A stretch of 64,000 bases of DNA, from NCBI GenBank assembly GCA_922989275.2, contig OV277864.1:6200001-6264000 (forward strand), given 5' to 3'. Numbering within the stretch: position 1 is the first letter of the stretch; every line of letters starts with the position of its first letter. The notes beneath the pieces are model-generated. The model did no database searches and was not told the origin of the DNA. It saw only the letters and a program-made list of their open reading frames with translations. Positions 1 through 64,000 of the stretch are shown piece by piece. The translations under genes were made by a program, and so were the position numbers. Source of the stretch: Gari tellinella (lineage: Eukaryota > Mollusca > Bivalvia > Cardiida > Psammobiidae).

Positions 1-154
1 TTGTAGACGATAATACTGAAACAGATTAAATCTCAGCAAGACAAGGACTAAGGCAAAACGTCAGATCAAACTTCATACTGAAACAACATGTTCAATGCGA
101 TCATATCACTTGACAAGAACTATAATCGAACCGCGATAGTTCAAACAAGCTTGA

Positions 155-314
155 GTCGAAACTACTTCAGTTGAAATCATATATCTTGAGCTCGTTTAAA
201 TCGATTATACCCGTATTTCAAAGTGCAACGTGGCTAATTCACTTTTTTAACTTTGAACTATGAGTATGTTTGACTTACGCTAGTTCGATGTATCGAACTT
301 TGACTGTATATCGA
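155..314. repeat. family E palindromic element
   Basis: An imperfect palindrome. The left arm has GAGCTCGTTTAAATCG then ACCCGTATTTCAAAG; the right arm has CTTTGAACTATGAGTATG then GACTTACGCTAGTTCGA and ends TTTGACTGTA. Intact relatives at 17.55 and 18.33 kb have the arms meeting at AAACGTGG...CCACGTTT. Ends are approximate. Confidence 0.6.
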
Positions 315-510
315 TTGCAGAATACCCCAGACAGTGTTGAAAGAGCTCAGGAAACAAGGATATCAGGTTTATTTAATAACAGAAAAAAATAGCAACAACG
401 ATTTTTGTCTATCATGTACTATTGGCAAAAAACTCATCAGTTGATATCCCTGTGGGAGACATGGATTAAAACGAGACTGACACAAATGTTTATAGTTTAT
501 TTATTACATA

Positions 511-614
511 TACAGTCAAATCGCGATAACGCGATAACTGTAACTCGCTTAGGTAAAAATATAGGTATGTTCGACTTAGGCGAGCTTGAGTTGTTGAGAC
601 TCAACTATAGAAAC
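511..614. repeat. family E fragment
   Basis: Starts TACAGTCAAATCGCGATAAC and contains TAGGTATGTTCGACTTAGG, the outer arm of family E. The centre of the palindrome is missing. An open frame crossing this stretch is an incidental product of the repeat. Confidence 0.45.
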
Positions 615-659
615 AAACCTAAGTTCATTTTAGTTTGACTGAAGAAAACGATGATAGTT

Positions 660-860
660 CGGCTTAACTCAGTTGCGCCAAGTGGATTCCTCCATGCTTA
701 TATACTGGACTAGTCAACTTTTGATATAATGGGTGCCAGGTCTAAAGTTTCCTTTTCGTTTTGTTTTATATTGAAAACCTATACGCAAACAGTGTATACT
801 CTGATAAGACGCCACACTGTGCTTCGTCTGGTCAGAGTCTATACTGTTTGCATATGCCCC
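660..860. repeat. family G element with hairpin core
   Basis: A hairpin at 785-851 begins GCAAACAGTGTATACTCTGA and ends GAGTCTATACTGTTTGC. The upstream stretch (AAGTGGATTCCTCCA, TTTTGTTTTATATTGAAA) recurs before the G core at 48.70 kb, so the repeat unit includes at least 120 bp of flank. Confidence 0.6.
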
Positions 861-1189
861 TTTTATATGACTCTAGGAACAAATGGATTAAGAAAGTTCA
901 AATAATCGCAGTTTGACTGTAGTTGATTTATTGCATACAAGTCCTACGAACTGTCACCCTTTTAATTAGGTCTAAGGATTTTATTACTTAACACCCACAT
1001 ATATTGTTTAAGTAACCGACATCGCGCAAAACATAGGTGTTTTACGATTTGTTTTTTAAATTTCGATAAAGCTCGTTTTACGAAAAAGCTCTTCACATTC
1101 ATGGATTACGTTGAATAAAATACAGTACGAGATATTCTTTATAAAGCGCATGCCTTATTGTTATATTATGTAAATATTTTGACAATGAA

Positions 1190-1330
1190 GAAGACGTTTT
1201 TCTTTACCAATAAACGCATTTGGGCTACACCAATTACTTATAATGCAAACAGTTTCGAGCTGGATCAAACGCATGTTTATTGGGCATCTCATCAGGGACA
1301 AAACTGTTTGCCACTCAGAGATATATAAAT
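1190..1330. repeat. degraded family A element
   Basis: GAAGAAGACGTTTTTCTTT, then CCAATAAACGCATTTG, TGCAAACAGTTTCGAG and ACTGTTTGCCACTCAG: one outer arm of family A plus a decayed core. The other outer arm is absent. Confidence 0.5.
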
Positions 1331-1553
1331 CTTCAGCCTTTTCAAACGGTGGACATTTAATTGCGTTTTGTTTTGTTTATACAGGATGGAATATAATCTT
1401 CTCAATTTTATTAATAATATAATGTATTGTGTATAAATATTATGCTAGCTATGTTTTACTTTTTTGACATGGTCATAAAAAAGTGGTTTGCCTGTATTTC
1501 TAAAATTTAAGATTTAGATACTCGTATTTGGACTTAAGAAATATTGAATGAGT

Positions 1554-1662
1554 GTCAAACAGTTTGAATTCTGATTAGAAGCCGCGTTAAGCGGCGTCTG
1601 ATCAGGATCCAAACTGTTTGCAAATATTTGTTGTTCTCGGGGTAAGACAGTGAAGGGGTTAA
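1554..1662. repeat. family B right half with core hairpin
   Basis: The core runs GTCAAACAGTTTGAATTCTG to GATCCAAACTGTTTGC. It is followed by the B right end GGGGTAAGACAGTGAAGG ending in TTAA at 1659-1662. The left end is not clear. Confidence 0.6.
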
Positions 1663-1920
1663 CTCCTCCAACCTGCTGTTACACTAGTTGCTTCTATTGT
1701 GGCTGATGTCATGGTTAATTTACAGTTGTAGGAGTGTTAGGTTGAAAAATAATTATGTGACCACAATTCTGAAAACTACATTTATCAAACAAAACATTGC
1801 TGTTTGCCAATTAAGAGATCATATAACAAATTATTAATTGCAAAACCCAGTTTTGTGAAGCTAAAACCACTGAGGTGTATTTTAAACCTTTTGCAGCCAG
1901 GCACTATTAACACTCAATAT

Positions 1921-1990
1921 GAAAACAGTTTGGATCCAGATCAGACGCCGAGTACAGTGTTACCCGATGTCTGAACAGGATCCAAACTGT
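1921..1990. repeat. B-type core hairpin, decayed
   Basis: AAAACAGTTTGGATCCAG and GGATCCAAACTGTATGAC form an imperfect hairpin around GATCAGACGCC and GATGTCTGAAC. The arms have lost several pairs. Confidence 0.55.
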
Positions 1991-4266
1991 ATGACACTCA
2001 GTGTTTCCTAAGTGAAAACACGCATAAAAATAAAATAAAATATATAAGTAAAAGCAGACGAAAACTACATGTACGAGTATAAGTACACGATAATAGGGAA
2101 CAGTGTATGGACTAACTTTTCTCTGTCAGGACATCGTCTTCTAGAAAAGCGTTGTCTGCTTTCAATTATAACGTTTAGAATATTATGTTGTCAAACACAT
2201 CAGTATTATTGACAACATATTTGTATTCTGAACAGACGACAAATACACGTAATTAGGTGTCTACTTAGGTTCCAACCTGTTTGCATTGGGAAGTGAATAG
2301 GTTAATAACAGGAATATACACTGGAGAAGACATTATGCTCCCTATTTATTCTGTTGAGAATATAAGATTGTCATACTAATGCAATGCTTTTGCCTGTGTG
2401 ATTTATTACGTTTAAACGAAACATAATAACGTCCTCTCCACTAAAAGCAACACCTCTTCAAATTATATCATTTTAGACCACATGGATTATAACAACACAG
2501 ACAAAATTTAATTTTGCATAGTATTGGCAGTGTGTTTCTTGTCTAAGGCGTACATTGTAGCCAAGGCAATGTAAACATACTTCCACTGTACTATATTTTC
2601 GATGAAGAGTGCCAAAGCATCTAGCTTACTGAAAACCAAACGCAACGCAGACGAAGTTTAAAACCAACCTAATATACCACTTTACAGTAAAGTCAATGTG
2701 CACATATTCTTACATAGTTTATCATCATTTGAGTGATGTTTATATTCAATAAACTATGTAGTCTGCGAAAATGGCCCATGATGCCACACATTCTTTTGTC
2801 CATGATGGTCTAGCATAGTATTCAGGCAGTTAAGAGTGTCTCAGAATAATCAATTAAGAATGGGGATTCGGGTTTGATCTGGCTCCGAACAGTCTTGCGA
2901 TGAGCCTCATTCGTTTAGCACAAATGCGTTTCTTTGGAAAGGAAAGCCAAACGTATTTACAAACTTTGTATAATGTGGCTAATTGCTTTGTTCCTTCTAA
3001 TGTAAAAACCGGCATTTCTGTTCACTCAAACGTAAGAATTATTTCCACTAATGCCTAGATTAATGTCACAAGAAATGGCCAGGTTAATATCACAAGAGAA
3101 AGCCAGGTTATTTTTTTTTCACTTATGTGGCTAGCTATTTTAGTCACATAAGTATTGATTTATTAGCGTGTGGTTTCTTCAGACTTGTAATTGAACTGCT
3201 CATTAGTTTCCAATATACATGTGTTATGATAAGGTTAACAGTTCCTTGTATGATTTGAAGTCATTTATTCTTGCAGAGATTTACTAAAATACGACTCGTA
3301 TGTCATTTAAACGTATAAGAAACTTCGTGTTTAGCAATCATTAAAAAGGTGTTACTGGTCCAAATGTGTGTTGTCCATGGAAAGAGCCGGATAGTATGTT
3401 CACCTGTTCGCTGTATTACACCTAATACAGTGGTTATTTGCAAACAATTTGGATCCTGACCAGACGTCGAATAACTCTTGATGATATTGCATTAGTCAAA
3501 TTGTCTATAAATTTACATTAACTTTTAAATTTGATAATGTTTTTTAAACCAGATGATGACGTGATGGTAGGGATCCCTACCCTATGTTTCAGTACGTTGT
3601 TAAATCCCTGAAATGCATCAAAGGTTTCAATACCACCAATAAAAATAGTCTGATTAAAAATGGTGTGCTAACTACCATGAAGCTAACATGAAAATAGATG
3701 ACTGTGTGGCATGCAGTACCTGTATCACCGGAGAGTCTGCTATGTACAGACAATAAAATAAACGCAAAATCATTGTGTAGTCGTGTTTCAAGTTTATTTT
3801 GCAGTTGAATGGAGGTGTTTCATATATCCAGTTTTGTATAATAGAAATCAATGTGAGGGTGTATAGTTTATATATATATGTATATCATTGTGAATGTTGT
3901 AGAATGTTGATGGATGCATGTATGGGTGATTAGATAGATGAACTCCACTTTATAGCGAGTTTGTATCTTGAAGGTCAATGGCTCGTATTCGTAGTTTCAT
4001 CCAACAACCAGATGGATAAGGGTTTGCACGTTAGAGATTCTTGTGTTAAACAACAAGCGACTGAGTTACTAGGCCACGAACGTTACATGTACATGGATAT
4101 AGACAATCTTCCAGATTTCGTTTTACAAAATGTAATGTATAATAGTCTTACACAAACTTGCTCTGTAATCGATTAAATACTTTAAAGATCATTCTGCTTT
4201 ACTTTCAGTCTGTTTTACACTACCATCTGCAAATATATAGAAGCTATAACTAATTCTACTGGTACA
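1991..4266. other. no gene seen; AT-rich spacer
   Basis: Nothing coding is recognised. The stretch holds a half core at about 3440-3475 (CAAACAATTTGGATCC), a small palindrome at 3574-3583 (TAGGGATCCCTA) and several AATAAA words. A 71-codon open frame at 3961-4176 lacks an ATG start and any motif I recognise. Confidence 0.5.
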
Positions 4267-4475
4267 TACAGTAGAACCTCTCTATCTACAAGTAAATTGT
4301 GTTATTTATTGGGTGTTTATGACAGTTTACTGCTTTAAGCAATGCGACACTACAACAAAAAAAGCTCCTAAAGGATCTTTCTGATTTACTGTCACATTGG
4401 TTTAAGCTGTCACCTGTATTTTATACAATCAATTAGCCTTCGTTTAAGTGGTCGAAATAGAGAAGTTTTACTGTA
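4267..4475. mobile_element. family Q MITE
   Basis: Starts TACAGTAGAACCTCTCTAT and ends AGAAGTTTTACTGTA, giving inverted ends beginning TACAGTARAAC. Inside, CTGCTTTAAGCAATG and GGTTTAAGCTGTCACC form loose inverted arms. The copy at 6.85 kb has the same order of motifs, including CAATCAATTAGCCTT near the right end. TA at both ends suggests a TA target. Confidence 0.7.
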
Positions 4476-5069
4476 TTCATCCTTGTATAATGTGTAGCGA
4501 TGTTCTTATGTGGAGGAATAAATTAAAGGCGCAAAAAGGCGTATTCATTGGGAAAATTGATTGAAGAGATATATCTAAATAATTTTCAAGATATAAAACC
4601 CACAGCCAATTTGAGCCTCAGAAGGCCCTGGCAGTGAAAGGGTTATAATTCAGAAGAAGAAGCCTAAAGTCGCAGACAGTAATGAGCATACATAAGAATG
4701 TGTTCCAGTTCAAGATGGCATTATTTGCATTCAGACGAAATTGCCTTAGATAAGCCGTAATAAACATCCAGTCGACGGAATACAATTGAATTTCAGAGTT
4801 AAATTTAGAAAATTAGAAATGTAAGAAAACAGCTAAGTTAATAAAGGCCTTAGACTGGCACAAAATCTACTTGATACAAAATCAAAACATTTCGTAAAGT
4901 TACCTGTAATTTCAAAGTCTTAGAAACTTAGAAGTAGTCTGGTCAATGATGACAATAAAACAGCGGATGATCTGAATATCTGAACTATTTGCATCAGGTG
5001 GACATCAGTTCGTTCTTGGAAAACAGAGACATTTGGTACGACAGTAAAGTGTTTGACTACTTAACCTGT

Positions 5070-5620
5070 TTAATAAATAGAATGAAGTCGAACATCAGAA
5101 TCTTAAACTCGCTTAAGTCGAACTTACCCGTATTCTTCAGCTGTCTGGGATGACCCGAGCTCGCGTAAAACCGATCTTACAAGTATTCTTCTAGGACCCG
5201 TCTTACGAAACGTCGTTCGACAAAGTTAATATTGTCGTAAGTCAGATTCTAAAATTCTCAATTGTTATTTATTCTTGTGACATCTCATTGGACTCATCTT
5301 GAAAACACGATTCGTTTGAGATGTCACACGGCAGAATTAGATGGAGAAATCAGTACATTGTTTTAAAGGTGTGACCTACGGCCGTTTTTTGACGTACAAC
5401 GTTTCGTTAAACGGGCCGCAGTTGTATTTCGATGACCAGACCTCGCTTAAGTCGATCTGACTAGTATTCCTCAGTTGTATTGCGGTGACCAGATCCAGTG
5501 TTAATCGAACTAACCCTTATTTCACATTTAAAACGTGGCTATGCAATGTTTTAAATATGAACTACTGGTAAGTTCGACTTAAGCAAATTTGAGTTATCGA
5601 GGTTATCGACTGTATTAAGT
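5070..5620. repeat. family E arms around an F-type element
   Basis: E-type motifs flank an F-type palindrome: CTCGCTTAAGTCGAAC near 5110 on the left, and CTCGCTTAAGTCGATC near 5445 plus TAAGTTCGACTTAAGC near 5570 on the right. Probably several decayed E copies with F inserted. Boundaries are approximate. Confidence 0.45.
5194..5420. repeat. family F palindrome, decayed
   Basis: The left arm has ACCCGTCTTACGAAACG and ATTGTCGTAAGTC; the right arm ends TTTCGTTAAACGGGCC. Centre words TTGTGACATCTCATTGG and GAGATGTCACACGGC pair. The better-kept copy at 31.5 kb shows the full design. Confidence 0.5.
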
Positions 5621-5923
5621 CTCGTTATATCAAATGAGTGTTTACCTTTACCACAACAGACATCGCCAAATTACGTAATAATTGGCTTTGAGGATCAAAG
5701 TGAATAAATCAATTAATTCAAGAATCAACCAACATAAAATCTATCAGTTTGTTAAAATAACAGTAATTTTCAATCCGAATTAAATATGTCATGGCGAGAT
5801 AATTAATAAATTATGTCATTTAAGAAACGTCTTTGTAACGTAAAACGACATAAAGGCTATATGACTATAAAGAAACATTTATACAAACGTCAGCTGCCTT
5901 TAAATATCTAAATAAGGCCCTTC

Positions 5924-6173
5924 TACAGTGGAGAATCTGTTATTCTTTCCCGTTTAAACGCAAACGTACGCAAACGCAAAGCACTAAAACGTATAAAAGT
6001 ACAACTTTTAGACAATTCTGATAATTCATGTTTATCTTGGTGGCAAACAGTTTGGAGCCTGATCAGACGCCGGCTTACCCGGCGTCTGATCTGGCTCCAA
6101 ACTGTTTGTATTGTAAATAATAGTTTTAGCGTAAACGCGTTTATTGGGAAAGAATAACACATTCTCCACTGTA
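5924..6173. mobile_element. family A MITE, 250 bp, intact
   Basis: Reference copy of family A. Terminal inverted repeats are TACAGTGGAGAATCTGTTAT at the left and, on the other strand, TACAGTGGAGAATGTGTTAT at the right, both followed by TCTTTCCC. The left arm then has TTTAAACGCAAACGTACGC; the right arm has GCGTAAACGCGTTTATTGGG. In the centre is a near-perfect hairpin of about 65 bp (GCAAACAGTTTGGAGCC ... GGCTCCAAACTGTTTG) with loop GCCGGCTTACCCGGC. No open frame of transposase size is present, so it must be moved by enzymes encoded elsewhere. TA ends point to a TA-targeting (Tc1/mariner-like) system, which is inference. Confidence 0.88.
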
Positions 6174-6231
6174 TGAGCTGTCGTCATGCCGGGCTTTGTT
6201 GTTCTATCCTGGCTACAGTTAGGGAAGACTT

Positions 6232-6460
6232 AGTTCTTTCCTAATAAAAGCGCTATTGCTTAAACCATTGTGTCCAATGAAAACAGTTTGCAGCATGATC
6301 AGATGTCGGGTTCCCCGGCGTCTGACCAGGCTGCAAACTGCATGCTTATCATATCAAAATAAAGTGTGTATCTTTTCAAATAGTTGTCATATGAAACAAT
6401 TTATTGCACTACTTAAGCGCTTAGTTTCATTCAAACGGGAAATAATTACATATCCACTTC
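6232..6460. repeat. family A-like element, diverged
   Basis: The core at about 6280-6345 reads AAAACAGTTTGCAGCATG to GCTGCAAACTGCATGC, around GGGTTCCCCGG. Outer arms are recognisable (CTTTCCTAATAAAAGCGC; TTCAAACGGGAAATAATTAC) but lack the TACAGTGG ends. Confidence 0.55.
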
Positions 6461-6849
6461 TAAAGATATATACGGAAACCCTATTACGTACATATATACA
6501 AGAGAACAACCTGATAATATTAAGGACAGATACCATGCTCAAAGCAATATGAAAGAAGAAAGCTCCTATAAGAAATGTCTCCTTTTGTTCTATATTTTAA
6601 CCAGCCACTTAAACCATTTAATAGTCGTAATGGAGGTGTTTATTGTATATGAAATGGACTTAGTTGTGGTTATCCATCGAGCCACTTCGCAACTGTTTTA
6701 CGTAACGAGGTACCTTAGCTTCGAAATTCAAATTAATTCCTTTATTGGACATGATTTGTTCATTTATTTGTGTAGGCTTCCTCACTTGATCAAGAAAGGG
6801 TTGGTATTGACAACCATGTTGAATATTCGAGATGATTTGTTAAAGAACA

Positions 6850-7054
6850 TACAGTAAAACTCTCTATTACGAACACTAAATTGTGTAAATTGTTTTGTGG
6901 TTTAAGCAGGTGATTGCTTAAAGCAATGTGACATTATACAAAGCACATCGTGATGCTTTCTGTTCATCTGATACCTCGCTTTAAGCTGTCGACTGTCTTT
7001 TATGCAATCAATTAGCCTTTTTTAAGTGGTCAGAATAAAGATACATTTACTGTA
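6850..7054. mobile_element. family Q MITE
   Basis: TACAGTAAAACTCTCTATTA at the left, GATACATTTACTGTA at the right. Middle motifs GCTTAAAGCAATGTGACA and GCTTTAAGCTGTCGAC match the 4.27-kb copy. About 205 bp. Confidence 0.7.
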
Positions 7055-7358
7055 CTTCTCTAGAAAAGAAAGTTCTACAATCAAAACTGTTTCAAGCGGT
7101 CACGGAAAAACATATACATGTATTTATATTAATTTTGTTATGATACATGGCAACTTATTGTAAGCGTCACAAGCAATACAGTATGTGCTAAACGGCAGTC
7201 TAATGACGGATATAGGCAACACACAATCGCATAAATGAGTTTTCTGCATTACTTTTTTCTTTCATTGAGCAGTAATGTATCTTTCACATTCGATATGTTT
7301 CCGTTATTTCAGCGATCGCTGAACACAGTTTTACTTTACACCATTCTTTATAACCTAA

Positions 7359-7615
7359 AAGGGCTGCCATAAGTTGATCATAACAATTCTAAGACTTTAA
7401 ATTTTAAATTTTTTCAGACACAATTTTACTAATCATACCTTTACCCCATAGTCCGTTTCTTGTTTTGAAGACACGTGCCTGCTTGAAACAGGTTGAAAGT
7501 ATAGTAGAATGCGCCTTAAGGCGCATTCTGCTATTCTTTCAGCCTGTTTTAAGCTATGATCTGATAGGATAAAAATTCGGAGACTTAGGAAAACTCCGGA
7601 GAAATGGCAGCCCTG
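7359..7615. mobile_element. family K MITE with C-type core
   Basis: Starts AAGGGCTGCCATAAGTTG and ends AAATGGCAGCCCTG. ACCTAA stands directly before (7353-7358) and after (7616-7621), a 6-bp target-site duplication. The centre is the C-type hairpin (GTAGAATGCGCC, GGCGCATTCTGCTA). Motif TACCCCATAGTCCGTTTC is shared with family C, so K is a different set of ends around a C-like interior. Confidence 0.78.
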
Positions 7616-7750
7616 ACCTAAATGCGATTTTGGCTTTACGTTTGTCTTCAGCAGTAAGCTGTCTTAAAACTGTTAATCCACCGTTTATAAAATGACTGCT
7701 AATCCCAGGTGTAGCTAAATATACATATTGACCTGGTTCTAGCTTTAGAA

Positions 7751-7964
7751 ACAACTTCATTGTCATGACGTCATCTTCTATAAACAATTGTCCTCTGCTT
7801 TTATTTTAAACAATTTAATATATAGTTTACTGGTCAAAAGTATACCGTGATGAATGTCAAACAGTTAAGATCCTGACCAGACGCTGCGTTACGCGACGTC
7901 TGATCAGGATCATACCTGTTTGCAAATAATTATTGTATTCGGAGTTAGGCAGTGGAAGGGTTAA
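7751..7964. repeat. family B MITE
   Basis: Left part has CTTCATTGTCATGACGTCAT and ACAATTGTCCTCTGC. The core is at 7856-7923 (GTCAAACAGTTAAGATCCTG ... CTGTTTGC). The right end GGCAGTGGAAGGGTTAA closes at 7964. The left TTAA is lost. Confidence 0.65.
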
Positions 7965-8042
7965 GTTCTGCCAGTTCATTGTATTTAAAATTACAGCTAA
8001 ACACGAATCTGGCTGACCTGGTTCTAGCTTTATTTAATAAAG

Positions 8043-9130
8043 ACAAATCTTGATATATTGAGCTCGCTTAAGGGTGTATCAATGTTATGAATTTAAGACA
8101 TTTTCAAAGTATATGAAAACACTTTATGATGGTTTTGTATTGAAGAGCTAGTTATGATGAATGAAAAAATAGAAAAAGTGTACATTTTGGTGAACAACAA
8201 TTTGCTCCATGGCCATGCAAAATTTACCCCACCTACTTTCTCTTATTTTGTCATTTCAAACAGCCCGCTTCAATAAAATCCATTTTAAATGAAAATAAAT
8301 ATGATAATTTGGTTTTGTGTTATTTATTTCCTATCTATGGTAGTATTTCTTCATACAAAAACTAATTTAAAAAAACCCAGGCACCAAATGTGAAATTTAT
8401 AAAGCTCTAAATATCATCGATATGGTACTTTTTGTAAATTTTGTAAGGGGAGATAACTCTTTTTACTTTAATAACTCAAAATTTTCAACACTGACCTTTC
8501 AATTTCTTTTCATATTTTAACTGCTTTAGCATTGGCTTTCATTTGGTAGAATATAAGAAAAAGTTTAATACTAGAACTATTTCAGTTTCAAACTTTTTTA
8601 CTTTTTTTTCATAAAATAAAAAACCTAATAAAATCATGCCCTATAAAAAAGCATATTTTTGATATTCGAGGATCCACATTGTTCAAACCTAGTGCCTGCT
8701 TTGTCTAAATTTGGTTTCTATATGTGAAAATACCACCATAGACATGAAATAAATAAAGAAAACCCAAATTACCATGTTTGTTTTGTTTTGAAATAGATTT
8801 TACTGAAGCTTGTACCCTAAGTGGGTAAAATTTGAGAGAAAAAGTCCAACTTTGACATACCCTTTTCAAATCGCTGTAGCTAAAAAAAAGGACACCACCA
8901 TATATTTATTCCCATTTTTTCATTCATCATAAATAGCTCTTCCAAAAAATCAATGATAGAAAAAAAGTTTGATACTTTAAAAAAATCGCTTATGGGTTGG
9001 ATACACCCTTAAGTCAAACATACCATTATTTCAAGGACAACACGAGGCATAATTATGTTTTAATTTTGAAATACATGTAGGTTCGACTTGAGCGAAATAG
9101 AATTGCCGAAATACAACTGAAGCAATACGA
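8043..9130. repeat. family E element split by an insertion
   Basis: The left fragment ends GATATATTGAGCTCGCTTAA (to 8071). The right fragment resumes AAGTCAAACATACC at 9011 and continues to ATGTAGGTTCGACTTGAG. Removing 8072-9012 restores the E motif CTCGCTTAAGTCAAACAT. Confidence 0.7.
8068..9012. mobile_element. TTAA-flanked non-autonomous element, about 945 bp
   Basis: Bounded by TTAAGGGTGTATCAA (8068) and TGGATACACCCTTAA (to 9012), perfect inverted ends at TTAAGGGTGTATC. A second inverted pair lies further in: GAAGAGCTAGTTATGATG near 8142 and CATCATAAATAGCTCTTCC near 8926. The interior is AT-rich with no long open frame. TTAA duplication is the hallmark of piggyBac-type (also Kolobok-type) insertion; superfamily assignment is inference. 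Confidence 0.78.
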
Positions 9131-9393
9131 ATAATGTCCACATAAACGAATTCGAGATACTTGTATCGTGATCTGACTGTATGTATTGTCGCTTAGGAAA
9201 AACATAAATGAATTAGTAAAACAATAAAATCGCATTAGTACCGCTATGTTTAGTTAACAATGACTAATACCATTGAGTAAGATTAAATTAGCATTACTGC
9301 AATACCTTTACGTTTCTCGTTCATGAGAAGTGTTGTTTTTAGATGCTCTACGTTTTACTACTTTGACACTTTCACTGCCATAAATACGTTGTA

Positions 9394-9643
9394 TACAGTG
9401 GAGAATCTGTTATTCTTTCCCAATAAACGCGTTTACGCTAAAACGTTTATTTCTATTGCAAACAGTTTGGAGCCAGATCAGACGCCGGGTAACCCGGCGT
9501 CTGATCAGGCTCCAAACTGTTTGCCACCAAGATAAACATGAAATATCAGAATTGTCCAAAAGTTGTTCTTTTCTACGTTTTAGCGCTTTGCGTTTGCGTA
9601 CGTTTGCGTTTAAAAGGGAAAGAATAACAGATTCTCCACTGTA
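9394..9643. mobile_element. family A MITE, 250 bp, intact, reverse orientation
   Basis: TACAGTGGAGAATCTGTTAT to ATTCTCCACTGTA. The hairpin has loop GCCGGGTAACCCGGC. Relative to the 5.92-kb copy it is inverted, with the AATAAACGCGTTTACGC arm first. Confidence 0.86.
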
Positions 9644-9769
9644 ACACGTCTCAGAAACTCACTGCTGAGGTGGAAAAGACGTTTGTTTTGTTTAAACGAA
9701 TTTAAATGCAATCATAGTGCATAAAATGTAAAAATTGGCATTTTATTGATAATGTTGATGATTCTTTTT

Positions 9770-9902
9770 AATCGGAGTGGCTAATAGTTTGGACCTTAAT
9801 CAGGCGCCAGAATACTCGGTGTCTACTTGATCTTGCCTCAAACTGTTTGCAGTGGGCATATCCTTTTTCGTTTATTAAGAAAGAATAACGTATTCTCTAC
9901 TA
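9770..9902. repeat. family A fragment
   Basis: Decayed core (TTTGGACCTTAATCAGGC ... CTCAAACTGTTTGC) then AAGAAAGAATAACGTATTC and TCTACTATA, the right end of family A. Confidence 0.45.
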
Positions 9903-10065
9903 TAATATGATATACTAAAAATATTTAATTTTGATTATAAATTATGATAAAAAACCATAAAAACGGAGACAGACATTTTAAAAAAAAATATTTAAACAAA
10001 CAACAGAACAAAATACCGTCAACAAAACAAACCTTTCAGAGACAAGGGATTTGCGGCATCTTCAC

Positions 10066-10136
10066 CTTCCGTCATATTTCCTCCAGGCATTGACGAGGAC
10101 ATCACAATCAGTCTGCGTCGGCATCTTATCTGCCAT
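10066..10136 (-). other. candidate first coding exon (weak)
   Basis: Reading the - strand from an ATG whose complement is at 10134-10136, the frame is open for 23 codons plus two bases (MADKMPTQTDCDVLVNAW then RKYDG). It ends GGAAG before GTGAAG, a plausible splice donor. The phrase NAWRKYDG recalls the helix leading into an EF-hand loop, but the exon stops before any calcium-binding residues. No downstream exon was found. It may be chance. Confidence 0.2.
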
Positions 10137-10435
10137 CAAACGTCTTGTGTCTACGATCAATTTTTAATTAAGCGACTATTTAATAGAAAAGAAGACGCAT
10201 GTGTTAATTTAGATTAAAACATTGAAGTTTCTCTATTTTCTACCCGGCATTTACCACCTTATAACGAGTTATAGGGGTGCTTCAGAAATATTTTCATGCA
10301 AATAGTATACCTGTCCTATTAGTCCGGGCCGGAAACTCAAAATATCATCTGAACCTTGCACTGAGTTGCATAGTAAATGTTTTTGCAGTTATGAATAGCT
10401 GATACCTTGTAATCTATGAAACCGATTGATGATCA

Positions 10436-11060
10436 TCTGTCACCATTGGGCAACTCTCAGAATCCAAGATGGCCGCCAAGTTGGCCGCCACAATTGATAA
10501 ACTCTTATTAACCCATCATATACATGGTAAAACATTGCTCTAAAAGCCCCAAAATGACTGATACGTGCATTTACATATTCTTTGGCTCTTATATATTACT
10601 TTGATAAGGTTATAATATGCTAAATTAAAAAAAATAGTCAAAATGGTGGCCATTTTGCCTAAAAACCGGGTGATCCAACCACTAGTTATTTGATTACCAG
10701 GCTTATACCCTTAGACTGTCCTTGGGCAACAAGGATTGTCCTCTTTGGATATCTACATTTGTAATGATGCAAGACTGGAAGCCATTGGCAACTCTCAGGA
10801 TCCAAGATGGCGGCAAGAATTGTTAAACTCTAATTAATATACACGTAGTTTAGCATCCATCCGATTACCAAGCTACAGTCCCACAACTGTGCTTGGCCAT
10901 CCAATAATGTCATCTTTGGATATCTATAATTGTATCGATGCAATACTGACAATCTTTGCAGTTCTCAGGCTCCAAGATGGCGGCCATAATGGCCGCCAGA
11001 ATCGATAAACTAAAATCAACAGACAACATAGCTTATCATCCATCAGGTTTAAATACGGTT
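10436..11060. repeat. degenerate tandem repeat with CCAAGATGGC motifs
   Basis: Three divergent units each contain CTCAG, then TCCAAGATGG, then GATAAACT or GTTAAACT. The motif is at 10464, 10802 and 10972. Units 2 and 3 also share GATTACCAAGCT or GATTACCAGGCT and TCTTTGGATATCTA upstream. Spacing is irregular (about 340 and 170 bp). AAGATGGCGGC matches the known YY1 binding word, which may be coincidence in a repeat. Confidence 0.65.
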
Positions 11061-11546
11061 AAGTGCCTAAATATGAGTAGAATATGTCATACAGTATTTA
11101 TTTTCATCGATTCATTACTAGGCGTCGGAACCGATCGATATTTAAAAAAAAAAACGCTGGATCGATAACAACAAATTGTTATTCCGGAAAATATCGAACG
11201 TTACCGATGACGCAAGATGCTGGATATATTTTTGGGTAACTACCTTAAACAAGCTGCACCAGTTTAATCAGCATTTTAATGATATAAAATGATGAGGCCA
11301 TTTGCATCAACGCTTTTCAATTACAACAGCAACATAACTATAGAAATTATTCTTATTTCACAATACAACAAGTATAAGTACCTATCTAATTGAAATGTTT
11401 AAATATGTCTCAATATCATGCTACAACCACAATCCCAGAATCATTGAAACATGTAGACAAACATAATAAATTATGAGAGATTATAGAAGGACGTCAAAGG
11501 CTGATTCACTACTTTCAACCGTGTCTATACTTATAATTCATAGATC

Positions 11547-11720
11547 TCATTCTACAATAACTTTGTTCATTGCAACAAATACTTTCTCCACGACATGCAC
11601 TGAATACAGTGCAAGAAAGGCGATAACTATTGCAGTGACATCGCGTACTGGGTCACGGTGCCTGACTGCCACATGAACACTTAAATCATTTTCAGTACAT
11701 CCTGTGGTGAATACTGAACT
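11547..11720 (-). CDS. candidate terminal coding exon, unknown protein
   Basis: The - strand is open for 57 codons and then TGA (complement at 11547-11549). The peptide includes the hydrophobic stretch DVTAIVIAFLALYSVHVV followed by EKVFVAMNKVIVE at the C-terminus, preceded by a polar part with VHVAVRHRDPVRD. Just upstream on the - strand is a pyrimidine-rich run ending in AG (CCTCCCTATGAAG), a possible acceptor. The stretch is not part of any repeat family I recognise here. I do not recognise the protein. It could be the last exon of a membrane protein gene or a chance open frame. Confidence 0.3.
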   Translation of the reverse strand, partial: SSVFTTGCTENDLSVHVAVRHRDPVRDVTAIVIAFLALYSVHVVEKVFVAMNKVIVE

Positions 11721-11806
11721 TCATAGGGAGGTAAAACTAGCAAAAGCTATTTCTGGTTTTCATCTTTGAACCAGCCAAAGTCAATGGGATCCATTGCTGG
11801 AGGGTC

Positions 11807-12480
11807 CGGACCAAAAGCATTGTCACAAACAGTGTAGACCCTGGTCACAAAACTTATGTAGGAGACCCCTGACTAAGTTGTACCTTTTTGAAAAAATGTT
11901 AATTGTAGTCCTCACAAGTACACTATTTATAAACGACGAGTATACTCATCGCTAGTTGAAAGTGTTAACGTTTGAAAAGCATACATATATCCATTAATGG
12001 CGAGCCAAACTTGTCTTATGACACTACATGTATATTGTGTGTAAAACAAATAGCCTTTTTGGACATACATGTACATGTACCTGAATACTGAAAACTATTT
12101 CGTTGAGTAGTCGCCTATCCAATGTATGCCTGATTATTGCCATGAACTTTCCCTTTGTGCTTGCTGGAGGATTCTATATATTATAAATATACAAGGGTGG
12201 TCTGATGACACTACACTTCATAGTGAATGTTCTTGAGACACTGCTAACAAAGGTATATTTACCCAGACAGTTTCGTGAACTGGATTGCCCACTTGATCAC
12301 TGGCGAGTGAACTGTAGTCGATGGGTGTTACTTCCCTTTGCTACTACCGGAAGTGGCAGTAAACAAAGGGTTGTAAACCTTGCTGAGTCGGAACGCCCCC
12401 TGGTCCCTGTTCATAACGCTGGGGTTCGCTCGGATCTGGATGAGACACTACACTGTTTGTGACTATACAGCAGAACATTT
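11807..12480. repeat. G-like repeat region, decayed
   Basis: Half cores at both ends: ACAAACAGTGTAGACCCTGG near 11825 and GGATCTGGATGAGACACTAC with ACTGTTTG near 12440. GACGAGTATACTCATCG near 11935 recurs beside other G copies (45.13 kb). An 85-codon open frame at 12205-12462 runs into the half core and is probably not a gene. Confidence 0.4.
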
Positions 12481-12491
12481 CGAATGAAATA

Positions 12492-12558
12492 GCAAAAACT
12501 GTAGACCCTGATGAGACGCCGCGTATAGCGGCGTCTCATCAGGGTCTACACTGTTTGC
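12492..12558. repeat. family G core hairpin, near perfect
   Basis: GCAAAAACTGTAGACCCTGA pairs with TCAGGGTCTACACTGTTTGC around loop GCCGCGTATAGCGGC. This is the cleanest G-type core in the window; the only visible mismatches are in the outer arm. Confidence 0.8.
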
Positions 12559-12623
12559 TAATGTCTACTTTAGGGGACACTAGGCTTAAATTAATATAAG
12601 ATTGACTGTGTATGTGATGGAGT

Positions 12624-12878
12624 TACAGTGGAGAGGACATTAATCTTACCCCAATAAACGCGTTTGCACTATAATTTTTATTTCCATTACAAACAGTTTG
12701 AAGCCAGATCAGACGCCAGGTAACCCGGAGTCTGATCAGGTTCCAAATCTTTTGCCACTCAGCTTAAATTAATAGTGAAAATTGCCAATGTATTGTTATT
12801 TTCTACGTATTATTGCGATTCGTTTGCGTTTCGGTTGCGTTAAAACAGAAAACTCGGAATAACATATTCTCCACTGTA
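12624..12878. mobile_element. family A MITE, diverged
   Basis: TACAGTGGAGAGGACATTAA to ATTCTCCACTGTA, with core CAAACAGTTTGAAGCC ... GGTTCCAAATCTTTTG. About 255 bp. Many substitutions suggest an older copy. Confidence 0.75.
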
Positions 12879-13165
12879 GCTACGTAACAAACTGGAAACT
12901 AATGGACACTAGTCGTTACTCTGTAATCAGCGTAATCTTCTTAAGACAAAATTACGCTATTTATGTGCAGACTGACACCAGGATTCCGTATTATTATACC
13001 TGTAGGACTTACTGAGGTGTTTTACATTCCTTGAACTATAATCCAAGGACATAGTTAATAACTTTATGTCACAAAACAACCTTGTCAGTTGACACATTCC
13101 AGAAAAAAGCTAAAACATATGGCCTTTACCCTTTGTCTACGATTGCGGCTTCATGGGTATTTTTA

Positions 13166-13230
13166 AAGAAATTTGGATCCAGATAAGATACCGCGTAAAG
13201 CAGCTTCTGCTCTGGATACAAACTGTTTGA
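13166..13230. repeat. core hairpin, decayed
   Basis: AAATTTGGATCCAG and CTGGATACAAACTGTTTG flank GATACCGCGTAAAGCAGC. Isolated from recognisable ends. Confidence 0.4.
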
Positions 13231-13352
13231 CATTTGTTGTTTCTTCAATCAAAACATGCATAAAAGTTAATTTAGACAAATTTTCAAGACGACTATTTAA
13301 AAGCAGATGATATTACGGTGGAAGAAGTGTTAAGAAAAAAATACGTTATTTA

Positions 13353-13605
13353 TTAACCCTTTCCCTTATAGAAGCGACTTTTAGCACATTCATTTTATTC
13401 ATCCGCTGAAGAAAATAGTTCCAAATTATACCGTAATGAATAAGTGTCATATTAAATACTTTCCTTATTCTAGCAGTTAATAGCTTAAAGCAGGCTGAAA
13501 GTAAAGCAGAATGCGCCTTAGGGCGCAATCTGCTTTACTTTCAACCTGCTTTAAGTAGTCACATATCTTCAATACTATAACCAATGCTATCAGGTAAAGG
13601 GTTAA
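13353..13605. mobile_element. family C MITE, TTAA ends
   Basis: TTAACCCTTTCCCTTATAG at the left and GGTAAAGGGTTAA at the right. The core hairpin is at about 13486-13555: AAAGCAGGCTGAAAGTAAAG, AGAATGCGCC, then the reverse arm CTTTACTTTCAACCTGCTTT. The left half also carries AGAAGCGACTTTTAGCAC, which recurs in inverse at 46.5 kb. Confidence 0.8.
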
Positions 13606-13771
13606 TATGAAGTTAAGAACACAAGGGTATCATATCAGTATTCCTGCAGGACTAATTATCATGTTTGAATCTCAGTTAACTAACTCAAGGTCATCCGTTT
13701 ATGGCAGTAAACAACTTCATTTTGTTCAAACATACCGTTAAATGATTGAATATTTTTTTAAAAGTATGTTA

Positions 13772-14132
13772 TAAAGCGCTCCCTCTCTACAACGACACCA
13801 AATTGGACACAAAAAATGTGTGCGTTGTTCGGAGAGAGTCGTTTTAGGGAGAGAAATTGATTTACATATGCAAACAGCTTGAATCCAGATCAGACGCCAC
13901 GTAAAGCGTCGTCTGATCTGGATTCCAGCTGTTTGTCACTTGTTATTATGTTTTTTCTATAAAAATGTCAAATATGTAAATTTGACAAAACCAGCAGACG
14001 ACAATTTTAAGTAAACGATATTGCAGCAGTAAAAGCGTTAAACATAATTGCCTTGTTTGGGGAACAGCGGCTATGGTCTTTGTAAGGAGGGAGATTTTGT
14101 TGGGAGAGCCGTTGTAGGGAGGGAGCACTGTA
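13772..14132. mobile_element. family D MITE
   Basis: Left end GCGCTCCCTCTCTACAACG, right end GTAGGGAGGGAGCACTGTA. A second copy of the end motif sits inside the left part (GGAGAGAGTCGTTTTAGG). Core hairpin CAAACAGCTTGAATCCAG ... CTGGATTCCAGCTGTTTG. Downstream of it, AGCAGACGACAATTTTAAG and CGATATTGCAGCAG are shared with family B, so D looks like D ends around a B-like half. Confidence 0.8.
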
Positions 14133-14936
14133 TATACTTTATTGTTGCTCTTTTCAGACCCCTGTTGCAACAGACTGGTGTCCTTACTACGAATCAAGTA
14201 ACTCCTTTTTTGATAAAACACCTGTCGCATTAAAGCCACATTAACTCATTATCCCCTGAAACTTTCAATGGACAACTCCAATTTACAATAAAGGCTGACC
14301 AATTTTAGACTATTGATGGTTGTTTCTAATAATATTGCAAAATGACAAACAGTGAAGTCATCTGATTAGAGGTTCCTGCACATTTTCTGATGCTTAGACC
14401 GTTACCTGAATTTACAGTAAATGAAACGGGAATTGATCACCAATAAGAATCTCGGCAAATGAAGTCAACAGTTGCTCATGCTGTACCCTTTGAGGGGATC
14501 TGAGACGAGAATCAATATTCTTCTAAACTTTTTGACACTTTATTCGTTGTTAGGGATTAATGGCCCGAAATATCTTGCAAGGGTAATCTGTACAAATATC
14601 TAATGTACAACATCCTATACGTTTTAAGTATCTCAGTTAACTTTAAGACAGCCTAAACTGATAAAACATGTATACTGAAAAACATAAGTAACGCATAATG
14701 GGATTCATTGTAGAAAGGAAATGTCCTATAGGAGTTATAACAAAATATTGGTATGTGAAATTACTAATGCATTATTTTTGCAATCAACAAACAACAAAAA
14801 CGCTTGAAATTAATTTCTTTTGATTGCTTAATTACTAGTTCTAAACCCATCCCTATGAAGAAAAGTGAAAAAACAGCATATTTAGTATCGCGTATTGCAT
14901 TTATTGCCTCTAGTATTCTCCTTGACATGGAATTAA
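14133..14936. other. no gene seen
   Basis: No recognised repeat or coding exon. A 63-codon open frame at 14804-14995 runs into the Tc1 remnant on the other strand and is not convincing. Confidence 0.4.
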
Positions 14937-15523
14937 TCAACCTGGTGATTCTCTTAAAACATATAATTCCTCCTGTAAAGCTGCGAGGTCATTGACGTTG
15001 TTTGGGACGTTACGTCGACGCCTGACATTGCGGTCTAAATGGTTGCAAAGGTGTTCAGTTGGCGACAGATTTGAGCTGTAAGGTTGCCTAGGTTGAAGAC
15101 AGAATAAGCGGAGTGCGTGGCGTTGCAACCAGTCCATGCGAAAAGCACGGCGTCGATGCGTTAGTGAAAATCAAACGTACGGTATGTACGCCCGAAAGCC
15201 GCATTCTCTGAGATGCCTGATAACCGTGACGGAATGTATCATGTCCCAGTGACGCCCTAATGTGTTATTGGCTGTCTCTGCCGTCGTTAGGAACCGGGTT
15301 CTTAAAATCACAAGGCGTATCTGATGGTCCTGACGGTGCGTTGTTTGTTTGGTGCGTCCACCTCTCGGTTGATCATTTACGGTATTTGTCTCCAGCAAAC
15401 GATTACGGAATCGGAAAATCGTTGATTGTACGACTCCCAGTTGTCTAGCGACAGTTTCCTGTGAACGCCCTTGCATTAGAAGAAAAATAGCTCGGTACGA
15501 TCATTAACGTTCAGCCTATGCAT
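14937..15523 (-). pseudogene. Tc1-type transposase, broken and internally deleted
   Basis: On the - strand, the N-terminal part begins with an ATG at 15523 (HRLNVNDRTE), loses frame by one base, then continues MQGRSQETVARQLGV (15476-15171), a Tc1 helix-turn-helix, followed by RPRGG-like QPRGGRTKQTT and ECGFRAYIPYV. The C-terminal part (15137-14937) has MDWLQRHALR and LSPTEHLCNHLDR, the family's 'sPdlsPiEhlw' block that carries the third catalytic acidic residue. Compared with intact Tc1 transposases (about 340 residues), the middle of roughly 150 or more residues, with the first two catalytic Asp residues, is gone. It cannot be active. It shows that an autonomous Tc1-type element once existed here, but its ends do not match families A, D or E as far as I can see. 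Confidence 0.85.
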
Positions 15524-15844
15524 CACGTTGAAATTTGTGCTTATCTGCAATGCTGATTTAAAGTCAGTAAGCGTACTGTACATTTCAACCAGTTGAGTCC
15601 TTTTGAATTTGTTTCACCGGAAGTAGGTCGGATAGCTTACGTCAAGGTTTTCAAATATGTCGGTGTAGAATCCAATTATCACGCAGGATATGCACAAGTT
15701 ACTGTTGGATAATCGTGGATCAATTTTATTAACACACGGTGTATCGATACTCTTGGTTGTACTCCCATACAACCGATACATTATGCGTTACTTATGTGTT
15801 TCAGTATATATGAGACTTGTTAAACAGTGTACACTATAAATAAG

Positions 15845-16154
15845 TACAGATGGTATATTATTTTTCCCCAAATAAACTCGATTGTGCAAAAAGATCTACA
15901 TGTACATATATGCATTTCAAACATTTTTGGGCCACTTCAAACGCCGGGTAATCCGGCTTCTGATCAGACTTCAAACTGTTTGCAAATAAACGCGTTTACG
16001 CTTAATTCATTATTTCCATTGCAAACAGATCAGGCTCTAAGCTGTTTGCCACGAGTTTTAGAATAAATCGTTAGATATTTGTTTTACATTTTGTTGAAAT
16101 GCGCGTACGTTTCGTTTGCCTTTAAACGGGAAAGAATAACGTCTTCTCCAAATG
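15845..16154. repeat. degraded family A elements, possibly two overlapping
   Basis: CCCCAAATAAACTCG, two core remnants (15938-15982 and 16018-16050) and the right arm TTTAAACGGGAAAGAATAAC with GTCTTCTCC. Duplicated inner parts suggest one A copy inserted in or recombined with another. Confidence 0.5.
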
Positions 16155-16377
16155 TAATTAGGAATTGACAAGTCTGAATGCTTGGACTACTTCAGAAAGA
16201 TTGATTCTAATGGTACATTTTTATGGACTTAACAACGTTTTCCTGTCAGTCAGTAAACATACTATGAGAGACCTCATTATCTGGTTCTAAGCCTACACAA
16301 TCTGTTACAGGGGACGATACGTTATTTTACTTCACATTTAAACGAAACGTTATGCTATATCGCAAGGCAGTAAAATG

Positions 16378-16625
16378 TACATTAGAGAAAATGTTATTCT
16401 TTCCCGTTTAAACGCAAACGAAACGAAAACGCATCGTAATGAAAGGAAGAAAAAATAATTTCGACAAGTCTTACTATTCATGTTAATCTGAGACGCAAAC
16501 AGTTTGGAGCCTGATCAGACGCCGGGTTACCCGGCGTCTGATCTGGCTCCAAACGGTTTGCAATGGAACAATATTTTTTAGCGTAAACGCGTTTATTGGG
16601 AAAGAATAACGTTTTCTCCTCTGTA
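16378..16625. mobile_element. family A MITE
   Basis: TACATTAGAGAAAATGTTAT at the left; CGTTTTCTCCTCTGTA at the right. Core CAAACAGTTTGGAGCC ... GGCTCCAAACGGTTTG with loop GCCGGGTTACCCGGC. About 248 bp. Confidence 0.8.
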
Positions 16626-16649
16626 CAAAGTGACAGTCTTTTGGACATT

Positions 16650-16725
16650 CTGGCAAGCAATTTGGAGTATTTTCAGACGCCGGGTTACCTGGCGTCAGAT
16701 CCGACTCCAAACTGTTTGCAAATGG
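16650..16725. repeat. A-type core hairpin directly after a full A copy
   Basis: GGCAAGCAATTTGGAGTA and GACTCCAAACTGTTTGC around CGCCGGGTTACCTGGCG. It lies 25 bp past the previous element's end, probably part of an abutting decayed A copy. Confidence 0.6.
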
Positions 16726-17110
16726 ATTGCATATTATTGTTTCGATGCAGACGAGTTTACTTGCAAATTGTATTCGAAATGTTGCCAGTCATATTGCCTT
16801 CAATCTAACTTTGAAGCGATAGTACAGATGGTATTGTAGCCGACGACAAATAGTGCGGTAAAGGGTAAAATACTCATGATGACCATGCAACAGTTAACCC
16901 CATCGTCGTATCTTCTTTTTGTACGTTATGATAGCGAGCATTCACATGTACTGTGGAGAAGGCGTTGTTTCTTCCAATTTAACCCTTTCATGATCAAACT
17001 ATTTGGGAGCTTTTTACCCCTTCACCGCTTTATTGTCGTCTGCTTCAGTATTGTCGTCTGCAGTACACATTTCAAAGATCTAAGGTTGTATGACTTAATA
17101 GATATCGATA

Positions 17111-17284
17111 TGTAAAAATAGTCAACAAACAACACGTAATTCCAACTTATTTCATCTTTATCGACGTTTCGGCTTACGCCTTCATCAAGATAAAATATAA
17201 AAACAACGGACGTGACGTCACATATCAACGTTCAGTATAACGTCGCACAATGACGTTACGTTGTTTTGCGGAAAAACAGAAAAG
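17111..17284. mobile_element. 174-bp insertion with 8-bp target duplication
   Basis: TATCGATA stands at 17103-17110 and again at 17285-17292; the sister B element at 21.76 kb has a single ATATCGACA there. The inserted sequence has no clear inverted ends and no open frame. It carries a hammerhead-like motif on the - strand and the word GACGTGACGTCAC. Hammerhead motifs of this compact kind are known from Penelope-like elements and retrozymes, so a truncated retroelement tail is the most likely reading (inference). Confidence 0.7.
17156..17195 (-). ncRNA. hammerhead ribozyme-like motif, probably inactive
   Basis: Read on the - strand: stem I 5' arm TTTTATC (17195-17189), core TTGATGA (17188-17182), A, stem II GGC with tetraloop GTAA and GCC (17180-17171), core GAAAC (17170-17166), cleavage triplet GTC (17165-17163), stem I 3' arm GATAAAG (17162-17156). 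Stem I pairs over seven positions including one wobble. The core should be CUGAUGA; here the first base is U, which would replace the catalytic C3-G8 pair by a U-G wobble. Stem III is essentially absent, as in minimal retroelement hammerheads, which are thought to act as dimers. Confidence 0.55.
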
Positions 17285-17551
17285 TATCGATAAGAGTGTC
17301 AACCAGTTTGTGTCCTGATCAGACGCCGCGATACGCGGCGTCTGATCAGGACCCAAACTGTTTGCAAACGCGCTTTAAGGCGGCATTGAGAGTGAAAGGG
17401 TTAAACAAAACTAAACGGAGTGTTATAAAATTTGGAAAATAATAGTAAATTCTGACGATTTATTTCAATCTAAGAAGAAAAGGAGATTGATAAGACACAG
17501 GGTTATCCGATCTGATATCTGAGCTTGCTCCAAACTGTTTGAAAAAGAAAT

Positions 17552-17742
17552 ACAGTTGAATATCGATAATTCGAACTCGCGTTAGTTCGAACATACCCGT
17601 ATTTCAAAGTTAAAACGTGGATTAACCACGTTTTAACTTTGAACTACGGGTATGCTCTACTTCAGTGAGACCGAAACTCAACTCATGAAATATTGATACG
17701 ATCGAATTAAGTGATTTCGAAGTATCAATATTCGTCTGTACT
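17552..17742. mobile_element. family E palindromic element
   Basis: TACAGTTGAATATCGATAAT at the left; AAGTATCAATATTCGTCTGTA at the right. The two arms meet at AAAACGTGGATTAACCACGTTTT with flanks CATACCCGTATTTCAAAG and CTTTGAACTACGGGTATG. It would form a long hairpin. Confidence 0.7.
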
Positions 17743-18233
17743 TGTTTCTGCACAAACGCCTTTATGGGAAAATAGTAACATACATGTATTTATCAATGTA
17801 ATCTTGGTTGTGCATTTGTTGATTAGTTTGAATATTAGTTTCCTTAATGTATACTTTCAAATGGGTAGCACGGTACTGGTTATTGACGGTGTCTCTCTTA
17901 TTTCTCTACTAGCCCGATACTCTCTTTCATTAGAACATTATGACTGGATGTCTCACTGTCATTCAGCCGCTTGGAAATATGTTCTTTTCGTAGACAGTAC
18001 TTATAAGATTACTTCGCGATAACACATACAATGCATTAAAACCACGAAACAGAACACATAAACGTAAGACGAAACACATTAGCTCAGCCATTTAACCTTA
18101 TCATGATAATCGCGACAAAACTTGCAAATGCTTCAATTTGGGATCAAGAAAACTTGCAGCGTAACTGGAAGTATGATCAGGATACCTACTGCTTGGCAAC
18201 GAAATTGTGTTTAATGAAGAATAGAATATATAA

Positions 18234-18548
18234 GCAGGGTTCCATATAAGAGGGAGTAAACAGATTATAATGAGTAGTGGCACCATAGGGTTACATGCAG
18301 AAATAAAGAGTTTAGTGTTTGAAATACACTAAAAACTCGATTCTACGACATCGCGTTACTTCGAACATATCCGTATTTCAAAGTTAAAACGTGTCTTAGC
18401 TACGTTTTAACTTTGAAATACGGGTATGTTCTACTTAAACGAGATCGACTTATCAATTTAAACTTACGAACTACTGGAAAGATCGATTTAAGCGAGTTCG
18501 TAGTATCGAGTTTCGACTACACTCCCCTTATCTGGAGCTCTATACAAG
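18234..18548. repeat. family P element split by an E element
   Basis: The left end GCAGGGTTCCATATAAGAGG and the right end CCCCTTATCTGGAGCTCT correspond to the inverted ends of the P copy at 47.11 kb (GGGCTCCAGATAAGAGG; CTTATCTGGTGCTCT). Shared inner words are AATGAGTAGTG and CACCATA. E occupies 18325-18519. Confidence 0.65.
18325..18519. mobile_element. family E palindromic element, nested in P
   Basis: TACACTAAAAACTCGATTC at the left; ATCGAGTTTCGACTA at the right, with TA at both boundaries. The centre is AAAACGTGTCTTAGCTACGTTTT. A second, outer repeat of the arm (AGATCGATTTAAGCGAGTTCG) lies near 18480. Confidence 0.72.
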
Positions 18549-18679
18549 TAGATAGCAATATTTTGTATGAGATATAGTTTCGTGTTCAGGGTTAAGTGTT
18601 TTCTCAATTATCGGTCTACAAGAGTAGGCATTGGCAATGTCACTGATGGAAGTCTGCAATCATACTAGCCAAGAAGTGC

Positions 18680-19200
18680 CTACAGTAGAGAAGACATTGC
18701 TCTTTCCCAAAAAACACGTGTATACAAAAACAACCATTTCCATTGCAAACAATTTAAAGCAACAGACGCAGGCAGTATTCAGTGTTTCATATTGACCTAC
18801 ACACTAAAATATTTAAATATGCACCAAGGAAACAAACATTTAATGGGAAAGGACGTTACTCTTTCCCAATAAACACGTTTGTGCTATTTTTTTAAATTTC
18901 ATTGCAAACAGTTTAAAGCCATATCAGTTTTTAACCCAGCGTCTGATGAGGCTCCAAACTGTTTGCCTCAGACAAATTGTCAGTTTGTTCTACCTTTTAT
19001 TGCACGTTCTCTACCAGAATACACAAGTTATAACAAATAATGGAAGCAGCACAAAGTGGATTGAAAACGAATTTCAGAGATAAAACCATGTCAATATTAC
19101 GACCTGTGTAATTCAAATAAAAACAAAACAACCTTTTATTCAGGTTTCCAAATTTGCAAAATTGGCCTTTAAACGGAAAAGAATAACATCTTCTCCGCTT
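18680..19200. repeat. two decayed family A copies
   Basis: TACAGTAGAGAAGACATTGC near 18680 with only one arm; then GGGAAAGGACGTTACTCTTT near 18843 with core CAAACAGTTTAAAGCC ... GGCTCCAAACTGTTTGC (18903-18966) and a right arm CGGAAAAGAATAACATC near 19175. Intervening sequence is unrelated. Confidence 0.5.
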
Positions 19201-19250
19201 TTTCCCAATTTTCTCCATATTTATTGCATTGTGTTTATTTTTAATGTCGG

Positions 19251-19463
19251 TTAATCCTTTCACTGTCAATGACGTCATAAAACGCATTTGCAAACATTTT
19301 TGATCCTGATCAGACGCCGCGTAACGCGGCGTCTGATCAGGATCAGAACTATTTGCCACTTGTTTTGAAACTACGTCAGTTATACTGCCTTCAGTCTAAC
19401 TTTGAAACGATAATGCAGACCACAATATTTTAGCAGAGGGCAATTTGGCGGTGAAGGGGTAAA
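19251..19463. mobile_element. family B MITE
   Basis: TTAATCCTTTCACTGTCAATG at the left and GGCGGTGAAGGGGTAA at the right. Core loop GCCGCGTAACGCGGC with arms TTTTTGATCCTGATCAGAC and GTCTGATCAGGATCAGAAC. The right half has AAACGATAATGCAGAC, shared with several B copies. Confidence 0.78.
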
Positions 19464-19892
19464 AACCTCAAGATGAAATAAATCATGAAATGGTTAAACG
19501 GGAAAGAATAACGTTTATTTTAATGTCGTTTAAACGAGAAAGAATAACGTTTTCCCTACTGTGCGTCTTTATTGCACGGTATCTCAAGAAACTTTTGACC
19601 TCTTTTTTTTTTTAAGTTTGCCCGAAGTTGTAAAGTTGTTCTATTTTTTTTATCCATTTAAGAACTAGAAATAGCCTGCCCTCTGTTAAATACGTTACAC
19701 AATTCTTATCTTGAAGGAAATGAATAGTCTGCCTAGACTTTACTGTCCCTCTGGCTGCATAACGAGGCTTCAGAGAGGAATAAGTGTTATACCAGTCACT
19801 TGTCAAGCCGTCGTCTGCTAAAAATCGTCTGACTTGATTAGTCAAACTTAGCTTTTAGATAAATTGATATACATATTAGATACATTAGATAC

Positions 19893-19980
19893 AAGTGCAA
19901 CCAGTTTGGATCCTGATCAGACGCCGTCCAAACTGTTTGCAATTGTCTGAAACCTCGGGGTAAGACAGTGTATGTGTTAA
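19893..19980. repeat. family B remnant with deleted hairpin centre
   Basis: CAACCAGTTTGGATCCTGAT then CAGACGCCG joins straight to TCCAAACTGTTTGC, so part of the second arm is missing. The B right end follows (GGGGTAAGACAGTG ... TTAA). Confidence 0.6.
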
Positions 19981-20119
19981 GTGTTTCATTATCGGAAATA
20001 TATTTGAAAATGTCAAATGCTCACAGTCTGTGGCTTAATTGACAGTGGGTAGGCGTATAGAATATCGTTTTATGCATTTTCAATATGATTGTCTGATATA
20101 AAGTACATGAAAATACAAT

Positions 20120-20310
20120 CGAGTCTCAATATGGCGAACTCTTTAAGTCAAATATTCACATTGTAAAGTAAATTCAACGTTTTTAACTTTGATATACTCG
20201 TAAGGTTAAATTTGATATACTGGTAAGTATATCCTTGATATGCTGGAAGGTTTATCTCTGATGTACGTGTAGGATAAACCTTGGTATACTTGTTAGTTTT
20301 ACTTTTATAT
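20120..20310. repeat. E-like repeat with local tandem units
   Basis: E-like start (ATCGAGTCTCAATATGGCG) followed by repeats of TTTGATATACTGGTAAG, TTGATATGCTGGAAGG, CTGATGTACGTGTAGG and TTGGTATACTTGTTAG, each about 27-33 bp apart. Confidence 0.55.
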
Positions 20311-20411
20311 ATCGAAGTTTGGATAAATTACCAAAACACGACTGGACAGCCAAACCTTTGTTAAGCGGTCATTCTTTAAAGAAATGTTCGACTCTTAAAT
20401 CAGACCACTGC

Positions 20412-20618
20412 TTAACCATGTCACTATCAACGGCGCTAAAAGACGACTTTGCAAAGAGTTTGGATCTGGATCAGACGCGGCGTCTGATCATGATCCAAAC
20501 TGTTTGACATTCGTATCGACATTTCTCAGTCAAAACAGCCCTAAAGCTGACTTTAAAAATATTGCAGACGGTACTACCAATGCAGACACTATTTTGGCGG
20601 TACATGTTAGAGGGTTAA
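20412..20618. mobile_element. family B MITE with shortened loop
   Basis: TTAACCATGTCACTATC to TTAGAGGGTTAA. The core loop has collapsed to GATCAGACGCGGCGTCTGATC, about eight bases shorter than usual. Arms are GAGTTTGGATCTG and ATGATCCAAACTGTTTG. Confidence 0.7.
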
Positions 20619-20962
20619 AGCAGACATTAAAACGTGGCAGTGAAATATTTCAGTAATGTGAATTGGGCGTCCCATTTTTACATTTGTCCTGTATCAAGTT
20701 ATCTTCTGTTTTGCAGACTACAATTGAACAACAAATGCATTCGTACACTGCCAGTTTTTATTTGTTACCAGTTTGGAGCTAGATTAGACTCCAGCTAACC
20801 ACGTCTCTGATCTTGTTTAAAACTATCAGCCACTCAAAGAAACATAAAGAGTCAGAAATTTAAATATACTGTCATTTTCTTCATTCCGTTGTATTTGTGT
20901 GTTTGCGTTACGACTCCTTTTTAAGGGGGGGGGGGGGTTGAATAGCGTCTTCCCCAATGTAA

Positions 20963-21264
20963 TACAGCGCCTCTTCCCTACAACATCGCTCAATTGGACA
21001 CAAAAATGTATGCGTTGTTCAGAGGGACTCGTTATAGGGAGGGCTTACATTTGCAAACAGATTGAATCCAAAAAAGCTGTTTGTCACTCGTCATTAAGTT
21101 TTATTTCCATCAAAATGAGTAACACAGCAGACGACAATTTTTAGAAGACGACATTGCAGCTGTGAATAGGTTGGACATAACAGTTCTATTTATGGAACTG
21201 CGATAAAGGCCGTTGTAAGGAGGGGTCGTTGTTGGAAGGGATGTTGTAGGGAGGGAGGACTGTA
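20963..21264. mobile_element. family D MITE, core mostly lost
   Basis: TACAGCGCCTCTTCCCTAC at the left; GTAGGGAGGGAGGACTGTA at the right. The core is reduced: GCAAACAGATTGAATCCA joins AAAAGCTGTTTGTCACTCG, so the central GATCAGACGCC part is deleted. The AGCAGACGACAATTTTTAG word is kept. A run of ten G at about 20928 lies just upstream. Confidence 0.72.
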
Positions 21265-21760
21265 CTACATCTTCCTTTGAGAAGTCGAAATAAACATGTT
21301 AAACTGTATTCTGATTGAACCACTCTAATATAGCACCAATCGTGTAAACGACTTTTTATCTAATAATGGTGATTATGTATTGGTTAAAACTGCACAGTTC
21401 ATGCAATATTCCTTTGAACATTCTAATGAAGGCTACCTGTAGCGCTTTTGATACACAACACCCAAAAATTGTTCAAAGCTATTTAATGCCTTAGAGAGTT
21501 GGCCAATTAAATTATTCGTTTAGAAAAATATCATAATTTGAAAGGAAGGGAACGCATTAGTTTCCCCCCTGAAACTTGTGATTTACCTCGAGGCATCTGC
21601 ACATTGTTTGTTTCCATATCTAACGCCGGGTAACAGTACCCAGCGGCTGATCAGAATCCAAACTAATTCATATTCATTTAATCAACCTAAGTCAAAACAT
21701 TGTAGCCTTAGTCTAAATTTTGGCTTACAACAAAAAGACAACATTACAGCTAGGTAAGAG

Positions 21761-22009
21761 TTAACACTTTCATGATCAAATTATTCTGGAGAAATGTTTA
21801 CCCTTCACCACTTTATTGTCGTGTGCATCAGTATTATTGTCTGCTAGACACGTTTCAAAGTTAGATTTAAGGTTGTATGACTTAATATATATCGACAAGA
21901 GTGTCAAACAGTTTTGGTCCTGATCAGACGCCGCGTAACGCGGCGTCTGATCAGGACCAAAACTGTTTGCAAAAGCGCTTTAAGGCGTCATTGAGAGTGA
22001 AAGGGTTAA
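21761..22009. mobile_element. family B MITE, perfect core
   Basis: TTAACACTTTCATGATC to GAGAGTGAAAGGGTTAA. Core at 21901-21971 with arms AACAGTTTTGGTCCTGATC and GATCAGGACCAAAACTGTT around GACGCCGCGTAACGCGGCGTC; I see no mismatch in it. Confidence 0.85.
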
Positions 22010-22168
22010 ATTAGGCCTTTAAAAGACGGCCAAAATGTTCCCAAATTTCAAAGGAAGAGAGACAAAAGCATTATATCTTTTGCATGAGAAGATATTACGG
22101 CAATTTGCATCAATAACTTGAACCGTTCTGATTGGACAAGTAATGGGTTTTCAAAACTAATTCCCTGC

Positions 22169-22388
22169 TACAGTGGAATATACAACATTCAGTTCTGTTA
22201 AAACGCAAATAAACGCAATGCAATAAAATAACGGAATTTTAAGGTTATTAAATCTTAGTTATTTGATCTTAGTGGCAACCAGTTTGGAGTCTGATCAGAG
22301 GCCGAGTTACCCGGCGTCTTGACTGGTTTCAAACTGTTTGCAATTGACATGTTTCTTTTGGAAAGAAAACCGCATTCTCCCATGTGTA
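22169..22388. repeat. family A-like element, diverged
   Basis: TACAGTGGAATATACAAC at the left, then AAACGCAATGCAATAAAA. Core CAACCAGTTTGGAGTCTG ... GTTTCAAACTGTTTGC. The right end CCGCATTCTCCCATGTGTA is altered. Confidence 0.6.
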
Positions 22389-23188
22389 ATAAATTCTGCC
22401 ACGAAATTGCCGTTGGGAAACATTTTCAAGTTCAATTTAATAATATTTCACTAAAGAAGAATCGTTGCTTATTCAAGTAATCTGGATCCAGATCAGATTC
22501 CGAGTAACATCGCGAAAGCCGTGGACGTAAACGGAAGTAAATGCAAGACATTTGGCGATCGACACTTGAATGCATAATAAAATCTAATTAAAGGATATAG
22601 AGGTCTTTGTCGGATGGATTGAATGTCAATGTTTCTAAATTGTGCAAGTAATTTTCTTTTGAAATCTAAAACTCGTATATTTTATTTCAACTAACATCAT
22701 AACAATTTAGCCACTTAAGGGAATTCAAAATTGCACGATAATAAAATGTATGTGAAATTACTATGCATCGGAAGAAAGACTTGAATTGATCAAGTTGAGA
22801 CCTTGTTAAAGTTATACGTTTCATTGCAAAAATGTTTGTTTTGTATGGTCTCTTTACTGTGGTACTGAGTTCAAAGCTATAATATGTGTAATCCTAAAAA
22901 GACGTGCTTCGTATATATATCTCTCTCTGATAACGTAATTGAAGATTTACTGATAGCTTGTTATATTGTAGATGTGTTCGCCAAGTTTCTGTAAATATAA
23001 CTATTATCATTTATACGAATTATTTCAAATTATTTCCGCCGTTTTAAAGCATTAGAATATAGAAATAAATGTAAGAAGGATAGCCAAACGTGTATTACAT
23101 TGCCACGTTTCGAAGAAGCATGAAGCAGGAATTGAATCTATAAAGAATACTTAACTCGGGCTGTTCTAATATGTGTATGATACATGTA
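22389..23188. other. no gene seen
   Basis: A core remnant at about 22480 (ATCTGGATCCAGATCAGATTC) and nothing else recognisable. AT-rich, no coding exon. Confidence 0.45.
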
Positions 23189-23443
23189 CAGGGCTGCCAT
23201 TTTTCGGATTTTCCCTAAGTATTCGGATTTTTATCCCAGCAGATCGTAGCTTAAATCAGGCTGAAAGTAAAGCAGAATGCGTCTTAAGGCTCATTCTGCT
23301 TTACTTTCAACTTGTTTTAAGCAGTCATGTGTCTTCAAAACAAGAAAAAGACTACGGGGTAATGGTACGGTTAGTAAAATTTCGTCTGAAAAATTGAAAA
23401 ATTGAAATCTTAGGAATTCTATTATCAACTTATGGCAGCCCTG
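23189..23443. mobile_element. family K MITE with C-type core
   Basis: CAGGGCTGCCATTTTTCGG to AACTTATGGCAGCCCTG. Next to the left end, GGATTTTCCCTAAG and GGATTTTTATCCCAGC; the hairpin AAAGCAGAATGCG ... CATTCTGCTTTAC in the middle. Flanks CATGTA and ATGATA do not give a clean duplication here. Confidence 0.78.
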
Positions 23444-23487
23444 ATGATAAGTCCATGGTAATCTGATGTTTGAATGAACGAAGATAT

Positions 23488-23622
23488 TGAATTAGTGTGT
23501 TTTCAGTAATGAATTCATTGAACGAGTTGGGTGTTGGATAACATAATATGGCACAGGCCTTTGGCAAGAATAATATAATCCAACGAGTACAATGAATTCA
23601 ATTCTGAAAACACACGAAGTAA
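23488..23622. repeat. palindromic element
   Basis: GTGTGTTTTCAGTAATGAAT and ATTCAATTCTGAAAACACAC are inverted arms, continued inwards by TCATTGAACGAGTTGG and CCAACGAGTACAATGA. Spacer about 45 bp with no open frame. Confidence 0.65.
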
Positions 23623-23806
23623 ACATTCTATTTACCACATAAAAAACCAATGAGAAAACAAAATCAATGTGTTTTAAACATACTCTGATAAAATATTTAT
23701 TTTTTAATCATCCCTGCTCTTAATCATCCCATCTTATCAATCTATCGGCGATATATGACATAACAAGCCGTAAAACCCAACTCATCCTTCGATCAATCAA
23801 TTAAGG

Positions 23807-24029
23807 TTCAACCCCTTCACTGCCATGACGTCATCAAATTTAGACAATTGTCGTCTGCTTCTACTTCTAAAATTCAATTTTAGGTACATGTATTTTGACT
23901 CAAGAAATATCGAAACGGGCGTCAAATAGTTTGAATCCTGATCAGACGCCGCATCACGCGGCGTCTGATCAGGATCCAAACTGTTTGCAAATAACTATTG
24001 TATTCGGGGTAAGGAAGCGCAGGGGTTAA
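23807..24029. mobile_element. family B MITE
   Basis: TTCAACCCCTTCACTGCC at the left (one change in TTAA) and GCGCAGGGGTTAA at the right. ATGACGTCATC and ACAATTGTCGTCTGC follow the left end. Core AATAGTTTGAATCCTGATC ... GATCAGGATCCAAACTGTT with loop GCCGCATCACGCGGC. The word CGTAAAACCCAACTCATCC just upstream recurs at 41.27 kb. Confidence 0.82.
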
Positions 24030-24392
24030 TCTGAACTCTGACTAAAATGACTATTTGATAGTTCGTAATGACGTCATTATTTTGTAACGTCAGACATTAA
24101 AAAACCCAGATTTGTTCATGCTAAAATATGTTCAATCAGTTTAGTCTGCGTCACTGTTAATAGCACGTTTCCTTTTTTACTGGGGTTTCAAGGGAGAAAA
24201 ACATGAATTTAGACCAAGTAGACACTTGTAAATGTTTCTTTGGCTCGTGGTGTTCTAAGCTGGTTAAACTTAACTGTTTTTACAGTTCATGTAATAATAC
24301 AGGATTTTGTTGATTCAGAAATTAGTATGTTACATGTATATGCACATTTTGGTCATATGATTTTTACTGCATCTTTTATTTCACACCATGAG

Positions 24393-24520
24393 TGTTGATG
24401 TAGGATAGGAATTTTCTCCCCCGAGGGTCAGAAAATTCATGCAAGGACGAGGCTTGCCGTGTCTCTGTGTCAATTTTCTGACCCGAGGGGGAGAAAATCA
24501 AATCCTATCCTACATCAACA
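24393..24520. repeat. palindrome with CCCGAGGG arms
   Basis: TGTTGATGTAGGATAGGA and TCCTATCCTACATCAACA are perfect outer arms; inside, TTTTCTCCCCCGAGGGTCAG pairs with CTGACCCGAGGGGGAGAAAA. Centre AAGGACGAGGCTTGCCGTG. A snap-back MITE or a fold-back remnant. Confidence 0.7.
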
Positions 24521-25322
24521 AAACGAATGGTGGAATTTTTCTCCCATTTTAATTATTAAACTATGATGTAAATAAGGAACTAATTGCAGTTTCTGTGCAC
24601 TTTTTTCCGCTAATACACGACGTTGTTTATAGTGACGTCGTCCGAAATGACATCATTTAGTTACCCGTGTCATGCAGCGCTTATGGTTAAGCTGGGCAAA
24701 CAATAAAAGACGTCACGTGGTATGGAGGATAAAGAAATTCCACATGGGGAATATCTCTATCCAACATGGGCGAAAATGGGAGAAATATCATTATCGCATC
24801 TTCTCCATTTTTAACCATTTTATGTGTCGCGGTGCCGTAAAACAATCTCAAGCAATCATGTTTATCACAGGATCTGTTCATATGACACCCTCTATATACT
24901 GGATGACCTTAACCCCTATCTGTAGGAGGTGCGATGAATAGCGTCTTGTACGTTATCTGTAATGTCCTTATTTTTCTGAATACTCGTATATATGATTTTA
25001 TATAAACCAATATAATGGGGTTTGAACCAAAAACATTTCGAGCGTTGATTAATAATGACGGCCTACTTTGTTGTTACACAAACTTCTTACTCAATATCCT
25101 ACATAAAATAGTTGAAAGATAAAGCTACAGCGGAAAACATTATGTGACAAGACCGTTTAATTGTTACATCCATTGAGTGCCTGACAATTTATATTAATGT
25201 ATATTTCATAAACCATTGTGTTGAGTACTTTTACTTAAAAACTATTTCATTTGATTTCATAGTTTTAAGTTGTTTACTACATTCCTTGCAATGACCATAT
25301 GTTTTCGGATATTAAAAAGATG
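24521..25322. other. no gene seen
   Basis: Contains ATAGTGACGTCGTCCGAAAT and short open frames on both strands at 24672-24941, which lack recognisable domains. No exon-like signal. Confidence 0.4.
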
Positions 25323-25572
25323 TACAGTGGAGAATCTGTTATTCTTTCCCGTTTAAACGCAAACGTACGCAAACGCAAAGCACTAAAACGTAGAAAAGAA
25401 CAACTTTTTGACAATTCTGATATTTCATGTTTATCTTGGTGGCAAACAGTTTGTAGCCTGATCAGACGCCGGGTTACCCGGCGTCTGATCTGGCTCCAAA
25501 CTGTTTGCACTGCGAATAATAGGTTTAGAGTAAACGCGTTTATTGGGAAAGAATAACACATTCTCCACTGTA
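25323..25572. mobile_element. family A MITE, 250 bp, intact
   Basis: TACAGTGGAGAATCTGTTAT to ATTCTCCACTGTA, same orientation as the 5.92-kb copy and nearly identical to it. One arm reads TTTGTAGCCTGATC where most copies have TTTGGAGCC. Confidence 0.87.
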
Positions 25573-25746
25573 TACCCACTACATTTTCCAGTGCAAAAAA
25601 TAATAATTAAGAAAGTGTACATTCTAGATTAGTTATTCCTTACCTGAAACTTGTCAAATCAATTTGATTATATGTTACCCAATTCTAAACCTTTTTTATT
25701 ACATTGGCCTAGGTTCACTACCATATTACAAACAATTTAGACCCAC

Positions 25747-25989
25747 ACAGTGGATATGTTATTATTTCCTGTTTAACAGAAACTGGAGTAAAAAGCTGTG
25801 TAATAACGTAGAAAATGGCAACTTGTTTCAAGTGTTTATCGTATACTGTTGTTTTGAAAATCAAACAAATGGAAGTCTGGTCTGACACGGGGTAATCCAG
25901 TGTCAGATCTGGATCAACAATGTTAGCAAAGGTCATAAGAGCTTAGCATAAATGCCTTTATTGGGGATGAATAATATTTTCTCTACTCT
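25747..25989. repeat. family A-like element, diverged
   Basis: CACAGTGGATATGTTATTAT with TTTCCTGTTTAAC at the left, a decayed core (TCTGACACGGGGTAATCCAG), then TTAGCATAAATGCCTTTATTG and TTTTCTCTACTCTA at the right. Confidence 0.55.
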
Positions 25990-26421
25990 AGCAAATTTCA
26001 TGCTAGTCGGTGTCTAATATAGAGTCCGCATTTTTGAGACCCGTAACGACATTTCCTATGATTTGATTTTAAATGTGACAAGTATTAGCATGGGATAATT
26101 TTTTTAACAAACGGAAACACAGTCTAGTAATGAAGCTTTTAGAATACGAGAAAACAGTTTTTTCTTGACCATGCGTACCAAAAACAAGTACATGTCCTAA
26201 CATGGACCGCTAATTGGTAGGAGTAAAATATGTTTCCTATATTGTAAAGTGCTGGAGAGAAAAACGGCGTCACGCGATATGGGCCTAGTTTACACAAGTC
26301 CATAGTTACGGTCATGTTGTTCATATATAAGTAGGATATCAGTAACAATCAGTCAGTCAATGAGCGCATACCACGGCATGTAATTATCCAAAGTATGCTA
26401 AGTTCAATGTCGCTGATATAT

Positions 26422-26489
26422 ACAAACAGTTTGAATCCTGATCAGACGCCGGGATACCCGACGTCTGATCAGGATCCAAACTGTTTGAC
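26422..26489. repeat. core hairpin without clear ends
   Basis: CAAACAGTTTGAATCCTGAT and ATCAGGATCCAAACTGTTTG around CAGACGCCGGGATACCCGACG. Well preserved, but no A, B or D ends lie nearby, suggesting a further family or eroded ends. Confidence 0.65.
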
Positions 26490-27690
26490 ACTCTATGTTA
26501 AGCTTTACATCATATGAATATTCTTGAACATTGATATTGATATATTTTACTTACGACATGTTTAGAGGCAAACGGTGATTTAGCATGATGATGTTTACCG
26601 CTGAGTAAGGATACTAGGCGACGTAGTGCTAATGGATTTTACTCCCTAGTGTCCATTAAACCAGAACAAACAAATGAGCCATGCCTGCTTATCTTTGAAC
26701 TTAAATGCATCTATATGCAATATCTGTAAAATAATCCTAGACACGTTTCAAACAAGGATGGTTTTACAATTGTTTCGTCAAAGTTTCATTCTTCCCCTCT
26801 TTGTTTTATTCTTGAACATATTCTCAAAGTTGTTCGACTGGGAGTTGTTAATAATAAAACCTGTGTTTTGAGGCCATTCAATGAAGAATCATAGGGTCTC
26901 TGAAGACATGGTGAAGTGATGCACTATTTTTTGTAGGTGCATTAATGTTACAGTTGTCTTAAGTACTTAAAGACTGCCAGTGCAGCTTCGATTGACTGAC
27001 ATGGTAAAAAGGCTTGATTGAAAACCACTTAAGATAAACAAAATACATGTACATTATTTCCCTTACAAGTTGCATTGACGCAAATTCGTAATTCTATAAT
27101 ACATTGCCTTAACCCTTTCAAAGTTGATTTTTTTGAAAGGACCCTCCAATTTCTAAACAATTAGCGGTTTCCATTGACGTTCAAGGGTGTGTGTGCCATA
27201 CGTGTTTTTGAATAGGACATTGTAGATCCATTTCATAGTGTTCCTGAGGTAGCCGAAACTCTTCATCCTGACTGTTTGCAGTTAGGATGCATATATCCGT
27301 TGCCAGCACTGTAGGAGTTCAGTCTGGCATCTTGTTAAAACTTGTACTTCCTTGCAGTGTTGAAGCATCCTTTAAACGAAATTAAACGAAACGTATTGCA
27401 ATAAAATGTAACAAAGAATGTTTTAAAAATTTGGAAATTATTTTAAGGCTGTGCGCCAAACAGTTTGGAGCCTATTAGAAGCGGAAAAATCAAGCTACTC
27501 CAAAACTTACGAACATTCGTTCTTGAAGTACAAGTGCATTTAGGTAGGAAACCATAACGATTTGTCTGTCTTAAGCTTTTTCATCCCTAACATATTCAAT
27601 GGAAAACCCCGTTGTCCAATAAAGTTCAATCCATTCTGGATTAGAACTAATAAGGGTTAATTTAAATAATATACTGCAAATTGTCAAACA
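26490..27690. other. no confirmed gene; possible signal-peptide frame
   Basis: An ATG at 26758 opens MVLQLFRQSFILPLFVLFLN, which looks like a signal peptide, upstream of the receptor gene. No donor of usable quality and phase follows, so it is not called as an exon. A decayed A half lies at about 27370-27490. Confidence 0.3.
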
Positions 27691-27691
27691 G

Positions 27692-27752
27692 TAGAGTCTT
27701 GATCAGATATCTCATGCAGAATACTTCATATCAGGGTCTGCTCTGTTTGCAT
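27692..27752. repeat. G-type core, decayed
   Basis: GTCAAACAGTAGAGTCTTGA and TCAGGGTCTGCTCTGTTTGC around GATATCTCATGCAGAATAC. The centre no longer pairs. Confidence 0.5.
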
Positions 27753-27786
27753 AGTACAATTGTACTATCCACTATTTCACTGCTTG

Positions 27787-28000
27787 TTAACTCTTTCATT
27801 ATCAATGACGCCAAAAGGCTCCCTTGCAAACAGTTTGGATCATGATCAGACGTCGCTTAACGCGATCAGGATCAAAACCTAGTTGACACTCATTTTGAAA
27901 TTTCTTCAGTCATATAGCCTTAAATTTAACTTTGAAACGATATTGCAGACAACAATATTGAAGCAGGCGACAATATGGCGGTAAGAAAGTATGGGAGTAA
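27787..28000. mobile_element. family B MITE just upstream of a receptor exon
   Basis: TTAACTCTTTCATTATCAATG at the left; GGCGGTAAGAAAGTATGGG at the right. Core CAAACAGTTTGGATCATG with a shortened loop (GTCGCTTAACGCGATC). It ends roughly 100 bp before the first recognised nAChR exon. Confidence 0.65.
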
Positions 28001-28096
28001 AAAGCTCACAATAAATTTGATCATAAAGGATTTATGACGAGTGTTCGCGTCGCTAGGGTAGAAAGTGTTAAAACATTGGTTTTGTTATAATTCCAG

Positions 28097-28350
28097 TATA
28101 CGGGTATCAACAGGCAGCTGATATTGTCGATATTTACAACAAGAAATTGTCGGAAACGGAAGTGACGTACAAATATGAAACTGAGAAAGAGGAGATGCGA
28201 AAAATGCACCATACTCAGGGAGTTCCGGATGAGCAGAGATTGATGAGGTACTTGTTCATGGGATATGAGAAGACAGTGAGGCCCGTGCGCAACGCAAGTA
28301 CCCCTGTCGTCATCAGGATGGGTCTAACATTGACGCAGATATTTGATATG
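28097..28350 (+). CDS. nAChR exon: N-terminal helix and beta1
   Basis: Reads ...[12 protein letters not shown]... [41 protein letters not shown], then GTAAAT. The N-terminal part before DEQRL is unusually long and charged ([13 protein letters not shown]). I chose the acceptor after TTTTGTTATAATTCCAG for its pyrimidine tract (phase 1); AG at 28112-28113 (phase 0) is the alternative. An in-frame stop at 28069 rules out extension further upstream. Confidence 0.88.
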
Positions 28351-31300
28351 GTAAATATGGTTAAGTGTTTCAGAAGAGACGATTGTATTATTTACGGAAC
28401 GGAAATACAATGCAATACCTTGTAAATTGCAATTTCTTAAAAATGTTGGCAATTGTTTATCATCTGAATGACAATCAGTTTTGAGTCAGAACAAACGCCG
28501 GATTATGTTGCCTTTGATCTGACGACATGTTTGCAATCAGCATAAGCTATATAGCATATACGTGTTTATTGGGAAATAATTCCAGTCTTTTCCACTGTTC
28601 GATAACGCTAGTGAATTAACATTGATGTCAAAAAAGCAGGTGACAGCGTATTTTAGCTTGATGAAAGTACACTCAAAACGTTATTCTTTCCCGTTTAAAC
28701 GCAAACGAAACGCAAGTGCAAAATACTAAAAAGTAGGAAATTTTTCTAAATTTTCAACTATCTCTTTCAATCTGAGGAGCAAACAGCTTGGAGCCTGATC
28801 AAACGCCGGGTTTCCCTGCTTCTGATCTGGCTCCAAACTGTTTGCAATGGAAATAATTGTTTTAACGTAAATGCGTTTATTAAATAAATTGGCTTCTGAT
28901 CTGGCTCCAAACTGTTTGCTATGGAAATTATTGTTTTAACGTAAATGCGTTTATTTAAGAAATTGTAATTTCCTACATTTTAGTGTTTTGCGTTTGTGTT
29001 TCGTTTGCGTTTCGATTGCGTTTAAACGAGAAAGAATAACGTTTTTTCCAGTGTACCACAGGTTCGACAATACATACAAATACGCTGTTGGCTACAATAA
29101 AACTATTACTGCAATTCAATTTGAAGTAGCCGTCCAATTTAGCTGACGTCAAATGATGTAGATAGTTCGGTAGCTGTCAATTGCCAGTCATTGGGAAAAT
29201 ATAGGGAGAATGTAAAATGACAGACTGTCAAAGTGAGAACTCTAACGGCCGTGTCTCTGAGTCTACTGTACAAATCATCTGCGTCCGATCTTATTGAATT
29301 TCGTCCCTAAACGTCGGCGGATACTGGACTGTGTAAATAAATGTTTATACTGAAACTCTTATTTATCGGCATGGGTACTTGCCTCTGACGTATTGCCGAT
29401 TGCTCTCCAAATAATTCTTTCGCACTCGATCAAGAACGTATGTATCATATTTTTTTTATTACCGACTGGAATAAATCACCCTCCCTCTATCCCACAGAAT
29501 TGTCTTATTAGTATGCCATGTGTCAGTCGATAACGGTCTAAGCAGACTTTATAACGAAGTGTGCAGGCGAGTGAGACACGATACTATTACAGAATAAATT
29601 GCTCCCTTCCCTGGCGAAATTTATGGCTCTTAATTAAGACCATAGTAATCCTCTGCGGGCAAATCTCCGCCAGTTAGAAGTCTCCCTGGAATATTGCGAT
29701 TAGCAATCCTTCACAATTATTATGGTCACCAGTGCTATCAATAAGGTATGCAGAGACAACTGGATAACTCGAATTCTTGGAAAAGTCGAACGTTTTCGTG
29801 GTTTCAACTTAACGTACGAGGGGCAAGCATAATTATGTGTATTGTTTTTAAATAACGAATATACTCTTCACTAAGCTTGAAAAATTGGCTTGTTAAAACA
29901 TAGTAAAAGTAGTCCTTAATTTGACATACTGTACATTGTACTTATACTAGAAATTATGAATACCAGGTACGTTTGAAGTTCGGATTAAGCGATTTTGAGT
30001 TAACTGTCTTACTTGGAAATACGGGGAAGTTTGACTTTACCAGATTCGTCTGTACCTTGTAAAATGGCATCCGATTGCTTGAAAGTATGCCTATATCTGC
30101 TAGTGTATAGGTACACCCAGTACAGTAGTATATGTATCTGTTTGACAAACGGACACAAGGGGCACACAGGAGGATATTTGATATTTTATCCTACCATGCC
30201 ATCCAAATTATTATATAGAGAATAATAAATTTCTTTGGGTTGATATGAAAAATATATCACGAGAATGGGTTGTTATCTGGTTGAAAAACGAGCCCGCAGG
30301 ACGAGTTTTAACCAGATAACAACCCATTCGAGTGATATATTTTTCATATCTATTCTAAGGAATTGATTATTCTATTTATTATATATATTTTAAAGACGTT
30401 TTTACAGGAAAAAACCCACACAAAATTGATTATTTACGTCACAAAACTAATTATGACGTGACGTCATAAAAAGTGATATCATCACTACATGTAGTGATGA
30501 TATCAACAGTGACGATATGAAATTTATCTAACTGAGAAATCTCTATAAATCATCGATAGGTATATAATAAATTGTTTTAATACTTCACGTAGTCCGGGAA
30601 CAAGTAAAGAAGCACATTCTTTCCAGTAAATAATGCACCAATCTTTCCAATTATACTCGAATTTACCATTACATGTATAAGACAATAATTTCAATTCCAT
30701 ATAGTGCCATGCCAGATCAGACGCCAATTGTCTCAGCACAAACCGCGTTTCTTGGAAAAGTTAAACATCATTTCCTCTGTACAATGATATTGAAAAACAT
30801 AGACTTCAAAACTGAGAGTCTCTGAAATTAATAAAAAAATTTATCTGAAAGGAAATAACATCAATATTTTAAAACAATAAAAGTTACTTGTACTTCGACT
30901 CTTCACACCCAGATTTGTGCCTAGCATCCCTATGTCTTAAGCGTTACTATTGTCTTGTATTTGGCAACCATCTGTATAAAAGAGTGCGTATGCTCGTTCT
31001 TTGCTTAACTCTTTGAAACATAGTATATATCCGAATTCAATAAACAGTGTGCAAATAAAGAGAATAATTGCCCTATGCAAACAGTGAAAGCTCAGATAAT
31101 GCTCATTTAGGGGCCATCTGATCTGAGTCATCAATGTTTCTCAATTATCATGTATTGTAAAACCTAACATTGATCAGTTAAAAATATCTAGCCTTAATCT
31201 AAGATGTCCATATGAAGTTTTAAAAATGAATAATTTTAATATCGATAAACATAAATCAAACGAATGAGGAAATGTCACTACAAGAGTATTGATAAGTGAA

Positions 31301-34300
31301 TTGAAATACTCGAATTCTTATAATAATATATCTTTTAACACTTATTATATTAACCCTTAGGTTCAGTCTTCTGATTGAACAATCCTAACACTATAACAAT
31401 GTCTGGTCAATATTATTGTCTTTCTTTTGTTTCAAACTTAGATATTAACTTAATTTGACAGCAAACCCATATTTGCGAGAGTCGAACAGTTTAGATCTTG
31501 ACATGGTGCCCGTTTCATAAAACATCTTACGACAAATGTTGTCGTAAGTCAAAACTTTAAAATACATTTAATCTCTGATTTCTCTAGCTAATCCTGTCTT
31601 GTGACATCTTTTTGGAATCGTCTTTTCAAGACGATTCCAAAAAGATGTCACAAGACAGGATTAGATGGAGAAATAAAAAATAATTGATACTTTTATAATG
31701 TGACTTACGACAACATTTGTCGTAAGAAGTTTTATGAAACGGGCCCCAGATGCCGTATTACTCTGATTAAGATCAAACCTGTTTGCAATATAACTACAGT
31801 TGCCTATATCAGTGGAATGATTAAACACTCTGTTTTTTCAACATGGTTTTGTTATATCGACTGACAATAACACCCTACTATGCTCCTTCTCAACAACAAC
31901 ACTCAATAGGATACAAAGATTGTGTGTGTTGTTCGAAAGGAATTGTTATAGGGAGGAAAAAATAAGGCTTGGCTTACACTTGCAAACGGCTTGAATCCAG
32001 ATCAGACACTGCGAAATGCGGCGTCTGAGCTGGATTCAAGCTATTTGTCACTAGTCATTTTATAGCTATGTCAAAATATCCACTAAAATGTAACTTTATT
32101 AAGAAAAAGCAGACAATTTAAAGCAGACTATATTGCAGCAATTTAAGCTAGAGACAAAAATGTATTGTTTTGGGAACAGCGAAAACATCGTTGGAAGGAG
32201 GGAATTGTTGTTTGGAGGGCCGTTGTTGGGAGGGAGAACTGTATTCAATTACTTAATGTGCCTGACATGTAGTCAATACGCTTTCTTATTTCTTCAAGGC
32301 TCTTTTTCGGTCTTCATCCCTTGACGGGTAAACATTATACTTGCGTTACAAATTGTTCTAAAGTTACATTACAATCTTGTCAAAATCTGACGAGTTTCGA
32401 TGGTGTAGGCAGATATCATCACATATTCTGCTATGTTATTGCCTGCTACGAGTTTATCGAACGCAACTATTTGTTAAAATGCATTTGTGTGGGATTTAAG
32501 GTAGAGAAACGTCAAGACGAGTGTCAGACAGTTTGGTTCCTGATCAGACGCTGGGATATTCGATGTGTGATAAGGATCTAGACTGTTTGCGAATATCGCT
32601 GGAATGGCGAGTAGCAGGATATTGGTTGGCTCCCATGGGTTGCCCGCCGTTCTATTCAATCGAAACTGAAAAACATGAGCTTTTAGTGATAAGCAAATAT
32701 ACAGTAGAGAAAACGTTATTCTTTCCCAATAAACGCGTTTACGCTAAAACTATTATTTGCAGTGCAAACAGTTTGGAGCCAGATCAGACGCCGGGTTACC
32801 CGGCGTCTGATCAGGCTCCAAACTGTTTGCCACCAAGATAAACATATATTATCAGAATTGACCAAAAGTTGTACTTTTCTACGTTTTAGTGCTTTGCGTT
32901 TGCGTACGTTTGCGTTTAAACGGGAAAGAATAACAGATTCTCCAAAGTAGCTCCACAGTGGAAAAGCGCAGCATTAACCCCTTCGATGCAATGACGTCAT
33001 CTACTGTACACAATTCTCGTCTGCTCTAACCTTTTCCCTCTAAATGATGCTTACGTAAAAGCGCGTTTGCAAACAGTTTGGATCCTTATCAGACGCCGCG
33101 TAACGCGACGTCTGATCATGATCCAAACTGTTTTACACTCGTTTTTAAAATTTATTATGTCATATTGCCTTATTGTTTTACTTTGAAACGACAATGCAGA
33201 CAACAAAGTTGAAGCGGATAACAATGATACGGTGAAGGGTTGAAAATCTCAAGAAAATGTTGGTAATTGTAATCATTCTATTTCCTCCATGATATAATAA
33301 CCAGTCTGACAAACCCTTTTATAATATCGTGGGCTTGTTGTTTTGTCTGCTTTTATTGATTCAATTTGGAATCATATTCAGGTTTTACTTAATGCGGCGT
33401 CTGGTCAGAATCCAAATTATTTGTAAATATTAGTGTTGTCGTGTTGTGCAAATGTTGGTGTTGAAAGGTTTGAAGAAACGCTCATTAGGTAATCAACTAT
33501 TAAACACGATGATTAAAGGGAAGGGACTTGCAGCAACATGGAGACTAATAATCTTTCTAGGAAGTTAATTATTCTGCACCCAGTCGACACTTGTCTTGTA
33601 CGGTCAATGTTTGTTAAGTTTCTTCTTCACAGATCATTGGCTAATCGTAAAGACAGTAGATTGTTTAATGCAGGATTAACGCAGACAGTGTATATGATCT
33701 ACATCATCTTTCTAATATTCTAATCCTACACTTAGTAGGTACAATGAATAAACGTACATTCAATAAAATATCATTAAAACAGATGAGTATAAATGAAGAA
33801 TAGAAGAGAATTCAGATACCTCATAAAAAGCTTTCTGCATCGTATACTCCGGTATTAAGCAGTCGTCTACTGTTGGAAATATCACATGTTATATTTACTA
33901 GTGGTCGCTTAAAACAAGACTGATTGTATTTAAAAAACCATACTGGATAAAGATCAGATACAGTGGAGAAGACGTTATTCTTTCCCGAGTAACTATTTCC
34001 TTGCCAAGTTTTATCGTCTGCTTTAACAATTTCACCGCTAAATTATCGTCTGCATTCACAGTGTCGTCTGCAACATTTTGCCAAGTCAGATTTAGAGCAT
34101 ATTTGACTGAAGAAATATCGATATGAATTTAAACAGTTGGGATCCTGATCAGACGCCGCGTCACGCGGCGTCTGATCAGGATTCCAACTGTTTGCAATGT
34201 CGCCGACATTGGCAGTTAAAGAGTTTTAAAAAACACCAAACGCAATTGCAATATAATGAAGAATTTTAGAACTTTTTGAAAGTTTTATGACTCATTTCAA

Positions 34301-37300
34301 TCTGAGTTAAAAACAGTTTGAAGCCTGATCAGATCCATTTACCACTTTCAAAGTGTTCCTTTAATGCAAAAAAAGTTCCGATTTTATACAGTTATGAATA
34401 TATATGATAAGAAATATTTTCTATTTTCTTGCAGATGGTTGCCTAAGGCAGGCTGGAAGTAAAGCAAAATGCGCATTTATGTGTATTGTTCATTACTTTC
34501 AGCCTACTTTAAGTGATCACCTGTCTTCAAAAGTAGGAACAAACTATGGGGTAAAAGGTAAAGCGATTGAGAAAATGACTGAAATTGACATAATTAGCAG
34601 AAGAAATCATTTAAGCGCAATAAGATATAGTAAATGTCATTATCCTTTTGAGCAACAAGTTTTTTCTCTGATTAAAAATATGTCCTTATTCTAAGCCGCT
34701 CTATCTTGGTATATATCTCTTTGACCTTAAACATGGTAACAGAGTATGTCTGAAAAATGGGTCGTCTGCGACAGTTTCTCCGGATGTATTGAATCTGAAA
34801 ATAATCATCTGCATGTCAAACTGTTTAGATTATGATGAGACGCCGAGTAACTCGGCGTCTCATCTGAATCTAAACTGTTTGCAAAAATCATCAGAAACGT
34901 GCCTGTTGCATGAAGACAGTTAATAAATACATTTTATTTGAACTCGCGAAACTATCTTTCATAATTCGTATACGACAAAATTACTTCTGAGGAAAATTGT
35001 TCAGAACGTTGACTGGTACAGGGCTGCCATTTCTCCGGATTTTTTCTAAGTCCACGGATTTTTATCCTAGCAGATGGTAGCTTAAAACAGGCTGAAAGTA
35101 AAACAGAATGCGCCTTAAGGCGCATTCTGCTTTACTTTCAACCTGTTTTAAGCAGTCATGTGTCTTCAAAACAAGAAACAGACTATGGGGTAAAGGTACG
35201 ATTAGTAAAATTGTGTCTGAAAAATTGAAAATTTTAAATCTTAGGATTTTTATGATCAACTTATGGCAGCCCTGCTGGTAAACTCAATTATCCTCACCTA
35301 GATCTCGTTATATGATCATCCTTTTCTCGTTCCATAACGGGCAAATTGACGTCAAAGTCATTTTTGACAAATCGAATTAATTCAAGTAGGACATGTGTTT
35401 CAAATCAGACATACCAGATATGTTATTGTTAGATATATATCTGAACACATTTTGTTAAAACATGTTGTAGAGTAAGCTTGATGATCCAATTATATTATAT
35501 TTTTCCTACGTTAAGTGCTTGAAATTATTTTTGTCCAATTGGATTATTTTTTTCAAATGTTCTGAACATTTAGGTTTGTAAACCAGTACTTACCAAACTG
35601 CTTACTCGACCAAATGTATGATTCGACTGTGATCAAATGCAATAACTGTCGCGGGAACATAACCAAAAAGAAACATCATTTTGCGAGAAACAAACAATCA
35701 AATAAACCAAATATAGTGCTTCCTCCCTACAACGACCCTTTGCACAACGATTTCATCCTTACAATAATAATTACCGCTGTTTCCCCCAAAAGACATTGAT
35801 GTTTAACGCTTTCACTGCTGCAATATCGACTGCTTAAAACTGGCGTTTGCTGTTTTCTTCTCAAGGTTACGTATTGAACATTTTGACAGAAGAAACAAAG
35901 ACGAGTGAAAAACAGTTTGAACCCAGATCAGACAACGCATTCGGTGGCATCTGAATCTGACTGTTTGCAAATGTAAGCACAGTCATAGTTTTTTTCTCCC
36001 TATAACAACTCCATCCGAACAACACATATCATCTTTGTCTCCCAACGGGTTATGTTGTAGAAAGTGACGGAGCACTGTACTGAAACCGTTTAACAGATTA
36101 GTGTTTATTGACCTTGTATTGTTATCTGCAACAATTCCGCGAGTTGCATTCTCTTTCCTATCACAAACTGTTGTCAAAGTTTCAAATAGTTTGGGTCAAG
36201 ATGTGTTACTTGAGATCTCACCTAAGTCCAAACTCTTTGCAGTAGTTAGCCTAAACCTGCAACGTGCTAACAGAAGCTGTAACATCACGAAAAAACGTTT
36301 ACTACTTATTTACAGTACTATGATTTACATGAATTATAAGTATATCTATCCAGTATACAGGTTAACCCATGTGTGGCTAGCGTCTCTTAAAATAGATATA
36401 GGCAAACAGTGAAGACTCTAATCAGACGCCGCATAATGAGGCGTCTGGTCAGAGTCTACACTGATTGCTTATATAATGTTTAATATAAAAAATACATAAA
36501 AGTTAGACCAGGCAAACTGTATATATATAATGGACAACTCCAAAACATACATAGAAGAATCCACTTTGCATAAATAGGTTATTCTTTTAATTTCGTTACA
36601 GGATGAGAAGAATCAAGTTCTTGTCACAAACGTTTGGCTTGATCAGGTAAGTCTTTATCAAAGTAGCCCATTTTAATGCCTTATCCCGATTACAGCGGTT
36701 ATTCGCAAACATTTCTAGGGGCCGTTTCATAAAACTTAGTACGAAAAAAACGGTCGTAAGTCAAAACTTTAAAATACATTTAATTTATGATATATCTATC
36801 TAATACATAGAGAAATCAGAAATTAAATGTATTTAAGGTTTTGACATACGGTCGTTTTTTGTCGTACGAAGTTTTATGAAACGGGAACCAGGACTCTTTT
36901 TCAGTATGAAAAATATGACATTTTGGGATCGCATCTTTGTAATTCAGTACAATATCTGTTTCTGTTGTAGAGTCACGTGATAGAATGCGAATAGTTCTAT
37001 TGTTCTTATTGATAGGTGTGAAATAAAGACAGTTATAGTGATTGGTTTCTGTGTACATACGCATTAGCTAAACTGGTCAGTTAGATAACTAAACTAAGCT
37101 TCTCGATATACAGGTACATGTACAGTGGAGAATCTGTTATTCTTTCCCGTTTAAACGCAAACGTACGCAAACGCAAAGCACTAAAACGTAGATAAGTACA
37201 ACTTTTGGACAATTCTAATATTTCATGTTTATCTTGGTGGCAAACAGTTTGGAGCCAGATCAGACGCCGGGTTACTGCACTGCAAATAATAGTTTTAGCG

Positions 37301-40300
37301 TAAACGCGTTTATTGGGAAAGAATAACAGATTCTCCACTGTAGTACTGAGCAGAAGAAAAAAAATTGATGATCTTAGAAACTGCTGGAAACACTCCCATG
37401 AATATAACTTACATTGACGTTTTCAAACAATGTAACAGTTTAAGAACTATCGACTCAATTACACGAAAAACTCATTATGGAACACAACATGCATGTTTGC
37501 ATTGAGGAATTTAGGTCAGTGCTTTCGTTAATAAATTGTTATATCAGATATAGAAAGTAAAACAACTGAAATACATTAATTGATATTGCTTTGGAAGACA
37601 ATATGACAGTTACAGGGCTGCCATTTCTCCGGATTTTTCCTAAATCTCCGGATTTTCCCCCAGTACATAGTAGCTTAAAGCAGGCTGAAAGTAAAGCAGA
37701 ATGCGCCCTAATGCGCATTCTGCTTTACTTACAGCCTGCTTTAAGTAGTCGCATGTCAACAAAACAAGCAAAAGGCTAATGGGTAAAGGTACGATTCGTT
37801 AATTCGCCCTTGAAAAATGCATGTTTGGAAATCTTAGGATTTTTCATGTCAACTTATGGTAGGCCTGCAGTTAAATCAGAATGATTTATTGGTTTTTACA
37901 GGAGTGGGAAGACGAGTTCATGCGTTGGAATCCTGTTGATTTCGCCAACATCACCACTTTGAGGATTCCATGTCACAAACTCTGGTTACCAGACATCGTC
38001 CTCTACAATAAGTAAGTTTTGATCTTTACAACCTTGCACAATATGTAAGAAGTTGCCTTCATAGTTTTATACATTAAATAAGTCTTGACCTAAAAAGTAC
38101 AATTTATTGCTGTTTCTAACATTGCACAATGCGTACGACTTTACTTTCGTAGTCATATACAATAAGCAAGTCTTGACATTTACAGTATTGTGAAATACAT
38201 TAGCCTTGACAGTATGTAATCCTTAGGATTTATAGCCTTATAGAACACGTACATATTTGTATTGGTCTTCTTAGTCGTGTACACTACTAAAATCGTGGTC
38301 TTCATAGTATTGTGCAAGAATATATGCTGACATTGATAAACAACATATACGAGTAAAGTCAGAAATTAAATACAGTATCAAACCCATTTAGATACAGTGA
38401 TGGTTGCAAATGTAGTAGCTTAAGGAGAGCAAAAGGCACAATAGAAAGCTATTGAGTGGGTCTTTTTACCTTCATCTTGCTTTAAGACGTATTCAGACAT
38501 TTTCATATACTACATGCATTGCCTTCTTTGAAATAGACGAATTACTCAAATAAACGTACTTTCTCAGTAGACACTTGAATATACATACCTATTTTCGGAA
38601 CGTGCGACGTTTTAACTTTGAATTAGGGGCAAGTTCGGCTTAAGGTCCATTTATCGAGGCCCGACTACATCTCGATTCTATTGACATTGAGAAGAGAATT
38701 TATTAAATTAGACGTTTTTCACTAAATGCGACAACAGTGGCATTTGCAAACATACGCCAGACTTAAAATGTCAGTAGCTGCTTGCTGAAACCACCCACTG
38801 AGACGTTAAATTAAATTATATGTCTCAAATGCACATGGGTGTACTCGGTATGAAAAAATTACAGTCTAGCAGAAGGGTAACAGGTAAATGCAGGACAGAT
38901 GTGATGCAGAATGCTGCTCTAGGGAGCTTTCAGCCTTTATTAAGACCAGCTTTAACCTTCTACACGATACAAGCGAGACCGAGATTATTGCTGCAAACAA
39001 TTTAGATCCAGATAAGACGTCGAGTAATTCGGCGTATCATCTGGATCCAATCTGTTTGACACTCTGATTATATTTTCTTAACCCTTTCACTCTCAATGAC
39101 GCCTTAAAGCGCGTTTGAAAACAGTTGGGGTCCTGATCAGACGCCGCGTGACGCGGCGTCTGATCAGGATTCAAACTGTTTGACACTCGTATCGATATGT
39201 TGTAAGTTTTTTAAGTTTATGTTTATATGTTGTAAGTTATATTACATTGAATCTTACTTTTAAACGATCTTGCAAACAATAAAATTGAAGCAGACGACAA
39301 TGAAACGGTGATGGGGTAAAAATCTTACGAACAATTTGGCAGCAAAAGGTTAAAGACAATGCAGATAAACCAAGTCTGAGAAATGTTGCAGACGACTCAT
39401 TTTACAGACGACATTAATTCAGAGTGCAGAGGGTTGGTTAAACCACAGGTTTTCGGCGCGTAAGCTATGAAAACCCCCCCCCCCCAGCTACTACCCCCAT
39501 AAATCTTTCAAAATGAGTCAAAATACATCCATATGTTCAACAAACATCCTTAACAAATGTTTCAAGAAGTTTAAAAAAAATAATTTTTTGTTCGTATCAT
39601 GTATGTATACAACGAAAAGGTGGATGTGAATTCAAAGCCATCAACTTCCCAACCTTGTCATTTTGTCATTTTTGGGCCGATTTTGACAAATGATGGCTTA
39701 TTATTTACATTTAACAGTTCTGTTCAAAGAAAATTAGCTCACAGCCCAAGCAAGACACGAGCACAAGTGAAGAAATAAAAAGTTCGATAGGCACCTTATA
39801 CGGACTCATTCGTCAACCTTAATTTTTGGACTAATTTTACATATATTTACTTACTGTGTTGGCGGTCTTTTTGATTGTAAGGTTGTGGAATAGGGTTTAT
39901 ATTTTATGTACACTGTTCGTCTTAATAGGTGAATATAGGAGATAAGAGTGAGGTTGGGCGCCCCTAAACCCAGGTTTAACCCCCAGTGGTTGTTAATAAT
40001 TAGTTTATAATGAATTATTGATTGCTACTGACCGTACCAAGGCGGGCTCCTATATTCACTTTGCTTTATGTTTGTCTTGCGTGTTGTTTTCTATTTAGTG
40101 TGTCGATGAAGGAATGGTATTGCGTGTGTGTGTGTGTTTGTTATGGTATGACTGTGTGTGTGTGTGTTGCTTGAGAGGTGGGTGTATTGTTTGTGTTACG
40201 TTTCCTGCTTGAGTCTTTCGTATTTATTTGTTCGTCATACAGAGATTAACAAGTGCATTTGCGACCATGCATTACACCATGGTACGGGTAATTAATAGAA

Positions 40301-43300
40301 AATGAAATATATAATAAATACCTTTTGAATTATCGGTAAATGAGCATTTCAGTTACGAAATAAATTTCTAGATAACTTTCGTTTTCAAGTTTCGGTTGAC
40401 AAACGGATATGATTATTGGTCGTATTCGAATCATCGAGTTTGTTGTCAACGAAAACTGGGCGGAGCAAATGCGCGATTTTGACCCGACTCGAATAGAAAT
40501 TGTGGTCAAAGATTTTATGGTTTGACAACATTTTGTCAACGGAAAACATCAAGTGGTGATTCGAATAGAACTTGTTGACAACTATTTCAACTAACGCGAT
40601 AGTTGTCCTGATTCGAATACGACCAATTGAGGCGCTTGAGTTTTGCGTCATTTCCTGCTTTGAAACTGGTTCTCGGTTTCGCTAGAATGATAATAGTTTG
40701 ACTGGGCAACCACTCGTTTGTTTGAGAAAAATGTTTCCGTATAAGGGGTCTCCCTACTTTTCGAGTCCCCATGCGCGTGTTCGCCGATTGCTTTGATTTT
40801 TTCCCAATTAACGTCAAAGAAAACTGTTTGCTGTAAACAATGAGCCATCAATTGTCCAGATCGTCCAAGATTTGACAAAATTACAGGGTTGGGAACTTAG
40901 GGGTTGCTTCTGCAAGGCGCTTTTTCATGGCAGCCTTTACTAATTTACTTATAAATTAGCAAAATAAAATATTTTTTTTAAATTTCATGAAACTTCAGGA
41001 AATGTTCTTTTATGGTGATTATTGAATGTATAGATAGATTTTAGGGTATTTTATCCACGTTTGGTGGTGGTGGAGGGGGGGGGGGATAGCAGCTGGGGGT
41101 AGTGTCATAGCCTACGGGCCGAATGCCTATGGGTTAAACAACAAATTGTCTAGTTAGACACCAAACATTAATATACCAATATCATGCTGATATCAAGTTT
41201 ACTTCAAAACTGCAGCGCTAAATAACATACATGTACATGTACTAGTATTGTGTGTCTCAGTGCCGTAAAACCCAACTCATCCATCCATCCTATTAAAAAC
41301 TGCAGTATGCATTATCTATCAAACTTAAGTCAAATACCTAAAATTTTTAATTTTAACAAATAAAAGCAGACGATAACTGTTTAAAATTGATGACGTCATT
41401 ACAGCGAAAGGATTAAAGAAGGATTTTAGATGAGGATGTCATAAAACTTGGGTCCTTATCAGATACGGAATTTCTCGCGCTCTGGTCCAAAATGGTCTCA
41501 AATTCAAGTAAAATTGCGGTTATCAGGAAATATATACATGAACGCTCGTAGAAGCCAAAATTGCATTAAACAAACACGCAATAGACTCAAAGTTAATACG
41601 CACCGAATTTACCCATTACGCCTTTAATACGTCTTTTTATGCCTTTAATTCATTTATTCTGAATTTCATCTTAAAAAAAGAGTTCCTCTTGATACAGTCA
41701 TGAATATGCACCACAATAAATATTGTTTATATCGTAGCAGATGGAAGCTTAAAAAAGGACTGAAAGTAAATAATTGAAGAAAATGAATCTAATTTACAGT
41801 CATAAAAATATACATTTTTTTTTCTAAATCCTAGCAGATGATAGCTTAGAAAGGATAAGATAAGAGTCAGCAAGACATGCCAGAATAATATAAGCTTTGA
41901 CGTGCTTTTATAACTGACTATTTAACAGATGTATGTACACAAAAACAAAGCGGCTACAAATAAGAAATGATAAACAGCAATACAGTATAGCATACAGTGG
42001 AGAATCTGTTATTCTTTCCAGTTTAAACGCAAACGTACGCAAACGCAAAGCGCTAAAACGTAGAAAAGAACAACTTTTGGACAATTCTGATATTTCATGT
42101 TTATCTTGGTGGCAAACAGTTTGGAGCCTGATCAGACGCCGGGTTACCCGGCGTCTGATCTGGCTCCAAACTGTTTGCACTGCAAATAATAGTTTTAGCG
42201 TAAACGCGTTTATTGGGAAAGAATAACACATTCTCCACTGTATGAGTATAAGAAAACTGCTAATTCTAGGTACTAATATGTTGCCGATAACCAATAAAAT
42301 TGAGTTGAGTTGAGTTGGTAATCCTGTCATTATAAACTAGTTTAAAAGTAAAGCAGAATGCACCGTAAGCCGTATGCTACGAAAGCCCCGTGGTGACATT
42401 CCATATATCTACTTCCAACTTCCATCTTCCGAACTTCTTACTTCTTACTTCCAAGATAATTTGCTATTATGGTTATTGTATAACGCCCGAGTTCTAAGTT
42501 CCGACTTCTTAGTTCCGACTTCCATGTTCAAAGTTACAAGTTCCGACTTCCATGTTCCAAGTTCCATATTCCGACTTCCAAGTTCATGTTCCACGTTCTG
42601 ACTTCCAAGTTCCATGTTCCGACTTCCATGTTCCATGTTCCGACTTCCACATTCCGACTTCCACGTTTATCCTCAGAACATGTACAGACTATGACGTCAC
42701 TGACATTTCGCACGTGTTAAACACATTGCAAGGGAAGTGAAACATGAAGACAAAAACAAATAAAACATGGCATACACGCTTGTTTCAACAATGATAAGTT
42801 TGTTGATTTAATTTCATAATACTTTTATGTATTTAGTAAGATGTATAAAACCATTAATTTCCCGGTTAAACGAATATAATAAAGGGTAAAGGAGACATGG
42901 AATCATGTCGTCTCATCCACTTCTTTATCCAATTCCAGGTACATTGATAAGAAAGATAACTTTATGTAGCCGGGTTGAGTATATAGTGAAACGACGAGAG
43001 CATTAGATGGGTATGTGTTAGCGGTCTGGTATATCACTATCAGTCGGAAAACCGTTTGCCCGTAACCTAGATCCAGGGGTCTAAAAATAGATATGCGTGA
43101 AAGAAAACGGCGCGAAACTATGACGTCATGAGCAACGTAAGAATTTTGAAGTAAAAATGTGGAAGATGGTAGTCGGAAGTTGGAACATGCAACATGGAAC
43201 ATGGAACATGGAACTTGGAACTTGGAAGTCGGAACTTGGAAGTCGGAATATGGAACATGGAACTTGGAACAAAAAACGTAGAAATTTTAACTTGGAAGTG

Positions 43301-46300
43301 GGAATATGGAATGTCACCACGCGGCTTTCGTACTATTCTGCTTTAATGTCAACCTACTTTATATGGTCACATGTCTTCAAAATTAGAATCAAACTATGGG
43401 ATAATGGGTAACACATTGTAGCATTGCCATTTATAAAGTTTTGGATTTATGGGTTAAAGTAAAATCTCGTAATGTATATTTTATTTATTCTTTAAGCGCA
43501 GCGGAGTACACCGACGGTCTCATGCCGGCGAACGCCATGGTGGACTTTGACGGCAACATCTTCTGGCCTGTCCCGACGAAGCTCCAGAGCTCGTGCAAAG
43601 TTGACGTGACATATTTCCCGTTCGACGAACAAACCTGTACCATGAAGTTCGGCTCGTGGACCTACGATGGTTTTCAGGTAAGGCGTTGTTATCCCCCTTA
43701 TTAGATAGAGTTTATTCATGTAACAATATGCATATCATGGCAACCAATAATAAGTATACATAGATCAACCAAAAAGTAACAAATCATGTATACAAATGAC
43801 GAGATTCATGACAGGCACACCAATACCAAGGATAACACGAACAAAAGAAAATCATTTCCCCTTATTTCCAGAATATTCAGAAATTTAATTCACTTTATAA
43901 TCTTTCTGCATCTAGGTGGACATTACGAACCGAACAGAGAAGGTGGACCTGAGCAACTACGTGAATAATGGAGAGTGGGAGCTGGTATCCATAGAGATCA
44001 TTCGTAACGTTGTCTATTATGGTTGCTGTGACGAACCTTTCCCTGACGTCACTTTCATCACCAAGATACGACGTAGAACATTGTACTACATGTATAACGT
44101 CATATTCCCCTGTATTATGATGTCAGCGCTAACGTTACTAGTGTTTTGTTTACCACCAGACTCAGGGGAGAAAATAGCTCTTGGTATGTATTACATGTAC
44201 AGTGCTCCCTCCCTCCCTACAACGGCCCTTCGAAAAAAACGACTCCCTCCATACAACGACACTTGTCGCTGTTTCCCCAAACAGGACATTTATAACAAAC
44301 TATTTCGCTGCTGAAATATCGTCTGTTTAGACTTGAGCTCTGCTGTTTTTCTCAACGTTACATATAGGCAGACATTTTGATAGAATAAATATAATGACGA
44401 GTGACAAACAGCTTGAATCCAGATCAGATGCCGCGTTACGCGGCGTCTGATCTTGATTCAACCTGTTTGCAAATGTAAGCCAAGTCTTAATTATCCTTGG
44501 TAATCCATATTTAAATTTTACTTGACATTATGTTCTGTAAATATGACACAATGTATGTAAAACATTTGAAATAAATACTGTTTAAACTAATTTTCCCTCC
44601 CTATAACGACTCCCTCCAAACAATACTTACACCCTGTGTCTCCCATTGGGTGTCGTCGTAGGGAGGTAGCACTGTATCCATGCGTCGATTCAGCAATATA
44701 TCTCAGAAAGAGTCCAACCGAGAATATTTAACACACTGTGCAGAATACGTTACTCTTTCCAAAACAAACACGTTTATTTTAAAAGTCATTATTTTAACTG
44801 CAAACAGACTATTGGTGACTTAATGAAATCCTTTGCAAACATTTGTGTCTGCATTTTGTTTCATTCGACTTCGTAAAACAGGTCTCTAAAATCGTTTAGA
44901 CCGGTAATGTTTTTGAGATAGGGGTTTTAACTTAATCACCCCTAGAACTTCAAATCGAAAAGTCCTTGCCTCATATAAGTATAGTCCTTTATTGACAATT
45001 TAGGGTTTGATGTTACAATATATTTCATATGACAAACAATACTGACTCTAATCAGAGGGCTCCTTTAGAAGGTCACTGATCAGAGTCTACTCTGTTTACA
45101 TATGACAATTTTCTCTTCACAGGACTATTTGTAATTGACGAGTATACTCGTCGCAATGGTTTATGCAGTACATTGACAAAATCAAGCCTCATTAGTATGA
45201 AAACAGACAAGACTAAAGCGAACGGGAACTTTTCAATTTGAAGCTTTAGGGTGGATAGGGTTACTTTAGCGGTCTTCCAAGATGTATTTCTCATTACAGG
45301 TATAACGGTACTCTTGGCTTTTTCTGTATTCATGTTGGCAGTTGCTGAAAATCTTCCAGAGACGTCTGAATTTGTTCCGCTGATAAGTAAGATCCATTTA
45401 TGATTTACAGTAGGGAAGGAGTTATTCTTCTCCAATAAACCCGCTTGTGCTAAAGAATTATTTCCATTGCAAACAGTTTGGAGCCAGATCAAACGCCGGG
45501 TTTAGTTTCGTTTAATATTCTAGCAGATGGTTATTAAAAACAGGTTTAAGCCTTAAGGCACATTCTTCTTTACTTTCAACCTGCTTTAAGTGGTCACCTA
45601 TATTCAATTTTAGAAACGGGATATGAAGTAATGGGTCAAGCGGAAAAGAAAATCGTTTTGTACAATGTATCTACTTACATTATCCGGTCACTATACATTA
45701 TACTCTAATGTAGATACACCTTTAATGACATCTTAAACCCTTCACTGCCATGTAGTCATCAATGTTAAACAATTGTACAAACATGGAAGCAGTTTGTTAA
45801 ACAGTAGAAAACACTTAATTATTTCCCAAATAAACACGTTTTCTCACTCCGGTTGACACACAAACAGTGTACCTGTAAAGAGTAAAATCTTCGTTTTCAA
45901 CAATGCAGACCCCGATTGGAGGGCTCCTACAGTAGCCCTCTGATCAGGGTCTGCATAATATTTGTCATTTACAATGTATTCTAAAACCAACCCTCAATTT
46001 GTAAAAAATGGACTAAACTATGATTTGACACTAGAAATGAACTTTTGAATTCTCAGGGTTAAGTGTTTTAAATTAAATAGTAAAGTTTTTCAAAAGGTGT
46101 CATTTTCTACACTCAATTACATAGGAATTGCGTCTAGTTCGTGTAATCTGGGAATAATAACGTCTTCAATCTGTATCACATTGCTCGAAATAAGTCGGCT
46201 ATTTAAGACTTACATTAATAGTTCAAAAGACTTTAGTGATTAGTAGACGTAATGTATAGAGCTACATTCAAATACCGAATACAGTAAAATATATCTATTT

Positions 46301-48460
46301 ACGCCAACAAAAGTGTGTTAGTAATCTATTGTTTAAAGGAGGTGGATGCTTTAACCCATTACCCCATAGCCTGTTTTTAGTTTTGAAAATAGATCACTAC
46401 GTAAAGCAGATTGAAAGTAAAGCAGAATGAGCCATATGGCGCATTCTGCTTTACTTTCAGCCTGCTTTAAGCTATTACCTGCTAGAATAAGGAAAGTATT
46501 AAATATGACACATATTCATTACGGTATATATTGGAACTAATTTCTTCAGCGGATGAATAAAATGCATGTGCTAAAAGTCGCTTCTATTAGGGAAAGGGTT
46601 AAACAAGTTCAAAGTAAAACAAAGTTTTCTGTTTCATTTTCACATTACTTTAATTTGTCACCAGGCTGCCATGCAATTAATTAGTCTTCTTTTTTGAGGT
46701 CGTAATAGATTGGTTTGTTACAATACATATTAGACTTACGAATATATATCTGATGAAAACTAGATAACCGCCTATAATACTATATATATTGTTGATTTAT
46801 TGGCATTGTCAGGTTCTGAGTTAGTGTTGATGTAACGATGGCGAAGCAATCGCAATTGTTTAGCATTTCAGACATTATTGACATAAATAAAGACCACTTA
46901 AAATAATGAAGGTGCTTGTGCAGACAGCTATAAGCAAAATGCTAAGTCGAACACATTACTTTGGTTTTATTGGGAATTTGAATTGTCCCTTTGAACTTTC
47001 AATGTGTTATTCATCTATCCAATAGCCCTTTCCTTAATAGAAGCATCCTTTGGCGCATTGAATTTATCCACCACTGTGGAATAGTTCTGATTTGTACAGT
47101 CACAAACATAGGGCTCCAGATAAGAGGGAGTTATTTCAACAAATCAAACATTTTCTCACTCATTTGAGCACCAAATCCTATGATGTTACTACTCATTAGA
47201 ATCGTCTCTTCGAGACGATTCTAATGAGTAGTGACACCATAAGGTTTAATTTAGAAATAAAGGTTTTAGTTTTTGAAAAACTACCCTTATCTGGTGCTCT
47301 GCAAACATCTACCAAAAAATTGGTTTTCTATATCCTATCACATGGACGCTTAAAGCAGGCTGAAAGTAAAACAAAATGCGCCTTAAGGCTGATTCTGCTT
47401 TCCTTTTAACTTGTTTTCCTTTGAACCTTTCTTTAATCTAGTAACAGTCTATTGCTACCATGTGCTATGGTAAAGGAAATATTTCTGTGGTGCACATTCA
47501 TGACCGTAGAACTATAGTGAAACTATTTTCTTCAGTGGAAGAATAAATGAAATGTGTAAAAAAAAGCATATTTATGGAATTATTTGTTAACATGCCTATC
47601 TATTACTAGATTTATTTACACAATACCGGTATGTCATTACAGGTATATATCTTACAATCGTCATGGCCCTGACGTCAATGTCAGTAATAATGACAGTGTT
47701 CGTATTAAACCTACATCACCGAGGTCCCAACAAGAGGGAGGTACCAAGATGGATTAAGAATTTACTGATCGACAACATTGCCCCATTATTGTGTCTGAAC
47801 GATGGCAATAGGGGAAACAATAGTTACTACAGTAACGAGGAAAGGTTTATCAAAAATATGTCTCTCAAGATCACGCTTGATAACATACAACAAGCCCTTC
47901 AGAATGAGAATCAAATGGAAAATAACGTTCACCAGTCTAGTGTTCGTCTAACTGTCCCGACGACAAACTGTAACCAGACAACAGTTACAGCAGTTGTTGA
48001 ACCGCATGTGAGCAATTCCGTGTGTAACAATAATCAGAGTATTCAATCAAACCAAATAGCTCCCCCTGGCGGGAGAGTAAGTGGCTACTCGCCGGAACAA
48101 GCATTTGCGCCTCCTGTACATGTTCAAAATCCGGGTCCTCAGCCATTTTACCAAGCGCCTGTTCAACAGCCACCGAACCCACAAGTGATTCAACGACAAA
48201 GTGGCTCCGCGTCTTCAAACTCTAACGACAATCATAGAAAAAACAAACGGAAATCTGTAATATCAAAAACAAACGAGGAGATACTAAACTCTCTTAAACG
48301 AATTCTCGAAAAACACGAGAAGGAGGACCGAGATTATGAGGTGATTCAAGAGTGGAGACGAGTTGCTCAGTGTATGGATAGAATTCTGTTTTATGTGTTT
48401 TTCATTGCTACCTTTACGTCAACCCTAGCTATACTGGTTATAGCGCCAGCAATGCAATGA
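28097..48460 (+). CDS. nicotinic acetylcholine receptor alpha-type subunit (seven exons seen)
   Basis: A Cys-loop ligand-gated cation channel subunit, acting as a pentamer in the plasma membrane and gated by acetylcholine in this family. Exons: 28097-28350, 36602-36646, 37902-38011, 43497-43677, 43916-44183, 45300-45386, 47643-48460; phases agree at every junction. Visible in order: [15 protein letters not shown]; loop D VTNVWLDQ; loop [11 protein letters not shown]; Cys-loop [15 protein letters not shown] (13 residues between the Cys); loop B Trp in FGSWTYDG; loop [15 protein letters not shown] with the vicinal Cys pair that defines alpha subunits; TM1; TM2 with GEK before it (cation selectivity); TM3; a long Gln/Pro/Asn-rich cytoplasmic loop; amphipathic helix; TM4 ending APAMQ. 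Sequons are NAS, NIT and NRT. The order in loop C and TM2 resembles alpha7-like receptors. The signal-peptide exon is not found. AATAAA at 48575 is a possible poly(A) signal but lies in repeat-like sequence. Confidence 0.93.
28670..29055. repeat. family A element with internal tandem duplication
   Basis: A left arm (TTCTTTCCCGTTTAAACGC), core at 28778-28852, then TTCTGATCTGGCTCCAAACT through AATGCGTTTAT present twice about 72 bp apart, then an opposite arm ending TTTTTCCAGTGTA. The right end has the AAACG-rich arm too, so the copy is likely a recombinant of two A elements. Confidence 0.65.
29056..30240. other. intronic, no gene seen
   Basis: Lies in the first visible nAChR intron. E-type fragments near 29760-29830 and 29945-30050 (AAATACGGGGAAGTTTGAC). 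Several stretches (29060-29750) match no repeat I can name. Confidence 0.4.
30241..30352. repeat. snap-back palindrome
   Basis: TGATATGAAAAATATATCAC and GTGATATATTTTTCATATC pair, continuing with GAATGGGTTGTTATCTGGTT against AACCAGATAACAACCCATTC. Centre AACGAGCCCGCAGGACGAG. Nearly perfect over about 50 bp per arm. Confidence 0.75.
30474..30505. repeat. perfect 32-bp palindrome
   Basis: Half-site TGATATCATCACTACA followed directly by its complement TGTAGTGATGATATCA. It stands 10 bp after GTGACGTCATAAAA. No spacer, so it could extrude as a cruciform. Confidence 0.7.
30506..31480. other. intronic, no gene seen
   Basis: No exon-like frame. A weak A-like stretch at 30700-30785 (CAGATCAGACGCCAATTG, AACCGCGTTTCTTGG). 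Confidence 0.4.
31506..31746. mobile_element. family F palindrome, best copy
   Basis: GCCCGTTTCATAAAACATC at the left and TTTTATGAAACGGGC at the right. Inner arms CTTACGACAAATGTTGTCG and ACAACATTTGTCGTAAG. The middle GATTCCAAAAAGATGTCACA pairs perfectly with the preceding TGTGACATCTTTTTGGAATC around GTCTTTTCAAGAC. It interrupts a core-hairpin repeat: TCGAACAGTTTAGATCTTGA on the left and GATCAAACCTGTTTGC on the right. Confidence 0.75.
31877..32243. mobile_element. family D MITE
   Basis: TACTATGCTCCTTCTC at the left; GTTGGGAGGGAGAACTGTA at the right. Core CAAACGGCTTGAATCCAG ... CTGGATTCAAGCTATTTG with loop ACTGCGAAATGCGGC. Inner words AGCAGACTATATTGCAGC and GGAGGGAATTGTTG fit the family plan. 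Confidence 0.75.
32525..32592. repeat. core hairpin, partly decayed
   Basis: CAGACAGTTTGGTTCCTGAT and GGATCTAGACTGTTTGC around CAGACGCTGGGATATTCGATG. The flanks are not recognised as a known family. Confidence 0.5.
32700..32949. mobile_element. family A MITE, 250 bp, reverse orientation
   Basis: TACAGTAGAGAAAACGTTAT to ATTCTCCAAAGTA, the right end having two changes. Core complete with loop GCCGGGTTACCCGGC. Confidence 0.85.
32974..33243. mobile_element. family B MITE
   Basis: TTAACCCCTTCGATGCAATG then ACGTCATC at the left; ACGGTGAAGGGTTGA at the right. Core CAAACAGTTTGGATCCTTAT ... ATGATCCAAACTGTTTTAC. Right half has AACGACAATGCAGACAAC. Confidence 0.75.
33244..33958. other. no gene seen; B remnant
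   Basis: A single B-like arm at about 33315-33470 (ATGCGGCGTCTGGTCAGAAT, then CAAATTATTTG). The rest is unassigned and AT-rich. Confidence 0.4.
33959..34350. repeat. family A host with family B inserted
   Basis: TACAGTGGAGAAGACGTTAT with TCTTTCCCGAG at the left. A B interior follows (TTTTATCGTCTGC, core 34128-34197 GGATCCTGATCAGACGCC with loop GCGTCACGC, then GCAGTTAAAGAG). After 34230 the A arm resumes (AACACCAAACGCAATTGC) and a core half AAACAGTTTGAAGCCTG. B ends are eroded. Confidence 0.55.
34400..34565. repeat. family C element, decayed
   Basis: GCAGATGGTTGCCTAAGG, then GGCTGGAAGTAAAGC, AAAATGCGCATTTATG, then CATTACTTTCAGCCTACTTT and CTATGGGGTAAAAGG. The hairpin tip has diverged. Confidence 0.6.
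34815..34882. repeat. core hairpin with GATGAGACGCCGAG variant
   Basis: GTCAAACTGTTTAGATTATG and TGAATCTAAACTGTTTGC around GAGACGCCGAGTAACTCGGC and GTCTC. Both arms carry the GAGACG/CGTCTC change seen in the B pair at 50 kb. Confidence 0.6.
35019..35274. mobile_element. family K MITE with 6-bp duplication
   Basis: CAGGGCTGCCATTTCTCCGG to AACTTATGGCAGCCCTG. CTGGTA flanks both sides (35013-35018 and 35275-35280). The centre hairpin AAACAGAATGCGCC ... GGCGCATTCTGCTTT is almost perfect. Confidence 0.85.
35275..35711. other. intronic, no gene seen
   Basis: No repeat family or exon recognised; only AT-rich sequence. Confidence 0.4.
35712..36079. mobile_element. family D MITE, reverse orientation
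   Basis: TATAGTGCTTCCTCCCTAC to GACGGAGCACTGTA. The B-like half comes first here (TTTAACGCTTTCACTGCTGC, AATATCGACTGC), then core AAACAGTTTGAACCCAG, whose second arm is partly lost (CTGAATCTGACTGTTTGC). Confidence 0.72.
36402..36478. repeat. family G core
   Basis: GCAAACAGTGAAGACTCTAA and AGAGTCTACACTGATTGC around CAGACGCCGCATAATGAGGCG. It lies 124 bp before the 45-nt receptor exon. Confidence 0.6.
36602..36646 (+). CDS. nAChR 45-nt exon: loop D
   Basis: [15 protein letters not shown] between TTTCGTTACAG and GTAAGT. The size of 45 nt is the classic third exon of nAChR genes. The Trp is the loop D aromatic of the complementary binding face. Too short to show up as an open frame. Confidence 0.95.
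36718..36890. mobile_element. family F palindrome, short form
   Basis: GGGGCCGTTTCATAAAACTT at the left and AAGTTTTATGAAACGGGAAC at the right, inner arms CGAAAAAAACGGTCGTAAG and ACGGTCGTTTTTTGTCG. The centre is shorter than in the 31.5-kb copy. It starts 71 bp after a receptor splice donor. Confidence 0.75.
37121..37342. mobile_element. family A MITE lacking one hairpin arm
   Basis: Both ends are intact (TACAGTGGAGAATCTG; ATTCTCCACTGTA), but after CAGACGCCGGGTTAC the sequence jumps to TGCACTGCAAATAAT. The second arm, about 28 bp starting exactly at the hairpin centre, is deleted. Length 222 bp. Confidence 0.85.
37613..37867. mobile_element. family K MITE with 6-bp duplication
   Basis: CAGGGCTGCCATTTCTCCGG to AACTTATGGTAGGCCTG. 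CAGTTA stands at 37607-37612 and 37868-37873. The hairpin GTAAAGCAGAATGCGCC ... GCGCATTCTGCTTTAC lies within. The right end is next to a receptor splice acceptor. Confidence 0.85.
37902..38011 (+). CDS. nAChR 110-nt exon: loop A
   Basis: [20 protein letters not shown] then [16 protein letters not shown], ending in AA before GTAAGT, so the next codon (Asn) is split. The 110-nt length is conserved in the family. The acceptor GGTTTTTACAG lies only 34 bp after the end of a K transposon. Confidence 0.95.
38012..38992. other. intronic, no gene seen
   Basis: Loose repeats of TAGTCATATACAATAAG-like words at 38040-38330 suggest an old local duplication after the exon. An E fragment sits near 38605-38670 (ACGTTTTAACTTTGAATTAG). 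No exon. Confidence 0.4.
38993..39062. repeat. core hairpin variant
   Basis: CAAACAATTTAGATCCAGAT and ATCTGGATCCAATCTGTTTG around AAGACGTCGAGTAATTCGGC. It abuts the next B element, with only TATATTTTC-like spacer. Confidence 0.55.
39078..39320. mobile_element. family B MITE
   Basis: TTAACCCTTTCACTCTC then AATGACGCC at the left; ACGGTGATGGGGTAA at the right. Core GGGGTCCTGATCAGACGCC with loop GCGTGACGC and arm GATTCAAACTGTTTG. Right half GAAGCAGACGACAATG. Confidence 0.78.
40116..40168. repeat. TG microsatellite
   Basis: Two runs of GTGTGTGT separated by TTTGTTATGGTATGAC, within the 1.7-kb element. Confidence 0.7.
40415..40627. mobile_element. 213-bp MITE with ATTGGTCGTATTCG ends
   Basis: ATTGGTCGTATTCGAATC at the left and GATTCGAATACGACCAAT at the right, perfect over 18 bp. 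Subterminal TTGTTGTCAACG and ACTTGTTGACAAC are also inverted. Nested in the 1.7-kb element. Confidence 0.75.
41139..41992. other. intronic, repeat remnants only
   Basis: A half B element at 41330-41417 (AAAGCAGACGATAACTG, GATGACGTCATTACAGCG) and a decayed C half near 41740 (GGAAGCTTAAAAAAGGACTG). CGTAAAACCCAACTCATCC at 41267 repeats a word seen at 23.77 kb. Confidence 0.45.
41993..42242. mobile_element. family A MITE, 250 bp, intact
   Basis: TACAGTGGAGAATCTGTTAT to ATTCTCCACTGTA. Same orientation as the 5.92-kb copy, core complete with loop GCCGGGTTACCCGGC. Confidence 0.87.
42316..43415. repeat. family C element split by a large insertion
   Basis: The left fragment CTAGTTTAAAAGTAAAGC, AGAATGCACCGTAAGC ends at 42379. 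The right fragment CTATTCTGCTTTAATGTC, AACCTACTTTATATGG, then CTATGGGATAATGGGTAAC follows from 43333. Together they make a C element with a changed hairpin tip. Confidence 0.7.
42378..43332. mobile_element. element with inverted (TTCCGACTTCCATG)n arms
   Basis: Ends TACGAAAGCCCCGTGGTGAC and GTCACCACGCGGCTTTCGTA, followed inward by ATTCCATAT and ATATGGAAT. The left arm (about 42410-42665) is a degenerate minisatellite of TTCC, GACTTCCA and TGTTCC words; the right arm (about 43160-43300) is its inverse (GTCGGAACTTGGAAC). The spacer has TATGACGTCA in both orientations. TA bounds both ends. Several open frames here are products of the repeat. Confidence 0.75.
43497..43677 (+). CDS. nAChR exon: Cys-loop and loop B
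   Basis: The first base C completes the split Asn codon, then [32 protein letters not shown], the 15-residue Cys-loop and [10 protein letters not shown] before GTAAGG. The acceptor is TTATTCTTTAAG at 43495-43496. Using the next AG (43501-02) would break the frame. Confidence 0.94.
43916..44183 (+). CDS. nAChR exon: loop C and TM1
   Basis: [31 protein letters not shown], loop C, then TM1 with [19 protein letters not shown] and [11 protein letters not shown]; ends with the first base of a Gly codon before GTATGT. In loop C the second conserved aromatic after the Cys pair is Phe (DEPFPD) where alpha subunits normally have Tyr. A D transposon begins 14 bp past the donor. Confidence 0.95.
44198..44675. 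mobile_element. family D MITE, long copy, in receptor intron
   Basis: TACAGTGCTCCCTCCCTCC to GTAGGGAGGTAGCACTGTA. Core CAAACAGCTTGAATCCAGAT ... TCTTGATTCAACCTGTTTG, loop GCCGCGTTACGCGGC. Reverse orientation. The extra length comes from an AT-rich stretch at 44490-44590. Confidence 0.8.
45030..45101. repeat. family G core, variant loop
   Basis: GACAAACAATACTGACTCTA and AGAGTCTACTCTGTTTAC around ATCAGAGGGCTCCTTTAG. GACGAGTATACTCGTCGC follows at 45137, the same palindrome that accompanies G near 11.94 kb. Confidence 0.55.
45300..45386 (+). CDS. nAChR 87-nt exon: pore helix TM2
   Basis: [20 protein letters not shown] then ETSEFVPLI, from TCATTACAG to GTAAGA. With GEKIAL from the previous exon, pore positions are -1' Glu, 0' Lys, 2' Ala, 6' Thr, 9' Leu, 13' Val, 20' Glu. 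Small 2' Ala replaces the usual Ser or Thr. The 87-nt size equals, as I recall, the matching alpha7 exon. On the opposite strand a 139-codon open frame is only a shadow. Confidence 0.93.
45408..45645. repeat. half family A joined to half family C
   Basis: TACAGTAGGGAAGGAGTTAT, A arm and core first half (CAAACAGTTTGGAGCCAG to AACGCCGGGTTT) then abruptly TAGCAGATGGTTATTAAAAA and a C hairpin (CTTTACTTTCAACCTGCTTT) with TATGAAGTAATGGG. The junction is near 45505. Confidence 0.6.
45851..45968. repeat. family G core with long loop
   Basis: CAAACAGTGTACCTGTAAAG on the left; inner arms CAGACCCCGATTGGAGGGCTC and AGCCCTCTGATCAGGGTCTG pair around CTACAGT. The outer right arm is lost. Confidence 0.5.
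46351..46602. mobile_element. family C MITE, TTAA ends
   Basis: TTAACCCATTACCCCATAGC to TAGGGAAAGGGTTAA. Hairpin GTAAAGCAGAATGAGCC ... GGCGCATTCTGCTTTAC with outer arms AAAGCAGATTGAAA and TTTCAGCCTGCTTT. Inverted relative to the 13.35-kb copy. Confidence 0.82.
47030..47600. repeat. family C element, decayed, with P inserted
   Basis: CCTTAATAGAAGCATCCTTT at the left, then the P element, then GGACGCTTAAAGCAGGCTG, AAACAAAATGCGCC and its partner arm, and a second C-like stretch (ATTTTCTTCAGTGGAAG) to about 47570. It ends some 40 bp before the last receptor exon. Confidence 0.5.
47110..47300. mobile_element. family P palindromic MITE
   Basis: GGGCTCCAGATAAGAGGG at the left, CTTATCTGGTGCTCTG at the right. 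The centre is a long perfect hairpin: TACTCATTAGAATCGTCTC facing GAGACGATTCTAATGAGTA. Confidence 0.75.
47643..48460 (+). CDS. nAChR last exon: TM3, cytoplasmic loop, TM4
   Basis: GT completes a Ser codon, then [20 protein letters not shown] (TM3), [16 protein letters not shown], a cytoplasmic loop of about 160 residues rich in Gln, Asn and Pro ([19 protein letters not shown]), a basic patch [10 protein letters not shown], the membrane-associated helix ([18 protein letters not shown]) and TM4 ([19 protein letters not shown]), ending PAMQ and TGA. TM3 and the rest are in one exon, where many nAChR genes have another intron. Confidence 0.96.
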
Positions 48461-48700
48461 AATACGTGAAAACACGAGCTAATCAAAATATAGCCTAACA
48501 GATTCCAAACAGTGTGGATAACATGTGCCATCTTGTGAATATATACAGTAACTCTTAGTATAATGACCATTAAGAATAAATTAGCTAATTTGTACTAAGT
48601 GGATTCTTCCAGACTTATATATTAGGTTATTCCTGTTTTATCTAAGGATGACTGGTCTAATTTTTCGTTTAGTTTTATATTGAAATGACTTCCAGTATCA

Positions 48701-48765
48701 GCAAACAGTGTACACTCTGATCAGATGCTGTACTATGTGGCGTTTGATCAGAGTCTACACTGTTT
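48701..48765. repeat. family G core downstream of the receptor stop
   Basis: GCAAACAGTGTACACTCTGA and TCAGAGTCTACACTGTTTT around TCAGATGCTGTACTATGTGG. Upstream flank AAGTGGATTCTTCCAGAC matches the 0.66-kb copy, so this repeat probably occupies much of the 3' UTR or flank. Confidence 0.65.
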
Positions 48766-48930
48766 TATGCCCCATATGTGAGGTCGTTGGCGTACATCGG
48801 TTAACTTTGTGTATTTGTGTATAGCGGAAAAGATGTCATTATTTCACATTTAAATGAAAACTAAACAAGAAAGGTATTTTCATTCGTCAGGTAATAGAAG
48901 GTTCTATTCGATCATTTGGCAATGTAAGCA

Positions 48931-49182
48931 TACAGTGGAGAATCTGTTATTCTTTCCCGTTTAAACGCAAACGTACGCAAACGCTAAACACTAAAACGTA
49001 GAAAAGTACAATTCTTTGACAATATTCTGATAATTCATGTTTATCTTGGTGGCAAACAGTTTGGAGCCTGATCAGACGCCGGGTTACCCGGCGTCTGATC
49101 TGGCTCCAAACTGTTTGCAATGCAAATAATAGTTTTAGCGTAAACGCGTTTATTGGGAAAGAATAACAGATTCTCCTCTGTA
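48931..49182. mobile_element. family A MITE
   Basis: TACAGTGGAGAATCTGTTAT to ATTCTCCTCTGTA, 252 bp; two extra bases near GACAATATTCTGATAAT. Loop GCCGGGTTACCCGGC. Confidence 0.86.
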
Positions 49183-49440
49183 CACATAAATATGTTGTTA
49201 TTTCCTGTTTATAAACGAAGCTAAACACACATACAGTGCAATTAAATACACAAAATGACAAAGAGATTTTGACAATGCAATTTAACTGAATATGTTTTGA
49301 GCACAAGCAGATGCTGCAGACCTGGTCAGATGCCGGATTACCCGGAGTCTGATCTGGCTCCAAGTTCTTTGCAGTTTGCAATTCTAATATAACACATGAT
49401 TTAGCACAAACGCATTTATGGGAAAAGAAAAACGTCTCCC
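49181..49440. repeat. older family A copy sharing the TA end
   Basis: Begins TACACATAAATATGTTG and TTATTTCCTGTTTATAAACG at the end of the previous copy. Core CAGACCTGGTCAGATGCCG ... GAGTCTGATCTGGCTCC, then GCACAAACGCATTTATGGG and AAAACGTCTCCC. Strongly diverged. Confidence 0.55.
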
Positions 49441-49900
49441 AGCCTAAAGGCTTATGTTTGGATGGTCGTTATATTTAGAGCTTACTGTATGTCGACTAAA
49501 AGGAATGTGGTTAAATGAAAACTTGTTTCAGAGAAAGATGAGAAGGAATACTAGGGATATTATGCCAAAATGATATAAAAGGGACGTGTGAAGTATTTAT
49601 AACCATTATTTCTGTGGAAGTTCTTTCTGTAGTTTTTTCTCTTTCTGCATTGGTTTGTCAAACCTTTTGGATACGGAGGAAGTTGCTATATATTCCCTGT
49701 GACTCGTTTAACACAAGTAACTCTTTGAAGGTTTTAATGATCCCTTGTGGATCTTTTTAATTACCAAAACATGAACCAGTCTACTTAGTCTAGGTAGTTT
49801 AATAAAACAAAGTATGAATTAGTGCAGCCCCTGATCAGAGGGCTTCTTTAGGAAGTCTCAGATTTGAGTTTACAATGTTTTCAAACGTAAAGAGAATATT
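49441..49900. other. no gene seen; G remnant
   Basis: A decayed G core at about 49823-49890 (CCCTGATCAGAGGGCTTC, TTTACAATGTTTTC). Nothing coding. Confidence 0.4.
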
Positions 49901-50114
49901 TTAACCCTTAGCCCGCCAACTTAATTGTCGTCTGCTATATTTCTCGTCTGCTTAAAGTTTCAAAATGCTTCAAAGTTGCTCAAAATTGCTGAAAATGTTG
50001 ACCGAGAGTCAAACAGCTTGGATCCGGATGAGACGCCGAGTTACTCGGCGTCTCATCCGGGTCCAAGCTGTTTGCATATGGAGCTATAGTCGTGAGTGGC
50101 AGGCTAAGGGTTAA
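49901..50114. mobile_element. family B MITE, GAGACG variant, 214 bp
   Basis: TTAACCCTTAGCCCGCCAAC to GGCAGGCTAAGGGTTAA. Core GTCAAACAGCTTGGATCCGG ... CCGGGTCCAAGCTGTTTGC, loop GCCGAGTTACTCGGC, with GAGACG/CGTCTC in place of CAGACG/CGTCTG. Confidence 0.88.
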
Positions 50115-50338
50115 GTGTTGAAAGAGTTAAAACAAAAATGAAATACAAAAGCAATGCAATTAAATGTGGAAATGACATTAGTTTTCAGTTTCAGTGTCAA
50201 CGTAATTCGAATCGGATTAGAATTTTGGACACCTGGCCTGGCTGCAAACGGTTTGCAATGGCCATCAGTTCCTAGAGTACAAAATGCTTGTTGCGAAAGA
50301 ATAATGAGTGACTGACTCCTGTAAGTTGTCGGCGTTTA

Positions 50339-50463
50339 GGGGCGGTGGTCCAGTGGTAAGAAGATGCCAAGGAAGCGAGAGGTTCCTGGTTCGAGTCCTG
50401 TCAGAATCACTGGAATTTTTCTGAGCAATAAATTAAGCCTACATTGCTCCACTTCACCCAGGT
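50339..50463 (+). mobile_element. tRNA-derived SINE
   Basis: RNA polymerase III boxes are clear: A box TGGTCCAGTGG (50346-50356) and B box GGTTCGAGTCC (50388-50398), 31 bp apart. The tail has CTCCACTTCACCCAGGTG. The body does not fold as a complete tRNA. A head of this kind with an ACCCAGGTG tail resembles known marine invertebrate SINEs, by memory only. Confidence 0.65.
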
Positions 50464-50466
50464 GAA

Positions 50467-50680
50467 TTAACCCTTAGCCTGCCACTCACGACTATAGCTC
50501 CATATGCAAACAGCTTGGATCCGGATGAGACGCCGAGTAACTCGGCGTCTCATCCGGATCCAAGCTGTTTGACACTCGGACAACATTTTCAGCAATTTTG
50601 AGCAACTTTGAAGCACTTTGAAACTTGAAGCAGACGAGAAATATAGCAGACGACAATTTATTTGGCGGGCTAAGGGTTAA
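50467..50680. mobile_element. family B MITE, GAGACG variant, inverted partner
   Basis: TTAACCCTTAGCCTGCCACT to GGCGGGCTAAGGGTTAA. It is the near reverse complement of 49901-50114 (same length, same variant core, loop GCCGAGTAACTCGGC). Confidence 0.88.
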
Positions 50681-50871
50681 ATGGGTACATGTGAGGGAAA
50701 GAAGTCAATGTGTCATGACTGAAACTTGCGCCATATGTAAATTGCCAACTTGTGACTCGATGATCGGGAAAGTAAATGTAAACGTCTGCAGAATATTACA
50801 TAATTGCAGACTTTATAAACACATACCATTACCTTTACCTATACAGAAAAAGCAAAGCCTATACATTGATA

Positions 50872-51456
50872 TACAGTGAGGAGAGAGTTGTTATGGAGAT
50901 GGAACAACAATATCCTTAGAGTACTGTGCATGACTTGGCTTACATTTGCATACTGTTTGAACCCAGATCAGACGCCGCGATATGCGGGGTCTTATCTGGG
51001 TTCAAATGTTTGTCACTCGTCTTTATGATTCTGTCACACATCAGATACGAAACTTTGAGAAAAATACAGCAGACGCCAAATTTAAGCAGACGATATAGCA
51101 GCAATGAAAGCATAATACATAATTGCCTTGTGTTGGGAACAGCAGTAAGCATTTGTTGTTACAGTGGAGAATCTGTTATTCTTTCCCGTTTAAACGCAAA
51201 CGTACGCAAACGCAAAGTACTAAAACGTAGAAAAGAACAACTTTTGGACAATTCTGATATTTCATGTTTATCTTGGTGGAAAACAGTTTAGAGCCTGATC
51301 AGACGCCGGGTTACCCGGCGTCTGATCTGGCTCCAAACTGTTTGCAATTGAAATAATAGTTTTAGCGTAAACGCGTTTATTGGGAAAGAATAAAGTTTTC
51401 TCCACTGTAGGAGGGAATCGTTGGTCGGAGGGCCATTGCAGGGAGGGAGTACTGTA
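50872..51456. mobile_element. family D MITE interrupted by family A
   Basis: TACAGTGAGGAGAGAGTTG at the left; GCAGGGAGGGAGTACTGTA at the right. Core CATACTGTTTGAACCCAG ... CTGGGTTCAAATGTTTG, loop GCCGCGATATGCGGG. The A element 51160-51409 sits in the right part. Confidence 0.8.
51160..51409. mobile_element. family A MITE, 250 bp, nested in D
   Basis: TACAGTGGAGAATCTGTTAT to TTTTCTCCACTGTA. The flanks TTTGTTG and GGAGGGAATCGTTGG join at a single TA to restore the D motif (TTGTTGTA-GGAGGGA), so TA was duplicated. Confidence 0.9.
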
Positions 51457-51472
51457 TTAGCTTTGTTTTCTG

Positions 51473-51774
51473 TAACCATTTTCCCATAGCTGCTTTTCAG
51501 TTTCAAGACATGAGTCAAGGCTTATAAAGCGTTTGAGTTGAGTCTGACGTCGTTCCCAAGCATTTGATTGGTCAGATTTGAGCATGGGCTCAAATCTGAC
51601 CAATCAAATGCTTGAGAACGAACTCAGGATCAACGCAAGCGCTTAATAAGCGCTTGGTCTGATGTTTCTGTTTCACTTTAAGCCTACTTGTACGCGTCTT
51701 TATATGTCAAAATGTAGGGAAACTTTAGGCTCATTAACAAGCCAGGGTAAAAGCATGTAGGGAAAATGGTTAAA
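51473..51774. repeat. C-like element with an unrelated hairpin centre
   Basis: TAACCATTTTCCCATAGC then TTTTCAGTTTCAAGACATG at the left; GTAGGGAAAATGGTTAA at the right. Instead of the C core, it holds GCGCTTAATAAGCGC and the palindrome at 51551-51620. Confidence 0.55.
51551..51620. repeat. palindrome with CATTTGATTGGTCAGA arms
   Basis: CGTTCCCAAGCATTTGATTG, GTCAGATTTGAGC and GCTCAAATCTGAC, CAATCAAATGCTTGAGAACG form a hairpin with a four-base loop. The same arm, truncated by the window end, is seen at about 63.94-64.0 kb. Confidence 0.7.
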
Positions 51775-51922
51775 CTACCATTACAATGAATTGTTATTTA
51801 TATACTACAGTTATAAGAAATGTAATGAAATAAAAAGCGAATAGAGAAGCCATGTTGGCAGTTCGGCGTCGTTAAGCAACTGTTAACTTACGAAACTTAA
51901 TTAGATTCTATGAAAACACATG

Positions 51923-52138
51923 TACAGTGGAGAAAACGTTATTCTTTCCCAATTAACGCGTTTATGCTTAAACTATTATTTCCATTGCAAACAGTTTGGA
52001 GCCAGATCAGACGCCGGGTAACCAAGATAAACATGAAATATCAGAATTGTCCAAAAGTTGTTCTTTTCTACGTTTTAGCGCTTTGCGTTTGCGTACGTTT
52101 GCGTTTAAACGGGAAAGAATAACGTTTTCTCCACTGTA
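51923..52138. mobile_element. family A MITE lacking one hairpin arm
   Basis: TACAGTGGAGAAAACGTTAT to TTTTCTCCACTGTA. After CAGACGCCGGGTAAC the sequence jumps to CAAGATAAACATG; the second arm, about 34 bp from the hairpin centre outwards, is gone. 216 bp. Confidence 0.85.
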
Positions 52139-52436
52139 ACAACCTTGGATCATTTCTAATTATGTCAACATGATATTAGGAAATAACATCTTTAAAATTA
52201 TATAATGTAAAACACTTTAAACAGGAAGTTATGGGTCCTATATGTGATTGGGTAAAATGCAATAGAGATAGTTTTTATATTTTCCCGTATAAATGAATCT
52301 AAACACAAACTTAATACAAAAAAATAGAAAAAGACAACCTTTGAAAGGATTGCAAGATTTAATATTTGGCTAAATGGAAAAGTGTTTGGACCAAGTCACG
52401 CTGTTTTTATTTTCTAACAAAAATTGGTATACATTA

Positions 52437-52591
52437 AAACCTCACTTTTATGACCACTAAAACGAAGGCTTATTGGTTGTATAAATGACAGGTGACAGCA
52501 TAAAGCAAGGTAATTGTAAAACAGAAAGTTCATTAAAGAGATTTCTTTTTTACTGTCACCTAGCTTTAAGCACTCTCCTGTCGTAAATACC
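52437..52591. repeat. family Q fragment
   Basis: CATTAAAACCTCACTTTTAT at the left, GAAGGCTTATTGGTTG, then TTAAAGAGATTTC and ACTGTCACCTAGCTTTAAGC. The right end was lost or replaced where the next A element begins. Confidence 0.5.
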
Positions 52592-52841
52592 TACAGTGGA
52601 GAAAACGTTATTCTTTCCCAATAAACGCGTTTACGCTTAAACTATTATTTGCAGTGCAAACAGTTTGGAGCCAGATCAGACGCCGGGTAACCCGGCGTCT
52701 GATCAGGCTCCAAACTGTTTGCCACTAAGATAACCATGAAATATCAGAATTGTCCAAAAGTTGTTCTTTTCTACATTTAAGTGTTTTGCGTTTGCGTACG
52801 TTTGCGTTTAAACGGGAAAGAATAACAGATACTTCACTGTA
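52592..52841. mobile_element. family A MITE, 250 bp, reverse orientation
   Basis: TACAGTGGAGAAAACGTTAT to GATACTTCACTGTA. Core loop GCCGGGTAACCCGGC. One change in the right end (ACTTCACTG). Confidence 0.86.
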
Positions 52842-52957
52842 ATACTTATTTAAAGCATGTGGAGAGGGTTTACTGTAAATCAACCTTTGGGAATTATTGT
52901 AGACAACAAAACTTGCAAACGATAATTGCATATTGTGCTGATGGCTTAAGACCTCCA

Positions 52958-53173
52958 TTAAACCCTTCAATGTCATGACGTCATTAACTTTAAACAATTG
53001 TCGTCTGCATTTATTTATCAAATTTAAATTTTAGATATTTTGATTTAAGAAATATAAAATTAAGAGCAAAGCAGATTGGATCCTGATCAGAGGCTGCGTT
53101 ATGCGACGTCTGATCGGGATCAATATTGTTTGCAAATAACCATTTTACTCTAGGTTAAGCAGTGAAGGGTATA
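52958..53173. mobile_element. family B MITE
   Basis: TTAAACCCTTCAATGTCATG, then ACGTCATTAAC and ACAATTGTCGTCTGC at the left; AAGCAGTGAAGGGTATAA at the right. Core GCAGATTGGATCCTGATC ... GATCAATATTGTTTGC, weakened. Confidence 0.72.
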
Positions 53174-53293
53174 AGATGAATGTAACTCTTCACCCCTTAG
53201 ACTAAAAATGGACAATTCAAGTTTTGAATTAAGTGTAGTCCAATTTAATATTTTAAGGTTGATTTTAACAAATTTAAAAAAAAAATGGAGAAC

Positions 53294-53357
53294 AGTGTAT
53301 ACCCCTATCAGAGGTCCACTGAATAAACTTTCTGACCAGGGTCTACATTGTTTGCAT
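53294..53357. repeat. family G core, decayed
   Basis: GAACAGTGTATACCCCTATC and GACCAGGGTCTACATTGTTT. Followed by TAAATGACGAATTTACTCG, the accompanying palindrome of G. Confidence 0.5.
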
Positions 53358-53443
53358 AAGACAAGAATACACTTTACAGGTTCATCGTTTTGTAAATGAC
53401 GAATTTACTCGTAACTAGAGTTAAAAACTGTTTGAGGCATTAG

Positions 53444-53693
53444 TACAGTGGAGAAGATGTTATTCTTTCCAAATAAACGCGTTTATGCTAAAACTATTAT
53501 TTGCAGTGCAAACAGTTTGGAGCCAGATCAGACGCCGGGTAACCCGGTGTCTGATCAGGCTCCAAACTGTTTGCCACCAAGATAAACAAGAATTATCAGA
53601 ATTGTCCAAAAGATGTTCTTTTCTACGTTTTAGTGCTTTGCGTTTGCGTACGTTTGCGTTTAAACGGGATAGAATAACAGATTCTCCACTGTA
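53444..53693. mobile_element. family A MITE, 250 bp, reverse orientation
   Basis: TACAGTGGAGAAGATGTTAT to ATTCTCCACTGTA; core loop GCCGGGTAACCCGGT. Its right end is one base away from the next A copy. Confidence 0.86.
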
Positions 53694-53694
53694 G

Positions 53695-53950
53695 TACAGT
53701 GGAGAATCTGTTATTCGTTCTCGTTTAAAATATCCTAAACGTTAATTTAATATAAAGAAATGTAGGAAAGAACACTGCGGCTTGTTTAAGAGATGCTCTG
53801 ACTATTTATCTGTTTCTGGGTTATAAACAGTTTTGAACCTGATCAGACATCGGTTGACCCGGTATCTGATCTAGCTCAAATTGATTGCAATTGACATAAT
53901 GTTGTACACCCCCGCGTTTATTGGGAAAGAATAAAGTCTTCCCAACTGTA
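53695..53950. mobile_element. family A MITE, diverged, abutting
   Basis: TACAGTGGAGAATCTGTTAT and TCGTTCTCG at the left; GTCTTCCCAACTGTA at the right. Core AAACAGTTTTGAACCTGATC ... GATCTAGCTCAAATTGATTG. Confidence 0.72.
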
Positions 53951-54093
53951 TCATACTAACTCTTCTTCTTTTTATTGATCAATACTTTCCTGTACAATAA
54001 AAGGTTTAGTTCGGTGAAAATGTCTCATTTATTTAACAGTTATTGCCACTAGAAACTAATTTATTTAGTTTTTAGTTTTCGAAATGCAGTAGA

Positions 54094-54463
54094 TACAGTG
54101 CTCGCTCTCTACAACAACACCAAATGAGAGACAAAGCGTGTACGTTGTTCGGAGGAAGCTGTTATAGGGAGGGAAAATTAAAACTTGAATTACATTTGCA
54201 AACAGCTTGAATCCAGATCAGACGTCGCGTTACGCGACGTCTGATCTAGATTCAAGCTGTTTGTCACTCGTCATTATATGTTTTCCGTCAAAATTTCCAC
54301 TTATATGTTACTTTGAGAAAGACAGCAGACAACAAATTTAAGCAGACGATATTGCAACAGTTAAAGGGTTCGAAAAAATGGTCTTGTTTGGTGAACAGCG
54401 GCAAGTGTTGTTGTAAGAAGGAAATCGTTGATGGGAGGGTCGTTGTGGGATGGGAGCACTGTA
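54094..54463. mobile_element. family D MITE
   Basis: TACAGTGCTCGCTCTCTAC to GGGATGGGAGCACTGTA. Core CAAACAGCTTGAATCCAGAT ... ATCTAGATTCAAGCTGTTTG, loop GTCGCGTTACGCGAC. Confidence 0.85.
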
Positions 54464-54489
54464 CTTCCAAAAGTAGGACAATACTCCTA

Positions 54490-56061
54490 TACAGTGGTAA
54501 ATACGCTATTCCTACCCATTTAAGGTACTTCGCATATGCGCGTAGTTTCCATACGATTGTTATGAAAATTGTCATGAAGAATGATAATAGCCTAAGAAAC
54601 AATGTGTGTAAATATAGGCAAAATTTATCGTGTGGTTTGTCTTTAAGGTCTTTTTTCTGACAAAAATCTAGAATTTTGATGATTTTATTTTTCTTAAAAA
54701 TGAATAAAGCTAATGACTATAATTCTCGCCCAATAAGTAGTCCACAACATTCATTACAAGAAAAGCTAAAAACATTTTGAATAAAGGTGTTCAGAAAGAT
54801 GTTATCAGCTATTTAAATTTTGCAAAATGCTAAAAAATTGAATTACAAAAAACTGACTCATTCAATGTATATTTGTTTTCATTTTATTCAAATATATGGT
54901 TGATGAACTAGTCAGTCTGAAAAAATTAGAAAATATTACAGTCAGGATTTGTTGTAATAACATATTTTCCTATTAAAATGTGGGATATTTGTTGTTTAGA
55001 TACAGTTACCTACCTTAGAATTAAAACTTTGTCATTAAAATGCATTATTATAATTTATTCATGGACTTGCATACAAGGTTTATTATATTGTTTGAACATA
55101 ATTATAATGGGCAATATCGATCTTGAAAAGGTTAGCGTATTGATAAGCTTCAAGGTGTGGCTTTATAGTTCGATCAAATCGTTTACATGTATACCGATTT
55201 AATTGGCTTGTAAGTCATTAAACTAAAACGTACAGGTAAGTGGACATATACTCGGACCGTAAACATCACTAGTACTAATCAACGAAGACTAAACATAACA
55301 TGTATCTTGATTACTGCGATATGGATTGACAAGTCAATAAATCGGACACTAAAAAAAAATATTTGGATCGGATGGGTCTCGAACCTATGACCTTTGGATT
55401 GCTAGTCAACCACTATAGTCAACCGCTATATTAACTGCGCTATGAAGGATTATACTAATTTATATAAACATTTCCTTTATATAAATTTTCTAGTATAAAC
55501 ACGTACGAAAAAAGTCTGTGTCGTCCAGACGCATATCCGCTCGCCCGCAAGACCGACTTCCGGTAGCGAAAGGCCTTAAGCGTTAATATATGCGTAAGAA
55601 ACGCATAGTGAACGGTTAACGAACGCTTAACGCCTAACGATTTTAACGCGTTTAAACGCGTAAATAAACGATTATACCAGAGATGTTGCAATTGGTGCGT
55701 TTCACGCGGAGATTTCGGATCTTATCGATGAAAAATCCACTAATCCGATTAGTGACACCAGACCCATAAATCAATAAACCACCCTTCGCGACAGACTTGC
55801 ATTGAACTCGCCGGTACGATAACGACTGCAATCTTTACTTACCGCATGAAATGTCGGAATATTTGATGTTTTGCTCACTTTGTGAATGACCCGAGTCAAT
55901 ATTTCAGGAGTATTCTTTAGAAAATTAAGATCGACATCCGGGCTCTTTTAAACGCGTAAAGAAACGCGTAAAGAAACGGCTAGGAAACCCGTTTAACGAA
56001 ACGAATAATAAAAGCGTAAGAAACGCGGAAAGTGGGTAGGAATAGCGTATTTACCACTGTA
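54490..56061. mobile_element. 1.57-kb element with TACAGTGGTAAATACGC ends
   Basis: TACAGTGGTAAATACGCTAT at the left and ATAGCGTATTTACCACTGTA at the right are perfect inverted ends, continuing TCCTACCCA/TGGGTAGGA. The first seven bases are the same as family A. The interior includes a tRNA-like stretch, and GCGTAAAGAAACGCG repeats near the right end. A 78-codon - strand frame (55455-55691) has no recognised domain. It may be a longer, non-autonomous relative of A. Confidence 0.78.
55364..55448 (-). other. tRNA-like sequence with internal duplication
   Basis: On the - strand, A box TAGCGCAGTTAAT (55442-55430) and B box GGTTCGAGACC (55385-55375). GGTTGACTA occurs twice (GGTTGACTATAGT, GGTTGACTAGCAAT), a duplication between the boxes. 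The acceptor arms do not pair, so this is not a functional tRNA; more likely a SINE head or tRNA relic. Confidence 0.5.
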
Positions 56062-56856
56062 GTTAACTTTGACATGCTAAACAGTAGATCTAGTATTCTA
56101 ACAAGACACGCGTTTTGGTCACTATAAAAATAGAATAAGCTCATCGTGGTATACATGAGACGTTTTACAACGTTCTTCTCTACCCCGCTCCCCCGCGGTT
56201 ATATGAGATGGCGTGACCTAATGCATTCATACGTTATGATTTTGAAATTTCTTACGTTATTCATATAGCCCGTAAAGACCATATACTTTTAACCAGTCAT
56301 GTTACTATAATTTTTCCATTATTCTGTCTTGTTTCATGTAATGTTTGTTCTATGCCAGATTGTGGATAGGTAAATGTAAATTTTCTGTTGGGTGTTAGAT
56401 TCTTGTAATGCCGCGGAAAAGGTTATTCGGTCGAAAAACTGCATCCGTTGAGGAAATAAGTATGGAACATTCTATTTCCTTTCAAATGAGTTTCTTTAAA
56501 TCTGGTCATTGTTCGTGGTCAATTCCTGCGCATCATAACTCCCGACCGTTGTAAAATACCGTTTCACAACGGTAGAACATAGATTATTTCTTAAATGTAC
56601 ACATTTTATAACCTGTAACATTTCTTAGACCATAGGCGGAGAGTGTGTTAGTTTCCTTGTTTAAACGAAACAAAATGCAAATGCATTTCAGTAAAAAGAA
56701 GAAAATGACAGTGACCCTCGGACCCCCCCCTTAAAAGCCAAAAACTTATTGATAGTATATTTTAATTTTTATGGCAAACAGTTTTGAGCCTAATCAGGTG
56801 CAAGATAATCTAATTACTGGTCAGGCTTTAAACTGTTTGCAAAATAAATATTTATT

Positions 56857-57106
56857 TAACAGTGAAGAAGAGTTTATTCTTTCCAGTTTAAGCTTAAACG
56901 AAATGCAACAGCAAATTACTAAAATGTAGACCATGACTTTAGGTTGAACATTGGTACGATTTGTTATATCTGAGTAGAAAACAGTTTGGGACCTAATTAG
57001 ACGCCGGGTTACTCGGCGTCGGAATTGTTAAAAAATGTTGGTAATGTAAATAATGGTTTGAGCGTAAACGTGCTTATTGGGAAAGAAAAACGTATTCTCT
57101 ACTGTA
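56857..57106. repeat. family A element, diverged
   Basis: TAACAGTGAAGAAGAGTTTA with TTCTTTCCAGTTTAAGC at the left; ACGTATTCTCTACTGTA at the right. Core AAACAGTTTGGGACCTAATT, second arm largely lost. Length still 250 bp. Confidence 0.62.
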
Positions 57107-57245
57107 TCGTAAATTGGGAACGTGCCGTGCTATGCTTGAACAACGTTCTGTTCGGAATAGAATAGTCAATTGCTCCACATAAAGTATCGATATTGACCGA
57201 GATTCTCCCGATATCATTATTGGTGTACTACCTTAAGGATACAGT

Positions 57246-57404
57246 TACAGTAAAGAAACGTAATGAAATTACGCATTGCAATAAAGTGCAGAAACTGACA
57301 ATTTGTATCTGACAACATGTTTTTTTTTTTAAATCTGAATGGCAAACAGTTTGTAGCCTGGTCAAACGCGTTTATTGTAAAAGAACAACGTCTTCTCCAC
57401 TGTA
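57246..57404. repeat. family A element, internally deleted
   Basis: TACAGTAAAGAAACG at the left; ACGTCTTCTCCACTGTA at the right. After CAAACAGTTTGTAGCCTG the sequence goes to GTCAAACGCGTTTATTG, so most of the core and a flanking arm are missing. Confidence 0.6.
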
Positions 57405-57416
57405 GTTTAACATTCG

Positions 57417-57666
57417 AACAGTGGAGAATGTGTTATTCTTTCCCAATAAACGCGTTCACGCTAAAACTATTATTTGCAGTGCAAACAGTTTGGAGCCAGA
57501 TCAGACGCCGGGTAACCCGGCGTCTGATCAGGCTCCAAACTGTTTGCCACCAAAATAAACATGAAATATCAGAATTGTCCACAAGTTGTTCTTTTCTACG
57601 TTTTAGCGCTGTGCGTTTGCGTACGTTTGCGTTTAAACGGGAAAGAATAACATATTCTCCACTGTC
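57417..57666. mobile_element. family A MITE, 250 bp, reverse orientation
   Basis: AACAGTGGAGAATGTGTTAT to ATTCTCCACTGTC; both outermost TA dinucleotides carry a change. Core loop GCCGGGTAACCCGGC intact. Confidence 0.85.
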
Positions 57667-58139
57667 ATCGCATTGGCACACATAGTATTTTATTACAAGT
57701 CGCTGACCAAAAGAGTTTTTTTTTATCTCTAGATGTCGAGACGTTTGACCTTTTGGTTAATATAGGACGTAATAGAATATCAAGATAAGTGACACAATCT
57801 TACATGTACGTATAACTACAGTGTGTTGCTCTCACGTGATACATATTCTGCATAACATGCGGTTTTCGGTGACTCGAATTTGCTTAAGTTGAACTTACTC
57901 ATATTCCAATAATAATCTTGAATCGTAGTTTTTACTATAAAGTACGTATAAATAACTAACTTGATGTCTGGTATATTGTATTTCTAAAATAAAAGATATT
58001 CGCATAACAAATCATAAAATGGCGTCTTCCGAAGATATCTATAGATAATATCAATTTTTTTTTATTTTTGGGGTAGTGTTAGTGTTACTACGTGTTCAGA
58101 TTCAAATAAGTATAAGAACACGCAAAAACATGCCTTTTT

Positions 58140-58350
58140 AAGCCATTAATGCATTCCTCCACCGAATAAAATTGTTCCACTTTATACAGACATGAATATG
58201 TAACAAAAACATTTTACATGTATATTCTACCGGACTATAGCTTAAAACACGCTGAAGTGAAAACAGAAGGAGAATTATTCCTCACGTTCAACTTGCTTTA
58301 AGACGTCATTTATTTTCAATACGACACATGCTATGGGGTAATGGGTTCAA
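58140..58350. repeat. family C element, decayed
   Basis: TAAGCCATTAATGCATTCC at the left; ACATGCTATGGGGTAATGGG at the right. Hairpin remnant AAACACGCTGAAGTGAAAAC ... CAACTTGCTTTAAG. Confidence 0.55.
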
Positions 58351-58352
58351 CT

Positions 58353-59293
58353 TGCCAAAGAATGTCACACAGCAATAGAATGTCGCATAACTCAGACAGC
58401 AATGTCATATTTTGACAAAGATCAAGCTACTTTAGAGTTACTTGCCCCTCTGTGACATCCCAAAGAATGTCGAACAGCGAAATAACTCGCATAGCTCAGA
58501 TAACAATATCATAGAGTGGCAGTGAAGTTTTTGGATGGATGTAAACATATGAAAAATGTTAAATTTCGGTCTTTGGGAAATAAGCATTGTAACTCAAAGC
58601 GAGGTGTAATACACTCAAATATCAGTTGTGTTTGGTTGACGTCTCGGCACGCATTTTAGAGATCTAGTTTAAAACACGAGTTTCTTTGCAGTGAACAACA
58701 TACTATCGCGCTTTAAAGTGATTAACTTACAAACGCATGTAGGTTAAATTCCAGTAGATATTGATTGGATAATATATCAATATTAGACGGCAGTTTGCGT
58801 GACATTCAAATTATCAACCCGAGAAACAGAATGTCACCCGAGACGGAGCCGATGGTGACATTCTTGTTTTTGAAGGTTGACAATTGAATGTCACGCAAAC
58901 TGCCTTATAATATTTAATATATTGCACCGAGCTTATCAATACGTCTCATTCGTGTTTTATAAAAATAGATCCAAAGCGCTCTTCATAATACAGAAAGGAA
59001 AACGAGAAAGGTTAGAGTTACTTGCCCCTATGTGACATTCCAAAAATGTCACAAAGTAAAAGAATATCAACCTCAGACAGCAATGCCATATTGTGACAGA
59101 GATCAAGAGACATTATAGTTACTTGCCCATATGTTACATTGCAAAGAATGTCGCATAGCAAAAGAACATGGCAATGTCAGCAATGTCATAGAGTGACAGT
59201 GAAGTTTTTTGATAGATGTACATGTACAAATATGAAAAATGTAACATTTTGGTCTATAGGAGATTAAGATTGAAACTCAAAACAAGGTGTAAT
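58353..59293. repeat. repeated GACATTCCAAAGAATGTC units around a palindrome
   Basis: Two long direct repeats (58353-58627 and 59036-59293) share GTTACTTGCCCCT, AAGAATGTCGCATAGC, CAGACAGCAATGTCATA, CAGTGAAGTTTTTTGAT and CTCAAAACAAGGTGTAATA. Each contains the first part twice, at a spacing of about 85-90 bp. Between them lies the palindrome at 58784-58915. Confidence 0.6.
58784..58915. repeat. palindrome with GGCAGTTTGCGTGACATTC arms
   Basis: GGCAGTTTGCGTGACATTCA and TGAATGTCACGCAAACTGCC are perfect arms; inner AGAATGTCACCCGAG and GATGGTGACATTCTTG also pair. Shares GTGACATTC with the direct repeats that surround it. Confidence 0.7.
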
Positions 59294-59384
59294 AATATTA
59301 TATGATTTAGGATAATCTATCTTAAAATTCAATAATTATACCCTTTCAATAACAAACCTAGGACACTACCCTTAAGCAATGCAG

Positions 59385-59520
59385 TTTAATAGACTTAATT
59401 ATTTCTTATGAACGCGTCTATGCACATAATGTCAAAGGCAAACAATTTGGAGTCAAATCAGACGCCGAGTTATTGTTTGTCACTAAGAAAAAAAACTATG
59501 GAGGGTTTTTCATTTTGTTG
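59385..59520. repeat. family A fragment
   Basis: TATGAACGCGTCTATGC, CAAACAATTTGGAGTC, GACGCCGAGTTATTG then GTTTGTCACTAAG. The second hairpin arm is absent, again breaking just past the centre. Confidence 0.5.
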
Positions 59521-59729
59521 TTATGCGTTTAATTTGGTTAAAGTAGGAAAACATATAACCTCTTCCGCTATTTATCGTCTAAGAGAAACTTTCTTTAAGT
59601 GAATTGTGACAGAATGTGTACCACCAAATGCAGAAAAACAAGTGTTATTTACCAGACAAATATATTAAATCAAATCGAGCTTGTACATAATATCCGGCAG
59701 TAAATATTATAGGCCAGTATTAGGTTTGT

Positions 59730-59945
59730 TTACCCCCCTTCACTGCATGATCCCGAGTATGATAAATGTTTACAAACAATTCATATCCTGATAAGACGCC
59801 GCGTAACGTAGAGTCTTATCAGGATCAGAACAGTTGAAACTAAATTTAATATTTCTTAAGTCAAAATAACATATAGTTGAACTTTAGAAATAAAAGCAGA
59901 CGGAAATTGTTTAAAATTGATAACATCATGGCAGAGAAGTGATGA
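59730..59945. repeat. family B element, decayed
   Basis: CCCCTTCACTGCATGATC at the left; ATGGCAGAGAAGTGATG at the right. Core ACAAACAATTCATATCCTG ... CAGGATCAGAACAGTTG with loop GCCGCGTAACGTAGA. Confidence 0.6.
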
Positions 59946-60264
59946 ACACTGTTGTTCAGAAACTATGTTGTTTACTCTGATGCAGATGCGGTAAATACTA
60001 TTTACTGAGATAAGTTGATCATACAATCGGTTACTTTGTTTACTTTAAACGGATTCAATTTTGATATCGAAAATATATTTGTTGTCTCTATTTAACAATG
60101 CTCCGTTGAAGGGGAACTATTTATTCTCTTTCCTGACAAACGGGTTTGTTCGCTGGTAGATCTAGTTGAGGGCATTTGCAAACTGTAAAAAGAAGATGGT
60201 ACACGGAGAATATTGGAGTTTGATCTGACTTCAAACCTTTTGATACATGTACCTAGATTAACAT

Positions 60265-60516
60265 TTAACCCATTACCCCATAAATACACATTTTTACACC
60301 TCTAATTTATTCCTCCACTTAAGATAATAGATCCATTTTATATAGCCATGAATATATATCATAAGAAATATTTTCAATTTACGAGCAGATGGTTGCTTAA
60401 AGCAGGCTGAAAATAAAGCAGAATGTGCCTTAAGGCACATTCTGCTTTATTTTCAACCTGCTTTAAGTGGTCATCTATCTTCAAAACTAGAAACAGGCTA
60501 TGGGATAATGGGTTAC
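60265..60516. mobile_element. family C MITE
   Basis: TTAACCCATTACCCCATAA to CTATGGGATAATGGGTTA. Hairpin AATAAAGCAGAATGTGCC ... GGCACATTCTGCTTTATT with outer AAAGCAGGCTGAA and TTCAACCTGCTTT; both arms carry the GTGCC/GGCAC change. Confidence 0.82.
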
Positions 60517-61119
60517 GAGATCAGTATAGTTTCCATTAAACCGCCATTTTCTTAATTTAAATACCCTGTATTTGTGTTCAGTTTCATTTGATTTTAATAG
60601 GATAGCATTTCTCTGTTATAAAAAGTTCTACCAAACAACGCAAAACATAAGTGTAAAAGGACAAATAAATTTGATTTAACCTTGTTTTCTTACCATCCCT
60701 TTACAGAGAAAACAAGTCTCATTTTCATTCATGACTCGTTTGATATAACTAACAAATTACTGTTACCAAATATAACCTTTCCAATTAGCCAAATGGAACT
60801 ATCAAATTAAGAAACCTATTGTAAATGGTTCTATATAGGAAATATGTGCGTACACGCATGCTTCATGCTACACCAATTAGTCTAAACCATTTTCATGTTG
60901 CATTATCGTCTTATCTACTGTGTCGTTCACACTTTGGTTACACAAAATATTGATAATGGCATTTTACCTAATTAGAAGGTATTCAAGATGAGGGCTAACA
61001 TTTTGTTTATTGATCAGGAACCGAATTAGTTGGCGTTTGATCAGAATCACAACTGTTTGCTAATTGAGGTCAAATCGCGTTGAACGCGATAAGGGTTTTA
61101 CACGTAGCGTGCTAAATTT

Positions 61120-61295
61120 GACAGGAATTACATTTACAAACAGTTTGGCTCCTAATGAAACGTCAAGTAACTCGGAGTCTCATCAGGATCCAAACAGTTT
61201 GACATTTGTATATTTTTTTCTTCGATAATGCTGCCTTTGAAAAGTGAAACCAAATGATCAATTTGAAGCAGCCGATATAGCAACGGCGAATGGAT
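61120..61295. repeat. family B element, decayed
   Basis: Core ACAAACAGTTTGGCTCCTAA ... GGATCCAAACAGTTTGAC with GTCAAGTAACTCGGAG between. Right half TTTGAAGCAGCCGATATAGC, ACGGCGAATGG. Confidence 0.55.
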
Positions 61296-61421
61296 AAACA
61301 CAGTACCCACTCGAAACTGTTTAATTATATACTGTGCATCATGAAATATAAACTGCAGTATTTTAGCTATGTAGGAGTATTTTGCTAATTGCTACAATGG
61401 AGAAGACATTTTGGCAATTAT

Positions 61422-61671
61422 TACAGTGGAGAATCTGTTATTCTTTCCCGTTTAAACGCAAACGTACGCAAACGCAAAACGCTAAAACGTAAAAAATAAC
61501 AACTTTTGGACAATTCTGATATTTCATGTCTATCTTGGTGGCAAACAGTTTGGAGCCTGATCAGACGCCGGGTTACCCGGCGTCTGATCTGGCTCCAAGC
61601 TGTTTGCACTACAAATAATAGTTTTAGCGTAAACGCGTTTATTGGGAAAGAATAACACATTCTCCACTGTA
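61422..61671. mobile_element. family A MITE, 250 bp, intact
   Basis: TACAGTGGAGAATCTGTTAT to ATTCTCCACTGTA. One arm change in the core (GGCTCCAAGCTGTTTG). A lone A end (TACAATGGAGAAGACATT) sits about 30 bp upstream. Confidence 0.87.
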
Positions 61672-61694
61672 ATTATAAATTGCATTGCTTTAGC

Positions 61695-62149
61695 TGCAGT
61701 AGAGAAGACGCTATTCTTTTCCCTTTAACCCTTTACCTCATAGCCTGTTTCTAGTTTTGAAGACAGGTGACCACTTAAAGCAGGTTGAAAGTAAAGCAGA
61801 ATGTGCCTTTAGGCACATTCTGATTTACTTTCTGCCTGCTTTAAGCTAAATTCTGCTAGGCTAAATAAAATAGTTGTAATAGTAATTGTTAATGAGGGTA
61901 TAAACTTGAACTATTTTCTTCATCGTAGGAATAAATTAAATACGCTAAAAGTCGCTTCTGTGGGGTAAAGGGTTAAGCGCAAACGGAACGCATTTCAATT
62001 AAAAGTAGGAAATGACAACTTGTTTGCAATTCTGACTATACAGTTTAATCTGACTGGCAAAGTTTTTGAAGTCTGGTTCAAAGCTGTTTGCACTGGAAAT
62101 AGTAGTTTAGCGTAAATGCGTTGGAAAGAATAACGTCTTCTCCACTGTA
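61695..62149. repeat. family A host split by family C
   Basis: TGCAGTAGAGAAGACGCTAT with TCTTTTCCCTTTAA at the left; after the insertion GCGCAAACGGAACGC resumes and the copy ends GTCTTCTCCACTGTA. Core half CAAAGCTGTTTGC near 62080. Confidence 0.75.
61735..61976. mobile_element. family C MITE nested in A at TTAA
   Basis: TTAACCCTTTACCTCATAGC to GGGGTAAAGGGTTAA. Removing one TTAA plus the element restores CCTTTAAGCGCAAACG, the A arm. Hairpin AGCAGAATGTGCC ... GGCACATTCTGATTT. Confidence 0.88.
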
Positions 62150-62364
62150 TAATCATAGGAGTGTTTGGCTAAATGATACATGTACTTGATCAAGCTGATG
62201 ATTCTACTCATCTCCTTTTGTCACCGTTATAGAAACCTTTTAAGTATTTGATGTAATGTTTAACATGTTTTTGTAAGAAAAGTATGTACATTACCAAAAA
62301 TGAAAAGAAATAAAGAGATAATTGCTTATGTAATTATTGTCGAATATTTGGAAAAAAGTATCCC

Positions 62365-63035
62365 ATTTACATTTGAAACGTATCCTTGCTACATGGAAAA
62401 CATACCCCTGTTACATGTACATTGAAAACATACGCCTGTTACACGAGAATGTGCCCTGTTTCTTGGGAATCCAAGCTACCCCTGTTACATGGAAAACGTA
62501 TTCTTATTAGTTGGGAAACGTTCATCTGTATCATGGTACACGTACCTGGTACTTTGAAAACGTACCCCGGTTACTTATGAAACGTATTAATGTTACGTTG
62601 GCAAAGTTCCCCTGTAATATGGGAAACGTTCTCCTGTTGATTGGAATAGTGCCTCTGTAACATCGGACACATGCCCCTGTTACATGGAATACCTACTCTT
62701 TGTACATGGGCAACGTTCCCCTTTAAGACGGGACAGAACGTACTCCTTTTACCTGGAAAACGTACTCCGGTTACTTGGAAAACGTACCCTTGTTACATTG
62801 GCAACATTTTCCTGCTACATGGGACACGATATATTCCTTTACTTGGTACATGGGAAAGGTACCCTTTTTACACTGACAACGTTTCCCCGTTACATCGGAA
62901 ACGCTTTTCTGTTAATTGGGAAATAATCCCTTAACATGAAAAAAGTACACCCTGTAACATGGAAAACGTACTCCATTTACTTTGGAGAAATAACCTGTAT
63001 AATATGGAAAACTTACTCCATTTAATAAGGAAAAT
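62365..63035. repeat. degenerate minisatellite, about 22-bp period
   Basis: About 29 units resembling GAAAACGTACCCCTGTTACATG. Units vary by substitution and short indels; GAAA, CGTA, CCCTGTTAC and CATGG are the conserved words. Open frames at 62386-62580 and 62671-62934 follow the repeat and show a repeated peptide, but have no start context or exon signals. Confidence 0.75.
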
Positions 63036-63150
63036 ATAAGCGACGTCTGATCTGGATCCAAACTGCTTTCATTGTCGATTTATGTCGACTTCGGCAGTGA
63101 AAGGGTAACACAGGTACAGGTAAAGTATTCTCCACTGTACATAGCTTACT
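63036..63150. repeat. B right half and A end fragments
   Basis: AAGCGACGTCTGATCTGGATCC-type core arm with GCAGTGAAAGGGTAAC, then AAGTATTCTCCACTGTA at 63138. Short relics of two families side by side. Confidence 0.5.
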
Positions 63151-63364
63151 AATGTTAACGACCAGTGTAGTGCACATTCCTTATTTATTCATGATAATAC
63201 AGCAGATGCGTGCTTTATATTACCATTACCTAGCAAAGAAAACTGCATACAAACCCATAGATCTCTACTTCAAGTGTGGCAAAGATGTTTTTTTATATTC
63301 ATAATCAACTTAACTTGTCCAACTCGATTAAGCTCTTTTCAGCTTGACGAAAGTAAGATATATA

Positions 63365-63738
63365 TACAGTACTCCCTCTCTACAACAACACCCTGGGGGA
63401 GACACAGATTGTGTGTGTTGTTCGGAGGTAGTCGTTATAGGAAGGGACAATTAAGACTTTGCTTATAGTTGCAAACAGCTTGAATCCAGATCAGACACCG
63501 CGTAACGCGGCGTCTGATCTGGATTCAAGCTGTTTGTCACTCGTCATTATAGTTATTCTATCAAAATTTCAATTATATATGAACCTTTTAGAAAAAAACA
63601 GCAGACACAATTTCAAATAGACGATATTGCAGCATTAAAAGCGTTAGAAATAATTGTCCCTTTCAGGGAATTGCTACAAGGGTCGCTGTAAGGAGGGAGT
63701 CGTTGTTGGAAGGGTCGTTGTAGAGATGGAACCCTGTA
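63365..63738. mobile_element. family D MITE
   Basis: TACAGTACTCCCTCTCTAC to TAGAGATGGAACCCTGTA. Core CAAACAGCTTGAATCCAGAT ... ATCTGGATTCAAGCTGTTTG, perfect arms, loop ACCGCGTAACGCGGC. Inner ACAGCAGACACAATTTC and CGATATTGCAGC. Confidence 0.85.
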
Positions 63739-63754
63739 CAATGTAGTAGGATCA

Positions 63755-64000
63755 TGTTTTGTATACATCGGAGTAGACGTTGTTCTTATATCTCCCGTTC
63801 AAACGCATCCTTCGAAGCTCACACGGAATTCAAAATGTTGAAAAAGATTAGGCTTTCAATTTCTTACGATTTATTTTACTCTGAGTGGAAAACAGTTTAT
63901 AGCCTGATCAGACACCGGGATCAAAGGTTTGAAGAGTTTGATTTGAGTCTGCGATCGTTCTCGGGCATTTGATTGGTCAGACTCAACTCAAACTCTTTAC
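63755..64000. repeat. family A element with an insertion cut by the window end
   Basis: TACATCGGAGTAGACGTTGT, arm CCCGTTCAAACGC, core half AAACAGTTTATAGCCTGATC to CACCGGGA, then AGGTTTGAAGAGTTTGATT and CGGGCATTTGATTGGTCAGA, an arm of the palindrome seen at 51.55 kb. The rest lies outside the window. Confidence 0.55.

Follow-up and report, generated by a model that had tools for sequence, protein, structure and literature searches.

A very abundant palindrome with matched arms inside TA-ended and TTAA-ended MITEs of the bivalve Gari tellinella

How does one hairpin come to lie inside MITEs with two different kinds of ends, and why do its two arms change together? The question is raised by a stretch of 64,000 nucleotides from the bivalve Gari tellinella (contig OV277864.1, positions 6,200,001 to 6,264,000), here called the window, in which a sequence-only reading had noticed a hairpin core shared by several MITE families. 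The causes of the huge copy numbers of MITEs are poorly understood. MITEs form a considerable part of bivalve genomes and were left unclassified in a survey of them (PMC10294476), in whose main text neither "palindrom" nor "hairpin" appears.

The hairpin is real, highly abundant in the genome and conserved to an unusual degree. It is a near-perfect palindrome of 65 bp, with 32-bp arms around a 1-nt centre and no true loop; what had been described as a palindromic loop belongs to the stem, which continues through it as 32 pairs around one centre base. The sequence GATCAGACGCC matches the window 142 times with at most 2 mismatches, against 5.9 +/- 2.5 expected, a number equalled in 0/100 shuffles. 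Two core searches of the window, their positions merged by hand, gave 72 candidate cores. The outer boxes CAAACAG and CTGTTTG could both be placed in 60 of these; the other 12, in which an outer box could not be placed, were left out. The boxes lie exactly 65 nt apart in 45 of the 60 resolved cores, and the remaining 15, core 12510 among them on account of a misplaced left box, were excluded from the pair counts. Copies extend from a first hairpin at 786-850 to a last complete one at 63472-63536, so that a single core hairpin does run through the MITE families of the window over the span first proposed, and the paired arm variants named at that time are present in window cores. The folding that had been suggested, run with DNA parameters on 6 hairpins, gave strong stems (-21.8 to -41.4 kcal/mol, z -10 to -17). 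Pair 17 is a T-T mismatch in 16/45 cores, 15 of which belong to family A, and the consensus stem of that family therefore has 31/32 positions paired. Elsewhere in the 1.6-Gb genome, 67 hairpin copies could be resolved in 20 stretches amounting to 200 kb (67/86 candidates were kept, whereas a reversed-sequence control yielded 9 candidates and 0 kept), and an inner-core pattern has 160,229 matches genome-wide. Family labels, the division into young and old copies and the copy lists were assigned by hand from the flanks; the elements and hairpins of the window are as follows.

41993-42242, plus strand: family A element (TACAGTGGAGAA ... TTCTCCACTGTA, 250 bp), hairpin 42113-42177
5924-6173, plus strand: family A element, hairpin 6044-6108
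9394-9643, minus strand: family A element, hairpin 9459-9523
25323-25572, plus strand: family A element, hairpin 25443-25507
51160-51409, plus strand: family A element, hairpin 51280-51344
61422-61671, plus strand: family A element, hairpin 61542-61606
49901-50114, plus strand: 50-kb TTAA family (TTAACCCTTAGCC), hairpin 50010-50074, inner arm GATGAGACGCCGAG
50467-50680, minus strand: 50-kb TTAA family, copy 2, hairpin 50507-50571, 32/32 pairs Watson-Crick
21905-21969, plus strand: B-type hairpin, 32/32 paired, two paired changes from the B consensus, right TTAA 36 nt downstream
39118-39182, minus strand: B-type hairpin, right TTAA (TTAACCCTTTCACTCTC at 39078) 36 nt off
17300-17364, plus strand: B-type hairpin, right TTAA 36 nt downstream
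44198-44676, plus strand: family D element (TACAGTGCTCCC), hairpin 44405-44469, B-like left half inside
54094-54463, minus strand: family D element, hairpin 54199-54263, paired C-G to T-A change from the D consensus
63365-63738, minus strand: family D element, hairpin 63472-63536
20963-21264, minus strand: family D copy, hairpin collapsed through internal deletion
34817-34881, plus strand: family E hairpin (AGATTATGATGAGACGCCGAG), right TTAA 38 nt downstream, one GTCGTCTGC box upstream
786-850, plus strand: family G hairpin (GTGTATACTCT...), TTAA 37 nt downstream
36403-36467, minus strand: family G hairpin, TTAA at 37 nt once reoriented
48702-48766, plus strand: family G hairpin, TTAA at 34 nt once reoriented
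12493-12557, plus strand: G-like hairpin with GATGAG inner arm, TTAA 33 nt downstream, start taken from the core search

The hairpin occurs in both TA-ended and TTAA-ended elements. Families A and D have TA-bounded TACAGTG inverted ends (TACAGTGGAGAA and TTCTCCACTGTA in A, TACAGTGCTCCC in D), which we take to be Tc1/mariner-like. The 50-kb pair is bounded by TTAA, with terminal inverted repeats that match at 15/16 first letters, and B, the 50-kb pair, E and G are all of TTAA type. Of the original proposal that four or more families with unrelated ends share the core, the sharing between TA and TTAA elements holds, but B, the 50-kb pair and G fall together as TTAA elements and D carries a B half. 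Some 108 bp to the left of the hairpin are common to D and B (z 13.5 and 16.6, with the D left flank entered with an intact TTAA), and D is therefore not independent of B. That TTAA, at the left border of the B insert, is intact in 2/7 D copies, and 3/7 have a TTAA 17 nt to the right of the hairpin. D would be a TA element that received a B-type TTAA element; no D element without the B insert was seen among the D copies compared. The left flank of A has no homology to that of B or D (p 0.55-0.99), on which ground A was rejected as a nested B element. Outside the hairpin, A and the TTAA families have in common just a few letters at its edges (GAGTG on the left, CAA on the right). Once D is accounted for, the sharing between A and the TTAA families is the only sharing without an explanation.

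Matched changes in both arms, the other part of the original observation, withstand a second sample of the genome and go far past both shuffled and slid controls. Among 24 cores hand-picked from the 45 window cores of 65 nt, both sides are changed at 14/32 pairs (8.7 shuffled, 5-8 slid) and in 53 cells (13.1 shuffled, 6-11 slid). The second sample, reduced to 50 distinct cores out of the 67 from the 20 other stretches, has 17 pairs changed on both sides (10.3 shuffled, 8-12 slid) and 96 such cells (31.2 shuffled, 15-19 slid). At pair 30, exact counts over the whole genome give 31,727 cores with C-G; in 516 cores the pair is mismatched, as G/G or C/C. The D and B consensus sequences are separated by 3 paired differences and 0 one-sided ones, whereas single-copy departures from a family consensus are mostly one-armed (67 against 4 paired in A, 39 against 6 in B, 16 against 1 in D). 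With paired changes as the mark of families and single copies departing mostly in one arm, pairing appears to be kept in active lineages and to decay after insertion. Within families, paired changes are modestly above permutation (B, 6 against a mean of 2.5, p 0.0105; A, p 0.051; D, p 0.20). Copy 21922 has two neighbouring paired changes; such neighbours are few overall.

The hairpin also changes less than the sequence around it. In 12 young A copies there are 8/780 changes in the hairpin against 144/2217 in the flanks, the hairpin being lower in 12/12, and A copies chosen by their ends only have 27/1110 against 168/1797 in the inner flanks, lower in 17/18. Divergence of the A hairpin is thus 4-6x below that of the flanks in these two sets, and 1.7x below in old copies. 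The corresponding figures are 28/260 against 90/548 in B1, 34/438 against 148/710 in B2, where the right-flank stretch stopped at an internal TTAA (14 nt) and its figure is short, and 33/384 against 252/1817 in D. Changes confined to one copy are rarer in the A hairpin (27/1885 against 103/3871, p 0.003, with unlike flank sets pooled), a sign perhaps of constraint or conversion acting on resident copies, or of subfamilies missed by the sampling. The family A alignment took in 23 of the 25 copies that carry this label.

In the TTAA families the hairpin mostly lies 36-38 nt from the right TTAA. A TTAA is found at 33-38 nt in 17/28 window copies that are neither A nor D, where chance gives 6% per copy (p 1.7e-14), and across all 67 copies of the second sample the offset is 36 in 11 and 37 in 2, with 0.62 expected per offset. 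Over the 130 nt to the left in 35 non-A copies, CGTCTG boxes are on the same strand 21 times and on the opposite strand once (0.03 expected per copy and strand). Eight of 86 PF13843 matches were fetched, and clear end pairs came from two of them only. One, L032, is autonomous and 2642 bp long, has a PF13843 transposase (1e-90) and matches the left end of the 50-kb MITE with both of its own ends, at 17/18 letters on each side; the palindrome is absent from it (best 11/14 pairs) and from the other, L034, an autonomous piggyBac-type element with definable ends (best 12/14 pairs). Homology between the 50-kb pair and L032 is clear at the ends only; on one side a longer gapped alignment scores 21.5 and may be due to chance. 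The interior of the 50-kb MITE is accordingly not that of an internal-deletion derivative of L032, and another parent is possible. In the search for an autonomous partner of B1, B2, E and G, neither L032 nor L034 had TTAACCCTTTCAC ends. A third transposase locus, L033, whose ends are not definable, has three hairpin-like sequences nearby, two of them upstream of the transposase frame and one downstream, and is ambiguous as a hairpin carrier. The hairpin at L035 is a separate MITE. At L030, a palindrome unrelated to the hairpin occupies 3281-3342 of the oriented stretch and lies beyond a TTAA-type end placed by eye. The two autonomous elements with defined ends suggest that the hairpin is confined to MITEs.

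We consider it somewhat probable (roughly 0.55) that the hairpin is an old, very abundant MITE core that is constrained in source elements, has its arms copied onto each other and is rarely passed between transposon types. The palindrome would be under constraint in active source elements, and arm identity would be restored by one arm templating the other through hairpin template switching during replication or repair; after insertion, individual copies would decay. Copying from arm to arm would make paired changes arise at once, without G-U intermediates. Template switching is a process that we infer, with few neighbouring paired changes to go by, and selection for symmetry could equally give paired changes. 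Arm copying by itself does not account for the sequence conservation of the outer and inner boxes. With over 160,000 copies, the genome offers a rare natural record of palindrome-arm matching, and selection and template copying are separable on sequence alone. Passage between transposon types would be rare: D may represent a TTAA element inserted into a TA element, and A may have acquired its hairpin in another way, perhaps by recombination at the palindrome, of which a single A x D chimera was observed. A core that is found in MITEs with two kinds of ends, is constrained and is missing from L032 speaks for a property of the MITE itself, and we favor the view that the constraint reflects a benefit to MITE propagation, independent of which transposase cuts the ends. 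More tentatively, and with the odds against it, the perfect palindrome could be a transposase-independent amplification module that boosts any short carrier, is absent from autonomous elements and symmetrises itself while drifting.

The near-fixed spacing from the right TTAA and the strand bias of the CGTCTG boxes would also be expected if the palindrome were a subterminal transposase-binding site of TTAA elements, symmetric as two subunits bind, like the palindromes recognised by piggyBac-type C-terminal domains. There are precedents: on the 3' side of piggyBac, a 31-bp spacer is described as preceding a subterminal repeat of 19 bp (PMC2532691), and palindromes there as bound by paired CRDs (PMC11707139). 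As in piggyBac, the TTAA ends of the 50-kb family match a PF13843 element and a symmetric site keeps a defined spacing from the right end. Unlike the piggyBac repeat, the palindrome is 65 rather than 19 bp long, has no copy in the matching autonomous element, is retained by TA-ended family A and keeps its variable spacer paired, more than a two-box site would require. The absence of the palindrome from both L032 and L034 lowered our estimate for a binding site, and the ambiguous L033 raised it slightly; we think such a site unlikely. Selection on pairing in RNA, with the hairpin acting as a small-RNA precursor or structured transcript, is a still weaker candidate. The fold is very stable with DNA parameters, and a hairpin of this size suits Dicer-type processing. 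Window cores have 61 G-U against 38 A-C pairs (p 0.027; 32 against 21 distinct kinds), but this asymmetry is not repeated in the second sample, with 56 against 54. About half of the paired types are transversions, which have no G-U intermediate (8/15 of those seen at least 2 times in the second sample; 10/19 by hand count in the window table); the centre is just one base, window copies lie in both orientations, and Rfam gave 0 matches in the window at gathering scores. An RNA role is without support here.

The sharing between A and the TTAA families in hairpin and edge letters alone might suggest a cassette that is mobile on its own and enters MITEs of unrelated kinds, and free movement between transposons had indeed been proposed. 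The D case, with its B-type half, is not of this kind; both flanks are of one family in 81/84 copies with both flanks assigned (43/127 copies from the window and second sample were unassignable on one or both), all 18 A elements picked by their ends alone carry the hairpin (3 with 12-35 columns deleted), and no border duplication is visible by eye. On the core tree, which is poorly resolved, one change suffices for each of A, D, G and the 50-kb pair (support for A only 59/87), and 6 changes, the fewest possible, for the seven family labels taken together, so that cores largely group with their own ends. We regard a mobile cassette as very improbable. Grouping of this kind, together with loss of the paired changes in a wider sample, had been named as the mark of simple descent; the grouping is largely there, on a weak tree, and the paired changes remain. 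Plain descent of all families, A included, from one ancestral MITE, with ends swapped by recombination inside the palindrome, seems unlikely to us. It could draw on a chimera at L017:812-1104 (minus strand), in which an A left part and a D right part join at the palindrome centre, and on the 516 mismatched cores at pair 30, as would come from chimeras or point changes. This is the single clear chimera in the 84 assignable copies, however; its right terminal TA is lost, it may not have multiplied, and a deletion between adjacent A and D elements gives the same product.

An IMG/VR pattern search returned 0 places and a search of bacterial and archaeal contigs for the core 0 matches; text searches of open-licence papers returned no earlier description of the hairpin, which is not proof of absence, and its core letters led to no paper relevant by title. 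A protein search with a frame spanning the hairpin gave 1 candidate, none being scored; similar hairpin-derived frames presumably occur in predicted proteins of other animals. Homogenisation of inverted-repeat arms by template switching has been proposed for RNA hairpin stems (PMC8794818, PMC8604942, PMC7202029). Like those cases, ours has several paired changes without intermediates; unlike them, it concerns MITE families at very high copy number, with the process inferred. ARAGORN found 0 tRNAs in the window, although degenerate SINE heads would be missed by it and by Rfam likewise. The V highly conserved domain is reported to be common to V-SINEs and the Tc1/mariner MITE MER6 (PMC6887750) and is likewise a conserved interior in elements with unrelated ends, a Tc1/mariner MITE among them. 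It differs in being a SINE domain; in our case the second group of carriers consists of MITEs with TTAA ends, and the part in common is a long palindrome whose arms have changed in step.

Altogether our results favor a reading, to which we give a probability of roughly 0.55, in which the hairpin is an old, constrained interior of MITEs: in source elements one arm would be copied onto the other, so that the arms stay matched, and the hairpin would pass only rarely between transposon types. In aligned copies the 65-bp palindrome runs CAAACAG ... GATCAGACGCC ... centre ... GGCGTCTGATC ... CTGTTTG, with 32 pairs flanking a single centre base. When as many as 2 mismatches are allowed, the core word GATCAGACGCC has 142 matches in the window (G000:C9:6200001-6264000 of the 1.598-Gb genome), where 5.9 would be expected. 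A second sample, 200 kb taken at round coordinates from contigs C1-C17, holds 67 hairpin copies (0.335 per kb), and the reversed-sequence control of these 200 kb retained 0 copies; genome-wide, the inner pattern GATCAGACGCCGNNTNANNCGGCGTCTGATC matches 160,229 places. The 45 window copies that measure exactly 65 nt have 1440 pairs in all: 1230 Watson-Crick, 61 G-U, 38 A-C and 111 of other kinds. This G-U excess over A-C (p 0.027) was not reproduced in the second sample, where the two are equal (56 and 54).

The proposal of the sequence-only reading that changes are matched in both arms is borne out in both samples. In 24 window cores, both-sided change occurs at 14 of the 32 pairs, and the 53 paired-change cells compare with 13.1 +/- 2.9 in 500 shuffles, none of which reached that count, and with 6-11 after sliding of the arms. 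Fifty distinct cores of the second sample yield 96 such cells against 31.2 +/- 4.0 in shuffles, and 17 paired-change pairs against 10.3; transversions make up 8 of the 15 paired-change types seen at least twice. Pairs 21 and 30 are each matched (C-G, G-C or A-T) in 88 of 96 cores from the window and the 200 kb, a tally allowing at most 3 mismatches elsewhere in the core; genome-wide, by exact matching, pair 30 is C-G in 31,727 cores and G/G or C/C in 516. Relative to the consensus of the TTAA-type family B, the TA-ended family D shows 3 paired changes and 0 one-sided, the family of the TTAA pair near 50 kb 4 and 1, and the TA-ended family A 2 and 1; the consensuses of G (3 copies) and E (1 copy) carry more one-sided changes. 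Departures within families were one-armed versus paired in 67 versus 4 cases in A, 39 versus 6 in B and 16 versus 1 in D. Paired changes between families together with one-armed departures within them thus indicate that arm pairing is maintained in source lineages and is lost by decay in inserted copies.

The hairpin is also less diverged from consensus than its flanks. In family A this is true of 12/12 young copies (hairpin 8/780, flanks 144/2217) and 11/11 old ones (144/710 and 669/1890). When A elements of the second sample were chosen by their ends alone, the hairpin was present in 18/18, 3 of them with 12-35 hairpin columns deleted, and was the less diverged part in 17/18 (27/1110 versus 168/1797, the flank figure covering only flank parts unused in picking). 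Single-copy changes, which may include unsampled subfamilies, are scarcer in the A hairpin (7 versus 48 in the window, p 0.028; pooled p 0.003). The effect has the same direction in B2 (34/438 versus 148/710) and is weaker than in A there, in B1 (28/260 versus 90/548, p 0.033) and in D (33/384 versus 252/1817, p 0.004).

A TTAA lies 33-38 nt beyond the hairpin in 17 of the 28 window copies outside A and D (p 1.7e-14; chance expectation 6% per copy), at 36-38 nt in 16 of the 17, the exception being the copy at 12510 (33 nt). The 16 belong to B1, B2, the 50-kb pair, E and G (one copy), with three whose assignment is less certain; 2 more G copies match once turned round, and 9 of the 28 have no fitting spacing. 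The peak recurs in the second sample, where 11 of the 67 copies have a spacing of 36 nt and 2 have one of 37 nt. In 35 non-A copies, 21 CGTCTG boxes lie ahead of the hairpin on its own strand and 1 on the opposite strand; the 25 A copies have 1. The carrier families had been called unrelated, which holds for A, whose left flank has no match at all to that of B, but not for D, whose left flank resembles that of B over some 108 bp (z 13.5 and 16.6), nor for the 50-kb family (z 13.8 and 14.1); the match of E is weak (p 0.058 and 0.158). Because the D/B match begins at the position of B's TTAA, intact in 2/7 D copies, D is most plausibly a TA element into which a TTAA element was taken up. A freely moving cassette was not supported: in a core tree with 30 of 38 inner branches unresolved, A, D, G and the 50-kb pair need one change each, with B as the stem group. 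One clear chimera was found in the second sample, its halves meeting at the palindrome centre and its right terminal TA lost:
L017:812-1104, minus strand, A left end and arm followed by D right arm, flank and end
For two more copies, at window 22293 and L022:6787, the evidence of discordant flanks is weak. Deletions have removed one half or the central part of the palindrome from some A and D copies (window 37121-37342, 51923-52138 and 20963-21264), as expected of unstable palindromes.

The hairpin could instead be a site for a transposase. The genome has 86 matches to the piggyBac-type domain PF13843, of which at least 19 span the whole domain without stops, and several of these share identical scores, which suggests recent activity. 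Eight of the 86 loci were fetched for comparison. Locus L032 carries a 2642-bp element whose ends, TTAACCCTTAGACCGCCA and TTAACCCATAGCCCGCCA, resemble those of the 50-kb MITEs and which encodes a 613-aa frame with PF13843 at 1e-90, and it has no palindrome resembling the 65-bp hairpin; relative to this element the hairpin is a MITE-only interior. This absence speaks, from few cases, against a putative role as a transposase site. Locus L034, bearing different TTAACCC ends, likewise lacks a comparable palindrome, and the remaining 6 loci showed no clear end pair. Beside the PF13843 frame of L033, one of these 6, stand three sequences that resemble the hairpin and whose inner arms are variant:
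L033, oriented about 540-610, hairpin-like sequence
L033, oriented about 736-806, hairpin-like sequence
L033, oriented about 2920-2980, hairpin-like sequence
An intron-like stretch precedes that frame, and L033 is possibly a host gene of transposase origin. At L030 an unrelated palindrome, CTAGGGGTACGTGACCGTACC... (oriented 3281-3342), lies downstream of a piggyBac-type transposase frame.

Long palindromes in the window and the 200 kb together comprise 69 of our family, a further 5 in which different inner arms stand between CAAACAG outer boxes, and three groups with 30 (b; mostly 68-75 bp), 10 (c; mostly 96-101 bp) and 4 (d) members, besides 5 others. Arm-matched variants, e.g. AAACAGAAAGCTCC, also occur in a second family of palindromes, CTTAAAGCAGGCTGAAAGTAAAGCAGAATGCGCC..., which are about 70 bp long and found at 30 places in the window and stretches L009-L028. 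Examples are:
L014:4611, L014:9362, L016:5238, L022:5501 and L009:110, hairpins in a CAAACAG/GATCAG frame with inner arms AGAGGGCTCC or GGCCCC
window 13517, 35114, 37707, 60429 and others, CTTAAAGCAGGCTGAAAGTAAAGCAGAATGCGCC palindromes
window 31504-31748, fold-back of the GAATCGTCT group, 245 bp, 121-nt arms, 85% complementary
Long palindromes with matched arms are not unique to our family, which speaks for a mechanism of a general kind, arm copying for example, rather than for a function of one sequence. Relatives of the fold-back elsewhere vary in both arms.

Several components of this reading are known: MITEs themselves, the sharing of a domain between element classes (PMC6887750) and template switching (PMC8794818). 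Our text searches of open-licence papers found no description of a long matched-arm palindrome common to TTAA and TA MITEs. The window also contains parts of a nicotinic-receptor-like gene, with Neur_chan_LBD and Neur_chan_memb matches in the frames at 28072, 43916 and 47591; its exons span 28072-48460, with numerous hairpins between them. Numerous overlapping short-unit repeats of the TTCCATGTTCCGACTT type at 42543-43311 are perhaps a tandem array.
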